Assembly: GCA_029891345.1 (NCBI GenBank)
Contig: CM057003.1
Coordinates: 11,758,709 to 11,822,708 of the forward strand
Source of the DNA: Dryococelus australis
Taxonomy: Eukaryota > Arthropoda > Insecta > Phasmatodea > Phasmatidae
Direction of reading: 5' to 3'
Length of the DNA stretch: 64,000 nucleotides
The position numbers and the translations under genes were made by a program. The notes beneath the pieces are model-generated. The model searched no databases, was not told the DNA's origin, and was given only the letters and a program-made list of their open reading frames with translations. Of the stretch, positions 1-64,000 are shown in pieces (the first letter of the stretch is position 1; each line of letters opens with the position of its first letter).

Positions 1-18
1 GTCTTCCTCGTTACCTAT

Positions 19-34
19 CCCCCCCCCCCCCCCC
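19..34. repeat. Poly-C run
   Basis: Sixteen consecutive C. A simple homopolymer; length may be unreliable in assembly. Confidence 0.95.
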
Positions 35-59
35 GGTTACTCTTCCGCAACACACTGGG

Positions 60-95
60 AGAGTGAGTGAAGAGATTTTGACGGCTCTCAACAGG
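60..95 (-). repeat. SINE-1 tail scrap
   Basis: The segment with GAGTGAGTGAAGAGATTTT followed by GACGGCTCTCAA matches the tail side of the SINE-1 copy near 26240-26275. No tRNA head follows, so this is a short remnant or a shared tail. Confidence 0.5.
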
Positions 96-165
96 ATTAT
101 GTACGGGAACATTTTCAATGAAATCGTCCTTTGCGCGCAAACACCTTTCTCGGTAAATAAGTCAT

Positions 166-241
166 CGAAATATGACTTTTTGACACAAAGGATAAAAAAA
201 ACTATTATCTATATCCCTATCGTTATCCTTTTGTCATATTT
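166..241. repeat. Imperfect hairpin at the left of REP-I
   Basis: The left arm (AAATATGAC, then AAAGGATAA) is complementary to the right arm (TTATCCTTTTGTCATATTT) around a loop of about 30 bases. It could be the terminal part of an old foldback element. Function unknown. Confidence 0.6.
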
Positions 242-452
242 AGTGTATTCTTGGAGAAAAAAATTCGTGAAAGTGGTGAAATATCGCATTTTTAAAGCTT
301 GCCTGTGCAGTTTCCTTAAGCGGCAAAAGAAAAAAGTACAAACATACAGACGAAGTTTAATCCGCGGTCTTTCAACGCGTGTAATAAAATCCCACTGTTA
401 CAGATCTGATTTGCGCAGTACAGCGTCACGACGGAAACACTGCACGCCTTGC
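232..452 (+). repeat. REP-I copy 1
   Basis: This dispersed repeat has an inverted cognate at 27965-28175. Shared blocks include GCATTTTTAAAGCTTGCCT, GCAGTTTCCTTAAGCGG and GACGGAAACACTGCACGCCT. The 131-codon frame starting at 63 runs through it, but it is not recognisable and is interrupted in the other copy, so I do not treat it as a gene. Confidence 0.75.
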
Positions 453-525
453 TCGTAGGGGCGATGAGGCACTAGTCGTGCGTGTTAGTGTCGCCCGTAT
501 CGCTCTCTCGCTTCTTGACCTTGGA
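445..525 (+). repeat. REP-I right-hand segment
   Basis: The block with GGCACTAGTCGTGCGTG and TCGCCCGTATCGCTCTC resembles the segment at 7770-7845 (GGCACTTGATGTGCGTGG, then TCGCCCTTATCGACCCTC). It continues directly from REP-I copy 1 and suggests a third, partial copy at 7.75 kb. Confidence 0.55.
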
Positions 526-544
526 CGCGCAGCTACATAGGCCT

Positions 545-776
545 AATACCCTTAACATCGAAGTCTTGAAAGCCGATGAGGGTGAAGCGAGGTATGGAGT
601 AACGCCGGAATGTGTGGACGGGAGAAACGGAAGATCCCCGAGGAAATCCGTCGACCAGCGGCATCGTCCGGCACGATTCCCACTTGCGAAAATCCGGGAG
701 TGAACCGGCCGGGGATTGAACCCGGTTTGCCTCGCTGGGAGGCGAGCGGGCTAACCGCTCAGCCACCGTGGACCCC
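545..776 (-). repeat. SINE-1, full-length copy (tRNA-headed)
   Basis: Read on the minus strand from about 776, the head has a box A (GTGGCTGAGCGG) and a box B (GGTTCAATCCC) at tRNA spacing. This is followed by a tRNA-unrelated body (GAATCGTGCCGGACGATGCC, later CACCCTCATCGGCTTTC) and a tail ending near GATGTTAAG. The layout is that of a Pol III-transcribed SINE mobilised by LINE machinery. Five other copies lie in this window. Reading frames over it are incidental. Confidence 0.9.
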
Positions 777-783
777 TCGCACA

Positions 784-1336
784 CTGAGAAATAAAGGTTT
801 CGTTGCATCTAAGAAATTTGTTTGGTGCGACCAGGCTAATCGTTTGTACATGCAAAGGCAATTAAATATTTTGTTGTTTAAACCAAATTATCGTGATGTT
901 CAAATTTGGTTGCCCCAAACAAAGGTTTGGTTGGTGCAACTAAAGATTTGTTTGTCTCTACGTACATTAAACTGTTTCGGTTGATATAAAAAATAGTAAA
1001 CCCGATCGTGGTTCAAACTTAGAACAGCTACGCTTGAGCGTTACGTCCTAGAAACTTAGAACAGCTACGCTTGAGCGTTACGTCCTAGAAACTTAGAACA
1101 GCTACGCTTGAGCGTTACGTCCTAGAAACTTAGAACAGCTACGCTTGAGCGTTACGTCCTAGAAACTTAGAACAGCTACGCTTGAGCGTTACGTCCTAGA
1201 AACCTAAGCTGATGTGACTACTACATGTCTTGTATACTCAGCAAAATATTTTGTTGGCGGCAACTAAATATATTTTTGCTTTATACAAGCAAACATTATG
1301 TAGGCTGTAATAAACCTTTCTCTTGGTGCAGCTGAG
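784..1336 (+). mobile_element. REP-M copy 1, TIR-type repeat
   Basis: The left end (CTGAGAAATAAAGGTTTCGTT, then ATTTGTTTGGTGCGACC) matches the inverted right end of the element at 62206-62951 (CTCAGAAAAAGGTTTTGTT, then ATTTGTTTGGTGCAACC). A weaker CTGAG end lies near 1332. The interior repeats TTTGTTTGGTG-like words and contains a five-unit tandem array. It starts just beyond the SINE-1 head. Superfamily not determined; the right boundary is uncertain. Confidence 0.5.
1017..1201 (+). repeat. 37-bp tandem repeat, 5 identical units
   Basis: Five head-to-tail copies of a 37-bp unit begin at 1017, 1054, 1091, 1128 and 1165. I see no mismatches between units, so the expansion is recent. Each unit holds a short palindrome, ACGCTTGAGCGT. 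There are no spacers, so this is not a CRISPR array. Confidence 0.97.
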
Positions 1337-3000
1337 TTCTGCCACAAGGAAGGTGGAACAGCATTTCAATATCTTAAAATGAGACGCATGCGATTGTTCG
1401 CCGCAAAATGGCACCACGAGCATACTAACACGGTTACAGAGCTACCATGTGCCACACCAGGAATATTTTGAGTAAAGAACGAGATGAATTTTGGTGATGG
1501 GTTCGCTTTGTTTATGAAGTGAATGTTCGTGGCTGTAAAAGTATGTAGATGTAAATGACAGCACACGTCGTTTACTATCCGAAAATCGTTTATCCAATCA
1601 CAACAAAAAATGCAACAAGGAACGTTAGGACAAACAATTTTAGGACAAACGAATTCACTGTGGAGAAATCTCGGTAAATTATTTTAGGACAATCGACTGT
1701 AAGAGAAACGCCACACCTCCTTAAATGAATCAGCTTGTTTTTAGTGGTTACAATACAAATTTATTCGCCCCACCAGTTTACAGCGAAATTTCACTTTAGA
1801 ACAGAAGTTGAAGTATCTTCATTTTTACTGTTTCATTGTTTAGATACTTGCAGCTTCGTAATATGTACATCACTGTTGTTAAATGCGTTGCATGAGAAAC
1901 ATATATGATATTAGGTACAGCTGCGTTTCGTATACGATATTTATACATGCTGGCAATATTCTGTGAAGGCAATGTACATAACCACCTGAGACTGAGGCTT
2001 CCGGCATTAGAGAGATGAGAAAAAAGTGAGTGGTCGAAACAAAAAAAAAAAAAAAAGGTGCCTTCGTAGTTCTAGCGTTCTCTAGAGGAGCTTATTGTTG
2101 ATCCATTTGATATCACGGCGTATTAATAACAGGTAAAAAATCTGGTAATCCACGGCGGAAAGGACGGAAACTTGCAAGCAGGTTGCCGTACAAGGAATCA
2201 GTAACCAAGTCGCTAATATGGCCAGGGAGGGAAAGAGCATCCCGGGCCATAAATAAGAATGAAGACAACATTCACTCCTTTCGACAAGACAAGTTGAAGT
2301 GACCTCCTTAATTTCCTGTTTACTTTGGTTTCCGCTTTAACGCTTTCACTACTTGTGTACACAAAAGATGCAAAGCCAGGAAATATATAATCGTCAATGA
2401 AAGGCAAGGTATCACCATAAAATACTGTAGAAGTATACACTGTAGCCAAACCCATTCTCTGATGGCTGATCATTATATTACAGCTGCTGCCACCGTTTCA
2501 AGTTGAAAAGCAGCCATTGCCAACTAAACCAATCTGTACATTCAACTTGAGATAGCTGTATATCTACACAGATAAACGAAGGAAAAACATTATTCACATT
2601 GATGCACGCATTTCTTGTTGTCAGGCTCGACTTCATATCGTTTAAAGAACTGCTAACCAACGTTATTTTAATTGTGCAGTGAATGCCAGGTTTAAAAACT
2701 TCAGAGGGAATTCGGTTTACATTATGTTTCAGCGTGTATAACTGAATCAAGGATAAAGAGTACAGCGATTTATGCCAGTTAGTATGATAAGCGTGCTATT
2801 TTGGTGCCTGTGACAGTAGATCGCGTGTTCCAGATGACATTTTCGGGTCTTCGTATATGTGCCCATGTTCCGTGTAGACGCAGTTTGCACAAGTAGCTTA
2901 GCTTGATATGTCTCTCGCCGGATCCCATGTTATGAACATGGTTCTCGGGGTTACGCATCAAATCAGGACAATGACCAACGTGTAAGTACTTCAAGTACGC
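1337..3000. other. Anonymous sequence, no gene seen
   Basis: Mostly AT-rich DNA with a poly-A run at 2041-2056. Minus-strand frames of 71-90 codons (2213-2994) have no recognisable motif or splice context. An imperfect repeat of TTTTAGGACAA-like words occurs near 1625-1690. Confidence 0.6.
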
Positions 3001-3496
3001 GCGACCTCGTAGTGAAGTAGGTGAGATTTACGCGACCTCGTAGTGTAGTAGGTGAGATTTACGCGACCTCGTAGTGAAGTAGGTGAGATTTACGCGACAT
3101 CGTGGTGAAGTAGGTGAGATTTACGCGACCTCGTAGTGAAGTAGGTGAGATTTACGCGACCTCGTGTTGAAGTAGGTGAGATTTACGCGACCTAGTAGTG
3201 TAGTAGGTGAGATTTACGCGACCTCGTAGTGAAGCAGGTGAGATTTACGCGACCTCGTGTTGAAGTAGGTGAGATTTACGCGACCTAGTAGTGTAGTAGG
3301 TGAGATTTACGCGACCTCGTAGTGAAGTAGGTGAGATTTACGCTACCTCGTAGTGAAGTAGGTGAGATTTACGCGACCTCGTAGTGAAGCAGGTGAGATT
3401 TACGCGACCTCGTGTTGAAGTAGGTGAGATTTACGCGACCTAGTAGTGTAGTAGGTGAGATTTACGCGACCTCGTAGTGAAGCAGGTGAGATTTAC
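3001..3496 (+). repeat. 31-bp minisatellite, 16 units
   Basis: Sixteen 31-bp units (core GCGACCTCGTAGTGAAGTAG, then GTGAGATTTAC) run without gaps. Variants occur at few positions. The variant order D-E-F (GTGTTGAAG / CTAGTAGTGTAG / GAAGCAG) appears at units 6-8 and again at 14-16, with D-E at 9-10, indicating a 93-bp higher-order unit. Confidence 0.97.
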
Positions 3497-3500
3497 GCGA

Positions 3501-4012
3501 ACGGATTTATATGCACATTTTAATGTGTATTGCGTGAAGCTGTTAACAGGACGTCTGTAGGTAGTCTCGATGTTTATCACCCCGGGCTGTCGAAGTGCCA
3601 CAACACACAACCCATGACTCACTTAAAGGCTTGTCTCAAGCTCAACCATCGAAGGACTTCAAATCAACAGTCCTTTTTAATTGCAGGCTATTCTCCCAGA
3701 ATTTTAAGGACCGTTTCACTGCCTAATTCCGTGTGCGAACATTGCTTTCCACTCCACGTGAGTAAATTTTTGTATGCTCACTATAAGTAAAAAAAAAAAA
3801 CGCCTACCATTGAGTAGAAGATTTATTTAAATGTCACTATAAATTAGTTCAAAAATTATTTCAAAGTATTGAACTCTTATTTAAACCATGTGTAGATCGT
3901 ATATAGTTGAATATTGCTAAACAGAATAATTTTTAGAATATTTGCTTGATCTCTTTTTTTTTCTGTCCATTTGATTAACAAAAATTGTCAGTTTTTCTTT
4001 GACGTAATTATT
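3501..4012. other. Anonymous sequence, no gene seen
   Basis: AT-rich after the minisatellite, with short A and T runs near 3790 and 3954. The 86-codon plus-strand frame at 3530-3790 has no supporting features. Confidence 0.5.
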
Positions 4013-4392
4013 GAATGTTCACTATAAACTTAAGCACTTTTGAAAGCGCTTACTGCGTGCACAATCTGTGGCCTTCCGCTGTGCGTGAAATTTAACATTG
4101 ACCCTGGCCTGATCACTTTAGTCGTGTGTCGGTCGAGTGAAACTGTGACGTTATTACGAAAGTAATTTGTTTATTCTAACCTTTATATGCATTACAATAA
4201 ACAGGAAGGAATAAAAGGTCATTTTAGTTTTCAAAAATTTTCACCCAACATTTTTAATTCAACGTTGAAACGTGGAACTACTTTCCCTTCGAAGTTACCA
4301 ACTTTACTGGGCGCATGCCCAGTGTAGTTAGGGGCAGTGACATTTTTCAAAGGTTGATTTCAAAAGTGATCAAATTACCGTAAATAGCCTAT
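4013..4392 (+). mobile_element. MITE-B copy, diverged
   Basis: The order of diagnostic MITE-B blocks is preserved: GAGCACTTTTGAAAGC-like start, TTTATTCRTGCGTCGGTCAAG-like centre, GGAACTACTTTCC, CCAACTTTACTGGGCGCATG, GGGGCAGTGACATTTTTC, and an end matching GCTCACTTTACCGTGAACAGCC. The left terminus is diverged (TTCACTATAAACTTAAGCAC). It encodes nothing. Confidence 0.85.
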
Positions 4393-4900
4393 ATCAGTCG
4401 GTTGACGAAGTGACATTCCGAAGTCGTTAGCGACAGAGATACATTCCACTCTCTGATGTCGGAATATTTGTCTCTGTGTGCTCTCTCGGCCGACGTGGTC
4501 AGATGAGAAAACGTTTCAGTGGAGGAATAATTGGGGAAAAAAGAGGGGGAGGAGCAGCTGTGAGGGTGATTGACAGCAGCATGACCCACATTCAGCCCAG
4601 TGAGCCGACGCAACAGTAAACAGACAGGGTACACAGGTCGGAGCTGCTCCCAGCAAAGAGAAAAACTTCCTGCTGTGGTCGCGCGTGCCTACGAACTCGT
4701 TTACTCCTCGTGTTGAACGCGTCACGCATGCCGAGCAGTCGCCAAACCTGACTTCGGACCAGATCAACGACCAGCGTAGTCTGTTCCTCCCCGCGTTGCT
4801 GTTGACTGTGCTTATCTCGTAGTTAGAGACGGTAGGTTGACTGCTTACTAGTTTCCAGACATACTAGATTTGTAACACTCGTCCGACTGTATTGAGTTCG
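4393..4900. other. Anonymous sequence between repeats
   Basis: Moderately GC-rich. Two overlapping minus-strand frames (81 and 83 codons) show no family resemblance. No repeat seen elsewhere in the window. Confidence 0.4.
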
Positions 4901-5575
4901 CAGGGTGGCCACTAGACCTGGAAAACATGGAAGCCTGTAAAAGTTTGAGTATTTTACGAATAATCTAATAATATCTCATTAAAAAACAACAGTACATATA
5001 AAATTTATTAACATGGAGCGACAAATTAAAGTTGTAAAAAATATGTAAACAAAGAAAAACTGAAACTGACAGAAAAAATTAAACAGACAGTTGATGAAAT
5101 CAATGCAAAGATTGAATGCATAAGAAATAACTAGGTTTTATCATTTTGGGGTGCTGTCCGGTGTTTTTTTTTTGTAAATGATTTTATGAATATGATTTAG
5201 AGCTGACAACACAAAAGTATTGACGTAATGTTATATAGTAAATGTATTTGTAATTTTGTAAAAAGGGTTCAAGTTTCAGAATAAGATTTCCTGTCACTAC
5301 TATGTGAGCAGCTTGGATAAATATGCAAAAAGTAGTATTTTGTTTTATGTTTTACGTTATTCGGAAACATGACTATATAATTTATTTGTAATTTTATTTG
5401 CTTATCCTTGGTGCGAGGGAATTTGTGTATGTATTTATGTTTAGAACTGCTTCTGATGGTAGGGCCTATACTTTTCGGAAAACATTATATTTAATTTTGT
5501 AGACGGGAAATTAAATTGACCCTAAGAGTCCGGAAAACTTAGGAATTTTTTGAGCTTGAAGAAATGGCCATCCTG
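4901..5575 (+). mobile_element. TIR-Q, TIR element with CAGGGTGGCCA ends
   Basis: The left end CAGGGTGGCCAC is mirrored by the right end TGGCCATCCTG at 5565-5575, and GGAAAA-like words lie inside both ends. A short frame ending at a stop near 5134 reads as a Lys/Glu-rich coiled-coil-like tail (KLKLTEKIKQTVDEINAKIE), possibly the last codons of a decayed element protein. I could not find a target duplication. The superfamily is inferred only as a cut-and-paste type. Confidence 0.55.
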
Positions 5576-5821
5576 TTTCAAATCTGGCAGGTCTTTTTTA
5601 ACTAGCTGTCGTCTGTGTGCATTTATCCAATTTACGGTTGCATGAATGAGAAATATGGTACTTCTGAACAAGTTCAATTTTTACCATAAACACACCACAA
5701 ATATTTAAGTCCTCTTTTATAACAACTGTCACACACCAAGTTGCAGCAATATTCTTCGTCACCGTCGATATGTATTCAATTTGTGGAATTCTTATTTTTA
5801 AGTGTGTCAAAGGGATCATTG

Positions 5822-5844
5822 TGGGGGGGGGGGGGGGGGGGGGG
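5822..5844. repeat. Poly-G run
   Basis: About 23 consecutive G. It produces poly-Pro strings in minus-strand frames, which should not be read as genes. Confidence 0.95.
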
Positions 5845-6184
5845 TAATGCAACAGACTTCAGATAGTTGGGCCTGATAAAAAGTGCGTCAACAAGTGATG
5901 ATGACATGAGAATGTTTATAATTAACATTGCTATTTTTTTAAATATGAAACTCAAAAGAATGTATTTATTTGAAAAATATATATATTTTGTCGGGCTACT
6001 AAATGATGCTCGCATTGCAGCGTGACAGGAGGCTGGTTGTGGTTATCCAAGATACAATACGGCTCTCACATCGCTGTTAGACATTTATTGTTCTTGTTTT
6101 TCACATGCATTCCGCATAAAATCTACTCGGTCACAGAGTAAATACATAGCCAAAGACAAAATCGCGTGGCGATTTTTCCTTTGA
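5845..6184. other. Anonymous sequence
   Basis: AT-rich, no repeat or gene recognised. Confidence 0.4.
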
Positions 6185-6360
6185 CGTGAGCGTACCCATT
6201 CGCTGATTGACTTCGCAAGGCTCTAGGAAACGGGCTTTGTGTCTAATTTACTACTGCGTGCTGCGGAACTTCACCCAGTGGCTGGGCTGCTGGTTGGCGA
6301 GTAAATTACCGTGCGCTGATTGGCGGACGACGTTCAGTCATGCTGCTGGCTAAGTAACGG
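6185..6360 (-). repeat. REP-G copy, inverted
   Basis: The minus strand carries the REP-G order: CGCCAATCAGCGCACGG, then CCCAGCCACTGGG, then CCCGTTTCCTAGAGCCTTGC and a second AATCAGCG. Other copies lie near 12.9, 23.5, 32.1, 37.9 and 41.9 kb. Confidence 0.6.
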
Positions 6361-6432
6361 CCATTTTTATAAAGTGTAAGGTTGCAGTTCGCGGAATGAC
6401 CAGTTGTTCCACGACTGTATTCTTAAATAAAG

Positions 6433-7113
6433 ACGTTGACGGTAATCTGAGCACTTTTCAAATCCCTGCTTAATACCTACTTGTACGCACACGTGTGTTC
6501 TTCCGTCATATGTTTAACATTTTCATGGTGCGACGGTGGCGCTGCCGCTGTCGTTTAGTCTCGATAACGAACACTTGACAGCCAGCGCTAAGATGACTTC
6601 CTCGGTGGTACTCTTCTCCCCTCCTTTTCCCTCCCTTCAATCCCCTACCTTTGATTCCCCTCCACAGTTTTTTTCTGTGCTCTGGAGTGTTAATAAATAG
6701 ACTCGCACGCCTTCCGCGCCTATTCTTCTGGCATACCTCACATGAAGCACGCCGAAGTTACGCATGGATTTGGGTCTGAACAGCTGATCGCCGTCTGCAT
6801 TTGGCACAATGGGCATCATCGCTTTATTCATACGTCGGTCAAGTGAATCTGTTAAAATATTAGGAAAGTGATTATTTTACAAATTTGCTAATTATACACT
6901 CACGTGCATCAAAAAACCAGAAAACCAAATAAATAATTTCAGCTTCCACAAGCGTATACCTAACACTTCGAATTCAACGTAAGGGCGTGGAACTACTTTC
7001 CGTCCTTCGTTACCAACTTTTCTGGACACATTCCAGTCAGCGTGTCCGTTCAAGTATATGCAGTGACGTTTTTCAAAGGTTGGTATTCAAAAGTGCCCAA
7101 TTATCCTGAACAG
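6433..7113 (+). mobile_element. MITE-B copy split by an insertion
   Basis: The left part (6433-6525) has GAGCACTTTT, ATCCCTGCTTAATACC and TTCTTCCGTCATATG. The right part (about 6806-7113) resumes at CATCGCTTTATTCATACGTCGG and continues to a degraded terminus. About 280 bp of unrelated DNA sits between, at the expected CATGGG of the element. The outer ends are diverged. Confidence 0.8.
6526..6805. mobile_element. Unidentified insert inside MITE-B
   Basis: This segment interrupts MITE-B where other copies are continuous. It is pyrimidine-rich (6600-6660), and I see no clear inverted ends. A target duplication is uncertain (CATGG/AATGG). Identity unknown. Confidence 0.5.
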
Positions 7114-7744
7114 GCTTGTGACCCGTGCACCGCCTACTAGGCAGCCCGGACACAGACATTGATAAATTTCTTCAGGGTGAACTTCGAGATGCTGAGGACA
7201 CCAGTAGCGAACTAACACCCGGGATTACATCCCTTTTGTCAGTGCTAACGATGACACGACGAGCCAGAGGGCCGGGCCACCTTGCCCGGCATACACTGGT
7301 GATGATGATGTATCGCTTGGTCTTACCGCTGTTATAATGGCCATCTGTCTCGGACACTATGGCTGGCAACCGCTTCAACTACTCAGACAACTATGGATTC
7401 TCCTATCCTCTATTGTGCCTACAAGAAGATCTACACCGTTATGCTCGCCTTTTGATTCGGTAACTGACGTCTACTCTTATGTCTCATCCTCAAGGCTCTC
7501 CGCCTACCCGTCTCTTCAACCTCGTGGCAGAGTTTACTAGTTTTTTCCAAGAAACTACAGTACGAAACTTGCGTCCAATTTGCTTATCTACGAAAACACA
7601 CACAGAGCTGTTGAGGGCTTTTAATATGATACGCACATTAGAAATACAATTTTATAATACTTCAAAGTGGCTTCTTGTACGGGCCCTGCACTGAAATTTG
7701 CTACACACTTTCCGTTTAAAAGTTCTATAAGTAGACGCAACCCG
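7114..7744. other. Anonymous sequence, no gene seen
   Basis: Several short overlapping frames (60-71 codons) on both strands; none has recognisable residues. No repeat seen elsewhere in the window. Confidence 0.4.
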
Positions 7745-7845
7745 TCGAGAACACTACACGCAAGCTTAGAGCCTTGTGCGTAGAGGCCACGGGGCACTTG
7801 ATGTGCGTGGAAGTATCGCCCTTATCGACCCTCTGCTTCTAGGCC
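7745..7845 (+). repeat. REP-I partial copy
   Basis: Matches 445-525 through GGCACTTGATGTGCGTGG, ATCGCCCTTATCGACCC and CTGCTTCTAGG. Only the right-hand part of the repeat is present. Confidence 0.5.
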
Positions 7846-7927
7846 TGAAATCGCGGAAAACAGCTCCGGGTAAGGCGTTTTGTTGACAGCGGTGTCACTA
7901 GAGAAAGGAAATTCTTGCTTGGGGAAG

Positions 7928-8191
7928 TAATGGACAATGGTGAATTCATTTGAAGAAACACCCGCATTTGAGTCTCTTTTTCATTACGGATGGCAGTTTT
8001 TAAGACACGCCCTGGACGAATTCGAGTCGATAGATAACTCCCAACAACAAGAAGGACAAATCCCGTGCTACTTAGTCTGGTGTAAAACTGGAGCATTAGC
8101 CAATGAACAACTAACTGAGGCTCGAGTACACAAAGGATTGTGGAGTCTAGCTTGCTGCCGAATTGAATCCGACAATTTCCGGTCGTTTCTA
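7928..8191 (-). mobile_element. hAT-like MITE, diverged inverted copy
   Basis: On the minus strand it follows the element at 25605-25888: GCTAGACTCCACAATCCTTTG, then TTAGTTGTTCATTGGCTA, then GTCCAGGGCGTGTCTT. Both ends are degraded (GGTGAATTC at left, AATTTCC at right). No target duplication is recognisable. Confidence 0.65.
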
Positions 8192-8195
8192 AATA

Positions 8196-8485
8196 TGAAC
8201 TGTTTGAACCCTTTTATGCCCACGTTCGTTTATTACTTGTGACGTTGTTGGAAATAAGATTTTTTTTTTTATGCGTTCCCTACTTAAGCTGGCAAAGAAC
8301 TTGTTTTGTTAACACAACCAGTGATCTGTGAGCTCAGTGTTTGGTGAACTGTGTTATGAACCAGCTATAACGTAGATTAGTATCACGGTTTACGAGACCA
8401 TTAACCCCCAAGGAATATCATCGGGCACTGAGTCTCGTTATGTATCATACCGGGCAAATAGAACATTCCTGTGCAACATGTATAC
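8196..8485. other. Anonymous sequence
   Basis: No gene or window-internal repeat recognised. Confidence 0.4.
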
Positions 8486-8837
8486 AACTGTACTCACATG
8501 CGGTTTCTTCACACTTTAAATCAAACCTTTGAAAAAGTTTCTTATTTTGATTAAATTGAACTTCGCTTATATTCAATTTATAAATTAAATATTTAATTTA
8601 TAATTAAGGTGAATAAAAACTTCGAGAGTATGTGTGTGTTGGTAACGCCTAGCAAGAAATAGTTCTTATGAAAAAAAAAAAAAATATTACACAGAGTACG
8701 CACGAATGCGGTGCGTTGTCAATATGGTGGGATTTTCTAGACTTGGTTAAGCTTTGTTTCCACGAGGTGGAGGAATATCCTGGAAGTAGAACTTGAGCTG
8801 GGCTTCGGAAAACTAGGGAGCAACTGCGAATGAATAA
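8486..8837 (+). mobile_element. MITE-C copy
   Basis: The left end has TACTCACATGCGGTTTCTTC and ATCAAACCTTTG. The right half has GTGTTGGTAACGCCTAGCAAG, CGCACGAATGCGGTGCG, GAGGAATATCCTGGAAGTAG and an end GCAACTGCGAATGAAT. The order matches the full copy at 59233-59671 with an AT-rich middle. Non-coding. Confidence 0.8.
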
Positions 8838-8840
8838 ATT

Positions 8841-8935
8841 CCAGCATTCGCCCGGGAACCAGACATGAGGACTGCCGTTCCGGGTTCCGAACCCGGGGCC
8901 TCCAGAATGCGCCGCGTCGCTGGGAACGGAAAGTT
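8841..8935 (-). repeat. SINE-2 fragment
   Basis: Contains CCAGCATTCGCCCGGG and GGGTTCCGAACCCGGGGCCT, the box-B region of the SINE-2 copy at 63288-63460. It abuts the MITE-C end and is incomplete. Confidence 0.5.
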
Positions 8936-9301
8936 GTGAGGATGGCCTGGACGCGAGTTGCATTGCACGAGGTCGTGTTCCGGGAAGCGCGGAGCAAGTT
9001 GCCCGTCGACTTCAAGGCTGCACGGCGAATGTGACCCACAGCGGTAGACACCCTCCGCCACTGACCCGGTACCCCTTCCGCGCCCCTTCCACCTTACCCC
9101 AGAGCAGAAAGAAAAAAAATAAGGCAAGGTCCACGGACCGGGAGAGAAAAACGACGCCTTACGTCCCCCCCTCCCCCACATCCTCTCATCGGGCTTCATG
9201 AATAAATGCAAGCAGGGTATAGTCCGGCGGCTAACCTCGTCGCCACCTTCCAGCGCCGCTCTACGTGGGAGCACACCTCGCTAGCGCAAAGGCGCAGAGT
9301 A
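8936..9301. other. GC-rich anonymous segment
   Basis: GC- and CpG-richer than its surroundings. Three overlapping minus-strand frames (up to 153 codons, 8649-9274) arise from this composition and share no frame-consistent motif. I do not call a gene. Confidence 0.4.
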
Positions 9302-9392
9302 CTCAACAATACAGAGGCGAAACTGCAGGCGGGCAGCCCAGCCAGACATCACGCCCGTTAGGAGAGCCTCGCACAACCTATCAGAGATCATT
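9302..9392 (+). repeat. REP-G fragment
   Basis: Shows the REP-G start (AATACAGAGGCGAAACTG) and end (GAGCCTCGCACAACCTATCAG), with the middle deleted. Confidence 0.55.
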
Positions 9393-9673
9393 CTGCCATC
9401 TCTGATTTTCATTGTTATACGTACACCACTTCCCCGTGTTAGGGGGTTCTCACAAGGCAATCTTAATCATTTCTTGCTAATAACTCATATGTGAAGAAGG
9501 TGCAGTGCTCATAATTGGTGCAGAGTGGACTTTAACCACGTCAAAGTAACCGCCACGCAATTTTAGTCTGTGTGTGTTTGGTCCAAGTCCGAAGCACTCC
9601 CTATCAAGCTTTTCCTCCTAGCACTTCAAACACCCTTTTAAATCAGATTTTTCCCTCAGCTAATGTTCTAGTA

Positions 9674-10084
9674 AAGGCTGTTCACGATAAAGTGAGCACT
9701 TCTAAAATTAACCTTAATAAAAAGTTATTTCCCTGCCTGCATATATTTTAATGGCCGTATTGAGTGACATTTTCCCAGTAAAGTTGGTAACGAAGGCTGG
9801 AAAGTAGTTCCATATATTAACGTCGAAAAAAGAATGTTGGGTAAACCGTTCGAGAAAACTTAAATTATTTCTTTTCAATGCATCAATGTTTAAAATTGAG
9901 CAGATGTGTAAAATAGTTACTTTGCTAATAATTTCACAGTTTGACTTGACCGACGCATGAATAAAGTAAAGAGGCCCATGGTGTTGTTAATTATACATAT
10001 AGGGAAAGAATACTCAACGTGCATTCATACAAGTAGATCTTGTGCATGGCTTTCAAAAGTGCTCATTTCACCGTGAGTATCCTG
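9674..10084 (-). mobile_element. MITE-B copy, TA-flanked
   Basis: The left terminus AAGGCTGTTCACGATAAAGT is preceded by TA and the right terminus (TCATTTCACCGTGAGTATCC) is followed by GTA. The interior is inverted relative to the copy at 35046-35466: AAAGTTGGTAACGAAGG, GGAAAGTAGTTCC, GACCGACGCATGAATAAAG, AAGTAGATCTTG. About 411 bp, non-coding. Confidence 0.93.
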
Positions 10085-10894
10085 TATGAACTTATTCCTT
10101 ACTTCGTAAACTGCGTGCAATTTTGCCGTTCATATCTACCGAATTTGATTTTGCAGTGTCCAAGCCCGTCCCCCGTATTATTATTGGTTTAGATTACAAT
10201 GGTGAGCCTGGGAAAGAACTATGGCTCCAGACGTAACCAGGTTAGGCCAATCCCAGTAAACCCCGTAATGTTCAATATTCTCTGCATTCCTAGGCGTATG
10301 GGGCTCAGCGCTGAGACGCACTAGGCTTTCACTCTTACCTAGGACATTCGACTCTCCTCTAAGTTTTAAGGCGTGTTAGAAAATAATACGAAATTTTGTA
10401 GATTTCTTCGGTTCGAACAACGAACTCACAAAACAGAATCAAAAATACCGCCTCAGCCACACCTGCGATAAGATGTTCTGACACTCGAGCTGTCGGCAGA
10501 ATGTCAACCACCAATCAGTGAATCCGCTGGACTAACAAAGAACCTGCTACGACATAGCCTTTGGCCAATCAGGCGGTAGGTCCGTTTTCACAATATGATA
10601 CGGTTCAATTAGTTAATGAATATGCCAACATTAAAAGGACCACCACACAATTGCGCTTTTTCTTTGTGTATGCGTATTTCGCTCTTAGATATGAGCTATT
10701 TTCGATTAGTTGTGGCACACTAGAGCTAAGCGTTATTATAACAAATGCTGAAATCATCCTTGTTCTTTTAAATAATCCAGAGCTTCACCAAGAAACCGTT
10801 TTATTAGGCGATGGCCTTTCGGGTAACTGCATTAAATACAACGCGTTTTTATTTTCACTTCTTCGACCGTTCCTCCTGCGTTAAGTTTTATGTG
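10085..10894. other. Anonymous sequence, no gene seen
   Basis: The plus-strand frame at 10561-10884 (107 codons) has a hydrophobic start and no recognisable motif. CCAATCAG words near 10511 and 10565 hint at an old REP-G remnant. Confidence 0.4.
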
Positions 10895-11148
10895 GAGAGG
10901 GGAGAGATTTAGCGGCTCTTAACGTCGAGGTCTTGAGAGCCGACGAGGGTGAAGTGAGGTGAATATGGAGCAGCACAGGAATGCAAGGGTTGGGGGAAAC
11001 GGGATATCCCCGGGAAGACCCGCCGACCAAAGGGACCGTCCGGCACGATCCCCAAATGCGAAAATCTGGGAGCGACCCCGCCGGGAACCGAACCAGGTTC
11101 ACCTTGGTGAGAGGCGAGTAGTCCAGCTACTACACCACCGCGGCCCCT
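10895..11148 (-). repeat. SINE-1 copy
   Basis: The minus-strand head (GGGGCCGCGGTGGTGTAGTA, box A degraded) is followed by GGTTCGGTTCCCGGCGGGGT (box B region), the body, and a tail ending in TTAAGAGCCGC near 10920. More diverged at box A than the copy at 545-776. Confidence 0.85.
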
Positions 11149-11596
11149 CCCCCCTCAAGTTTCATTATACGAACGCAACAGCACGTTGTATTTTTATACT
11201 TGAACGTACATCACTTCCGCGTGTAGGATGTTCTTAAAATACAATCTTAATCATGTCTTGCTAATAACTCATATATGATGCAGCTGCAGTGCTCATAATT
11301 AGTGCAGAGTGGAGTTTTGTCAATTCGTGCGGTCTGTTGTGTACTCAGTGTAGACATGAGGACAGTCTTGTCACTTCAGGTACACTTCACAATATAAAAA
11401 AAGGGGGGGGGGAATTGCCCCGTGCTGTAGGACCTTCAGGAGTTGACACGTGGGTAATCAGGTGTCTACAGCCGCTCGTCAGTTGACACAAGTGTGGTTT
11501 GTTTATAATCGTGTGTCGTTAATGTCCTCCCATTGGTAGTTAAGAGTTGTGGGTTTACATAGTCAAAACCTGAGCATACGCAGGGAAACGGAGGTA
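11149..11596. other. Anonymous sequence
   Basis: A poly-G run lies at 11402-11411. Part (11215-11310) resembles 9440-9530 (AAGATAACTCATATGTGAAG-like, AGTGCTCATAATTAGTGCAG), so a further diverged dispersed repeat is likely. Confidence 0.45.
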
Positions 11597-11832
11597 TACG
11601 CTGTTCACGGTAAAGTGAGCACTTTTGAAAGCTCTCTCATTTGGAATAATAATCAATAAATATATTTTATTTTTGCCTCAGGCGTTAACTTCCGAGTGCG
11701 GTGGAATATACACCCTGTGTTTATTACTTACATGGAAATATTTATTTTAAAAGGTGTTAAAAAGGATAACAAATGTCTGAAAGGAAAATGTAACTAGCGC
11801 CTCAAAGTGCTCACTTTACCGCGGAGAGCCTT
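11597..11832 (+). mobile_element. MITE-A copy, TA-flanked
   Basis: Starts after TA with CTGTTCACGGTAAAGTGAGC and ends with CTCACTTTACCGCGGAGAGC before TTTA. Interior blocks: CATTTGGAATAATAATCAAT, GTTAACTTCCGAGTGCGGTG, CTGTGTTTATTACTTACATG. 236 bp, non-coding. Confidence 0.95.
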
Positions 11833-11854
11833 TACCAAACTACAATCGTATTCA

Positions 11855-12125
11855 AATCCGCTAATTTAGGGATTTAGGGTTGTGGAATTTAGGGTGGACG
11901 GATTCGAACGTCACTTTTCCACTGCAGCCCCACTTAACATAGTTATATCCACTGAGCCACTAAGACCCCACTTGATATAGTTCTATCCACTGAGCCACTG
12001 CGGCCCTACTTGGAATCTCGCAATCCACTGAGCCACTAAGGCCCCACTTGATATAGTTCTATCCACTGAGCCACTAAGGCCCCACTTGGAATCGCTCTAT
12101 CCACTGAGTCACTGTGGCCCCACTT
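11855..12125 (-). repeat. Tandem array of 38-bp tRNA-head-like units
   Basis: Five 38-bp units start at 11928, 11966, 12004, 12042 and 12080, with a partial sixth. On the minus strand each contains AGTGGCTCAGTGGATAGA, a close match to the Pol III box A and tRNA D-arm. Downstream on that strand (11905-11915) lies GTTCGAATCC, a box-B match. The whole reads as a tRNA-derived element whose 5' head has been amplified. A second array with the same 38-bp period is at 54868-55237. Transcription is not shown. Confidence 0.9.
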
Positions 12126-12684
12126 AATTAACTCAAGATTAAAGCGAGACATTTAAAGTAAACAAAAATGATATTCCATTACCGTTATTTCTCTATGCAA
12201 TATTCTCTATGCATTAATACAAAACTTTTTATAGGGAAAAAGTAATTTAAAAAATGAGTTTTTAGGATAAAAGGTAATGTTTTCGTAATCTGATCTTGCT
12301 GAAATTCGAACTTGACCTGTATATTACCCTGAGCATTCGCTCTTCAAAATTTGAAGAACTTCGGTTGAGTTTCAAGGGACTTACAGGTATTAAAGACAGA
12401 CAGACAGAGATCGTCTACTTATTATATAGGATACACGGTAATTAAATCATTCTGTTTATAAATAAGTTACTCTCGAGCGTATTTCACGTATTCCTTTTGT
12501 TATTTTATGAACTTAGTAAAAACATATTATTTACATACAATACAACATGGCGAACCTGATTTTATTCCTTTATAACGTACACTTCCACTTTCAACGAATA
12601 GATAACCGTCACTTGTATTTGGCATCAGCCGAAACCAAGGAAATAAAAAGCAAATAAACAACAGCAAACAATCAGACGGAGCTA
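12126..12684. other. Anonymous AT-rich sequence
   Basis: Contains GGACTTACAGGTATTAAAGACAGACAGACAGAG near 12370-12410, a phrase style common in transposon-derived DNA. No gene seen. Confidence 0.4.
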
Positions 12685-12727
12685 TTTGGGGATTCAAAAA
12701 AATTAGACACTAAATCCCCAAATATTT
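12685..12727. repeat. Hairpin
   Basis: TATTTGGGGATT and AAATCCCCAAATA pair around an AT-rich loop of about 16 bases. Confidence 0.8.
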
Positions 12728-12837
12728 AGGGCCTAAACTTTGTCACTTGGTCGCAGTAACCCTAAATAATGGACTCGTAGCGTTTTAGAACACGGCTACC
12801 CTTAAAGACGGTACTCCGAGCACGCTGGAGATCCCAG

Positions 12838-13030
12838 AGTAAATAAGAATACAGAGGTGAAACAGGCGTATATTACAAGACAACAACACGCCGGAACGGA
12901 CCGTTCGCAATTCAGCGTGTGGTAAGTTGCTTGCCCAGCCGACAGGGAACCTTTCGTAACTTGCAGTAGCCAATCAGATACACGGCCCGTTACCGTTCCC
13001 AAAGCCTGGCGCAACCTATCAGTATGGCTG
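12838..13030 (+). repeat. REP-G copy
   Basis: Blocks AATACAGAGGTGAAACAGG, GCAGTAGCCAATCAGATAC, GGCCCGTTACCGTTCCC and GCGCAACCTATCAG match copies near 41.9 and 32.1 kb. Confidence 0.7.
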
Positions 13031-13046
13031 TGCAACATAGGGAATT

Positions 13047-13070
13047 TGATGTCGATTGTAGTCGACATCT
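13047..13070. repeat. Short palindrome in a GTCGA-rich patch
   Basis: GATGTCGA and TCGACATC flank six bases. GTCGA or TCGAC recurs through about 13145. Confidence 0.75.
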
Positions 13071-13189
13071 GTCGCATATCGACAAAAGTCCAACGTGTCG
13101 GTCTCGACGATACCAACGATGGTCTTGACTCTCGACTATGTCGACTTCGACCTGTCAATCATTTGTGTGCACTCAGTGAAACAATCTTC

Positions 13190-13457
13190 TGCGTATGAAC
13201 TATTTATTTTAAGTATTACCAACACACCTATTTTCATACTGTTTTTATTTACCCTAATTATAATTTAAATATTATAATTTGTAGATAAAATGTATGTAAT
13301 AGTAGAATTTAACAAAAATATGTGTTTTCCTGTTAGCAGAAGTATAAAACATTGTTGACACTTGGCATATTCAGGAAACCACCAAACACGTAGTCAATGA
13401 GGTGAATTCTCCAATGTTTGATTCAAAACACGCGAAGAAACCACGAATATACCATAT
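13190..13457 (-). mobile_element. MITE-C partial copy
   Basis: Minus-strand MITE-C left half: GCGTGTTTTGAATCAAACATTGGAGAA-like start, an AT-rich middle, and TAATACTTAAAATAAATAGT at the broken inner end. The end GAAACCACGAATATACCATA is retained; the other terminus is missing. Confidence 0.75.
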
Positions 13458-13900
13458 CTACTGTTTGCCACGGCGCACGCAGTCGGACGGAGCCGCGCGG
13501 CAGTGGACACGAAGTGAGTGGGGTGACCATGCCACCTCCCCTCCCTCTCAATCTTGCAGTCTGCACGGTTACTTGCTCATCCAGCGCATCATGACTCTTC
13601 GCAGACCTTGCGCCGCACGATAAGGGGCGAGCCCCTCCCCCGCCCCCTCGACCTTATTGTAGAGCGAACACACATCGATGCAATTTGACAGGCCGTGCCC
13701 GAACTCCCGGATGCAGCCCGGAGCCCGGTTCCCTGGTCCTACTTCTCCATATCGGGACCACGCTCGCGTGGATGTGTTCGCTCTGTGGTGCTCGCTTGAC
13801 CACACCTGCCGCAGCAGTTAGCTTGCGTTCATGATGAGAGACACGACCCAACTGGCAAGTCGGCGAGCGAGCGAAACGTACCCTCAAATATTACCTTGTA
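13458..13900. other. GC-rich anonymous segment
   Basis: CpG-rich. A pyrimidine tract ending in CAG at 13558 precedes an open stretch, but the frame is short and unsupported. The 77- and 78-codon minus-strand frames are not recognisable. Confidence 0.35.
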
Positions 13901-14700
13901 GTAAACCAACCTTTTTATTATTTTATTAAAACGTCAAACTGCCGCAGCTATAAACATATATTTAAAAAAAAGAATGAACTTTGAAACTTTCAACCATACG
14001 AACACAAAACCTTCTGTAATAAGTTGTTCAAATTCCTCAGCAGTATGCATGTAATAGCGGTCCAGGTCTTACATAACTTTTTCGTCCTTTTCGGCGCATA
14101 GAATTATGACCACCTAAGATAAACATTCATTTGGCGTAGCTTTGTGCCACTTAAGTGTAACTTAGCACTACCCCTTAACGTTGCACTTCCTAGTTTTATT
14201 TATAAGTTAGTAACACAGTAAAGCGGACAGACTCTTTGAACCTTCATTTAAAATCATACCAGACAGGTGGTTCAAAGTTTCCCACGCGCACTGCTGCTAA
14301 GTTATCTAAAATGTCTGTATAGTAAGTTATTAAAAAATTATTTAATTAAAAATTCGCTTAAGTGTTTTCCCGGATTCGGGACTCGCTCGATATTTTCTTA
14401 TTCCGAGACTCAGCTCTCAATGTATTCTGTAGTTTACAATGTTTCCTACATCGGTAGCACAAGCCAGGTGTTATGTACCGCTTCGCACCTAATCAACTGC
14501 ACACAAATATTTTCCAAGTTTTTCTTAACATTTATTTGCAACATGTTAAATAGGGCCCACTCACCAAGGAAAAAACTTCATAAATTGCCCAAGATAAGAT
14601 TGAATATTATATTGTGTGTATATTATAATATATTACGTGTATTTATATTTTGATATGACGCTAACACATAATCTTATCTAATGTATGTTTTTCTGTTTTG
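13901..14700. other. Anonymous AT-rich sequence
   Basis: The 128-codon frame at 14267-14653 is low-complexity and AT-driven, with no motif I recognise. No window-internal repeat found. Confidence 0.4.
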
Positions 14701-14706
14701 TTTCAG

Positions 14707-14755
14707 GTACGTATACACCTACAGGACGCTTCTGTTCTCTGTGGCTATATTGACG
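14707..14755 (+). other. Candidate short exon (weak)
   Basis: A polypyrimidine tract and TTTCAG precede an open stretch reading YVYTYRTLLFSVAILTV in one frame, followed by GTCAGT, a poor donor. The hydrophobic character would suit a membrane segment. It could equally be chance in AT-rich DNA. Confidence 0.12.
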
Positions 14756-14775
14756 GTCAGTATACAAAAGTAACT

Positions 14776-15621
14776 TAAATTACATAAAAGTGTTATTAAG
14801 TAGCAACTAACTTTGAATACGAGTCTAAGATTTTTTCAGGATGATGAGGCTCAATGCTTCCAGATTATACGCCAAAAAACGTTAGTTGTTTTTTTATTAT
14901 TTTTAAGGCAGTTTTTTTAAAAAATATTTTTTTTCGTGTTAAAAGTTATTGAAATCAGTTATTGTGTTGTTCGTTTAAAATTGAAATGCATTCGCACTCT
15001 AAACGAGAAGTAGCGTTTATCGTAGTAGTCTGTAGTCTGCGTTCATAAGTAGCAAGAGCAACCTCGTACAAATGTTTACGCAATACTACATCGTCAGTCG
15101 CCCTTTCCATTGTATGAATGATACGCTGGAGTGCCGTCGGAGACCTAATGGAGAGGAAGGCAGATGTCAGTCACACTTCACCTTGCAGTGATACACCATG
15201 CGTGCACGTGAGGTGGTAACGTCGGACATGTCAACAACCGATTGCGCACTCACCTTCCTTTGTATTCGTGCGTAAGCCGACTCAACTCCAGTCGAGCAGC
15301 AAGCGTCTGTGGACAGTCGTTGCCCAAATATTCATTAAATGCCCTAGGCTAGTTTAAACTGCAAAAGCACTCATTCGACTAGTATAAGGTTAGTTTAGTT
15401 TGGTTAGTTGAGACTATAAAAACGTATTCGCCTACTATCCTAGGTCTGTTTCTGTGGTCCTGTTGGGTTGGAATACTAAATAATAATAATAATGGGTTAA
15501 AAAGCGCATGCCAGTAGTCGTGATGGCCGCTCTCAGACGTAAGTTCAGTAATCATCACAGCGTCGGCGTTCTACAGCCAATTGTGCTGAGTAGAGTTGTA
15601 GTAGAGGTGGGTAGTAGAGTA
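14776..15621. other. Anonymous sequence
   Basis: No gene or window-internal repeat recognised. Confidence 0.4.
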
Positions 15622-15858
15622 TAGGCTGTTCACGGTAAAGTGAGCACTTTTGAAGCCCTAGTTACTTTTTCCTTTCGGCTACTTTTTATCCTTTAACCAC
15701 ATTTTAAAATAATCATTGCTGTATAAGTAATAAATTAAGTGTGTGTTTTCCACCGCACTCGGAAGTAAACTTCTAAGGCTAAAATAAAAATATATTTATT
15801 GACAATTATTCCAACTGAAGGAACTTTCAGAAGTGCTCACTTTAACTTGAACGGCCTA
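15622..15858 (-). mobile_element. MITE-A copy, TA-flanked, inverted
   Basis: Symmetrical ends TATAGGCTGTTCACGG and GGCCTATA include the TA duplication on both sides. The interior is the reverse of the 11597 copy (AGTTACTTTTTCCTTTCGGC, CCACCGCACTCGGAAGT, TATTGACAATTATTCCAAC). 237 bp. Confidence 0.95.
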
Positions 15859-16074
15859 TATCAACCTGTTACTTTGTATTTGATATCGATTTCTAACATG
15901 TACTGTAAACGATTACACTTCAGAAATGTAAGATACGTTTAGTATCATTTTAAAATTCGTCTATGTGTTGCATCTGCAGTTCTATGTGACAGATGCAAGT
16001 TTAACTATAAAAAAAAAAAACAATTCAGTTAAAATTCAGTTTATTGGTTGAAGTATGCAAAGTATAAAATGTAA

Positions 16075-16075
<1 letters not shown>

Positions 16076-16105
<30 letters not shown>

Positions 16106-16107
16106 TT
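16076..16107. repeat. (GT)n(AT)n microsatellite
   Basis: A short GT run continues into about 10 TA units. Confidence 0.95.
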
Positions 16108-16865
16108 ATTTATAAAGTTGGCTATCCTCTATGAAAAAATAATTCTCAAAAATTAAGTATTTTTTCTGCTCTTGATACTGGCTCTGTAATTCATATTTCA
16201 CTATAAAGGCTACCTGTGTGGTACCAACCCAAAACACGTATTTGATAATACGCGTACTTGATAACACGCATACCTGATACCACGTGTACCTGATAACATA
16301 CACCGACGAAGCCACACCAGAGACCTGTAAGAGTAGAGCTGTACTCGGGAAATCCTGTATCAGATGCAGAAAGTTTCATATACTTTGTACCAGATACACT
16401 TCTCTATCAGTTTCAGTTTCAAATAGGAAACGAAAATTGCTGTGGCAACCAATCCCTAAATTATAGTATCCGGCAGACGTCTGGGCACGCCAGTTCCCTC
16501 ATGCTCGCTAGGGCTTAGCCGGTCACGTACCGGTATGTAGATGAGCCGCAACGGCACGGCCCGGGAACGTATGCGCCGTCCCACCAACATCCGCTCTTAA
16601 GTCTTCGGTAACTGCAGTAAGAGTGCACCACGTGATGTTTGTAAGACAGCTAGTAGTTTTTTTAGTGTCGGGCTCGTACAACTTATGCAATTTGCCCTAC
16701 ACGCATGATCGCACAGCCTTATTCTCGAGGCGTTGAACGCCGCAACTTTGAATACAATTAAACGATATCAAAATACGTTTCCGGATATAAGTGTACAGGG
16801 CTTTTGTGTTTCTATTGGTCCACAGAAACTATGTGTGGAGTTTGGCTACTGATTTGCCAAACATT
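16108..16865. other. Anonymous sequence
   Basis: Contains an imperfect tandem of a GATAATACGCGTACTT-like word (16242-16298). No gene seen. Confidence 0.4.
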
Positions 16866-17182
16866 GTGTATATTTAACGGGAACACTGTCGGCCGAGCGC
16901 ACAGTAAACTCCTTTAACGACGGAAAAAGAATAGTTCCATGTCCTAACGTTGAACTGGATGTGCTAGAAAAACATTTGTGAATACAGAAATCATTAAAGT
17001 GTAATAATTAGCACATTTGTAAAATATTTACTTTCCTAACAATTTCACTATTTCACTTGACTGGCGCATAAATTAAGTAATCAGTACCATAGTAAAGTTA
17101 ATTTTTACACACAGTAGAAGAATACACAGCGTGCATACAATTAGAGCTTTCGAAAGAACTCAGTTTAACCATGTGCGACCTA
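16866..17182 (-). mobile_element. MITE-B copy, left end missing
   Basis: Inverted MITE-B interior (GTGTCCTAACGTTGAAC-like, TTTCACTTGACTGGCGCATA, GAAGAATACACAGCGTGCAT) ends in a worn terminus GAACTCAGTTTAACCATGTG followed by CGACCTATA. Confidence 0.75.
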
Positions 17183-18554
17183 TAAACGGCACTTAAACCA
17201 TCAATAGCCATCTGTTGAAACGTACATATAGTTTTTATTATTTGATGTCTTACGCTGAACTGGGTCTGATGTCAGCAAAATCGGGGTACCTAATCGTCCC
17301 GCACAGTACACAGCTGCGTAATACTTGTGCATTATTTATTTCTGAATAACACGCGAAGCTACCATGCGCTGGTGTTCTTCGTCAACAATTGCAACCCTCT
17401 CGAAGAATTGCAGCCAGCGTTGCTTACACTGTAGTTAAATAGGAATACGATTCTCGTCTCCTGCAGCCGCGTCAACTGCTGTTCTCACGCCCTGCATTTC
17501 TGCGCCATAGCTCCTTGCGACAAGCCTAATAATAGGTCGGGCCAATAGTTTTCTTAGCGGCATGGAATGCGCGTTGAGTTATAAACGCTGGGTTCCTGAT
17601 CTCACAAAATAAAATCAAAATTTTGCTTGAAAGTGCAAATAAGCCACAACATTCGTAAAATTCCTTCTTCTACTACCTGGTAAAAACAGCTGCACCTTGC
17701 TTTTAACGCGATGTTTAAATAAGAATCACGTTAGTTCCGTAGAACAATCAAAAATTGGTTGACAACGTGACACATTCAACGTATTCATAATATAATTTTA
17801 CCAATTTGTTTTGTTGTAAAAATCTGATGGTCGTATTTTGTATACTAATTTTTTAGTCTAATAAATTTTAGGGCGAAGATTTGAGCAAGGACTTGAGGGA
17901 CAGCGCAGCGAACAAAAGCTTGCACGTGATTGCACTCCGGACAACCGGGTTTCTCAGGAAACGGAACAACGCCGAAAATATCTAACGTATCACGGCTCTT
18001 CGCCTCGTACGACTCGTTCGTAGCACTTTTACAGCTCGTAATTTTGAGAAGCCGACGAAGATATTATTTAATTTTTATTCTGGCGTGAATATATTATTTT
18101 TTTTCCAAATACATATAGGAATTGCGAATATTTAGACTTGTGGCTTGACGGGAATAAATTAGAAGTACTTTTCAACACGCGAAGTTTCGTTTCTGTTCTG
18201 AGTAATTCTTTATATTGCCAGCATTGCGGTACGTGTAGTTTAAGGGGGGGGGGGTTGCGTTTAAATTATCCTTAGAAAATAAAATGAAATGGTCAATATA
18301 ATATATAAGTCGCCTAGGATCTGTGCTGCATTTTACAGTGTGTCTTTTAGCTAATCCGCAGGATAAAAAAAAATATCTTATGTAGAATCCAATTTGTTAC
18401 TTAAAAAAAAAAAACTTTATGAAAGTTGTTCCAGTCAAGGTAGAGTGGATAACATATCACAGCTTGTAAAATATATTTTTACATGTTTTTTTAAATTTAA
18501 TTTTTTAGGTTTTTTAATGCACCCAAACATTAGCAAGACCTTAATACGAGAACA
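17183..18554. other. Anonymous sequence, no gene seen
   Basis: AT-rich with a poly-G run at 18244-18253 and an A run near 18402. No reading frame of note and no repeat seen elsewhere in the window. Confidence 0.45.
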
Positions 18555-18715
18555 TTATACATTGAGGACTGGGGAAGGAATCGGCCATTCTAGCATTCGC
18601 CTAGAGTGACTTTGGAAACCCCTGGATTCAGGATAGTTGTAACAGGACTATAATCCAGGGTCGTCTCGGATGCGAGTGCTTTATTTCGCCACAGCACCAC
18701 CTCGCTCACTTCTGT
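18555..18715 (-). repeat. SINE-2 copy with internal hairpin
   Basis: Body block TTCTAGCATTCGCCTAGAG and head block GTCGTCTCGGATGCGAGTGC match the copy at 63288-63460. Where that copy has the box-B region, this one has a perfect-arm hairpin: CCCTGGATT and AATCCAGGG outside, ATAGT and ACTAT inside. Confidence 0.6.
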
Positions 18716-20367
18716 TTCAAACTAACAAAGGACTCTTTATTTTTAAAGTGAATTATCAAAAAAGATGAGAAAAAATAACTAAAAAAATACTTAAGCTAAT
18801 GTAACGGCCTTTTTATAAAAGTTTTCAGAATTTATTTTTCTGCCAAATGGGGCGTGAGGGTTGTAACGCAAAGAGCGTGTATTATTCATATCACTTGTAA
18901 AGTAGAATGTCCATTCGTTAACTACTTTGACTTAGCTAACTTCCTTGAGAGCACTGAGCCAGTTTATCTTCTCCAGATGTTCCGGCGAAGTAATTCTCGT
19001 GGTAACCGAGGCTGATTTATAAACTGGACCCCGATTGACTCCATTGAACAGCTCGAGTAACCAGGCGTAGTGTAGTTCACTAACAAAGATATCGACCGCT
19101 TATTCACTTGATGTGTCGCGACTTCCGCTTATGAATTATGACGCCCCTCGAGCCTTTATTGCCGTTATTCGCAGCGCTTTCGTGTTTTCTCTTTCAGATC
19201 TAGTTTTTTTTTCCTTTCTGAAGGAGTTATTTCATGCAGGCAAACACAGTGCACGCGGTAATACAATTAAGTTACGCGAGGAAGTTGAAAACCAGTTTCC
19301 AACTGGTTATTTTATGATATGTTGGAAAAAGAAAACAATTTCTTTGAATCGCCACACTGAAGTTGAAGTGTTTGAAAACCTAACGTTTGCCATTACATTG
19401 ATAGAGAGAGAACACCAATGTATACCTCCCTATTTCGATATATTTAATGTAAAATATTGAGAACAATTTTCATATCCGACTTCCAGTTTTTCACATCGCT
19501 CGATTCAATCGATCGCAGCTATTTCTTGTGTTTTATATTAAGGTCAGCTATACTCCCGTGATTATAAATCGCTCTTTCTTGCAGTACCAAAAAAATTAAC
19601 TCACATCAAATACTTACATTACATTACGTTTACGAAGGCAATGCCCATTGCTATTGCCTCGTACGGTTATCTGTATGACACTTTTTAATTACAAAAATTC
19701 GCTGCTTTTTGTCTATGAAATTCGAGGTTTGTTTAAAATGATTTATGACGCGGATAAACAACTACTAACTAAAAGACAAACATAAATTATTTGAGTAGTA
19801 CAAACTAAGCAGTATTCATGATCAAGAAAAAAATCGTGCCAACCAAAAAGAATAGTGTTTAACATTCCTGTACTGGCTGTGTTGGCCATGTATAGATAAC
19901 AGTATAACAAACCATTGAATGACAAAGCGAATATTCTTAACAAAAGACCACAAAATATTTTTCATGTAGACCTACAAACAAAACTTTTATGCTTAACTAG
20001 TCAAGCAAGAAATCGTTGTGAAGATGAAAAGTGCACGTCAGAAAGTAAAGGGATGATTTTAAAAAACAGCTACTCAAACTGTATGCATAAAATATATATA
20101 TATATATATTAAAATAAAGTTTTTGACTGGTGCTTTTGACCGTGCATGAGGTAGGACGAACTAAAACTTGATATTCCAGGTTTTATTTACCCATGGATAT
20201 TCAGATATTAAGGTGCATTAGCTTGAACTACACAATATAACATTAGTTATAATATAAATACAAGATTAATATTTACAAAATTACACATGCTAGTATCATG
20301 AAGTTCTTATATAAAATATATATTTTATTTAACGCCACAAAGTATTGTGTTAATTAGAAGTTAATTC

Positions 20368-20371
<4 letters not shown>
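18716..20371. other. Anonymous sequence, no gene seen
   Basis: The longest frame (115 codons, 19113-19460, plus) has no recognisable motif. An (AT)n run lies at 20091-20109. Confidence 0.45.

Positions 20372-20450
<79 letters not shown>
20372..20450. repeat. Compound (TA)n(GA)n microsatellite
   Basis: About 49 bases of TA followed by 15 GA units. Confidence 0.97.
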
Positions 20451-20453
<3 letters not shown>

Positions 20454-20522
20454 TGTCCTTTAAAGAACTGCCTTCAAAGTTAGGAATTTTCGCATAAAGA
20501 ACGTATAACGTAATAACTCATA

Positions 20523-20928
20523 TAGGCTGTTCACGGTAAAATGAGCACTTTTGAAAGCGTGTGCACGTTGTGTATTCCTCCGGCTTATGTAAAATTACTT
20601 TGCTCTGGGTCCCATCACTTTATTCATGCGTCTGTCAGGTGAAACTGTTAAATTATTAGAAAAATAAATATTTTTCAAAACTGCTATCGTTTTTATACTG
20701 CAATACATTAGATAAAATAGAAAACGAAAGAAATAGTTTAAGTTATCAGAAATGGTCACCTAACACTTTTTATGCGACTGTAAAAGATATGTAACTACGT
20801 TTCATCCATCGTTACCGACTTTACTGGGCGCATGTCACTCAATGCGCCCGTTAAAATAAATGCAGGTAGGGGCAGTGACGTTTTCTAAGGTTGATTTCAA
20901 AAGTGCTCACTTTATCGTGATGAGCCTT
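20523..20928 (+). mobile_element. MITE-B copy, TA-flanked
   Basis: TATAGGCTGTTCACGGTAAA at left and TTTATCGTGATGAGCCTTTA at right include the flanking TA. The interior carries TTTATTCATGCGTCTGTCAG, CTTTACTGGGCGCATGTCAC and GCAGGTAGGGGCAGTGACG. 406 bp, non-coding. Confidence 0.95.
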
Positions 20929-20932
20929 TACA

Positions 20933-21684
20933 CATAATTGCTGTCTCTCAAAGGAATAAGTTCTACAGGAATTTTTCAGGTGTCTAACTAGGGCGGTCGG
21001 CAAATTCGGGCAGTCTCTTTTCATCGCCAGGCTATAGTTGTCCACGTAAATTTGGCGACGTATTTGCTAAGTGTTACGCTCATATGTAGAAGAGTTCGGA
21101 CCAGTGTTAGTTCGCATCCAACTTCTTAAATAAATAATTTTTGAACGTCAAGTTTTGTTTTTATCGGCACGTGAATTAATCGTAGATTCACATCCACAGT
21201 TACTGCATACAGCCCACAATATTTGCCCGCTAGTTTCAGTATATGCGACTAGGCCTATCCAAAATGCGACCTTCAATTTCCCGAATTTATTTATCTAATA
21301 GGCCTCAAAACTGTTTCAATCCAAGAAAACTCAAAACTTTCCTTCTACCCGTGGCTCGATCTTCCGAGACTTCTCCTTTGCGAAATATCATTCCTCACAA
21401 GTTTGACTTATCTTTCTTCTTGCAATACTACCAATTCACCTATTTCGTCCTCTCCTGCGTGAAGCTATCATTTCAGTAATGTTGTCAGTTTGGAAATATT
21501 CTCATACATTCACAATACTTTTTCTTTTTTTTTTTATTCAGTGGAGGTATATTGGATGTTTCCCTCGATATTCGCATATCTTTGACCTCCATTTGGTGCT
21601 GGGTACGTTTTGTTTGACTTCGCTCCTCCGCTTAGTCTTACTACAGTTATATATATATTCTCGCTTTAGTAACCCCGCTATAGA
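20933..21684. other. Anonymous sequence
   Basis: Two adjacent short plus-strand frames (21243-21479 and 21479-21697) are pyrimidine-rich and unrecognisable. No repeat found. Confidence 0.4.
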
Positions 21685-21960
21685 TAGAGACTTGTAAAAT
21701 TCGCGAGTTCGAAGACCTGTAGGCTAGACTTCACAGTCTCATAATATACTCACGCAGACATAAACTGCTTATTGGTTGCTTGTTGGGACAGTACAAGGCG
21801 GTGATCGGTCCTACAGTTTATTGCATGTTTGCTATTTGGTCATTCATTTGTAAGATGAGTCTAAAACAACGCGATGACCAATTGCAAAAGTAACATGAAC
21901 GTACAAGTTTGTGGGTGCCAACTTGTCTGGAATTGAACCCGCGAATTTTTCAGGTCTCTA
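21685..21960 (+). mobile_element. hAT-like MITE with perfect 8-bp TSD
   Basis: Ends TAGAGACTTGTAAAATTCGC and GCGAATTTTTCAGGTCTCTA are inverted. GCTATAGA occurs exactly at 21677-21684 and 21961-21968. Eight-bp duplications with such ends fit the hAT superfamily. 276 bp, no coding capacity. Confidence 0.93.
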
Positions 21961-22191
21961 GCTATAGATATTTATTATACCATGATAGGTAATTGAGACA
22001 ATTGGCTATTGTAATGTATTTTTTTATTTGTTCCTGTATTTCTTTTATGCTAAACCTGGATTTCTTGTTGTTAATCACAAATATTCTGTATGTGATACAT
22101 GGTCAAATATACGTCTGTCGTCCATCAAATTACTACATAAACGGTCTTTTGCAGTATTCGTGTTTTTTTTTTGTCTTCTGTTTGGAACTAG

Positions 22192-22277
22192 AGGAATTAG
22201 AATTTTGGCAGAACAACTGCGATATATCCCATGATGGAACTCGTGAAAACCAAGAAGAGTATGTATTTATTGCTCAG
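22192..22277 (+). other. Candidate internal exon (weak)
   Basis: A T-rich tract and CTAG precede an open stretch reading EELEFWQNNCDISHDGTREN and onward to VFIAQ, followed by CAG|GTAACC. The polar composition stands out from the surrounding AT-rich sequence, but no family is recognised and the splice sites are ordinary. Confidence 0.15.
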
Positions 22278-22337
22278 GTAACCATACCCACGAATTCATT
22301 CCCCACTGGAATTTTTATTCAAATTAACCGTGGGTGA

Positions 22338-23434
22338 AAATTTCGCGTGGGTTTCAACCAGAGCTCATACTTTAGCATTGGCCATCTTTCATCATTTCAG
22401 AACAGTCTGAGTTTCATTAGTAAGTATTAAATTGTGTAAGTATTGCCATTGTGGGATATATTTATTAGAAGACTAAATGATAATAATATATATTAATTTT
22501 GCAACTAAAGGTATAGTTTGGAAGAAATATATTTCACTGGTAGCAAAAAGAGAATTGTCCTGCCGCTAACAAAAGAATATCTGAGAGTATAAGAGTGCGT
22601 TTACAGTAACATCAAACACAGCCAACGGGACTGAAGTAGGAATGGAGTGAGATGATACACTCCACTCGCCAAGGTGGAGTGAACTGTAGAATCCAGATCG
22701 TAAGCTTTCTGTAAACAGTGCCGCTGGAATGAACAGGAACTGAAAGCAAAACATAAGGCGCCATTTTGAATGAGGACAAGGTAACCTGTTTGTGGCGTTT
22801 CGCGAAAAAGGCTAAAATGTGCAGCAAGAAAAGGGAGCAAAGACATGTGAGGTACAACATTTGCTGGGAATAATGCTAGACAATCAGATATTGAAGTTGT
22901 TGGATGGGAAGTTCAGTTAAAATCAGTGAACATTCATTGTCTACACTTTTCGTACTGGCAAAATTACATTTGTTAAGTACTATAACAGTGTACACAGAAT
23001 TATTTGCTTACAAATATCAGTGATCCACGATATCTTGCAAAACTAGTGACGGCCAGTTGTTCCTATTAATAAAATCCCTATACCCATAACTTGGTCCCTT
23101 TTTAATCCGCATTCAGTCTTGTTTACCCTTTTGTCCACATTCGCGATTTTAGCTTAACCGCTTACTTTCGATACAAGTTTGCTACGAGTTGATTCCAGTC
23201 CGAAAGTTTACCCTAAAATCACTATAAGAGCGAGATTGGCAGTTGTACAGCAGCCTGGCACCACGCCCTGGCAACGTGGAGGGAGGACATTCGCCAATGA
23301 GCGCGTGCAGACGAACCTACCTGGTTTCAGGCGGTCCAAGAGGAAGTCATGCGCGGCGTGGCGAGACACACGCCAGGCTTGCGTCACGTCACACCGGCTG
23401 CTTGCAATCAGAGCAGCGCCGTGCCACAGAATAC
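22338..23434. other. Anonymous sequence, no gene seen
   Basis: Overlapping minus-strand frames of 62-82 codons at 22566-22860 are unrecognised. 23230-23434 is GC- and CpG-rich and grades into REP-G. Confidence 0.4.
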
Positions 23435-23640
23435 TCGAGTATACATAGGCGAGACTGCCGCTTATCCCGCGAGCTAACTGGTCGCCAACATGTCGGCAGA
23501 CCGGTACCACCAATCAGCGCTTGGTAGCACACTTGTCAGCCGGCGGCCCGGCCAGTAGGGAATTTTTTCGCAACACGCGGTAGCCAGTCGGGCATAGGGC
23601 CCGTTTCCAGAGCCTCGCGCAGCTAATCAGAGCACGATTT
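23435..23640 (+). repeat. REP-G copy
   Basis: Blocks ACCAATCAGCGCTTGG, GCGGTAGCCAGTCGGGCA, GGCCCGTTTCCAGAGCCTCG and CGCAGCTAATCAGAGC follow the REP-G order. Confidence 0.65.
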
Positions 23641-23762
23641 TGCCTATAGGCTATTCACGGTAAAGTGAGCGCTTTTGAAAACCCTCTCATTTGGAATTAT
23701 TGTTAGTAAATATATTTTATTTTAGCCTTAGACGTAAAGTTCCAAGTGCGGGCGGTGGTCTC

Positions 23763-23780
23763 TCTGTGTGTGTGTGTGTG

Positions 23781-23839
<59 letters not shown>
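23763..23839. repeat. Self-complementary (TG)n(TA)n(CA)n microsatellite
   Basis: TG units run into about 17 TA units and then CA units, so the whole tract can fold on itself. It lies inside MITE-A at the left border of a nested MITE-C piece. Confidence 0.97.
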
Positions 23840-23840
<1 letters not shown>

Positions 23841-24172
23841 ACTAAGCTTAACTTAAGTCTGAAGAATTACACCAAAGGACAACGCATTGCATTCGTGCGC
23901 ACTTATTGTAACAGTATTTTTATAAGGACTATTTCTTACTACCTATTTTCTCACTGTTTTTATTCGAATTATTTATAAATGAGACTTTATAATTTATAGA
24001 TAAAACATCAATAACATTTAAATTAAACAGAAAAAAAAGTAAGTTTCATGAGCACAAATATAAAACTATTTTGATACATAGCATATGGTTGGAAATAACT
24101 AAACACGTCATACATGGGGAGATTTTACAAAGGTTTGATTCAGAAAGTGTGAAGAAACCGCGAATAGACTAT
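23840..24172 (-). mobile_element. MITE-C, truncated, nested in MITE-A
   Basis: Minus-strand MITE-C from CTATTCGCGGTTTCTTCACA through CCATGTATGACGTGTTTAG to AGACTTAAGTTAAGCTTAGT. The right-hand terminus is replaced by the CA microsatellite. Confidence 0.85.
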
Positions 24173-24296
24173 ACACTGTGTTTATTACTTATGTACATGG
24201 CAATATTTATTTAAAAGGCGTTTAAAGGATAAGAAATGGGTGAAAGGAAAATGTAACTAGGGCTTCAAAAGTGCTCACTGTACCGTGAACAGCGTA

Positions 24297-24983
24297 TACA
24301 TAAGGCATTTCGTCTCTGTGTATTCCTCTACATTGTTAGTCGTGCGATAACCACGTTCCCTCGTCGTTTCGATATATGCTAATCATATTGATAGTCATGC
24401 AATAGACTACAGCCATTAAGTTTTTGGGAACCAATTGAAATTCATCGTACATTTTGCTTGTATTTATATCGTAAGTATTGATATTGAAAAAACCTTTAAT
24501 TATATACTTGTCATTCATTTCCGTAGCTGAGATTGGCAAGCAAACAACCCGCAGAACAATTAATATGATCTTATGCACGGATTCATCGTAACGGCAGGGT
24601 TTTAGGGCGAAAACGCAAGATTACCTTGTTTTGTTGATTTTAACGTGCTCATTCATAACCAGTCATCGAAAATCCAATTAAGCTTCGGCATCACAGATAT
24701 GTGTCAAACAGTGTTGCAACCTATATTTCTTTATTGCTTAGTTTATTGGCAGCGACTGGTTTTGCAGTGGTTGCAGATATTCGTCGAAATAGGCATTGTC
24801 ATGTATGTTATTGTTCTATTTCAACACTTTCTGTAATATTAACACAATTAACACGTGTTTGAACTTCACACACAGGGCTGCGTACCACCCTTGCGAAGTA
24901 CCGTAGTCCATACGTCGCGTATATGTTTTCGACTAATTTTTGCACAATTTCGAAATTAGCCAGTATTTTTTAGATTCACCCTA
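24297..24983. other. Anonymous AT-rich sequence
   Basis: Short frames at 24336-24578 and 24645-24836 are unsupported. No repeat found. Confidence 0.4.
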
Positions 24984-25408
24984 TAGCCTGTTCACGACAA
25001 AATGAGCACTTTTGAAAGCCCTGCTTGAGATCTAATTGCATGCAAATTGTGTTTTCTTCCGCCTTATGTAAAATTAACTTTACCATAGGCCTCGTTACTT
25101 TATTCATGTGTCGGTCAAGTAAAAATGTGAATTTATTACAAAAGTAAATATTTTTACAAATCTGCTCATTTTTACACATCGATACATTAAAATGAAAAAA
25201 AAAAAGCGAAACAATTTAAGTAATCAGAGATGGTTACGTGACACTGTTTATTCGACGTTAAGATATGGAACTACTTTCCATTCATCGTTACCAACTTTAC
25301 TGGGCGCATGTCTCTCAGTTCGCACGTTAAAATATATTATGCAGGCAGGGGCAGTGGCATTTTCCTAAGGTTTATTTCAAAAGGGCTCACTTTATCGCGA
25401 ACAGCCTT
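24984..25408 (+). mobile_element. MITE-B copy, TA-flanked
   Basis: Begins TAGCCTGTTCACGACAAAAT after TA and ends TTTATCGCGAACAGCC before TTTA. It has the complete set of interior MITE-B blocks. 425 bp, non-coding. Confidence 0.95.
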
Positions 25409-25604
25409 TACACAAGACACATGTGTGTATATATGTTATGCAAAAATTTGGAGGTCATCTCATATTCTAGGTCATCATATATATTCGGGAAAATAGACCG
25501 TTTGTATAGATTACGTAGGGACACAGTACGCCAATCGTTTGAAGCGAAGCATAGCGGTAACTGCTTTGATAAAATCCCCGCCACCATTCCAAAGGTGTCA
25601 TAGG

Positions 25605-25888
25605 TAGGGATAGTAAAATTTCGCGAGTTCAATGACCTGTATGCTAGACTCCACAATACTTTGTATACTTGAACCTCGGATGTTGGTTCATTGGCTGTTG
25701 CCCCAGTGTTATCCAATATTTGACAGTGCGTGATTCGCTTCTTGTTCCCTTGCGAGTCGGGCTATTGGCGTTTAGTCGTCCAGAGCGTGTCTAATAAACT
25801 CTGATCCAATTGCAAAGGTGAGGTCAGTGTACACGCGTTTGAAATCTATCATGTCCTGAGATGAATTCGCGAATTTTTGCTATCCCTA
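25605..25888 (+). mobile_element. hAT-like MITE with near-perfect 8-bp TSD
   Basis: Ends TAGGGATAGTAAAATTTCGC and GCGAATTTTTGCTATCCCTA are inverted. GTCATAGG at 25597-25604 and GTCGTAGG at 25889-25896 differ at one base. The interior has TTCATTGGCTGTTGCCCCAG and GTCCAGAGCGTGTCTAATAA, shared with the 36811 copy. Confidence 0.93.
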
Positions 25889-26040
25889 GTCGTAGGGCGA
25901 CGTGCCTGGCGCGACTATCCCACCTTTGTCGGCGACAGCTCTCCCCACGGTACAGGGGTGTGGGCTGCAGAGCGGCGAGATGCCTAGTCTCTAAGACACC
26001 CCCGCACGTCACGCTCCTTCATCTCCCACTCTCTCCTCAG

Positions 26041-26109
26041 GGCGCGGCGGCGGGATCATCGTGCATGGACTTCGCCGATGAACCCGGCTGCTTCACTTCT
26101 TCAGCCGCG
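26041..26109 (+). other. Candidate internal exon of an unknown gene
   Basis: A strong pyrimidine tract ending in CTCTCCTCAG precedes 69 bases open in one frame (GAAAGSSCMDFADEPGCFTS and on to SAA), followed by GCG|GTAACC. Length is 23 whole codons, phase 0 at both ends. The surrounding 25890-26180 is GC- and CpG-rich. No domain is recognised. It could be a chance frame in GC-rich DNA. Confidence 0.25.
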
Positions 26110-26236
26110 GTAACCTCCGAGGACGAAGTTTCCAGGGCATCGACCTCTCCTGACCACTAGCTTCCGGGTTCGAACCTCGCCTGAGCCCTGGATACCTTCT
26201 ATATTGAAGATGAATCCCTAGTAAACAGTTTTAAAA

Positions 26237-26487
26237 CGCCACGAGTGAGTGAAGAGACTTTGGGCGGCACTTAAGATCAAAGTATTGAGAACTGATGAGG
26301 GTGAAGCGAGGTGAAGATGGAGCAGCTCCGGAATGAAATTGCGGGGAAATGGGAGATCCCTGAGAAAACCCTTCGATCAGCGGCACCGTCCGGCACGATT
26401 CCCACATGCTAAAATCCGGGAGTGACCCGGCAGGGGATTGAACCCGGTTCCCCTTGGTGTGAGGCAAGCAGTCAACCGCTCATCCAT
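26237..26487 (-). repeat. SINE-1 copy
   Basis: The minus-strand head GGATGAGCGGTTGACTGCTT (box A) is followed by GGGTTCAATCCCCTGCC (box B), the body, and a tail through TTAAGTGCCGCCCAAAGTCT to CTTCACTCACTCG. This is the longest tail in the window. Confidence 0.9.
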
Positions 26488-26850
26488 TCCATCTCCGCCG
26501 GGAAACGAAGGCCTGGGTGTCCAGAAGGGGTACTTCGATGTCCTGGACGATGCTTAGGTTGGAGCAGAACGATGGGCGATGGGAAAAATAAAAGGAACAA
26601 AATATAATAGTACAGATAGGGAGGAGGGCTGGAGGCCTTCGGGTTCGTGGGCGACGCCATTAGACCGTTGGGTGCCATGGCGGACCGGCCGAAAGTCTAG
26701 TTAGCTGTGTCGGGCCCGACGCCGTCTGGTCACGTGGGCGGATTAGTTGGAATCCCGGTCCATGGTATATTCCGGCGAGGGCGGCCGAAAGGATACCAGT
26801 CGGGGAGTTGTCTCGGTCGGGGCAGAATAGCTCACCGCCTTCCTAGGAAG
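26488..26850. other. GC-rich anonymous segment
   Basis: Directly abuts the SINE-1 head. Contains GGCGGCCGAAAGGATACC and similar CpG-rich words. The 68-codon minus-strand frame (26472-26678) is Pro-rich and unrecognised. A fragment of a larger retroelement is possible but cannot be shown from this sequence. Confidence 0.35.
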
Positions 26851-27211
26851 TGTGAATGATGCTTTTGAATGAAAATAGTGTTTGTAGCCGCCCTGCCACA
26901 AAAAATTTGAATCTATATAACTAATATACTGTTTGTTAAATTGTAGTAGTCATGATAGAATTTAACACCTTGAATGGCTGTTCTGCTAAGTAGGGTTAAC
27001 CTCTCAGTCACCGCCGTTCCTTGTTTGCATTTTAACCAGAATTACAGGAGATCGATAACTACCGCTGATCGTTTATTATTGGCTGGATTGTGTTCCGAGT
27101 AGTGCTTCACAAAACCTCAGCCAATAGCAGAAGTCACACAAGCATATAACACCTTGGAGTTTACTCTTCTGCCAAAAAATAACGCTAATTTTCCATGCCA
27201 CTAACTATAAC
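26851..27211. other. Anonymous sequence
   Basis: Nothing recognised beyond a CCAATAG word near 27120. Confidence 0.4.
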
Positions 27212-27503
27212 TAGGGACAGGAAAAAATCGCGTTTTAAACGACCTGTAGGATAGTTTCCATGGTCCTGTGAATTTTGAGCCTTAGCTTTCTGTTCATTGG
27301 CTGTTGCCCCAGCGTGAAACCAGCTACCTCAGACAAGGTGACACAGGATTCGTCGCTTGTTTTCTTACAAGTCTGTTATTGAATCAAGAGTTCACCTGGG
27401 TGTTTCTCATAAAGTGCGATACAATTACAAACATGACAGAAGTGTACATGAGTTTGAAGTCTAACTTGTCCTGGAATGAATTCGTGAAATTTCCCACTCG
27501 CTA
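27212..27503 (+). mobile_element. hAT-like MITE, diverged
   Basis: Begins TAGGGACAGGAAAAAATCGC and ends AATTCGTGAAATTTCCCACT plus CGCTA. The interior has TTCATTGGCTGTTGCCCCAG. Flanks ACTATAAC and ACTCTAAG agree at 6 of 8 positions. Confidence 0.82.
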
Positions 27504-27539
27504 ACTCTAAGATATAACATAAGATCGCAGGTAGGGGAT

Positions 27540-27880
27540 GAGGCAAGGGGTGCGCGTGATCAGCAGCCTATCTCGGCGCACGAGGAGCCCCGCCCAGACG
27601 GCACGTGACTGGCGGCGATAGGGGTCGTCGGTGTGGACGGCGTCACGATGCCGCGCGCGAGGTCTAATCACCGGCGCGGCGCCCAACCTGCCCCCCCCCC
27701 CACTTGCCCTTCACGAGCAGCCAATCGCCCGACTGCTACGTTCTTCATAATTGGAAGCACGCTTCACCGTGACCGGCACACGACGCAAGTCGAGCCCCCC
27801 TTTTTCAAGTTCCTGTCGGCGGGCGGCGCGCCGTTACGAAACTGTGCCTGGGTCGCCGTTCCCGCGTCACGACGTTAGTC
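27540..27880. promoter_or_regulatory. CpG-rich, promoter-like segment
   Basis: Strongly GC- and CpG-rich relative to both sides. Contains a GC box (CCCCGCCC), a CACGTG E-box and an inverted-CCAAT-like CAGCCAATCG within 150 bases, and a C run at 27691-27700. No TATA box or clear first exon follows. The frame at 27633-27878 is Arg/Pro-rich and may be compositional. Confidence 0.3.
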
Positions 27881-27964
27881 CCCACTTGTTATTTTTTTTG
27901 GAGGTGCACTACTTCTACGTAAATTTCGCCTAGCAATAAGTGTATGTAGCTGCGGCGTTCAATG

Positions 27965-28175
27965 TCAAGGAGCAAGGCGTGCAGTGTTTCCGTCGTCACA
28001 CTGTAACAGTTGAACTTTACTACACGCGATGGAAGCCCACAGATAAGCTACGCCAGTGTGGTCCTACTTTCTTCTTACCGCCTAAGTAAACTGCATAGGC
28101 AAGCTTTAAAAATGCTATATTTTACCATTTTCGTTGTTCTTTTTCCCCCATGAATACACTTGGGCCTAATATTAT
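27965..28175 (-). repeat. REP-I copy 2
   Basis: Reverse complement of 232-452: AGCAAGGCGTGCAGTGTTTC, CCGTCGTCACACTGTAACAG, ACTGCATAGGCAAGCTTTAA. The frame seen in copy 1 is not kept here. Confidence 0.75.
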
Positions 28176-28789
28176 AAAAGTAAAAGTACAGTGTTTTAGA
28201 TAAGTGTTTTTTGCTTTTTATGGCAAAAAGTTGTATTTCCATAACATTTATTTTCCGAGAACGCATATTCGCACAAACAACGATTTTACATAAAATGTTT
28301 CAGCGCGTAGTCCTTTTAAGGGACTTTCTGGTTGTATGGATCTCAATTGTAAGCACTCATGTCTATTCTAGTTTTTAAAAAAATACTGTTAAATATTTCA
28401 ATGTATTATTTTTAGGACAGTAATTAAAATCGATACTTTGTTGCCAACTCATAAATTTTGTTATTGATACATAAAGTCTGATCTTTGAAATGTGCTAAAT
28501 TCACCAAAAATCGCTGTAAGTAGCTCTCTGTTTCTGATATTGTATCTTTTGTAAATCAGTGTTGTAAACTATAGCAACCATGCTGCATGTTTTGTGGAAA
28601 TATTGCTATAATAAAACCTTATAGTTACCGCGTAAAATTGTGATGAAGCAGAACACACGCGAGGCTTGTTTGTGCTAATTTTTTTTCGCCCGCCGTTTCA
28701 ATGCTTCTTTACGGATGGATGTAACATTCAGGCGTTTAATAAAGATTACTATCCGTCCCCCTTAAGAGATCTACCTACCTAGAGTGGGA
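28176..28789. other. Anonymous AT-rich sequence
   Basis: No gene or repeat recognised. Confidence 0.4.
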
Positions 28790-28985
28790 TGGACCGGTTA
28801 AGGTTTGGGCGGCTCTTAGCAACGAGATCTTGAGAGCCGATGAGGGTAAAACGAGGTGGAAATGGAGCAGCGCCAGGAATGCAAGGGCGGGGGGAACTGG
28901 GATATCCCTGAGAGAACCCACCGATCAACAGCATCGTCTGGCATGATCTCCACGTGCGAAAACCCGGTAGCGACCCCACCATGAA
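28790..28985 (-). repeat. SINE-1, head-truncated
   Basis: Body blocks (GATCATGCCAGACGATGCTG, ATTCCTGGCGCTGCTCCATT, CCTCATCGGCTCTCAAGATC) and tail TTAACC are present. The tRNA head and box B are missing: the copy stops at GGTGGGGTCGCTACCGGG. Confidence 0.85.
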
Positions 28986-29000
28986 GCAAGCACCTACCTA

Positions 29001-29220
29001 CAGGCCGTTCACGGTAAAGTGAGCACTTTTTGAAGCTGTTTCGTCAGACATAATAGCCAATAAACACTTTTGTTTTTTTTTTTAGTATGGTGAGTGTATA
29101 CACTGTGTTTATTACTCGCATGGCAGAGTTTACATTAACAAGTGTTGGAAGGATATAGATTGGTGGAAAGAAAAAAGTAACTAGAACTTCAAAAGTGCTC
29201 GCTTTATAGTGAACGGCCTT
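29001..29220 (+). mobile_element. MITE-A copy, TA-flanked
   Basis: Begins CAGGCCGTTCACGGTAAAGT after TA and ends GCTTTATAGTGAACGGCCTT before TA. The interior keeps TATACACTGTGTTTATTACT. 220 bp with internal small deletions. Confidence 0.93.
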
Positions 29221-29222
29221 TA

Positions 29223-30047
29223 ACAGCCTCGCGCACTCAATCGGCGAATGGGCACGCCCACAGCAAAGTAATCAGCCTCAACATTTCGTTTTTGTATAGG
29301 TACTTGGTACTTGCTGCGGTATTTGTGAGCCCCGCTCTCAGCCCGCGGAATATGGAAGGTCATCTTGATAGACTGACACAATTGATTCACGTTGATTTGA
29401 TGTAGAATATTGAAGCGTGTAGTTTCCGCAAACAGCTAAGTTTTAATTGATTGATCGATTGTCTAACGATAACGAAAAATTGTATTTTTTTTTTTTTTTT
29501 TTTTTGGAAATTTCTCGTTGCGTTTTGCTGTCACGAATGTAAACTATTTAGCAGCACCTATACTGTAAAATTAATAGCTGCATTTATATGTATTATTGTA
29601 AATACATTAGCAGCTACGTACACGCTGTTATAAAAACAAGAAAACTGAATTGAAGAGAAACGATTGTGAAGTATAGAAAACAACCATTGAAAATAAATAG
29701 TATTTACAACGAAGTCATTTTTTGAATCTTTCTCGCCCCTTTCGTTTTAAAATTAAAGACATGAGAAATCGTACAGTTTGTAAGAAATAAATGCCCACAT
29801 TTTTGATGCTATCTTATTTACAACAGCCTCTGTTCGGTCTGGAAGTCCTTTTTTGGGAATGGAATCATTAAGTGGAATATATAAATATTATAGACGTTAC
29901 ATGCAATTTTTTTTCCTTCAAATAAATGTGCACTCAGACCGGTGATAGGCTTATGAAATATGAATGATAAAGACACGTCTATTCATCTTTGTTTTGTTTT
30001 TGTTTGTATTGCAGAACCGAAACGTAACGACAAGTTAAACGACGTTG
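29223..30047. other. Anonymous sequence
   Basis: 29223-29275 (CAGCCTCGCGCACTCAATCG) resembles a REP-G end. A T run lies at 29482-29504. A TTGTATTGCAG acceptor-like word at 30004-30014 is followed within about 33 bases by GTAAGC, but that donor is also the MITE-A terminus. Confidence 0.4.
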
Positions 30048-30154
30048 TAAGCTATTCAAGGTGAAGTGAGCACTTTTGAAAGCTCTCTCATTTGGATTAA
30101 TAGTCAGCATATATGTTTTGTTGTAGCCTTAGACGTTTACTTTTGAGTCCGGTG

Positions 30155-30238
<84 letters not shown>

Positions 30239-30364
30239 TGTGTTTATTATTTACATGGCAATATTTATTTTAAAGATTGATCGGAGGATAAAATATGACA
30301 GAAAGGTAAAAAAAAAAAAAAAAACTAGTGCCTCTAAAATGCTCACTTTACCGTGAATAGCTTA
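30048..30364 (+). mobile_element. MITE-A copy with expanded (AT)n
   Basis: Ends AAGCTATTCAAGGTGAAGTG and TTTACCGTGAATAGCTTATA. The interior is normal except that the GAAATATACACTG site has become an (AT)n tract of about 80 bases. Confidence 0.92.
30157..30237. repeat. (AT)n microsatellite inside MITE-A
   Basis: About 40 AT units at the same internal position where the copy at 23647 carries its microsatellite. Confidence 0.97.
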
Positions 30365-30368
30365 TATA

Positions 30369-30606
30369 TAGAGTGGTCACGCTAAAGTGAACACTATTTA
30401 AGGCCGCTTTAAATTTTTGCTTTCACCCGATTTCTATCTTCCTGTTGTCTTTTAATATAAATATTTCGATGTGGCCAATAAACACAGTGTATACATTTCA
30501 CCACTCTCAAAACTTAACGACTAAGGCTGCAATAAGATATATTTATTAATGGTTAGTAACTGTTGGGAGGGCCTTAAAAAGTGATCACTTTACTGTGAAT
30601 AGCCTG
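30369..30606 (-). mobile_element. MITE-A copy, adjacent and inverted
   Basis: Starts GAGTGGTCACGCTAAAGTGA and ends TTTACTGTGAATAGCCTGTA. The interior is the reverse orientation (CCAATAAACACAGTGTATAC, TTATTAATGGTTAGTAACTG). It begins only a few bases after the previous copy and is closest to the 57354 copy in its GGCCTTAAAAAGTG end. Confidence 0.9.
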
Positions 30607-30608
30607 TA

Positions 30609-31060
30609 CCATGTTACCACATGCGGCTGTGTATTCTTCTCAGGTCTGAGCGCTGTGACATGATGATCCTCGAGAACGTTGATCACCTCAACGGCAGTCA
30701 CATTTTAGTCATAATGACCACTTGAACATCCATTAATCATTTCAGGCATTCATGGCATTATTATTATTATTATTTTTTTTTGACTTGTCGCGCTGACAAT
30801 TTAATTTACATAATAATCGCTCGCAGCAGCGAATGAATGCTTGCGTGGTTCGCTGTGCTGATGAAGACAAAGGTTCGTGAAGTTGAAGTTGTATCGTTGT
30901 ACAGTACGCCCATGTTGTTTTCCGCAACAAGAAGAAGCCCAGCAGAAACAAGTCGAGCTGCCAACTGTACATACATCGAAATGCAGCCGGACGCGCGCAG
31001 CGAAACTGTGTTCGAAATCCTCTTCACGTTTGACCTTTGAAACGCATGTCACTACAACTA
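30609..31060. other. Anonymous sequence
   Basis: Overlapping 66-83 codon frames on both strands at 30742-31077 lack recognisable motifs. A TTATTATTATTATT tract lies near 30758. Confidence 0.4.
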
Positions 31061-31484
31061 AAGGCTGTTCACGATAAAGTGAGCACTTAATGAAATCAAC
31101 CTAGAAAAAAAACCGCTGCTCCTACCTACATATATTTTAACGGGCGCACCGAGTGACATATGGCCGGTAAAGTTGATAACGATGGAGGAAAAGTAGTTCC
31201 AAATATTAGAGTCGAATAAAAAGTGTTATGTAACCATATGTGATAACTTAAATTATTTCCTTGGCTTTCTGTTTTATTTAATGCATCTAAGTGTGAACAT
31301 TACCAGATAAGTAACATATTTACTTTTCTAATAATTTCACATTTTCACCTGACCGACGCATGAACAAAGTGATGAGACTCACGGCAATGCTAATTTTACA
31401 TCATGCGGCAGAATAAACAACGTGCATACAAGTAGATCTTAAGCGGGTTCTTTAAAAAGTGCTCATTTTACCGTGAACCACCTA
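31061..31484 (-). mobile_element. MITE-B copy, TA-flanked
   Basis: AAGGCTGTTCACGATAAAGT follows TA and TTTTACCGTGAACCACCTA precedes TA. Complete inverted MITE-B interior. 424 bp, non-coding. Confidence 0.95.
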
Positions 31485-31516
31485 TAGCTGAATATATATT
31501 ATCTGATACACTAACT

Positions 31517-31703
31517 GGTACAAGTCCATTAAAGTGGGTAACGACGGAAAGAAACTAGTCCCGTTTCTTGACGTTGAACGAAAAGTGTTACGTAAACAAC
31601 TGTAAGCACTAAAATTGTTAGTTTGTCTTTTAAAAGAAAATTATCGCAAGAAATAGCACATCTGTAAAATTTACACTTGATTTAATGATTTCACAGTTTC
31701 ACT
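31517..31703 (-). mobile_element. MITE-B fragment abutting SINE-1
   Basis: MITE-B interior from GTGGGTAACGACGGAAAG to TGATTTCACAGTTTCACTT stops exactly where SINE-1 begins. The rest of the element is not seen after the SINE. Confidence 0.75.
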
Positions 31704-31955
31704 TAAGGTCACGGTGGCTAAGCGGTTAGCCTGCTCATCTCCCACCTAGGCGATCCGGGTTCAATCCCCGACCGGGTCTCTCCGAATTTTCGCATGTGGG
31801 ATTCGTACTGGACTATGTCGTTGGTCGGCGGGTTTTCTCGAGGATCTCCCCGTTTCCCCTGCCCTTTATTCCGGCGCTGCTCCATACTCACCTCAATCAC
31901 CCTCATTGGCTCTCAAGACCTCGATGTTAAGAGCCGTCCAAATTTCTTCTTCCTT
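31704..31955 (+). repeat. SINE-1, full-length copy
   Basis: The plus-strand head has box A (GTGGCTAAGCGG) and box B (GGGTTCAATCCCC), then the body (CGTTGGTCGGCGGGTTTTCT, CACCCTCATTGGCTCTCAAG) and tail GATGTTAAGAGCCGTCC with CTTCTTCCTT after it. Confidence 0.93.
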
Positions 31956-32014
31956 GCAAACAGGCTATACATTTTATAGATGTATCTCTGTTGTAGGCGA
32001 GATTTCCTTAACAT

Positions 32015-32245
32015 GGAATACAGAAGTGAAACAGCGACTTCTATTACAACGTTCAGCGCCATGCGCCATCCAAGATGGCGTCGTTGGCTTGCGACATGGC
32101 GAAACACCGTTCGCCAATCAGTGTGTCTGGTGACGCATTCTCTGCGAATCTTTCGCAGTACTCAGTAGCAAATCAGATGCGAGGTATGCGTGGCCACAGC
32201 TCCGCACAGCCAATCAGAGTCTGGGCACGTCAACATCAAAGGGAC
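32015..32245 (+). repeat. REP-G copy
   Basis: Begins GGAATACAGAAGTGAAACAG, then GCGCCATCCAAGATGGCGTC, CGCCAATCAGTGTGTCTGG, AGTAGCAAATCAGATGCGAG and GCACAGCCAATCAGAGTC. The short frames over it are incidental. Confidence 0.75.
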
Positions 32246-32298
32246 CGCCACGCCGTCTCGTCTTTGTGCACATGTATACTTACCCGAAACTTAAGGTG

Positions 32299-32539
32299 TA
32301 GGCTATTCACTGTAAAATGAGCACTTTTGAAAGCCCTCTTTATTTGTAATAATAATCACTGTATAAGCTATATTTTATTTTACCCTTGGATGTTAACTTC
32401 CGAGTACGGTGAATATACAAACTGTGTTTATTACTTACATGGCAATACTTATTCTAAAAAGATCGTTAAAGGATAAAACGTGGCTGAAAGAAAAAAGTAA
32501 CTAGTCCTGAAAAGTGCTCACTTTACCGCGAACAGACTA
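32299..32539 (+). mobile_element. MITE-A copy whose right end seeded a satellite
   Basis: Starts TAGGCTATTCACTGTAAAAT. Interior GTTAACTTCCGAGTACGGTG and CTGTGTTTATTACTTACATG. The right end CTCACTTTACCGCGAACAGA falls in the first unit of the 60-bp array. Confidence 0.95.
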
Positions 32540-32805
32540 TATCACCAATATGGCCGGTTAGAATGCCTGAAAAGTGCTCACTTTACCGCGAACAGACTAT
32601 ATCACCAATATGGCCGGTTAGAATGCCTGAAAAGTGCTCACTTTACCGCGAACAGACTATATCACCAATATGGCCGGTTAGAATGCCTGAAAAGTGCTCA
32701 CTTTACCGCGAACAGACTATATCACCAATATGGCCGGTTAGAATGCCTGAAAAGTGCTCACTTTACCGCGAACAGACTATATCACCAATATGGCCGGTTA
32801 GAATG
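32506..32805 (+). repeat. 60-bp tandem repeat, 5 units, made of MITE-A end plus flank
   Basis: Five identical 60-bp units start at 32506, 32566, 32626, 32686 and 32746. Each holds the last ~34 bases of MITE-A (CCTGAAAAGTGCTCACTTTA onward) plus ~26 bases of flank (TCACCAATATGGCCGGTTAG and beyond). Because 60 is a multiple of 3, an 87-codon frame with 20-residue repeats exists; I regard it as a by-product. Confidence 0.98.
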
Positions 32806-32826
32806 TCTGAAAAAGATTCATTCTGA

Positions 32827-33289
32827 TTATACATGCGACATTGGTAGCGATCTGCGAAATTTCTCGTTATTATTTAGCAGCAGACTGAACTCCAAGTTCC
32901 TGTGCAAGTTCTGTCACAAGCTGGCAGTACAGTATGTCTTGACACGCCTCGCTGTAATCTTGAGAGTATAACGTAGCTTCAGTGGCGGACTGGCCAACCT
33001 TCTTTAACGAAGTCAAACAGGTAAGTGACTCCACTTATAGGTTAGCGGCCAATTAAACCACTGAAGGCGAAGGCCTAAATTATACATTAATTATACCAAT
33101 AATTTTCCCAAGCCTTAGAGAAACCGTTAAATTTCAAACACACTACTTTCCGGAATGGAGTACAGAGAAAGACGGGGTAAAAAGGGGGTGGGATCTTAAA
33201 AAACCTTTATGTGTTCAATGTGTTTTAGATTATGTATATTGCCAATAGGAGAGGTTTACTAGTATAAATACAAAATAATTAATTGCATG
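32827..33289. other. Anonymous sequence
   Basis: No gene or repeat recognised. Confidence 0.4.
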
Positions 33290-33302
33290 TAAAATTTTTT
33301 TA

Positions 33303-33336
33303 CAAAAAAAAACCACTTGAAGTGTGGTTTTTTAAA
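33303..33336. repeat. Hairpin with A/T arms
   Basis: AAAAAAACCAC and GTGGTTTTTT flank a 7-base loop. In a eukaryote this is not evidence of a terminator. Confidence 0.8.
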
Positions 33337-33452
33337 AATATGTTTCGTCTTAGTGCTGTACTTCGGCTATCATATTTAATAGTAAACAATTTACAATTCG
33401 TAAAACTTTTATGAAAAGGGAATTTACTTTACACTACTCCGTTGGTTAGCGG

Positions 33453-33479
33453 CCGGGGGGGGGGGGGGGGGCGGGGGGC
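33453..33479. repeat. Poly-G run
   Basis: Long G run with one interrupting C. It gives poly-Pro on the minus strand. Confidence 0.95.
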
Positions 33480-35045
33480 TAGAGGAAAAGAAGAGCCATT
33501 GAAAAAACTCGGAAGCACTACTGTATGAAGAGCAAGAAGTAAGGTCGAAGACACCCGCCTTTTGTTTTGTCCTTAAAAAGAGCTCGACCAACCAAGTACA
33601 AAGACGTGCTTGTAATTGCGGTTTTTTCCCCTCTACTGAGGTCTCCTCGCCCCGTGCGCTAGTGCAGCACAAAGAGTGGATGCACTGTTATTAAAAGAAA
33701 CAAAGTTTCACTAATCGGGACAGGCGCAGCAGTGGGTGGCCAGCGAACCGCTGTGGAATGCCGCAGACTGACCGTTAGCTAGAGTCCGTAGCCAGTGGCG
33801 CGACGCGGAGGGTAGCCATAGCCCGCCCACCGAGTCATGTTGTGGCTAACCCAATAATTCCCCCCCGCCGACATCTGGAAATGCTGGTCGGTGGTTTACT
33901 CTGTTTTCGGTAATTTACACATGCTTGATCGTTTTCTCATTAATTAATCATAGTTGGTCAGATGCACAAGAACCCACGATTGGCTCAGGTTTTAGTCACT
34001 AGTGGTGGTGGAGTTTTATATGTGTACTTTCGTTTTATCCCGCTCAACATCATCCATATTCCATTTTGACCCCCCGAGTTGTAGGAACAGGAGAATGTAT
34101 ATGAGCATTTAGATGTACTGTATGAATCACCGAAACTTGGGCCAAGAAAAAAGTTCCTAGTTATTTAATGTTCATTGTTTGGTGTTCGTCTGGTTTTTGG
34201 TTTCTTTACTTCGTTTCTTAGATTTTTTTTTGGCAACGGATACAGTGCCCTTAAATGCTCATATGAATACATAAATCCTGCAACACAATAGCCACAAAGA
34301 CAGTAGAAATATGAGAAGTTATGTTCGACACTTGTAAAATACAGAAGAGGTGTGTGATCTGGTACCAAAACTGCGTAAACAAAGCTACAATGCACGCAAA
34401 AGGCAATGCGTCGTTAGTATGTACGTGTAAAAGTTGCAAGGATTTGGCAAGCATTTAGGTTCGAGGTAGAGCTCAAAATCAAGACTTCACTGGCATGCTG
34501 GTAAGTCGAATCTCACAACAGAGTAGGCCGGTTAGTTGGCGTGTAATTTACTTCGCTTACATGCACATTTAGAAGTCAAATAGTTTCTAGTAAAATTAAA
34601 TCTTCAGAAGGTCTTTTCGAAGAACTAAAATAATTTCCCTGTCAGTGGGACTGTCGTCATCTGCGTGTCAGTTTCTATAGTTACTTGTAGGAACGGGGTG
34701 AGTCACTAGATCCAGATACCCACTGTTTCTGTAAGCTGCTCCACCGATGAGACGCACTCTATAACTGATGCAATTTCAGTAGAACGCACGTTCCCAGAGC
34801 CTCAGAGAGTGAGTACGCGCCCCCACCATTGTTATGATCTTCGGTTTGAGGACCGTAAGCGTGGAGGATAAAATTATGGTGAATTTAAATGAGAAGAATT
34901 GCTTAAATTAGAGGTTGGCTAGAGCCAAGTTTGCTAGTTTTTAACATTCTTACAGCTTATAATCAGTTCTGAACAGTAATGAGGCTAATGGAGTGAAAGT
35001 AGAAGAGAAAGTAGGAGTTCAGAGAAATTAAGTCAATTCATATTA
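33480..35045. other. Anonymous sequence, no gene seen
   Basis: 33720-33850 is GC-rich with REP-G-like CCAGTGGCGCGACG. The minus-strand frame at 34165-34395 (76 codons) has aromatic and basic patches but no known motif. Confidence 0.4.
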
Positions 35046-35466
35046 TAGCCTGTTCACGGTAAGATGAGCACTTTTGAAAGCCCTGCTCAGTATCTACTTG
35101 TATGCACGTTGTACATTCTTCCGCATTATGCAAAAATAGCATTGCCACGGGCCTCGGCATTTTATTCATGCGTCGGTCAAGAAAAATTGCGAAATTATTA
35201 GAAAATAAATATTTAAGAAATCTGCTCATTTTTACACTTCGATGTATTAAAAAAACAGAAAGCTAAAGAATTAATTTAAGTTATCAGAAATATGTTTCCT
35301 AGCACTTTATATTCGACGTTACGATACGGAACTACTTTCCTTCCATCGTTACCAACTTTACTGGGTCCATGTCACTTAGGGCGCCCGTTAAAATATGTGC
35401 AGGTAGGAGCAGTGACATTTTTCTAAGGTTGATTTCAAAAGTGCTCACTTTACCGTGAACAGCCTT
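35046..35466 (+). mobile_element. MITE-B reference copy, TA-flanked
   Basis: TAGCCTGTTCACGGTAAGAT follows TA and TTTACCGTGAACAGCCTT precedes TA. All interior blocks are intact: CTGCTCAGTATCTACTTG, TTTATTCATGCGTCGGTCAA, CCAACTTTACTGGGTCCATG, GCAGGTAGGAGCAGTGACA. 421 bp. Confidence 0.96.
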
Positions 35467-35753
35467 TAGACGGCTTCACCGGGTCTCGCACCCTGGACAC
35501 ACTAACTCCGCCGCCACTGCATGGACCCTTGGCCGCGCTGCTCTCTGCCACGCCGCCGACTGCGACCTCCCTGGACCTCGTGGCTCCGTCCACACTTCTC
35601 CCCCACCACGTGTGCTTATGACGTAAAAGATTATGATTGGTCACCGTCGTGCCCTGTGGGTGGAGTTTGCCGAAGGATTGTTGTGCTTACTTCTGAAAAT
35701 TACTTGGTTTGCGGGACCCACATATTTCGTCGTCCTCGGCGCATTTCTTTGGC
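35467..35753. other. GC-richer anonymous segment
   Basis: The plus-strand frame at 35521-35787 (88 codons) is unrecognised and runs into TIR-S. Confidence 0.35.
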
Positions 35754-36753
35754 ACACTCTAAATTCGAATCGGTGGGAAACCACTGATTCGCAGTGAAAT
35801 TCAACTACTCTAATCAGTGAAAATGGCTCCACTTAGAACCAGCCACTGATTGTTGTCAGTGGAAATATTTCACCTATTGAATAAGTGACGACCGACTGCA
35901 GTACCGAATTAAATATGGCTTTTATTGAATGTAGGCAAATAATTACGTGAAATAAACATATTTACGATAGTTTACTATTTATATTGTGCAATTTACCGTA
36001 ATTTAAAAAAAGTAGAAAGATTTTCGCAGGTGGCCGTGTTTGAACTGGCGCACTTTTCGATTCTAGGCAGTTTGTCTTGCCATCTCAGCAACCACGTCAA
36101 GTTGAAAATCTGAGAAGAAAATATATGTGTAATACTACTGTTGCGAAATCGTGTAGTTTGAAGTTGTATGCTCATACGTTTTGTGTTTGGTCTGATTGGT
36201 ACCATTAGGATTGTTAAAACAAATAGTATGCATAAGTGCACTCTCTTAATCACCTTCAAACGGAACGCTGTGACGATTACATGGAATCGAAATGAAAGAC
36301 GTAAAATAGGAATGAAAGGTTGTGTGTACATATTACCTCGTAAAATGGCGTTTAAAAGACGAAATACATTTTAGAAAGTATTCTGTATTAGTTTTATTCG
36401 TTTATTCGTTGTTACTTCACTTGATACACGTTGTTTAACGGCAATTTTAAAACTATGTTCGACGGTCATTTCTATACGAAGTTTCACTGATACATCAGTC
36501 AAAAATAATTAGAGACGGAGCAAGTTGCTCAGATGTTTCACTGGTCCATCAGTCAATAATAAACCACTGAGAAAAAAAGTGGAAAAAATGACTGACGAAT
36601 CAGTGGGAAATGTCACTGAATCAATCAGTGATGGACATATGGCATTTTTTTCACTGGTTCATCAGTTAACTTCACTGAAGCGACTGTTGTATAAGTCAAA
36701 TACGTTTGATTGATTGAAACAGTAAAATTCTCACTGATTCAGATTTAGAGTGT
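35754..36753 (+). mobile_element. TIR-S, ~1.0-kb element with CACTGA subterminal repeats
   Basis: The left end ACACTCTAAATTCGAATCGG is mirrored by the right end TGATTCAGATTTAGAGTGT. Within roughly 280 bases of each end the words CACTGATTCATCAGT, TCAGTGG and TTCACTG recur many times in both orientations. Subterminal repeat clusters are typical of transposase-binding regions. Frames in the middle (112 codons, minus, 35993-36331) are unrecognised. Target duplication not identified. Confidence 0.7.
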
Positions 36754-36810
36754 AGTTAACGGATTGCAATTTTGGCTCTGTTTGGATTTTGTGTTTTATA
36801 AACTGATCTG

Positions 36811-37052
36811 TAGGAATAGGAAAATTTCGCGAGTTCAATGACATGTATGCTAGACTCCACAATCCTTTGTATAGTCGAACCTCAGATGTATTTTCATTGG
36901 CTGTTGCCCCAGTGTTACTCCACATTTGACAGTGCGGAGTCGTCCAGAGCGTGTCTGATAAACTCCGATCCAATTGAAAAAGTGACGTCAGTATACACGC
37001 ATTTGAAATCTATCTTGTCCTGAAATGAATTCGCGAATTTTTCCGATCTCTA
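36811..37052 (+). mobile_element. hAT-like MITE with perfect 8-bp TSD
   Basis: Ends TAGGAATAGGAAAATTTCGC and GCGAATTTTTCCGATCTCTA are inverted. CTGATCTG is present at 36803-36810 and 37053-37060 with no mismatch. The interior matches the 25605 copy with a ~40-bp deletion. 242 bp. Confidence 0.95.
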
Positions 37053-37060
37053 CTGATCTG

Positions 37061-37404
37061 TGTCCTCGATACCTGCTCGTGGTGTAAACAGGAGCTTTTC
37101 GTAACAAGTAGCACGGCGGAGCTTTCGTAACAAAACGCCACGCCAATTTCGTCTGTATGCTTGTATCTACTCTGTGCCGAATATAAGCCCGTGGATCCTC
37201 CCGGTGAAGGACACTCGGTTGTGGAGAAGGTCGCACTAGGATGGAGCTGCTGGTAATTTGCTGCTCCCGAGGCTTGGTACTCACAGGACGCTAACTTCCC
37301 GTAACCACAGCGACACGTGGAGACTGGCGTGTTCCCATCATACACTGTTCCTCTCTATCACACGATCCTCCGTCTTCCTCCTATCTTGATCTCTTCGCAG
37401 CATG

Positions 37405-37440
<36 letters not shown>

Positions 37441-37774
37441 GCTCTCTTGCACCATGATGTCCATCTTCCTTCATGGCTGACCTCCGTGATACATGGCTCA
37501 CTGCCATGTTTCGCTTTCTACAGTTTTTTTTTCGGCAATGTTTATAAAATTATCGTAGCTATCGTGGTGAAATGTCTTGATAACCTGACTCTAATAATTT
37601 ACATAATCGTATAATGTCGTACATATTACTTTCCTACTAAGACACGGCTATAAATCAACTAAGCATTTTGAGGGAGGATGTATATCGTTTGTCCTAAATG
37701 TTAGGGCAAACGCCGTTACGGCAGACGATGCGTACCTCGTACGGCCACAGAGGCGAGATGGCGCGGAGGTTCGT
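37061..37774. other. Anonymous sequence with (CT)n tract
   Basis: A pure (CT)n tract of about 28 bases lies at 37408-37435. Minus-strand frames of 98 and 111 codons at 36988-37345 overlap each other and the MITE end and are unrecognised. Confidence 0.5.
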
Positions 37775-38010
37775 TTGATGTGGGAGTGTTAATTGCCTAA
37801 TTGGCTCCTGGAGGCTCTAGGAACAAGCCTCGCTTCTGACTGGCTACTGCATTCTGCTGTTGACTGTGCTGCCGGCTTGCGAGGAGAATACCAAGCGCTA
37901 ATTGACGAACGGTGGTCCGGCATTTTTCTCACACAGTGCCGCCACTTTGCTGGGTTGTGCGACTGGAGTTCGAGGTATAAGAGGGTGTTTCAACTCTGCA
38001 TACTTAAGTA
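37775..38010 (-). repeat. REP-G copy, inverted
   Basis: The minus strand reads AAGTATGCAGAGTTGAAACA, then CACTGTGTGAGAAAAATGCC, GTAGCCAGTCAGAAGCGAGG and GAGCCTCCAGGAGCCAATTA. Confidence 0.65.
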
Positions 38011-38011
38011 C

Positions 38012-38400
38012 AGATTGTTCACAGGTAAATGAGAACTGTTGGCAGCCCTGCTTAGGATCTAATTTCCTTCTAAATTTGTATATTTACATCCTTTGTAAAA
38101 TTAACACTTTTTTTTTTTGGGTCTGGTCGCTTTATTCGTTAGTCATCCAAGTCAAACAGTGATATTTTCAGGAAAGCAAATGTGTTGATAATATGAAAAT
38201 TTATCCCCTTATGTGTGTATAACAAAAACACTAACATCAGAAGCAATAGATTTAAACATCAAACTCGCAACACAACGTCGATTTTTAGAACTATTTTTTA
38301 TTAATTCGCAGCCAACTGAACTGGGAGTCTGCACGCCACTATGGTATATATGTAGATATGGGCTGTGATTCTATACAAACTTAATTTCAAAAAGTGCTCG
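38012..38400 (+). mobile_element. MITE-B copy, old and right-truncated
   Basis: GATTGTTCACAGGTAAATGA, CCCTGCTTAGGATCTAATT and TCGCTTTATTCGTTAGTCAT follow the MITE-B order. The right end AATTTCAAAAAGTGCTCG stops where a CAGGGCCGGATTAAGATC repeat begins. Confidence 0.75.
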
Positions 38401-38460
38401 CAGGGCCGGATTAAGATCTTCAGAGGCCCTACGCACTCAAGATTTAATGTTCCCATAGAT
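38401..38460 (+). repeat. CAGGGCCGGATTAAGA repeat end
   Basis: CAGGGCCGGATTAAGATCTT and AGAGGCCCTACGCACT resemble, inverted, the segment at 59722-59776. CAGGG-type ends are common in hAT elements; the rest of the element is not delimited. Confidence 0.5.
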
Positions 38461-38645
38461 ATGATTAAAAATGTACAAAATGAAACGTAAATTGAAATTA
38501 CATTTTTAGAAATGCACCAAAACGTACACTAAGCTGGAAAACATAGTTTATTTTCGTATCCTTCCATTTCATTTCTATTTGAGAAGTTTTCTCCCCTTTT
38601 TGGCGAGATCCTCAAAACTAATCTTACGTAACTTATTTGTTTCTA

Positions 38646-38875
38646 TAGGCTGCTGCTTTCGAGCCCCTAGTTACTTTTTCCTTGCAGCCATTTTCAATCC
38701 TTTAACCACTTTTGTTTAAAAAAATATTGCTATGTAAGTATTAAATACAGTGTGTATATTCCACAGCACCCGGATGTTAATGTCTGAGGCAATAAAGTAC
38801 ATTTATTGACTATTATTTCCAAGGAGAGGATTTTCAAAAAACCTCACTTTACCGTGAATAGTCTATAATACTTTA
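38646..38875 (-). mobile_element. MITE-A copy, worn left end
   Basis: TAGGCTGCTGCTTTCGAGCC at left has lost most of the TTCACGGTAAAGTGAGC core. The right end TTTACCGTGAATAGTCTA precedes TA. Inverted interior CCACAGCACCCGGATGTTAA and TTTATTGACTATTATTTCC. Confidence 0.88.
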
Positions 38876-39654
38876 TATGGATAAAAATGTTATAAGTGAG
38901 TTACTTATACCCACTGCTGCAGGGACACCGGTTCTATTGGCCTCTGTGTTCCCAATCACTACAGTTCTAGTGCTGACCAACATGGCAATGGACACGCCTA
39001 CTGTGCTCTACAACGTTCATTATTGGCTGGTCGTCAGTCACTAAGGCGCCGACTTGATTTTGTCCCAATCAAATAGCTTTATGTGAGTGAGATGTTTTAC
39101 AATCACACCTGTCCTTTTGCGGAAATGAAACAATAATAATTGTGCAATAAGGAAAGTAATTTATACTTTGCTATAGAGTTCTTGTAATATGCCGTTAAGC
39201 ACAGGCAGTACAACGACCACATGAAAATGCAAGTTTTTTTTTTTTTTTCAATGGCGAAGACATTTTCAATTCATATTTACTCGAGCTACACTGAGCTATA
39301 CAATTTAGTTGGAGCTGGTTCAGCTGCACCCGGTTGCAGTTCCTTCCCCTTGGTGCCATAAGCACGTGTTTACTTTTCTTAGTGGTCAATCCAGCGCTGA
39401 CTTAACCTCGAACAGCCTTCACCCGTGCGTCTGGAAAGCACGCGCGGAGCAGGTCGAGGGAAAGCCAGGCCGGGCCGGGGCTCGTGTGCTGGGGCGTCAT
39501 AAATACCGGTGGGCGGTCTGACAAATACGCGGTAATTTGCCGAAAAGCGCGCGTGGTCGGCCGAGACACCGGAGCCGGATCAATTAAGATGATCGATGGA
39601 TAGGGGCGTGAACCCGCGGGTGTACGACGCGGACGGTCGCTCTACAGAAATGCG
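38876..39654. other. Anonymous sequence
   Basis: 39400-39650 is GC- and CpG-rich. Nothing gene-like recognised. Confidence 0.4.
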
Positions 39655-39725
39655 TCACGCTTTTTTTTTTATCAAACCTTTGAAAAAAACAACACACCAT
39701 ATATGACGTGTTTGGTTGTTTCCTA

Positions 39726-39878
39726 TTGTAATGTAAAGGTCTTTTTAACGTCCCCCGGTTTTATATTAGAAAGCTTAGCAGGGGACGGCTTGCATACTAA
39801 CGTATAACCTACCTTAAATTAACACCCATGCCTTACTCGGGACTCGAACCCAGAACCTCCCACACCAACCGATAGCTG
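39726..39878 (-). repeat. SINE-3 insertion with 10-bp TSD
   Basis: TTGTTTCCTA is duplicated at 39716-39725 and 39879-39888. On the minus strand the insert has a tRNA-like head (TAGCTATCGGTTGG, then GGGTTCGAGTCCCGAG) and a 3' part GGGGGACGTTAAAAAGACCT ending TTACATTACAA. 153 bp, a compact retroposed SINE. Confidence 0.9.
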
Positions 39879-39954
39879 TTGTTTCCTAAATATATAATAT
39901 AAATACAAGTGTTTTATATTTGTGTTAACATGATGGTACCTTATTTTTTGTTAA

Positions 39955-40340
39955 GGCCAGGCTTCACCATGCATGGTCCTATAGGGAATCAAAGGCTAAA
40001 TTCGAACAAAAATCTCTCAGTCGTTTTTTGTGGCAGTATATTCAATTAAATATTTTTTTTTGTAAGAGGTTGAACTAATCTAGATTTGTAAACCTTCCCA
40101 ATTTTATTTGTTTAATTTCAAATGTAAGTTTTCATTATTTATAAAATTGTGACATTTTACAAATAATTAAAAAGTGATTTAAAATTTATAAATTAAAATT
40201 TGAATGGTTTACTAATGTAGATGCGTTCAATCTTAAACAATAAAACCTTAGTTGAAAATACCATCACAATAAATGACAGAGATCTTTGTCCGAATTTAGC
40301 CTTTGATTCCCTATACTCTCGTGCATGGTGAAGCCTGGCC
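39955..40340. mobile_element. TIR-P, 386-bp element with ~56-bp TIRs
   Basis: Left GGCCAGGCTTCACCATGCAT and, after a short mismatch patch, TATAGGGAATCAAAGGCTAA are repeated in inverse at 40285-40340. Only a few bases differ over about 56. It interrupts MITE-C in an AT-rich site. The target duplication is unclear (TTAA-like bases on both sides). Non-coding. Confidence 0.9.
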
Positions 40341-40612
40341 TATAATTTAACTGTTACTGATATTTTGTCTACAAATTTTAATGTTTTCAATTTATAAACA
40401 ATATGAATAAAAAATAATGACAAAACAGGTGTGTTGGTAATGCCTAGTAAAAAAAATTGTTCTAATGGAAAACGTTTTTACACTAAAAGCGCACGAATGC
40501 AGGGCGCTGATCCTCTGGTGTAATTTTATAAGGTTTGTTTATATGAGGCGGAGGAATATCCCGGAAGCAAAATTTTAGCGGGGCTTCGAAAAGTTGGAAG
40601 TATAATCCACTC

Positions 40613-41040
40613 ACGATTACTTCAGCCTTTTCTGAAGCCCTGCTAAATTTCTACTTCCAGGATATTCCTCCGCCTCGTGCGAACTAAGCTTAACAAAGTC
40701 TAGAAAATTACACCAAAACACAACGCACCGAATTCGTGCGTACCCAGTGTAACCGTATTTTGTATAAGAACTATTTCATACTGGACGCTAGGCGCTACCA
40801 ACACGTATGTTTTCTCACTGTTTTTTATTCACATTATTTATAAATGAAGCATTATAATTTACAGATAAGATATGCATAACATTTCAATTCTACAGAAAAA
40901 AAAAAGTAACTTTTATGAACACAAATATAAAACGGTCTTGATACATGACAGATGCTGGAAATAACTAAACACGTCATACATGGGGAGATTTCTCAAACGT
41001 TTGATTGAAAAAGGGCGAAGAAACCGCGAATATACTATAA
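40613..41040 (-). mobile_element. MITE-C copy forming a palindrome with its neighbour
   Basis: Reverse orientation: GCCCTGCTAAATTTCTACTT, CAGGATATTCCTCCGCCTCG, then CATACATGGGGAGATTTCTC and the end GAAACCGCGAATATACTATA. Its right-hand arm faces that of 39655-40612, giving inverted arms of roughly 220 bases each around 40613. Confidence 0.92.
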
Positions 41041-41488
41041 TCTTTATACACCCTTTCTTAAGGAGGATCTCTAAACGAAATTTCTGAACGCCTCAAAGTT
41101 GCATCCGGCCATAAGAAACCACAGCGACGGTTGATGGAAAATAGCGTGAAGAAGCGGTTACTATATATTTTGTTTGATGCAGTAACCTGCTCAGAAATGT
41201 TATAGCATTGTACTTATAGTTTTAAAACACTTTGTTTAACAACAGAATAAATGTATCGTTAACAGACAGTATACTTAGAGCGATTTTCCTGACACCTTGA
41301 CACGTCACAATGGCCTCATTTCTGTTTCAACAAGCAAACTTATGAATTGGTAACAAAATATAGACTTTCATATCTGTCCTGAAAAAAAAAAAAAAAAAGA
41401 TAACATTAAAATATGACATAGTTATTTTTTCATTGGAATGGTGACTGTTTACATTGAGACCCATATAAAAAGAATATAGTTATAGATA
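41041..41488. other. Anonymous AT-rich sequence
   Basis: A poly-A run lies at 41382-41399. Nothing gene-like. Confidence 0.4.
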
Positions 41489-41802
41489 ACCAAGGGCCTG
41501 ATCTCTCTATTCGTGCGTCGGACAAGGGCAAATGTGAAATTTTTACAAAATAAATATTTTACAAATGTTTCTATTCTTACGCTTATATGCGTTAGAAATA
41601 AAGTAAACTGAAATATTTCTGTATTCTCACATGTTTACTGAACACTTATCATTTAAAGTTAACACATGGAACTACTTTCTCACCTTCGTTGCCAACTTAA
41701 CCGAATAACAGTCAGTGTGCCCGTTAAAATATATGCAGGTAGGGGCAGTGAAATTTTTCAAACGTTGATTTCAGAAGTGCTCACTTTACCGTGAACAGCC
41801 TT
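41489..41802 (+). mobile_element. MITE-B copy, left-truncated
   Basis: Begins inside the element at GGGCCTGATCTCTCTATTCG and continues to CTCACTTTACCGTGAACAGC. The first ~100 bases and the left terminus are absent. Confidence 0.88.
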
Positions 41803-41807
41803 CAAAT

Positions 41808-42035
41808 ATGAATACAGAGACGAAAGAACCGCTCATTCCGCGAATTACAGTCACACACGTCAGCAAAATGGCGTCGCTGGCCATGGAACATACAGTAGCG
41901 CCTTTCGTCAGTCAGAGCCGAGGTAACGCACTCGCCGACGGGTAGCCCAGGCAATAGGGTGGGGATATCTCGCGCGGGTAGCCAATCAGACAATACGTTA
42001 CTACCGCAGCCTCGCGTAGCGACTCAGCGGATAAG
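41808..42035 (+). repeat. REP-G copy
   Basis: GAATACAGAGACGAAAGAAC, CAAAATGGCGTCGCTGGCCA, GGGTAGCCAATCAGACAATA and GCAGCCTCGCGTAGCGACTC match the copies at 12.9 and 32.1 kb. It starts within a few bases of the MITE-B end. Confidence 0.75.
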
Positions 42036-42079
42036 TAATGCTCCTTTACCAACGAATCCTCCGCGCCATTTCACTTGGG

Positions 42080-42318
42080 GCCCGCGGTGGCTGAGCGGTT
42101 AGATTGCTCGCCTCCCTCGTAGGCGAACCGGGGTTCTGTCATCGGCCGGGTACACTCTCGGATATTTCGCAAGCGGGAATCGGGCCGGACGATGCCGCTC
42201 GTCGGTGGGTTTCCTCGGGGATCTCCCGTTTCCTCCCACCCTTGCAGTCTGGCGTTGCCCCGTTCTCACCTCATTTCACCTTCATCGACTCTCAAGGACT
42301 CGTTGTCATCCCCTTAAC
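42080..42318 (+). repeat. SINE-1, head and body (tail displaced)
   Basis: Box A (GTGGCTGAGCGG), a mutated box B (GGGTTCTGTCATC) and body blocks GCCGGACGATGCCGCTCGTC and CACCTTCATCGACTCTCAAG. It breaks after CTCGTTGTC. Confidence 0.9.
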
Positions 42319-42594
42319 TTACAAAATACGTGATTTTTGGTGTGACAAGTACGTACGGATTCCTTGTAACAACTTAACACGATGGAACGTATGAAAAGAT
42401 TCATGTTGGTTGATAGCTCCATCAACAATAAATTATAAAATTTTGGTTTCGTAACATCAGTCAATAGTAATAAAAAAAGAAAAAGGCTGTCCGTATTGGT
42501 GCTAGCTTTGACTGTGTACAGCACTGACAATGATTTTACATATTTTGCAAACACGTCTTACGTGAATTAGTATACTCGAACTCATAAGTCAAGG
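42319..42594. mobile_element. Unidentified insert splitting SINE-1
   Basis: About 275 bp between the SINE-1 body and its tail. CCCCTTAA lies at the left edge and GGGGTTAA at the right edge, so a TTAA target is possible. No long inverted repeat is evident. Confidence 0.5.
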
Positions 42595-42640
42595 GGTTAA
42601 GAGCCGCTCAAATTTCTGCACTCCACTCCAAGCCATTTCA
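42590..42640 (+). repeat. Displaced SINE-1 tail
   Basis: GTTAAGAGCCGCTCAAATTT is the SINE-1 tail expected after the body ending at 42318. Confidence 0.75.
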
Positions 42641-43041
42641 CTTCTATGTAATTACCTGTTCTGTGCTCCGACCTTTATGAGCGAACGGTAAAGATTCTTG
42701 TTACGGCTCTCCGTCATGTCTTGGTCGAGCTACCGTAATTCGAATTTCATCGGTATCAGCCGAACGCGGTTGAACTTGTTAAAAAGAGGCAGCGCGCGAG
42801 CTTGGGAAGTGATCAAGTAGGCGTGTCATCGCACGAGGATCTGAAAGTTTTACCTCATTGAGCTTGCCGTTAGTTCTCTGCGAAGACATCGTGTTCTTAC
42901 CGTGTTACAAAGTTCGCCTAAGCAAAATTAAGAGGGCTGTTAACTATGGTCGTGTCTTTTTACCGCGCCAGAAAGACGCTCTGGAGGCAAGCGACTAGAC
43001 GGTAGTGGGGCTGTCATCCGTGACGTCACAGCTCAGGTACA
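42641..43041. other. Anonymous sequence
   Basis: A CRE-like TGACGTCA occurs at 43021-43028. No transcript structure visible. Confidence 0.4.
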
Positions 43042-43714
43042 GAGTATATTTCTATTTGCGGTTTCTTTCCACTTTTTGAAATGAGCCTTTCAAAAACCAC
43101 CCAATCTTTCTGTGTTTGGTTGTTTCCTAAATATGTAACATATCACGAGCGTTGTATACTTGTGTTATTGTAATATATTATTTTCTATTAAACTGAAATT
43201 TTGCTTTATTTTATATTTATATAATCACTAGAGACCTGCGAAATTCGCGGAATGATTTGGGGACACGTTAAACTTTAAACCCGCCTAGCTTTGCAAAAAG
43301 TTTGCCGTTGGACCATACTTAATCTGACACATCCTAGGTGACTCTGCGCCAATAAATGAAGACTTCGCAGTTGTGTGCCCCAATAACGCGCAGCCAATGG
43401 AAAAACGAAACCGGCTTAGTTTAGCCTGATGCCAAATAATAACGCAGACTTCGCATGTCTCTAATAATAACATTTTACATTTATAATTGATATAAACAAA
43501 AACTGGGAGATAATGTGTTGGTAATGCCTAATAAGAAATAGTTCCAATGGGAAACATTCTTACACTTCAGTGCACACGAATGCTGTGTGCTGTCCCTTAG
43601 TTGTAATTTTCTTGACTCGGTTAAGCTTCGTTTGCATGAGGCGGAAGAATATCCTGGAAGTAGAACTTCAGCAGGGCGTCGGGAAAGTTAGAAGTAACCG
43701 CGAATGGACTGTAC
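43042..43714 (+). mobile_element. MITE-C copy with nested hAT-like MITE
   Basis: The left end TTTGCGGTTTCTTTCCACTT and right end AGTAACCGCGAATGGACTGT are inverted. Interior GTGTTGGTAATGCCTAATAA and GAGGCGGAAGAATATCCTGG. 43229-43463 is a later insertion. Confidence 0.92.
43229..43463 (+). mobile_element. hAT-like MITE (second subtype) nested in MITE-C
   Basis: Begins TAGAGACCTGCGAAATTCGC and ends ACTTCGCATGTCTCTA. Flanks ATAATCAC and ATAATAAC match at 7 of 8 positions. The interior is shared with 62994-63287 (GCCAATAAATG, TTGTGTGCCCCAATAACG). Confidence 0.9.
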
Positions 43715-44272
43715 CACGCGTTTTACGAATAGGCCTACCATGGTCACGATTGAAGTTCGCATATTTTTTTCGGTCATCGTCGGAATACACTTGGTCTTTT
43801 GGACATTGATTTCGTCGAAATCGTTGCGTCTATTAACGTTGTGGCTGATATTGGCGATGCCTATATTCGAGGTGCCAGTTAGCGATATAATCAGAATGCA
43901 TAATGCTGGCGGTGGTGTGGCATACTGGCGTATTCTGACTGGCAATCAACTAAGAAGAGAAACTGACGGTTCCCGGAAATACAAATCACAATGGTAGGCA
44001 TGACTGCAGGTGGATGACAACAAAAATTTGCCATTTTAGTCAGTATAAACGTGTTGGTGTCGTCTGAATTTCGTATTCCAAATTTCAATTTCTACAAATA
44101 TACTGAGTACTGCTTCTGATGCTCTTTATAGATTTCGAGGCGTTTATATTGAGGGTCAAGCCGTTGTATTTATTAGAATAAATAGACATAAGTAAAATTA
44201 AGTTATTTTGTAATTCTGCATGTGCGTTTTCAGGGACATCCAAATACATTCCGACTGGCTGCACTCCGCCAC
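43715..44272. other. Anonymous sequence
   Basis: The 97-codon plus frame at 43704-43997 overlaps an 85-codon minus frame; neither is recognised. Confidence 0.35.
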
Positions 44273-44554
44273 ACCCCACCGACCCCACCGGCCCCACCGA
44301 CCCCACCGGCCTCACCGACCCCACCGGCCCCACCGACCCCACCGGCCCCACCGGCCTCACCGGCCCCACCGACCCCACCGGCCCCACCGACCCCACCGGC
44401 CCCACCGACCCCACCGACCCCACCGACCCCACCGGCCCCACCGACCCCACCGACCCCACCGGCCCCACCGACCCCACCGGCCCCACCGACCCCACCGACC
44501 CCACCGACCCCACCGGCCCCACCGGCCCCACCGACCCCACCGGCCCCACCGACC
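44273..44554 (+). repeat. 9-bp GC-rich minisatellite
   Basis: About 31 units of CCCCACCGR, with A and G at the last position giving an irregular binary pattern. Every frame is open through it (His-Arg-Pro, Pro-Ala-Pro-Thr, Gly-Arg-Trp repeats), explaining the 94-167-codon frames. The minus strand has regular GGGG blocks with G-quadruplex potential. Confidence 0.98.
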
Positions 44555-44937
44555 CTGCTTAAGATCTACTGATATGAACGTTGTGTATTCTTCCGTCCTA
44601 TGTATAATTTTCATTGCCATGGGTCTCACCACTTTATTCATGCTTCGGTCAAATGAAACTGTGAAATTACTAGAAAAGAAAATATTTTACAAATCTACTA
44701 ATATTTACATCTCGATGCATTAAAAAAAGAAACAAGCCGCTAAAGACACAATTTAAGTTATCACCTGGCACTTTTTATTCGACGTTAAGATATGGAACTA
44801 CATCCCATCCATCGTTACCAACTTTACCGTGAGCATGTCACTCAGTGTGCCCGTTAAAATATATGCAGGCAGGGTCAGTGACTATTTTCTAAGGTTGATT
44901 TCAAAAGTGCTCACTTTATCGCGAACAGGCTTTACCA
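44553..44937 (+). mobile_element. MITE-B copy whose left end is replaced by the minisatellite
   Basis: The element starts at CCCTGCTTAAGATCTACT, about 35 bases in from the normal terminus, immediately after the minisatellite. The right end TTTATCGCGAACAGGC precedes TTTA. All other blocks are present. Confidence 0.92.
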
Positions 44938-45142
44938 GCAGAGGGGGGGGGGGGCGATGTCACGGAGATAGCGGAAGCCAACCAGAGTTCACCAGCAATC
45001 TGAACTACCACACGAACTACCATCACGCGCTGTCGCTTTGAATTTGCCGCAAACACACTGGCATATTCGCTGACTCGTACGCGGCTAAGCCTTCAATTTG
45101 TAGGGCTTCCTTTCGCACGAACTAGGGAAGATATATGGTAAG

Positions 45143-45441
45143 TAGGGATGGTGAAATTTCGCGAAAATATTTCAAGACAAGGCATATTTAAAAACATTGT
45201 AGGGTCGTTTACCTACCTATCTTGATTCGCTGATTTACTTCTTGACACGTGTTAACTGTCTGCACACGAATCACGTAGGAGCCGTGCCGATGTTGCCGAA
45301 TTCTGAGTGGCCTGGTCAAATAAACAAAAGACTTCTTAAGCAGACAGCAACCAATGACAGTATACGAACTGCTGTTGGGTACTTATAGTAATGAAGTATA
45401 CCCTGTACTTATATTTTTTCGCAAAAAAATCACTAGCTCTA
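45143..45441 (+). mobile_element. hAT-like MITE (third subtype)
   Basis: Begins TAGGGATGGTGAAATTTCGC and ends TTTCGCAAAAAAATCACTAG plus CTCTA. Flanks ATGGTAAG (45135-45142) and ATGATAAG (45442-45449) match at 7 of 8. The interior is not similar to the other subtypes. 299 bp. Confidence 0.88.
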
Positions 45442-45613
45442 ATGATAAGGAATAAATTAGCCGAAGGCAAAATTCTAAGACCTCGCACAATACGAAGGTA
45501 CCAGGTACATGAAGAGCCTTCCGAACCGTTACACAGTCAATCAGCAAGCGAGAAACGTCTTCATCAAACGAACCGTCATATTATTTATATTCCACGTATG
45601 TCATCATCGCTTA

Positions 45614-45941
45614 AAGACTGTTCACGATAAAGTGAGCACTTTAGAAATGAACCTCAGACAAATAATACTACCCCTGCATGCATATATTTTAATGGGTACA
45701 CTGAGTGACATTTACCGAGTAAAGTTGGTAAAGATGGATGGGAAGTAGTTGCACATCTTGCAGATTTATAAGGTATTTACTTTCTTCATAATTTCACAGT
45801 TTCATGTGACCGACGCATAAATAAAGTGATGAGGCCCACAGAAATGTTAATTTTACATAAGGCGAAAAAAATACACAATGTGTCCATAAGTAGATCTTAG
45901 GCAGGGCTTTCAAAAGTGGTCATTTTACAGTGAACAGTCCA
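45614..45941 (-). mobile_element. MITE-B copy with internal deletion, TA-flanked
   Basis: AAGACTGTTCACGATAAAGT follows TA and TTTTACAGTGAACAGTCC precedes ATA. About 90 bp of interior are missing after GGGAAGTAGTTGCACATCTT. Confidence 0.92.
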
Positions 45942-46204
45942 TAGCTGCGTTTACTTATTAGGTCCTTTTTTACATGCGTAAATTAAATTTTTGCGCTATT
46001 TTTCCGTATTTACAATTTGCCTATTGTTATTTCATACCATTGACATTGTTTATGTATGGAACAACATCGACGTGCAACTTGATGCAAAGTTAGAGGAAAG
46101 GTGGAAAGTAAACGTCACAGAGAGCCACTACTCCTTTTCGACAGCTGCTGCCTGTTGGTAGATTTCCCGCCACATTCCTAAAATACCCGCTCACCAATCT
46201 GCAA
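45942..46204. other. Anonymous sequence
   Basis: Nothing recognised. Confidence 0.35.
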
Positions 46205-46209
46205 TTCAA

Positions 46210-46880
46210 CCTTGCCTCTATCACACTGTCAAATTTTCGTCTTCATCTGTATTTGACAAAACAAATTTGAAGATAAAATACGGACATCAAATTTCTGCTT
46301 CCAACAAATTTTATCAAATAATCTTGAATGTGTTTGAAAATATGTCACACTGTCAATTTTTTTTACTGAGAGAATCTAATTTGAATTATTTTTAAAAAAT
46401 TATTTTTATAATGAGAGATTGCTTGTGTTTTTCCATGCAGTCCATTACAGTAAGAAATTTAAGGAATGCTGTAATTAATTTCGTTTTTTTACTAAATCCA
46501 AATATTATTTATCAGAGATGTTTCCTGCACAATGAAATTTAATGTCTCTCTTACAATAGCATTTATGCCCTGACACCTCCTACATAAATTAATTGTCTTC
46601 ATAACCTACTTCGTTTCCAGCAACTATTCGTTTTTTTAAAGTTCCTTGACGTCAATTTTTGTCGTGCACGATTCTGATTGGCCGAGACCGTCAAATATCA
46701 AATAAAGTTTAGAACCAGTCCAATTTTAAAACGTTTTGTGGAAACTGAAGCCATTCAACTGTTTCAGACAAAAATGACGTCGTTTTATGACGTTTCGATG
46801 ACGTCATAACTGTCCAACTTTTTTTGACCAAACTTATTGGAAGAAGTGTGACGGAAAAATTTGACAGAGTGACAGGGGTT
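46210..46880 (+). mobile_element. TIR-K copy 1, ~670-bp TIR element
   Basis: The left end TATCACACTGTCAAATTTTC and the inverted right end TGTCACTCTGTCAAATTTTT give TIRs of about 27 bases. An inverted cognate occupies 53935-54580 (shared: ATTATTTATCAGAGATGTTT, TTCATAACCTACTTCGTTTC, GATTGGCCGAGACC). No coding frame. Superfamily not assigned. Confidence 0.85.
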
Positions 46881-47056
46881 TAAGGAATACTTGTAGGCCG
46901 CCATAGAAACAACTGCTTGTTTTGGCAATTGCTGCTTCCTTTCGTCTCCAGTCTAATGAAAACGTCTTAATTTGGTACTCAATTTTCCGTCGAATTTTTA
47001 ATTATTTTATTTCCTTTGTTTTGGGGCACTTCACATATACTTATCACTCTCGCACA

Positions 47057-47468
47057 TAGACTGTTCACGGTCAAATGAGCTTTTTTGAAATCAACCTTTG
47101 GAAAATGTAACTGCTCCTACGTGCATGTTTTTTTAACGGCAACATTGGCTGACATGCGCACAGTAAAGTTGGTAACGCAGGGGGTATAATAGATTAATGT
47201 CTAAACGTTGAATTGAAATGGCTAAGTACGCATTTGTGAATACAGAAACGCTTTATTTTCCTTTCAGTTTTTTTTTTTTTTTTTTTTTTTTATGAATGTA
47301 AGTTTGAGAATTAGAAAATCTGTAAATTATTTATTTTTGTAATTATTTCACTGTTTAACTTGACGGACCGCGACGTTAATTTTAATTATTGCGGAAGAAT
47401 ACACAACTTGCACACAAGTAGATCTCAGTCAAGGTTTCACAAGTGCTCAGTTTGATATGAACAACCTA
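47057..47468 (-). mobile_element. MITE-B copy, diverged
   Basis: GACTGTTCACGGTCAAATGA at left and AGTTTGATATGAACAACCTA at right. Inverted interior with a T-tract of 25 at 47268-47292. Confidence 0.88.
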
Positions 47469-48553
47469 TAGATCTGTTCAATGTAACAATAAACTGTTCT
47501 GCTAAAACGCGTCTCCTCAATTTCCTACTAGTAAACATTTTACGAATCAGCAATAGCCATTTCGCATGCCACTCTGCTTCAATACATGTGTCTGTCACTT
47601 CCAGTCTTCCTAGAACGAAATTATATTTCTACTCATGTCTGGAGTATTCATCGCCCCGTGTTTTCTGTTAGTCAGTTGAGCTCGCATACTCGTAAACTAT
47701 TTTTAATACATAGCGTTAATTTCTTCCACTTTGAAAACACTAATTAAACATTCCAAGGAAATTACAACTTTTTCTTAATGGTTATTACGGATGCAAGAAT
47801 TTTAACACGCTCTCAGTTGTGATTTGTATTTAATATTTTTTGTGCCTCAGCATTAACTTGTCTCCCATAAAATACAGCTTGTTATATTAAATTTCAAAAT
47901 AACTGCATCCAGATGACGGGTTTTATCTTTATTGCTGGTTACGTTTGATAGGTATACATGTGAAAATGCCTCTCATCATAACATTATACTTAAACTAGAT
48001 TTTGAAATATGTCTTTTCTGAGTGTATCGTAACACAGTAGACTACATGCCTTCGTTTATAATAAATACTTCTCACACTATAATTTGAAACAAGTCTGATC
48101 CCATAAATAAGGTAAAACGGGTTACAGCAGATAAATATGCATATTGTAAATTTGCTTTTGAGAACTTGCAAGTAACCTACATACAATACATTATTCATAA
48201 ATAGCCGGAATAATTTTTTGATGTAATACGTGAAAAGATTTCAGCTTACTTAAAAAAAAAAAAAATATATTGCATGCTCCAGCAGATTCTTTCTTGCTGC
48301 AATTATGTAGCAAAAAAAAAATACGCTAAGGATAACAATATAATTTTTAAAATATTTTCGAAATAAAGGTGACATTTCCTATAAGAAACGAAAAAGAATA
48401 TTTATGAAAGGAAACACTAGCAATTTGTAACATTCATGGCAGTCGCTGTAATAACAAAAAAAAACATAAAGTATATTAATTCTCTAAGAGACTTTAAATC
48501 CCTTTTAATTTCGGCTTGGAAGGGAAATTTTCTCTTTTGATTAGTAAGAGAAA

Positions 48554-48558
<5 letters not shown>
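47469..48558. other. Anonymous AT-rich sequence, no gene seen
   Basis: No frame above 67 codons and no window-internal repeat. Confidence 0.45.

Positions 48559-48602
<44 letters not shown>
48559..48602. repeat. (AT)n microsatellite
   Basis: About 22 AT units. Confidence 0.97.
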
Positions 48603-48606
<4 letters not shown>

Positions 48607-50480
48607 TGTGGCGATGGCTAGAAATATAACCTTTGGTAGAACTTCTTTTATTTTGTTTACTTCACACACACGTAATGAATAACATCGTTTGCAGATCCAA
48701 GCACTATTTTAAGGTAGTATTTCTAAAGTGGCACTCCACTGCAAGTAGAGATTGTATCCGTTGTATATACTAAAGTATTTTGGGTTCTGTCTTCTGTCGT
48801 CTTGCTGGATAAAATTTCGCCGGTAAGTGTGGCTTTTTCACTATCATGAAAATATGCAGGTGTCAAGTGCTAAGCTCTTTCCGTCGTGTTTTAAGGACAG
48901 GTAAACAGCCAGCTCCACAGCAAACAACCAAGGGACTTACAAATGGCCTGCGTCATCGCAACTGATTACTTCATTTCTCACTCACTAAGAGGACTTTCCG
49001 CAACGTACGGCTACTATTTTTTCTGACAGAACCTTTAAAAAATTTCACATTGTAGCTTGCCCTGCGCTTTAAGAACGTATATCCCGACAGAATCAGGCAA
49101 AGCATATTTCGAAACCTGGGCTTTCTGTTCTCATGGAGATCTAGGAATGTACTAAAAAGGAAGAAATACGCATGTTTACGACTGAAATTTGTGGTGCGTC
49201 GACAGTTGCTATAAACTGTTGGTATTATTGTTGGTTGCTGTGATAAACAAATTGTGCCCGTGTCGCAACTCCACACATACGGCTTCAACTTGACTTGTGT
49301 TGCTGTGTTTCATTTGATTGCAAATCGCGTACGATTCTGTTAGTCCTTCATTTTACTTGACACGTTTTGGAGGATTACCAAAACAATAATACTTGATGAG
49401 ATCAAGCGGAGGAATATGTGATTCCCTAACATTTTTGAGGTATATACAGTTGTGGATGTTTCAGCGTGCTAAGTATCTACTGAGTACATTACATGTGCTG
49501 GTATAATTACGTTGTAGAATGATTGTATTCAGGCAGGTCATCTTCAGTTATACTTGCGAGGCCCCTCTGAGTGGCCAAGATCACTTGCTGTAATCGTATA
49601 CTGCTTGGTGTGCGCGAATATTTGACCCCGATGTTGGAAAGTTAGCTTTTCAAGACCTACATGACCGTTTTTATGATGTCATTGTTTTCGAAGGCTATAA
49701 AAACGAATATTATTGCGATAGTTTCAATAAACATTCGTATGAAGATATGGCTGTGCGCCTGCAAGTGAAAGGTTGCTTAGGCAAAGTAATTTCTTAGAAA
49801 TAAACGTATTTTGTTTTTTTTCAAGAGTAGTGGAGGCTACACGGCTCTATTGGGAATGCGAAAGGAGACCTGCAAATAAAAGGAAACGGTTCGACGAACC
49901 TGAAATAATATATATATTTCATCAGATAGTAGCAGGTCGTCTATTTCTATAGCAGATATGTTCCAAGGGACCTGCATCACAAGTGTTCGCTGTGGCTGAC
50001 CCATGTGATGTAAATCCGGCACTTCGACATCTCCTTGTGCAGAAGATCACAATGAACATTCTATCTCAGAAACGCACAGTAGAAGGAAAAAAGAGGAGTT
50101 GGGCACATTGGTATCCGGAATCAGAACTCGGAACTGTTCATGCTCTGTCATTCCGGTCCCCCGGCGGCCATTTTTCCTTCAAAATATTCCTTTTCCCCCT
50201 CAAAATCGATTACATTTCCCCTGAAATTGTTTCTTTTCCCTCAAAATTTCCCGTTTTTCCCTTAAAAAAGAACCGATCCCCCCCAGCTGCAAAAACGATC
50301 CCCCGAAAGGCACTTTTCGATCCCCCATACGAGTTTGGGGTGATTGTTTTCGAGGGCAGAGCAGTGGTGGCCATATTGGTTTATAGGCATAGGATATGCC
50401 AAATAGATACACGGGATCCAGAATTGAAGCCGAAGCCGACCGTCAGCCATCTTGGTTCTGTCAGCCATTTTAACCATGTT
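48603..50480. other. Anonymous sequence with a 169-codon frame
   Basis: The plus frame 49983-50492 is among the three longest in the window. Its C-terminal half is rich in Phe-Pro-Leu-Lys repeats from TTTCCCCTCAAAAT-like short repeats (50170-50300), which suggests sequence repetition, not protein constraint. No domain recognised. The 105-codon minus frame at 48971-49288 is also unrecognised. Confidence 0.4.
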
Positions 50481-51250
50481 GGATGTCGGTGACCTTAACC
50501 CCAGTGACCTTTGACCCTGAACCGAAAAATTCCCAAAAAAATCTCAAAAAAATTCCAAAAAATTCTTAAATACTCAAAGAAAATTATTTAAAAAATAATT
50601 TTTAAAAGTTATAATATTAAAATTTTAAATGCTCAGGGTAGGTGGGGACGAAGGACTGGAACCGACCAGCCACCATGTTATGACGTCATCCAACCACCAT
50701 ATTGGATCCAGGTGACCTTGATCCTATAACCATGCTGGATGAACTTGAAAACAAAAACACGAGAAAAATGGTAAAAATTTAATAAATTTATAAGTCAGTG
50801 AGCATATTACAATACTGACTACTACCGCCATCTTGGATATAGGTGACCTTGACCTTTGGCCTTAAGCCGGTGACCTTTGACCTCGAACACAAAAGTTCGT
50901 AAAATTCCCAAAAATTTCCTAAGAATTTATATAAAAAATAAATATATTATAAGTTATTTTCTAAAATTATTTTTAAAAACTTATGTTTCCGGAGGTGTCT
51001 ACAGCACCATGTCCAGCAGACGGCTGACACCCCTCCCCCCTTTTCCAGCCAATCACATTGTATTAAAATTCCCCTCCGCTTCCCAATCACTTTTGCTCAT
51101 TCTGTTGAATGCCCTCCATCCACCATATTGGTTTTTCGTTTCTCATTTGTTTACATTTTCAACAAATAGATGGCACTGATGATTTCAACCATCATTTTAT
51201 GTCTGGATTACCTTCACCTTGACCTCACATCTGTGACCTTGACCCCGTGC
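50440..51250 (+). promoter_or_regulatory. Cluster of TGACCTTGA / DR1 sites with CCATNTTGG words
   Basis: TGACCTTTGACCT, a perfect direct repeat with one-base spacer, lies at 50871-50883, and a near match (TGACCTTTGACCC) at 50505-50517. TGACCTTGA, an extended nuclear-receptor half-site, occurs near 50713, 50844 and 51234. Each group sits near a CCATATTGG, CCATCTTGG or CCATGTTGG word. The arrangement resembles a degenerate tandem repeat with a unit of roughly 170-330 bases. Function as an enhancer is inference. Confidence 0.4.
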
Positions 51251-53543
51251 CCATGATCTTGGATAACCCTGCACCCAACAATGAATTCTAAAAACTTTTA
51301 TATAATCTAAAAAATTCCATAATAGGCAGCGTTATGATAGCAGAATAGAGGTGAAGTGATTAGGGAGGTTTCAAAAATAAATGACGGCTGTCGCACAAGT
51401 GGAACTGGAATACACTGTATTAAATTTTGCGCAAATATGCCACATACTGAGAAATACGAGTAGTAAAGTTTTTTTCCCCATGCATGTATTTGCAGCCTGA
51501 TGTATGGCAAATATATTATGATCTATACAGGTAAAAAAAAAAAACTTCCCTTATAGTTTACGAAGTTTCCCAAAAAAAAAAATTCTGCTGGCGGAGTACA
51601 TTTCGATTAATTGCGAGTTGCACGTGAGTCGATATTGCGCCGAGGAGGATGTGGCAACCCGACACTTGACGTCCATCTCTAGAGCGGACGTATCGTATCG
51701 CCTTATCCCTGGCACCCTGACCCTGGGAACTGGGCCAGATCATCCACCGCATTCCATCCGAGGGTGTAAGTTTCACGGCGGCCATAAACCTGCCGCTGGC
51801 TTCGCACATGTGGGCCGCGTCTTCCGAACACACAGTACATCCCTAGCGGAATCACCGCCGAAGCATAGTGTTCATGTAAGGAAGTAGTGACGTCGAGAAA
51901 AATATCGATATGTATGGCGTCGTACTGGTTAATAATTCATCGTAAAGTATTGTAATACTTGCCGCAGTTATTAAAATAAATAGACTTTATTCAACACAAT
52001 ACCTGTGAAAATATGAGATTTGTAGTTCATTTTAAAAAATAAAAGAAAGCTAACATTGATCGATGTTCGAATTCGTATTATCCACTTGGTAACCGGACAC
52101 GCTACCAATCGCGCTAATACAACACATGATTAATTAAGCTCAATAAGTGATATATACATTGTACACAGATGATGCGTCTTGCGTTGTTTCTAATGGTGGA
52201 GGTTTTTAAAACATGTCGTGCATATTACACAGTATTCTTGCCGTCATTACAATGCAAAAATGCAATATTCTTGCAAAATAACTTAAACAAGTAGGTTGCC
52301 TTATTTTTAAATAAAATAATTACATCAAAGCGTATAATGGTCTGGACGCGTCAAATCGTTTATGAACGTTCGTCAAGCTGCCGGCTCCGGTATAATGATA
52401 TGCGTACTGAGCATGCGTAGGTTTGGTTTGCGCCAAGGATAAATCAGCGATATCGGTGCGCTAGGATCAACGCTTCGGTTGTGGCTTATCTAGGCCCTTA
52501 TCTGCCACTATAACGTTCTGGAATACCGGCATTACACTTTTTAACTGCATAATAGTTACAGCGCAATGAATTTGGTGGAGAGCGGGCTGTTGTTAACTTT
52601 TCTTGCGATGACTCACATTTCCTACTGGAAAATCAGCGACGATTCGTCTTTTTTTTTTTTTTTTTTTTTTTTCCGCCAAGGGCAGCTAGTGGCATGCAGC
52701 TGAAACTGCCTTAACGACAGGCTTTGACTGGACCCTGTTTACTCTTCTTTATCGCATGCAACTTCTTTCATTTCTCTATACCTTCTTTAGTTTTTCACAT
52801 TATCATGAATTCCAAAATTTCTTCTTCCCTTACTTTCTTTTCATTTATGTGTCTTTCTATTATTCTCTGCTACAGACAATTTTCACATATTGTATACTGT
52901 TACTAAAAATGTTATTTTCTTTCTTATTACTTCTAAAGTTTTTCTTTTCCAGATGAACTCCGGGAACTAAAAGCTTTATTCTACGTAAATTAAAGCTGCC
53001 TTAAGAAATTAAGCCACTGAAAACGGCGGGAGTTTGCACGTTGATCTATTGACCGCGTCACACTGTTTTGTTACGTAACTTCTGCTGATTTACAATGAGT
53101 AAGGACACTGGCGTCAATGCAGTTGACTGACACAGTGTCTATAGCCCAGCTTTGCTGATTCAAACCTCTGATTCGCCTTTAGAGAGCGAGTGCGGGGGGT
53201 CAGATACGGAAATGGCAGGCAGCGAGAAAGTATTAAAAAAATAAAATACGCCACCTACAAAGTGCCTGGCTTATTTCAGCGGTAATTTAAATTTACTCTG
53301 ACATCCAGCAAACCAAATAGAACAGTTTTTCTGTAATTTCACAAAAGAAAAACACTTGTTGAAATTTGCTGTAACTTGTAAAGTACATTTTTGATAAAGG
53401 AAGAATTTCTCATTTGTTTATGAAAATAATGTTATTTAAAAAAAAATTATTCACCGAGATTATGAAACCGCCACGTTGTGGATGTGTTTGTAAGGGACAG
53501 ACGGGCCGATAAGAGAGATTTCCACATACATAAGGTATGACTA
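51251..53543. other. Anonymous sequence, no gene seen
   Basis: Poly-A/T runs at 51533-51544 and 52650-52671. Frames at 51558-51887 on both strands overlie a GC-richer patch and are unrecognised. 52724-52956 is T-rich and compositional. Confidence 0.4.
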
Positions 53544-53781
53544 AAGGCTGTTCACGGTAAAGTGAGCATTTTTGAGGCTCCAGCTACTTTTTCCTTTCAG
53601 CAATTTCCTAAACTTTAAACCACCTTTATAGAATAAATAGTGCCATGTAAGTAATAAACACATTGCGTATATTCCACCGCACTCGGAATTTAACGTCTAC
53701 CGCTAAAATAAAATATATTTACTGACTATTATTCCAACCGAGTGAGCTTTCAAAAGTGCTCACATTACCGTGAACAGCATA
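53544..53781 (-). mobile_element. MITE-A copy, TA-flanked
   Basis: AAGGCTGTTCACGGTAAAGT follows TA and ACATTACCGTGAACAGCAT precedes ATA. Inverted interior (CTACTTTTTCCTTTCAGC, CCACCGCACTCGGAATTTAA). 238 bp. Confidence 0.95.
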
Positions 53782-53934
53782 TAACTACATTCGTCGGTGT
53801 AAGCCGCCACGCATAAGTCACGTGTTACAGCTACGGAAATAACACGCGGGTTGCGGTGACATGAGCGCTCTGATCGTTTGTCTTGAGATGCAGAGTGATC
53901 AGCAGACTAGTGCCGTGATGTAAACGTAAAGCCC

Positions 53935-54580
53935 CTGGCACACCGTCTCAAAATTTTCCCCTCAAACTGCTTCCGATAACTTTGGCCAAATAAAGTTGGG
54001 CTGTCATGACGTCGTCAAAATGTCATAAACGTCGCCATTTTGGACGGCTTCAGTTCCCGTCAAACATCTGAAGATTGGACCGGTTCTAAAATTCCTTTAA
54101 TGTTTGCCGGTCTCGGCCAATCACAATCGTGTACGACGAAAATGGGAGTCAAGATACTTTAAAATAACGAAGAATTGTTGGAAACGAAGTACATTATGAA
54201 GCTAATTAATTAATGTAGAAGCTGCCTGGGTTGGAATGCTATTTTAAGTGAATGCTGCACGTAGTATTGCAAATTCAAAGGGATTAAATTGCATTGTGCA
54301 GGAAACATCTCTGATAAATAAAATTTGAATTTAGTGAAAAAGCGAAAATAAACTACAACATTTCTTACATTTATTTCCTGTTATGGATTTCGTGGAAAAA
54401 CAAAAACTATATCCCACTACGAAAATAATTTTAATATAATAATTCAAATTATAGCCTCCCAGTAAAAATATTTGACAGTGTGAAACATCTTCAAACACAT
54501 TCAAGATTATTGGATGACATTTTTTGGAAAGAAAAAATTTGATGGCCGTATTTTGTCTTCAAATTTCATTGTCAAGCTAG
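53935..54580 (-). mobile_element. TIR-K copy 2, one end worn
   Basis: Reverse orientation of 46210-46880: CCCCTGGCACACCGTCTCAA, GGTCTCGGCCAATCACAATC, AACATCTCTGATAAATAAA, CAGTGTGAAACATCTTCAAA. The far end (CAAATTTCATTGTCAAG) is diverged and passes into other sequence. Confidence 0.85.
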
Positions 54581-54867
54581 CTTTTACCCGTGGCTCTGCT
54601 CGCGTGTTTATAAGGGATAAATAATGAAGTTTTTTGACACTAAGCCTCGTCGTGTTAAATAATCGCGGTGCATCTAAATTTCGATGACATGATATTTTTG
54701 CAAATTTATTAAAACAAAGCTCATCATAATTTCATTAAGGTTTTATGTTTAAAATATTAATGTTTTTCCTTTCAGGTTTAACGGAGTTATTAAATTACAC
54801 CCTGCCATCGCTTCGCACATGTTTTATGTTAGCATGATATTTAGGACTTTGAATTTATGTAGCCACT
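54581..54867. other. Anonymous sequence
   Basis: Begins CTAGCTTTTACCCGTGGCTC, a phrase I associate with old insect mobile-element ends; the element is not delimited. Confidence 0.35.
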
Positions 54868-55102
54868 TTTTTAAATTGGGTTCTATAGCCTCTGGCCGGC
54901 TGCGGCCCCACTATTGGGTGTTCTAGCCACTGAGCTACCGTGGCCCCACTATTGGGTTATATACCCACTGAGCTACTGTGGCCCCACTATTGGATGATCT
55001 AGCCCCTGACAAGCTGCGGCCCCACTATTGGGTTCTCTAGCCTCTGAGCTACTGTGGCCTCCTTTTTGGGTGTTCTAGCCACTGAGCTATTGTGACCCCA
55101 CT

Positions 55103-55184
<82 letters not shown>

Positions 55185-55237
55185 TCTGAGTTACTGCGGC
55201 CCCACTTGGAATAACGCTAGCAACTGGACCACTAAGT
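54868..55237 (-). repeat. Second 38-bp tRNA-head-like array
   Basis: 38-bp units start at 54868 (worn), 54906, 54944, 54982, 55020, 55058, 55096 and 55200. On the minus strand intact units read GGTAGCTCAGTGGCTAGAAC, an excellent box-A/D-arm match, then CCAATAGTGGGGCC. The 55096 unit is split by (AT)n. No box B is evident beside it. The period and the TGGGGCC junction are those of the 11.9-kb array. Confidence 0.9.
55105..55182. repeat. (AT)n microsatellite inside the array
   Basis: 39 AT units within one 38-bp unit, grown from its GATATA-like sequence. Confidence 0.97.
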
Positions 55238-56411
55238 CTTTTTGGAAGGAAAGATTTACAGACTATAGATAACATAGAAAGGAGAAATTATGAATTTTTT
55301 TTAACGATGCTTTTCTATGCAGTAATAGATCCTAAGAAAAGCTTAATCTAAGAATTTTCCTGAAGGAAATGAGATACTTTAACGGGATAAAAAGTAGCCT
55401 ATGTCACTCCCCGGTCCTCCAAACTATATCTGTGTAAAAATTTTCTTCGATGCGTTGTTCCGTTTTAACGTGAAAGAAGGACAAACAAAGACACTTCCCC
55501 ATTTACCTAGTGGTGAGGATATAGTTGAAGGCGAAAATGTGACAGTGAGAGGGGCTTAACTCGCGAGAAAGTGTTCCATGCTCTGTATATCACGTGCAGG
55601 GCCGTGACATGCGAGCGCGGCCACTCAGTGTTAAATGATGCCAGAGTCTCGGGCGTGTGAGCGCATGCTCAGAGTTGTCGTGCGAACACATGTGGGACCC
55701 AGCACCGCGACCCTTGTTTTTATCTCGCGTGAACGCACGCAGTATGTGGGATTGCGTACCGAGACCCCTGTTCTTATGATGTGTCGACAATTATAATACG
55801 ATTTGTTTATGACAATTAAAGTTTTCCCTTAGTTGTCGCACAGTTCGTGGAGTGAGTTGTTCCGAATGTTTACTGGAGCTCTTTGTAATGCCGGCAACAA
55901 TTATAATAATTATCTGCGAACTACGAAGGTGGATGTGTAGACGTAAAAAGTTTTAATAGTTTGCAGTATTTTAGTCTTGATACTCCAACTTGCAGTTTAG
56001 TTGAGAGCTGATATGCGACGATGGACATTTTGCCATTGACAGGCGGGTGAATCCAATGACCATACGTTTCTTCTAAACATCTAAGATTCGTAATTTATGC
56101 TTAACAAATTTGGTTATGTTCTGGGATATTTTATTTGTTAAATTCACAACTGTATTATTTATTTCCACATATACGAGAAAAATGGGTTTTTTTTTTTTGC
56201 TTACAGGTGTTGAGGTTTTTGCCACCATATTTATCGTTACGTCAAACTTTTTAATTTTTGTTTCGGTTTATGCGTAAATATGTTGTATGTTTGCATATTT
56301 AATTACTCTGATTGATTTTTGGTAGAATTTGGCTTCCAGTTTTTGTATAAGTATTGCATGTTATTTTGTGTATTTAATTTTTTTTTTTTTTTTTTCCATT
56401 CTTGTAAACAG
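55238..56411. other. Anonymous sequence
   Basis: No gene or repeat recognised. T runs at 56187-56198 and 56380-56396. Confidence 0.4.
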
Positions 56412-56510
56412 TTCCAGAAATTGAGAAAGTCCAAAGAAATGTCGAGTTTAATTCAAGTACACCACTCTCACGAAAACGAAAATTTCAATTTTCCCCATTC
56501 ATACAAATAA
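56412..56510 (+). other. Candidate terminal exon (weak)
   Basis: A 17-T tract, then CCATTCTTGTAAACAG, makes a good acceptor. The following 32 codons read FQKLRKSKEMSSLIQVHHSH and on to FPHSYK before TAA. It is hydrophilic, unlike the AT-driven frames around it. No polyadenylation signal is obvious within 100 bases. Unknown family. Confidence 0.18.
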
Positions 56511-57353
56511 CATCTCTGCATCTTCGAGGCGTATTTCATCCTGGAGGTCATGGCCATCTAGTTGTTTTTAGATATTAAATATCTCATCGCCAATGTAACG
56601 CATAACGAGTTCTAATACATATACGCCTGTTAAACTTAAATTTTAGGAGATTTCGAAAGGAAACGCAACAAGATATTCAGCTGCATTTTTGATTCGATAC
56701 ACGGAGTTTACGTGCCTACGTGAGGCGTCATGATATGGCACTAGAAACGACGAAGTTTTAATCGCGCGTAAAAGTGTAACGTAGTGATTGTTACGTGTGA
56801 CGTAAAGTGATCGTAATCCCGTCCTCAGCCCTGATAAACGACACTAAACACCGTGAATCAGACATAACCGTACTGCAACGCAGCACCAGCAATATTCGGG
56901 AATGAAAATGGACAACCACGTTGTTATGATGTGATCGGGCCTTAAAGCAGACAGCACTGCCTGGTCACACTTTTAAACACTAAACCAGGACGCGAGCGGG
57001 ATTGCAACAACTCAACTCATTGTGGTAATCACATCACCGCGCGCAGTCAGTTGCAGAAATACCCTCCACTGGCCAGCAATCGGGGACAACTACGCGATGA
57101 TATAGGCCACCACGACTTTGGGCACGTCGCATGTCCTCGCCAGGCCATCGCCAAGAGGAGGACACAGATGTCCGATCACCGATAACCACCTACCAGAACA
57201 TAGCCTCCGGAACCACGATTAAGGTGGGGACATTCCAGTTAGTTTGTGGCGTCAAACAAATACTCACGACAGGTTAATTGTATAATGAATTCAATGTAAG
57301 CTCCCCGAGTAATTAATATTCACGTAATATAGTATTGCATGTTAATCATGCTA
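56511..57353. other. Anonymous sequence
   Basis: Nothing recognised. Confidence 0.4.
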
Positions 57354-57591
57354 TAGGCTGTTCACGGTAAAGTGCGCACTTTTTAAGGCCCTCCCAACAG
57401 GCATTGACCACTAATAAATATATCGTATTGCAGCCTCAGGCATTAAATTTTGAGGGGGGTGGTATGTATACACTGTATTTATTGGTCACATTGAAATGCT
57501 TATATTAAAAAGCAGCAGGAAGATGGAAATTTGATGAAAGGAAAAAATTAGAAGGGCCTTAAAAAGTGTTCACTTTACCGTGAACAGCGTG
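57354..57591 (+). mobile_element. MITE-A copy, TA-flanked
   Basis: TAGGCTGTTCACGGTAAAGT after TA and TTTACCGTGAACAGCG near GTA. With the copy at 30369 it shares AAGGCCCTCCCAACAG-like and GGGCCTTAAAAAGTG blocks, a subgroup of MITE-A. Confidence 0.94.
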
Positions 57592-57593
57592 TA

Positions 57594-58227
57594 ATAAACC
57601 ACGCCATTCACAGTAGTGCTGTGCCAAATCGTCTCTCATCATTCAGTTACGCTCCTGTGTGTGAGTTTCATGTGTGAGTTATGACCATAAGCTAAACGCA
57701 TAACAACGTGGTCAGAATCGATACGTAGGGCAGCCGGACGGGATTGAAATGATGACCGCGCGGGTAAACTACATCCACGGCAACAACGTGACCGCGATCT
57801 CTCGGCTTTTCTTCCGCAGAATCTTGAGCAGTTCGACGTTAAGCGTCGTCCAGTTTTTTTTTTTTTTTAGAGCAGAAACGTGCTCCACTTTGAAAACGTG
57901 CGCCGCGAAAACTGAGCGTGTTTCAAAAACGTTGTTAGCAGCTGCGTAACCAAAATTGCATAAAAATTGCACAACTTCAACAACTTCAACTCCAATCACC
58001 GCAATCCCTTATTGCGGTGATTGGATTTTAGACTCGTAGACGATGTTACCCAGTTAAAATACCCCGACTCAGGAAATATGCAAGTGACTTAGATCACGTA
58101 AAGTAGCGATTACCAGTTTTCGGATATCGGTGATCGTATCACTAGAGAGACTACAAAACTCTGCATTTGCCGTTATCTTAATTCAATGACATAGGTGCAG
58201 GTAATGGGCTACTTCACGTTACTACAT
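57594..58227. other. Anonymous sequence with a perfect hairpin
   Basis: 57991-58025 has 15-base perfect arms TCCAATCACCGCAAT and ATTGCGGTGATTGGA around CCCTT. The 66- and 76-codon frames opposite each other at 57749-57999 are unrecognised. Confidence 0.6.
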
Positions 58228-58300
58228 ACCGTGTATAGTCCATTCGGTATTTTCACACGTTTTAAATCAAACCTTAGAAAAATTCGTTTCGAGTATTTAT
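58228..58300 (+). mobile_element. MITE-C left-end fragment
   Basis: TATAGTCCATTCGGTATTTT, CACACGTTTTAAATCAAACC and TTAGAAAAA match MITE-C termini; the rest is absent. Confidence 0.7.
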
Positions 58301-59232
58301 CATGCGTAGAAAAACTTCTGCTTCTGTTCGGTAGTAGACGATTAATAACTGGTTTCCTTCTTTCGAATAAATGTTCGAGTATACCACCACAACAATATTA
58401 ATCAGACTGCCCCCCTCCTCTTATGGGCATTGCAGTATGTTTATCTTATGTTGGCGACATTCGATTATTCGTCAAGTAGTTGTGCATCACCATCCCAAAA
58501 ATAGTTTTCTTTTTCTCAAAACTTCCTTTTTCTTTTAATGGGAGATATTAAACTTTTTCTTTTTTATTTTCAATAAAGACATTAACAATGTTTCTAAAAA
58601 AAATTAATTTGTGATATATTTAAGTGAACCTTGTAAAAACCTTCGACTATGGCCGACGTGGTTATTCTATTTGCGAATAAAACAAATTGCCGCGTACTGA
58701 TTCAAACATTTTTATACTAGAAGTATTATTTTCTGGCGGTTGCACGTTAAAAAATTTTCGCTAATGAAATACCATCAAGTGATCCTGCAATTTAAAAGAG
58801 TCTACTGTGCCGTGTTGTGACAAATCCTTATAAACACACCTTGTACGATATTTAATTTAGTAAGTTATCATGCCCAACTTCTCAACAGAATGAGCAGCGA
58901 CAATCATTAGCATGCCGAAAATAATATTAGAGATGTTATACACTACCGTTTAACGTTTTTATCTCACGATCATTCCGGCCAGTCAGATAGCTGACTTAAA
59001 CTTTGTTATGGTACAGCAGTAAGAAAACCAGATGCGGATGTAAGCCCGCCCTGTGTTTATCTGAGAATTAAGTGAAATATCTCGGGATTATTTATACGAG
59101 TTCCACGTGTACCAAAAGCATTCGGATAGTAAATAAGCGTTTTTTCCTTAATAGTTAATACAGGCCTTTTCTAATATAAATTGATTGGAAGGATACAAAA
59201 ATAAACATCACTTGCCATCTTATTGTAAAGTT
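58301..59232. other. Anonymous AT-rich sequence
   Basis: No gene or repeat recognised. Confidence 0.4.
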
Positions 59233-59671
59233 TATAGTCTACTCACGATTTATTCACACTTTTTGAATCGAATCTTGGAAAAATCACCCCGTGTATGACG
59301 AGTTTAGTTACTTCCTAAATATGTTATTTATCACGAGCGTTTCATACCTCTGTCAACATAAAGTAGGCCTATCCCATTTTTCATTAAATTGTCGTTTTAC
59401 TTTTTTGTTTATAAATGATAATATTCCAGTTATAGCAATTAATTAATATGAACAATAACAGTGGCAAGACGTGTGTTGGTAGCGCCTAGTAAGCAATAAC
59501 TCTAATGCAAAATATGAATACATCTGAGTGCGCACGAATTTGCTGCGTTGTCCTTTGGTATAATTTTCTAGACTTAGTTAAGCTTAGTTTGCACGAGGCG
59601 GAGGAATATTCAGGAAGTAGAACTTAAGCAGGGTATCATAAATAATGTGATGTAACCTTGAATGGATTATA
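59233..59671 (+). mobile_element. MITE-C reference copy
   Basis: The left end TATAGTCTACTCACGATTTA and right end TAACCTTGAATGGATTATA are inverted, with TA at both outer edges. Interior CCCGTGTATGACGAGTTTAG, GTGTTGGTAGCGCCTAGTAA, GAGGCGGAGGAATATTCAGG. 439 bp uninterrupted, non-coding. Confidence 0.93.
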
Positions 59672-59704
59672 ATATGATCGGTAATTATTGTTTATATTTT
59701 GAAT

Positions 59705-59780
59705 TATATATACGAGGCCACCAAAATCTCTTACGTGCTTAGGGCCTCTAAATCTCTTAATACAGCCCTGCTTAGTGAGA
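59705..59780 (-). repeat. Inverted partner of the CAGGGCCGGATTAAGA repeat
   Basis: AGGGCCTCTAAATCTCTTAA and TACAGCCCTGCTTAG are the reverse of the motif at 38401. Confidence 0.5.
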
Positions 59781-60378
59781 AACTTGTAAAACTAATGTTG
59801 AATTTTAACAAGCAAGTGTTGTAAACATCATTTTTTATGACAACTGAGTTACATAAACATCTTATGTTTTCTTAAATAACGTGTTTTAAATATACAATAT
59901 TTGAGATGTAGAGTTCCAAGAACGTTTATGGCAACTAGTTTCCAAATAATCGTCTGTTAATAGCATAAAATAATCTTACCATACAGTTTTCGAAAAATCT
60001 GATATTTTATTTTGTCTTACTATGTACAGTCTTCGTTTATGCTCAGGTGACACCTGTGATCTGACTCTTCTACCATGTATGTGAAAGTTGAAAGATCCTT
60101 TGGTAATTTGGAATCAATTTCTTCATCGATAATGACACACGCTCAGAGTGTAAACGAGGGTAGAAAATCCAGTGGTATCTCTCCAACCGGTTATTTGATC
60201 TATCTCCATTGAGCATTAGCAAGGCGCTCTCTCGAAGACCTGCTACTCAGCCTGCTGGTACTAGTGATGTAGCGATTGCAATCTTTTCATCCATCCTAAG
60301 GTATTTTAAGTTATTATAAAATAACTAATTAAATTAATTTTTATTTTGATATGTTCTGCAGGTATGTTGTGCAGAAAA
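59781..60378. other. Anonymous sequence
   Basis: Nothing recognised. Confidence 0.4.
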
Positions 60379-60681
60379 CGTCTTTAGCAAAATAAAGTGA
60401 ACTTTGTCATGAACACATTCACAAACAAAATAGTGGGGAAGAAGGTTTTGTTGCTTACTTTATGAGGCACCTCGGAGTATGTGAAACGTTTTCTTAAATG
60501 ATATCAGTAAGAATACCAGTCTTTAATATACGTCTTTAGCAAAATAAAGTGAACTTTGTCATGAACACATTCACAAACAAAACAGTGGGGAAGAAGGTTT
60601 TGTTGCTTACTTTATGAGGCACCTCGGAGTATGTGAAACGTTTTCTTAAATGATATCAGTAAGAATACCAGTCTTTAATAT
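60379..60681 (+). repeat. 152-bp tandem duplication
   Basis: 60379-60530 and 60531-60681 are the same sequence. I see one substitution (AAATAGTGG/AAACAGTGG) and an end difference. Either a very recent duplication or an assembly artefact. Confidence 0.97.
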
Positions 60682-61990
60682 GTTTAGAAGCTCAAAATAA
60701 CTGCGCATTACTAAGATATCTGAATCTGTCGCAAAGGATTTTTCGAATCAGAGTTTCCGTGTTCAAAACACGTTAAACCGTTGGATGAGTGCATCGTTTT
60801 AGATGTATTTTTAGGAAAATGATTTACATACCGGACACGCTTAAACATGTTGGAAATAGTTAAATTTTTATTAGCTCCATGGACGCATGTCTACACTGTA
60901 AAAAGACGAATAACAGCAAGGAATTAAGAATTCGAGCCATGTTTTTACACAACGTATTCGAGAATGCGTTAGGGAAACTATTGCCAAAATGTTTCTTGTA
61001 CAACTACAATTAAATATTGTATCCATACAATAAATTGTTTTCAAGAACATACAAAAAGTTGAAATATACACGGAATCTACAATACTTGTTTATTGAAACA
61101 TGAAGTAAGTTTTGTACATTCCGCAGTGACGTTTCGTGAAATGAGCTCTTATTTACTCGTAGTGTTAAAAACAATAACTGTGGCTCCCAGATTTCAAAAT
61201 AATTGTTTGTGTGTAAAAATATAAAAAATACAAGTTATTGGGATATCTAAACTATTTCTCTCAGATCAGTAATTGATTAAAGTCGTCTTTCAACAAGTTT
61301 CGCAGCAGGAAGCCGGGTCGTTCGGTAGCAATAATGATTATATAAAAATACTACCATAGTAATTGGCAAGCAATATCTATGAAGATTATAAAAAGGGGGT
61401 AGGGGGAGGAAACACCTGTTAAGAGCGGACATTAGTTAAAAATTATTTTCTAAATTTTTAGCATATTGCGTATATTTTTGCTGCAAAATGGAATAACAGT
61501 CCGAAAAAAAAAACTGTCAATGGCTAAAAATTACTTTTCAAAATCGAATTAAAAGAATTTTAAAATATTTTGTTCGTTTTATTTGCACAATTCTCAAAAA
61601 TTAACAAATTTACTATGTACCCTAGGATACAGCGCAATATAATTGCATCCTCAGAATTCCATGGAAATTTGCTATGCGACTCCCTCTACTTTAATCTTTA
61701 ATTTTTGACAAAAATGTATGTCAAAATATAAGTTAAATCCTTACTGCAGGTGAAGCAAAAGTAACCTTTCGAAATTTGTACTAATTAAGATTTCGGTTTA
61801 AAATTTCGCATTCGGATTTTGAAAACAATTATTTAGTATTTTTGCCAAGTGGCTCGTATTAATATGTCACGAGATCATAAATATAGAAAAAACATTAACT
61901 CTTGAAGACTTGAAGCGGTGCCTGAGCGAGGCTTTGACTATGCCAGACATTCCATTAGCTTGCCACGTGTAGTTCCTTCGTGCGTGATGT
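60682..61990. other. Anonymous AT-rich sequence
   Basis: No gene or repeat recognised. Confidence 0.4.
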
Positions 61991-62156
61991 TAATACGGCA
62001 GGCACAGACGATTCGTACACTGCTGCAAGCTGGCGTGAATGCAATGACATTGCGCATGCGCGGGAAGTGTCCCGTGGATAGAAGGAGAGTCGAGGAGTGC
62101 CTTAGACGGCCGTACAGGCTCTGTACCTCACGAGAACTACAATGTGGTAAGTAGGT
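61990..62156 (+). promoter_or_regulatory. Possible promoter / first exon with NRF1-type palindrome
   Basis: GCGCATGCGC at 62052-62061 is the palindromic core of NRF1 (erect wing in flies) sites, which in animals are concentrated at promoters. An ATG at 62056 opens a frame (MRGKCPVDRRRVEECLRRPY and on) running into AATGTG|GTAAGTAG, a strong splice donor at about 62150. The segment is GC-richer than its AT-rich flanks. No TATA box. Gene identity unknown. Confidence 0.25.
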
Positions 62157-62205
62157 CGGGCTTAACTTCTCAACAGAGAGGTCATCAGAGACGGGGCAAG
62201 CTGCA

Positions 62206-62951
62206 CTCAGAGAAAATCGAACAGAATATTTGTTTGTATAGGGCCAACTAGTTGCCCTAACAAATTGTTGAGCAAACAAAATTTGAAAAGCAACAGTATA
62301 ACTTTTGTTTGTCTAACAAAATATATGTTTGAGTAAACAAAATCTCTGTGTTGGGCCAAAAAAAAAAAAAAAAAAAAAATTAGACTGTCAACTGTGTTGG
62401 TGAATCCACTGTATATATTTGTTTGGCCACTCGTTTGACTGCCTGCCTTCGTTCGAAAATACAGCTCGAGAGTTTGTTTGTGTTTTTCGTGACAATTAGG
62501 ATAGTAACCGTGTTTGTTAGTGCATCTATTGCTGCTTAACAATCGTATAAACACATTAATAAAACAATGCAATAAGAAACTGACAAGTAAAGCTGTAAAA
62601 CTTGAAATATTTCTTTGTACACGTTGCCCAATATTTGTAATATATCTATGTAAAAGCTTTCCGGTGTTATCAGTTGTCATATTAGTTGAGATTACCAATG
62701 CGTAGCGCTCAGACACAGATGATATTGGTTCGTATCTCGGTCGAACTTATGAATTTCTTTACATCGGCCCAAACTGTTTAATGTACATATAGCGAAACAA
62801 ATATCTAGTTCCACAAACCAAATTGTACAGTTTGAGGCAACAACGAAATAATTTGGTTTCAGTAACAAAATATTTCATTCCTCCTGTACAAAAGAAATAA
62901 TTTGGTTGCACCAAACAAATCCTCTTTGATACAACAAAACCTTTTTCTGAG
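62206..62951 (-). mobile_element. REP-M copy 2, TIR element
   Basis: The left end CTCAGAGAAAATCGAACAGA and inverted right end CTCAGAAAAAGGTTTTGTTG frame an interior with TTTGTTTG/CAAACAAA words at both sides. The minus-strand 169-codon frame inside (62207-62716) is not recognised as a transposase. It shares ends with 784-1336. Confidence 0.65.
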
Positions 62952-62993
62952 TCTGCTCAGAGAAGAAATCACGGGGGATGTATTGCCCACGAC

Positions 62994-63287
62994 TAGAGAC
63001 CTGCAAAATTCGCGTTATCAATTGAGGACATTTTAAGCTTAAAAACACTTTAACCTATGCAATACGTTTGTCGTTGGACAACTCTGTATTTGCACGCCCC
63101 GCACGACTCCGTGCCAATAAATGCACCCTTCACAATTGTGTGCCGCAATCACGTGCAGTTCACTGAGGAAGGGTGTAATTCCACATTTATGCAGCAGCCA
63201 GTGGAGAAACGACGCCGGCTCGAGTATATACAATACTGTGAATTTTAACTTGCTACCAAAAAAAATAACGAGGATTTTGCAGATCCA
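62994..63287 (+). mobile_element. hAT-like MITE (second subtype)
   Basis: Begins TAGAGACCTGCAAAATTCGC and ends AGGATTTTGCAGATCCA. The interior matches 43229-43463. Flanks CCCACGAC and nearby CCACGAC suggest a target duplication with one end shifted by a few bases. Confidence 0.85.
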
Positions 63288-63460
63288 CGACCACGACCTG
63301 GGGGAAGGATCCATCCCAGCATTCGCCGGGGGTGATTTCGATAAACCGCGGAAAACCGGAACTTGGATGGGCGGTTGTGGATTCGAACCCAGGTCCTCTC
63401 GGATGCGAGTCTCGGAAGTTTTGCCTCAGAGCTGCCTCGCTCGACAACCACAATATAACA
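63288..63460 (-). repeat. SINE-2 copy
   Basis: Plus-strand reading: CCCAGCATTCGCCGGGGGTG, ATAAACCGCGGAAAACCGG, GGATTCGAACCCAGGTCCTC and TCGGATGCGAGTC. In reverse this is a tRNA-like box B (GGGTTCGAATCC) followed by a conserved body. It adjoins the hAT-like MITE. The head near 63430-63460 is only weakly tRNA-like. Confidence 0.8.
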
Positions 63461-64000
63461 CGTGTCCACGCATGCACGTTTTCTTCACTAGGCCAGCAAA
63501 ATTTACGATTTTTATTTTTATTTTTTCATTTTGCGAGATTGCCGTGGAGATAAATCAAACACAGAAACGTGCTTTACTTGTTCTGTGGCCAAAGCTGATT
63601 ACGGACAAAAATACCGAAATCAAATTATTTCTTGAGTAAAAACACTCCAACTAAAACCAATTAAAACGCAATAATAAAAATGCATTAATTCCAGAACAAA
63701 GTTATTACATTCTTATTAAATCATTTTAATTGGTTTTGAATTTAACTTTTTATTTGGATATTATTATACTTTTATGTGCTCTCGTAACCAGCTTCGGCAA
63801 TAAAAAGGGTAACAAATTTCTGAGTTTAATTTGGAAACGTTAATTTTTTATTATGAGAAAGCAACCGTATAACGAAACTTATATACATACGGTTTATTCT
63901 TTCGGACCTGTGTCAAACTGTCATAACTGCGCTGGTGTAGACGAGATGGTAATGCGCGAATTCAACATATTTTTAAAGGTGGGTAACGATTTGGCTGTTG
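63461..64000. other. Anonymous AT-rich sequence
   Basis: The 172-codon frame 63121-63639 runs through a MITE and SINE-2 and is incidental. Nothing else recognised to the window end. Confidence 0.45.

Follow-up and report, generated by a model that had tools for sequence, protein, structure and literature searches.

Tandem 38-bp arrays in Dryococelus australis, very probably a minisatellite inside short non-autonomous Helitrons

Introduction

Two tandem arrays of a 38-bp unit bearing an A-box-like motif, found in a 64,000-nucleotide stretch of Dryococelus australis DNA (hereafter the window), very probably make up the minisatellite inside short, non-autonomous rolling-circle DNA transposons of the Helitron type. 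Since both arrays form the internal repeat of Helitrons that are scattered through the genome, they look like the baggage of a mobile element rather than a novel tRNA gene. In the consulted sections of the genome report, the D. australis genome is given as 3.42 Gb in 17 large scaffolds, with most of its repeats unclassified (PMC10268593), and one family of 38-bp arrays found widely across it is accounted for by our reading.

A canonical Helitron, as set out in the consulted sections of one account, begins with 5′ TC, ends with 3′ CTRR and inserts between A and T without a target-site duplication; it carries a palindrome of 16–20 nt about 11 bp from its 3′ end and has an autonomous Rep/helicase partner with the same ends (PMC4067079). 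Tandem repeats at the centre of non-autonomous rolling-circle elements are described, in the parts of the sources used here, from oysters (PMC7492417; PMC8268682) and from Drosophila and other insects (PMC4067079).

The 38-bp arrays in the window

Array 1 is called by TRF with a period of 38 at 11927–12128 (5.3 copies, score 239) and array 2 with the same period at 54900–55102 (5.3 copies, score 250), the latter with an alternative call of 76 bp at 54875–55102. When the window was dinucleotide-shuffled 20 times, TRF produced four rows in total, none with a period of 30–46 or a score of at least 200, and the two arrays are therefore not due to chance. A unit HMM, trained on 11 of the window's own units, recovers 12 copies, all on the minus strand, five in array 1 and seven in array 2, with the next match at E = 0.63. 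The first-pass annotation had described tandem 38-bp box-A units in one orientation at 11.9 and 54.9 kb, and on this TRF and the HMM agree, placing them on the minus strand; what it could not show is that both lie inside transposons and are not isolated (Table 1).

On the box-A strand the unit approximates AGTGGGGCCGCAGTGGCTCAGTGGATAGAGCGATTCCA, a form found exactly in 4 of 460 sampled units. Within the window TGGCTCAGTGG occurs four times in array 1, and TAGCTCAGTGG three times exactly in array 2 (55089, 54975 and 54937), with TAGCTCAGAGG at 55051. The unit ends in ATATATATAT in 11 of the 460 sampled units, which may be compared with the (AT)39 microsatellite of array 2.

Table 1. Positions in the window of the two arrays, their carriers and associated features
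Feature	Position	Strand	Remarks
Unrelated dispersed repeat adjoining array 1	11838..11918	-	Holds box-B-like GTTCGAATCC (11909-11900)
Array 1	11919..12124	-	Five complete units of 38 bp, then 16 bp of a partial one (11934-11919)
Class A non-autonomous Helitron holding array 1	11919..12431	-	5′ TC at 12431; 3′ part lost
Empty site for the Helitron of array 2	46198..46341	+	Another copy of the host repeat, unbroken over A|T at 46252/46253
Class C non-autonomous Helitron carrying array 2	54577..55519	-	943 bp; TC at 55519, CTAG ends at 54577
Array 2	54875..55243	-	About eight units of 38 bp; the first (start 55243) decayed, another split by a microsatellite
(AT)39 microsatellite	55105..55182	-	Within the tail of one array-2 unit

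Dispersal of the unit across the genome

The 16-bp core of the unit, GTGGCTCAGTGGATAG, has 6,919 exact matches in the 3.415-Gb assembly (3,438 and 3,481 on the two strands), and its reversed control has none. All 58 genomic loci behind the first 100 of these matches were read, a sample which an exact 16-mer drew from the initial 43 Mb of a single scaffold and which is thus not random; with the two window arrays they make up the 60 loci considered below. Among the same 100 matches, 30 of the 42 successive same-strand spacings under 1 kb differ from a multiple of 38 by at most one base. At least two units are present in 58 of the 60 loci, each locus has 1–28 units (median 6.5), and successive units are spaced by exactly 38 in 325 of 400 instances. 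A genome-wide search for 38-bp box-A arrays had been proposed in the first-pass annotation, whose refutation test had as its genomic half that no other such arrays exist; the arrays proved to be dispersed across the genome, so that this half of the test fails.

Neighbouring units are no more alike (mean identity 0.747) than units taken from different class A loci (0.747; classes are defined below), from which it follows that most of the diversity is older than the spread of the copies. The heterogeneous arrays have probably spread as blocks, to judge from the sequences. An exception is locus L020, with 27 units and a higher-order period near 144 bp (38+38+38+30), which is a local expansion. 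Such local amplification is what would be expected of an ordinary minisatellite, born by slippage at each locus and near transposons by chance, but this account is extremely unlikely, given the equal identity of neighbouring and distant units, flanks that are common to loci and stop at transposon termini, and the existence of empty sites.

Helitron ends, insertion sites and backbone classes

By their flanks, 42 of the 60 loci fall into class A, eight into class B, five into class C and two into class E only (L047 and L048), these assignments being made with reference flanks from ten classified loci (L022, L035, L043, L047, L048, L057, L059, L060, L062 and W2) which match by construction and which include both class-E-only loci; Helitron backbones are counted apart from class E. 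The other three loci have no class: L031 and L032 match no flank class, and L055 begins inside its array.

Class A elements start with TCCTATATAATAAGTAGACGATCTCTGTCTGTC and continue for about 300 bp to the units, which are followed in most copies by about 100–230 bp ending in a hairpin and CTAG. The array-1 element keeps about 300 bases of this 5′ part, and across the window and the loci read 53 alignments were obtained with its 5′ flank, self included, the non-self alignments among the 25 listed being 84–89% identical. The 5′ TC is present in the array-1 element, in the array-2 element and at most class A left ends, and the 3′ CTRR takes the form of CTAG in the array-2 element and in classes A, B and C, the array-1 element being without its 3′ end. 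With patterns that left out the terminal bases themselves, TC was found at 23 of 35 class A left ends and CTAG at 21 of 30 right ends; 12 left ends thus had no TC at the expected place and nine right ends no CTAG, and in five of 40 class A loci the pattern without TC found no left end. Folding of the class A 3′ end gives hairpins of -19.9 (L043), -16.8 (L059) and -11.7 kcal/mol (L034), with 8, 5 and 7 bases between stem and terminus; the hairpin of L029 is less clean. Beyond the CTAG of L017 there is an inverted copy of about 17 bases found near the end of the element.

In the 24 class A loci with both ends recognised, A precedes TC in 21 and T follows CTAG in 21, the flanking A and T having lain outside the end-search pattern; when L039, L044 and L059, which occupy one common site, are counted once, the A|T context stands at 19 of 22 on each side. 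The joined host flanks of these three loci, used as an empty-site pattern, have 317 matches in the genome with at most one mismatch, and the reversed control has none. These element-free host sites indicate that the class A element there was inserted between A and T with no duplication. The left flank of L036 is the same as that of L039, L044 and L059, and all four seem, from their flanks, to be one old insertion that was copied along with its host repeat.

Array 2 lies in a class C element whose right end, ...GGTAAAAGCTAG, is common to L041, L053 and L060, to which its left part aligns too; the CTAG end is found also in the class C loci L041 and L060. The window itself holds an empty site for this insertion: the joined outer flanks of the element align locally and without a break to a second copy of the host repeat (Table 1), again with no duplication. 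The first host base 3′ of CTAG is C beside the element and T in the empty copy, and the C is taken as a later change. The 3′ hairpin is weak in the array-2 element (-3.4 kcal/mol), as it is in class C. Class B has a third type of 3′ end, CGAAGCGGGC...ACAGCTAGT, seen with its CTAG in L035 and L057, and a pattern that opens with the last seven bases of a unit remnant and continues into this 3′ end has 180 matches in the genome with up to three mismatches (control, none).

Mean unit identity between classes is 0.68–0.71, against 0.747 within A, 0.723 within B and 0.665 within C, and so at least three backbones share one family of units. For these unit statistics, as for the bracket count below, class A comprises 40 loci, L026 and L058 being left out despite a class A flank. 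Locus L058, counted in class A by its flanks, joins a left flank of class C to a class A right end and has two arrays, with unit starts 336 bp apart; it looks like the product of recombination between two elements within the array. A second short repeat, similar to GTCGCAAGTAGTCACGGGTA, follows the 38-bp array in the 3′ flanks of L047, L048 and L052.

The array within its backbone

In class A the array is flanked by a direct repeat of the backbone, 22–29 bp long by eye, which we call the bracket. Its 17-base core, allowing three errors, lies on both sides of the array in 28 of the 40 class A loci, on the left only in 11 and on the right only in one, and the reversed-pattern controls gave 0 and 0. 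A bracket of this kind resembles a target-site duplication and would suit an array that is mobile in its own right and uses Helitrons as insertion sites, as would the one locus (L124) among 12 read in which the backbone is array-free and uninterrupted. We consider such a mobile array improbable, however, as the bracket is one-sided in 12 of the 40 class A loci, two subfamilies differ in their left junctions (11 of the 12 loci read for array-free elements against the commoner type), and recombination between repeat copies also leaves an element without an array. A count of 218 pattern matches was rejected as a measure of array-free precursors, because in 11 of the 12 loci read the array merely starts slightly later.

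The observations which underlie our preferred reading, in which the array is an internal minisatellite of Helitrons, are the Helitron ends, the insertion between A and T, the shared flanks and a number of units that varies between two conserved flanks. We propose that the Rep/helicase of autonomous Helitrons in the same genome would copy the element in trans as single-stranded DNA and that the 38-bp array would move in it as a passenger block, its number of units being altered by slippage or unequal exchange. Capture or template switching probably carried the unit among three or more Helitron backbones. The bracket may be what remains of a template switch by which the array was captured, and an array-free element such as L124 would follow from recombination between the two copies of the bracket.

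A potential source of the enzyme is abundant, with the Helitron Rep domain (PF14214) scoring above cut-off at all 150 of the places scored among 1,453 candidates. The unit and the class A ends are absent from the 30 Rep loci read, of about 3.5 kb each among these 1,453 candidates, and likewise from 9-kb versions of two of them. A 3′ end within four edits of that of class B is present at the Rep loci L065, L073 and L094, L094 being the long version of L067. Against our reading stand this lack of class A ends at the Rep loci, the weak class C hairpin, the C that follows CTAG in the array-2 element, the lost 3′ end of the array-1 element, the imperfect ends of many copies and the loci that fit no flank class.

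tRNA likeness and the question of a Pol III promoter

The first-pass annotation had likened the unit to the 5′ head of a tRNA, and here the comparison with the tRNAs of the genome goes some way with it. The best score, gapped and over the first 28 tRNA bases, is 17 against 20 tRNAs, taken from the 45 tRNA matches listed, and 2,000 shuffles of the unit, which keep base composition only, have a mean of 9.8 and a best of 18, with a fraction of 0.0015 reaching 17; the test is flattered, as the unit was picked for its resemblance to tRNA. Against the same tRNAs the reverse-complement unit scores 8 and the reversed unit 9. The likeness as read from sequence is suggestive, and the unit may derive from a captured tRNA 5′ head. 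A more specific proposal, that a captured head was spread over at least three backbones for some benefit, for example as binding sites for TFIIIC or Rep, is one we hold to be unlikely; if true, rolling-circle transposons would share a transferable cis-module.

Only 99 of 460 units keep all four pairs of the D-stem, which is not conserved. Mean information is 1.37 bits in the box-A columns (14–24), compared with 1.41 in columns 1–9 and 0.97 in columns 25–38; box A is kept no better than columns 1–9, which argues against any special constraint on it. The unit sequence gives no sign of Pol III promoter function. Within the window ARAGORN found no tRNA, and no Rfam model reached the gathering score.

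Array 1 had been said to end at a box-B match, and array 2 to be without one. The second statement holds, the sole B-box match near an array being that of array 1; of the first, the match stands but its attribution does not, since it lies in a different repeat (Table 1). A genome search with the junction sequence, in which the unit remnant takes up positions 1–16, yielded 165 candidates; 40 matches were scored, and apart from array 1 itself all 39 start at query positions 9–27, 38 of them at 20 or later. The 80-base junction repeat thus recurs without the array, and it is to this separate repeat that the array-1 box B belongs. Genome-wide, there are no exact cores followed by GTTCGANTC at 20–50 bases downstream, the pattern being strict enough to miss the mutated last unit of array 1 itself.

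These results bear on the earlier proposal that the arrays are the amplified head of a tRNA-derived SINE, in which several A boxes would act on a single B box and tRNA-half-like RNAs would be made. The tRNA score, matched by so few shuffles, and the good box A matches in the units speak for it, as does the existence of SINE-derived satellites in reptiles, reported in the consulted parts of one study (PMC10702118). It is nevertheless highly unlikely, since the flanks of the arrays are Helitron ends, no core is followed by a box B, the only box B at hand is in the neighbouring repeat and the D-stem is so seldom intact. A SINE carrier of the unit is rejected on the two box-B searches, and the target-site duplications of a tRNA-SINE were sought in vain, whole elements ending in TC...CTAG without duplication. 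A true tRNA-derived SINE does occur in the window, in contrast to the arrays with both A and B boxes, in copies at 31709 (+) and 770 (-). Near the copy at 770 an antisense ORF (610–984) contains RPGIEPG and could pass for a protein.

Other repeats in the window

Three further tandem repeats were observed. At 32506–32813 there are five near-identical 60-bp copies (99% matches) which have the GTGCTCACTTTACCGCG end of a dispersed repeat of about 245 bp, itself present at 11592–11834, 15611–15860 and 53542–53786; this tandem array may have developed from a MITE-like end. A perfect 37-bp repeat at 1015–1203 (5.1 copies) is probably young, as its copies are 100% identical. Finally, the 9-bp repeat ACCCCACCG is present in 31 copies at 44273–44555, with open frames on both strands that read as HRPHRP.. 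and GPVGSV.. repeats.

Comparison with known systems

In the literature listings searched we found no description of these elements, Repbase and the repeat library of the genome's authors lying outside the comparison. They belong to a type of element already known, here with canonical Helitron ends and a tRNA-head-like 38-bp unit. The family provides an example of one minisatellite common to different Helitron backbones with canonical ends, and it is also a caution that A-box-like motifs in repeats call for an analysis of their carrier before they are interpreted in terms of Pol III.

Three systems are close enough to be compared, each on the basis of the consulted sections of the papers cited. 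The SINE-derived satellites of squamates are likewise built from a tandem unit that can include tRNA-head-like sequence; however, they come from known SINEs and the snake unit includes box B, neither of which was found here (PMC10702118). The non-autonomous Cg_HINE Helentrons of Crassostrea gigas, with their central satellite-like repeats, likewise enclose a short tandem array between two conserved flanks and occur genome-wide; related and unrelated combinations of flank and repeat, and copies with one flank, are found there as they are here, and several have a GTCY-type microsatellite in the left flank, where class A has GTCTGTCTGTCC (PMC7492417; PMC8268682). The unit described here differs from theirs in being 38 bp long and tRNA-head-like. 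Compared by ends and site, HINEs prefer oligo-T sites, whereas our elements have TC...CTAG ends and insert at A|T; subterminal inverted repeats are described for HINEs. The DINE-1 or HINE elements of Drosophila and other insects are likewise high-copy, non-autonomous and rolling-circle, some with tandem repeats, but they have Helentron ends, whereas the elements of D. australis have the ends of canonical Helitrons (PMC4067079).
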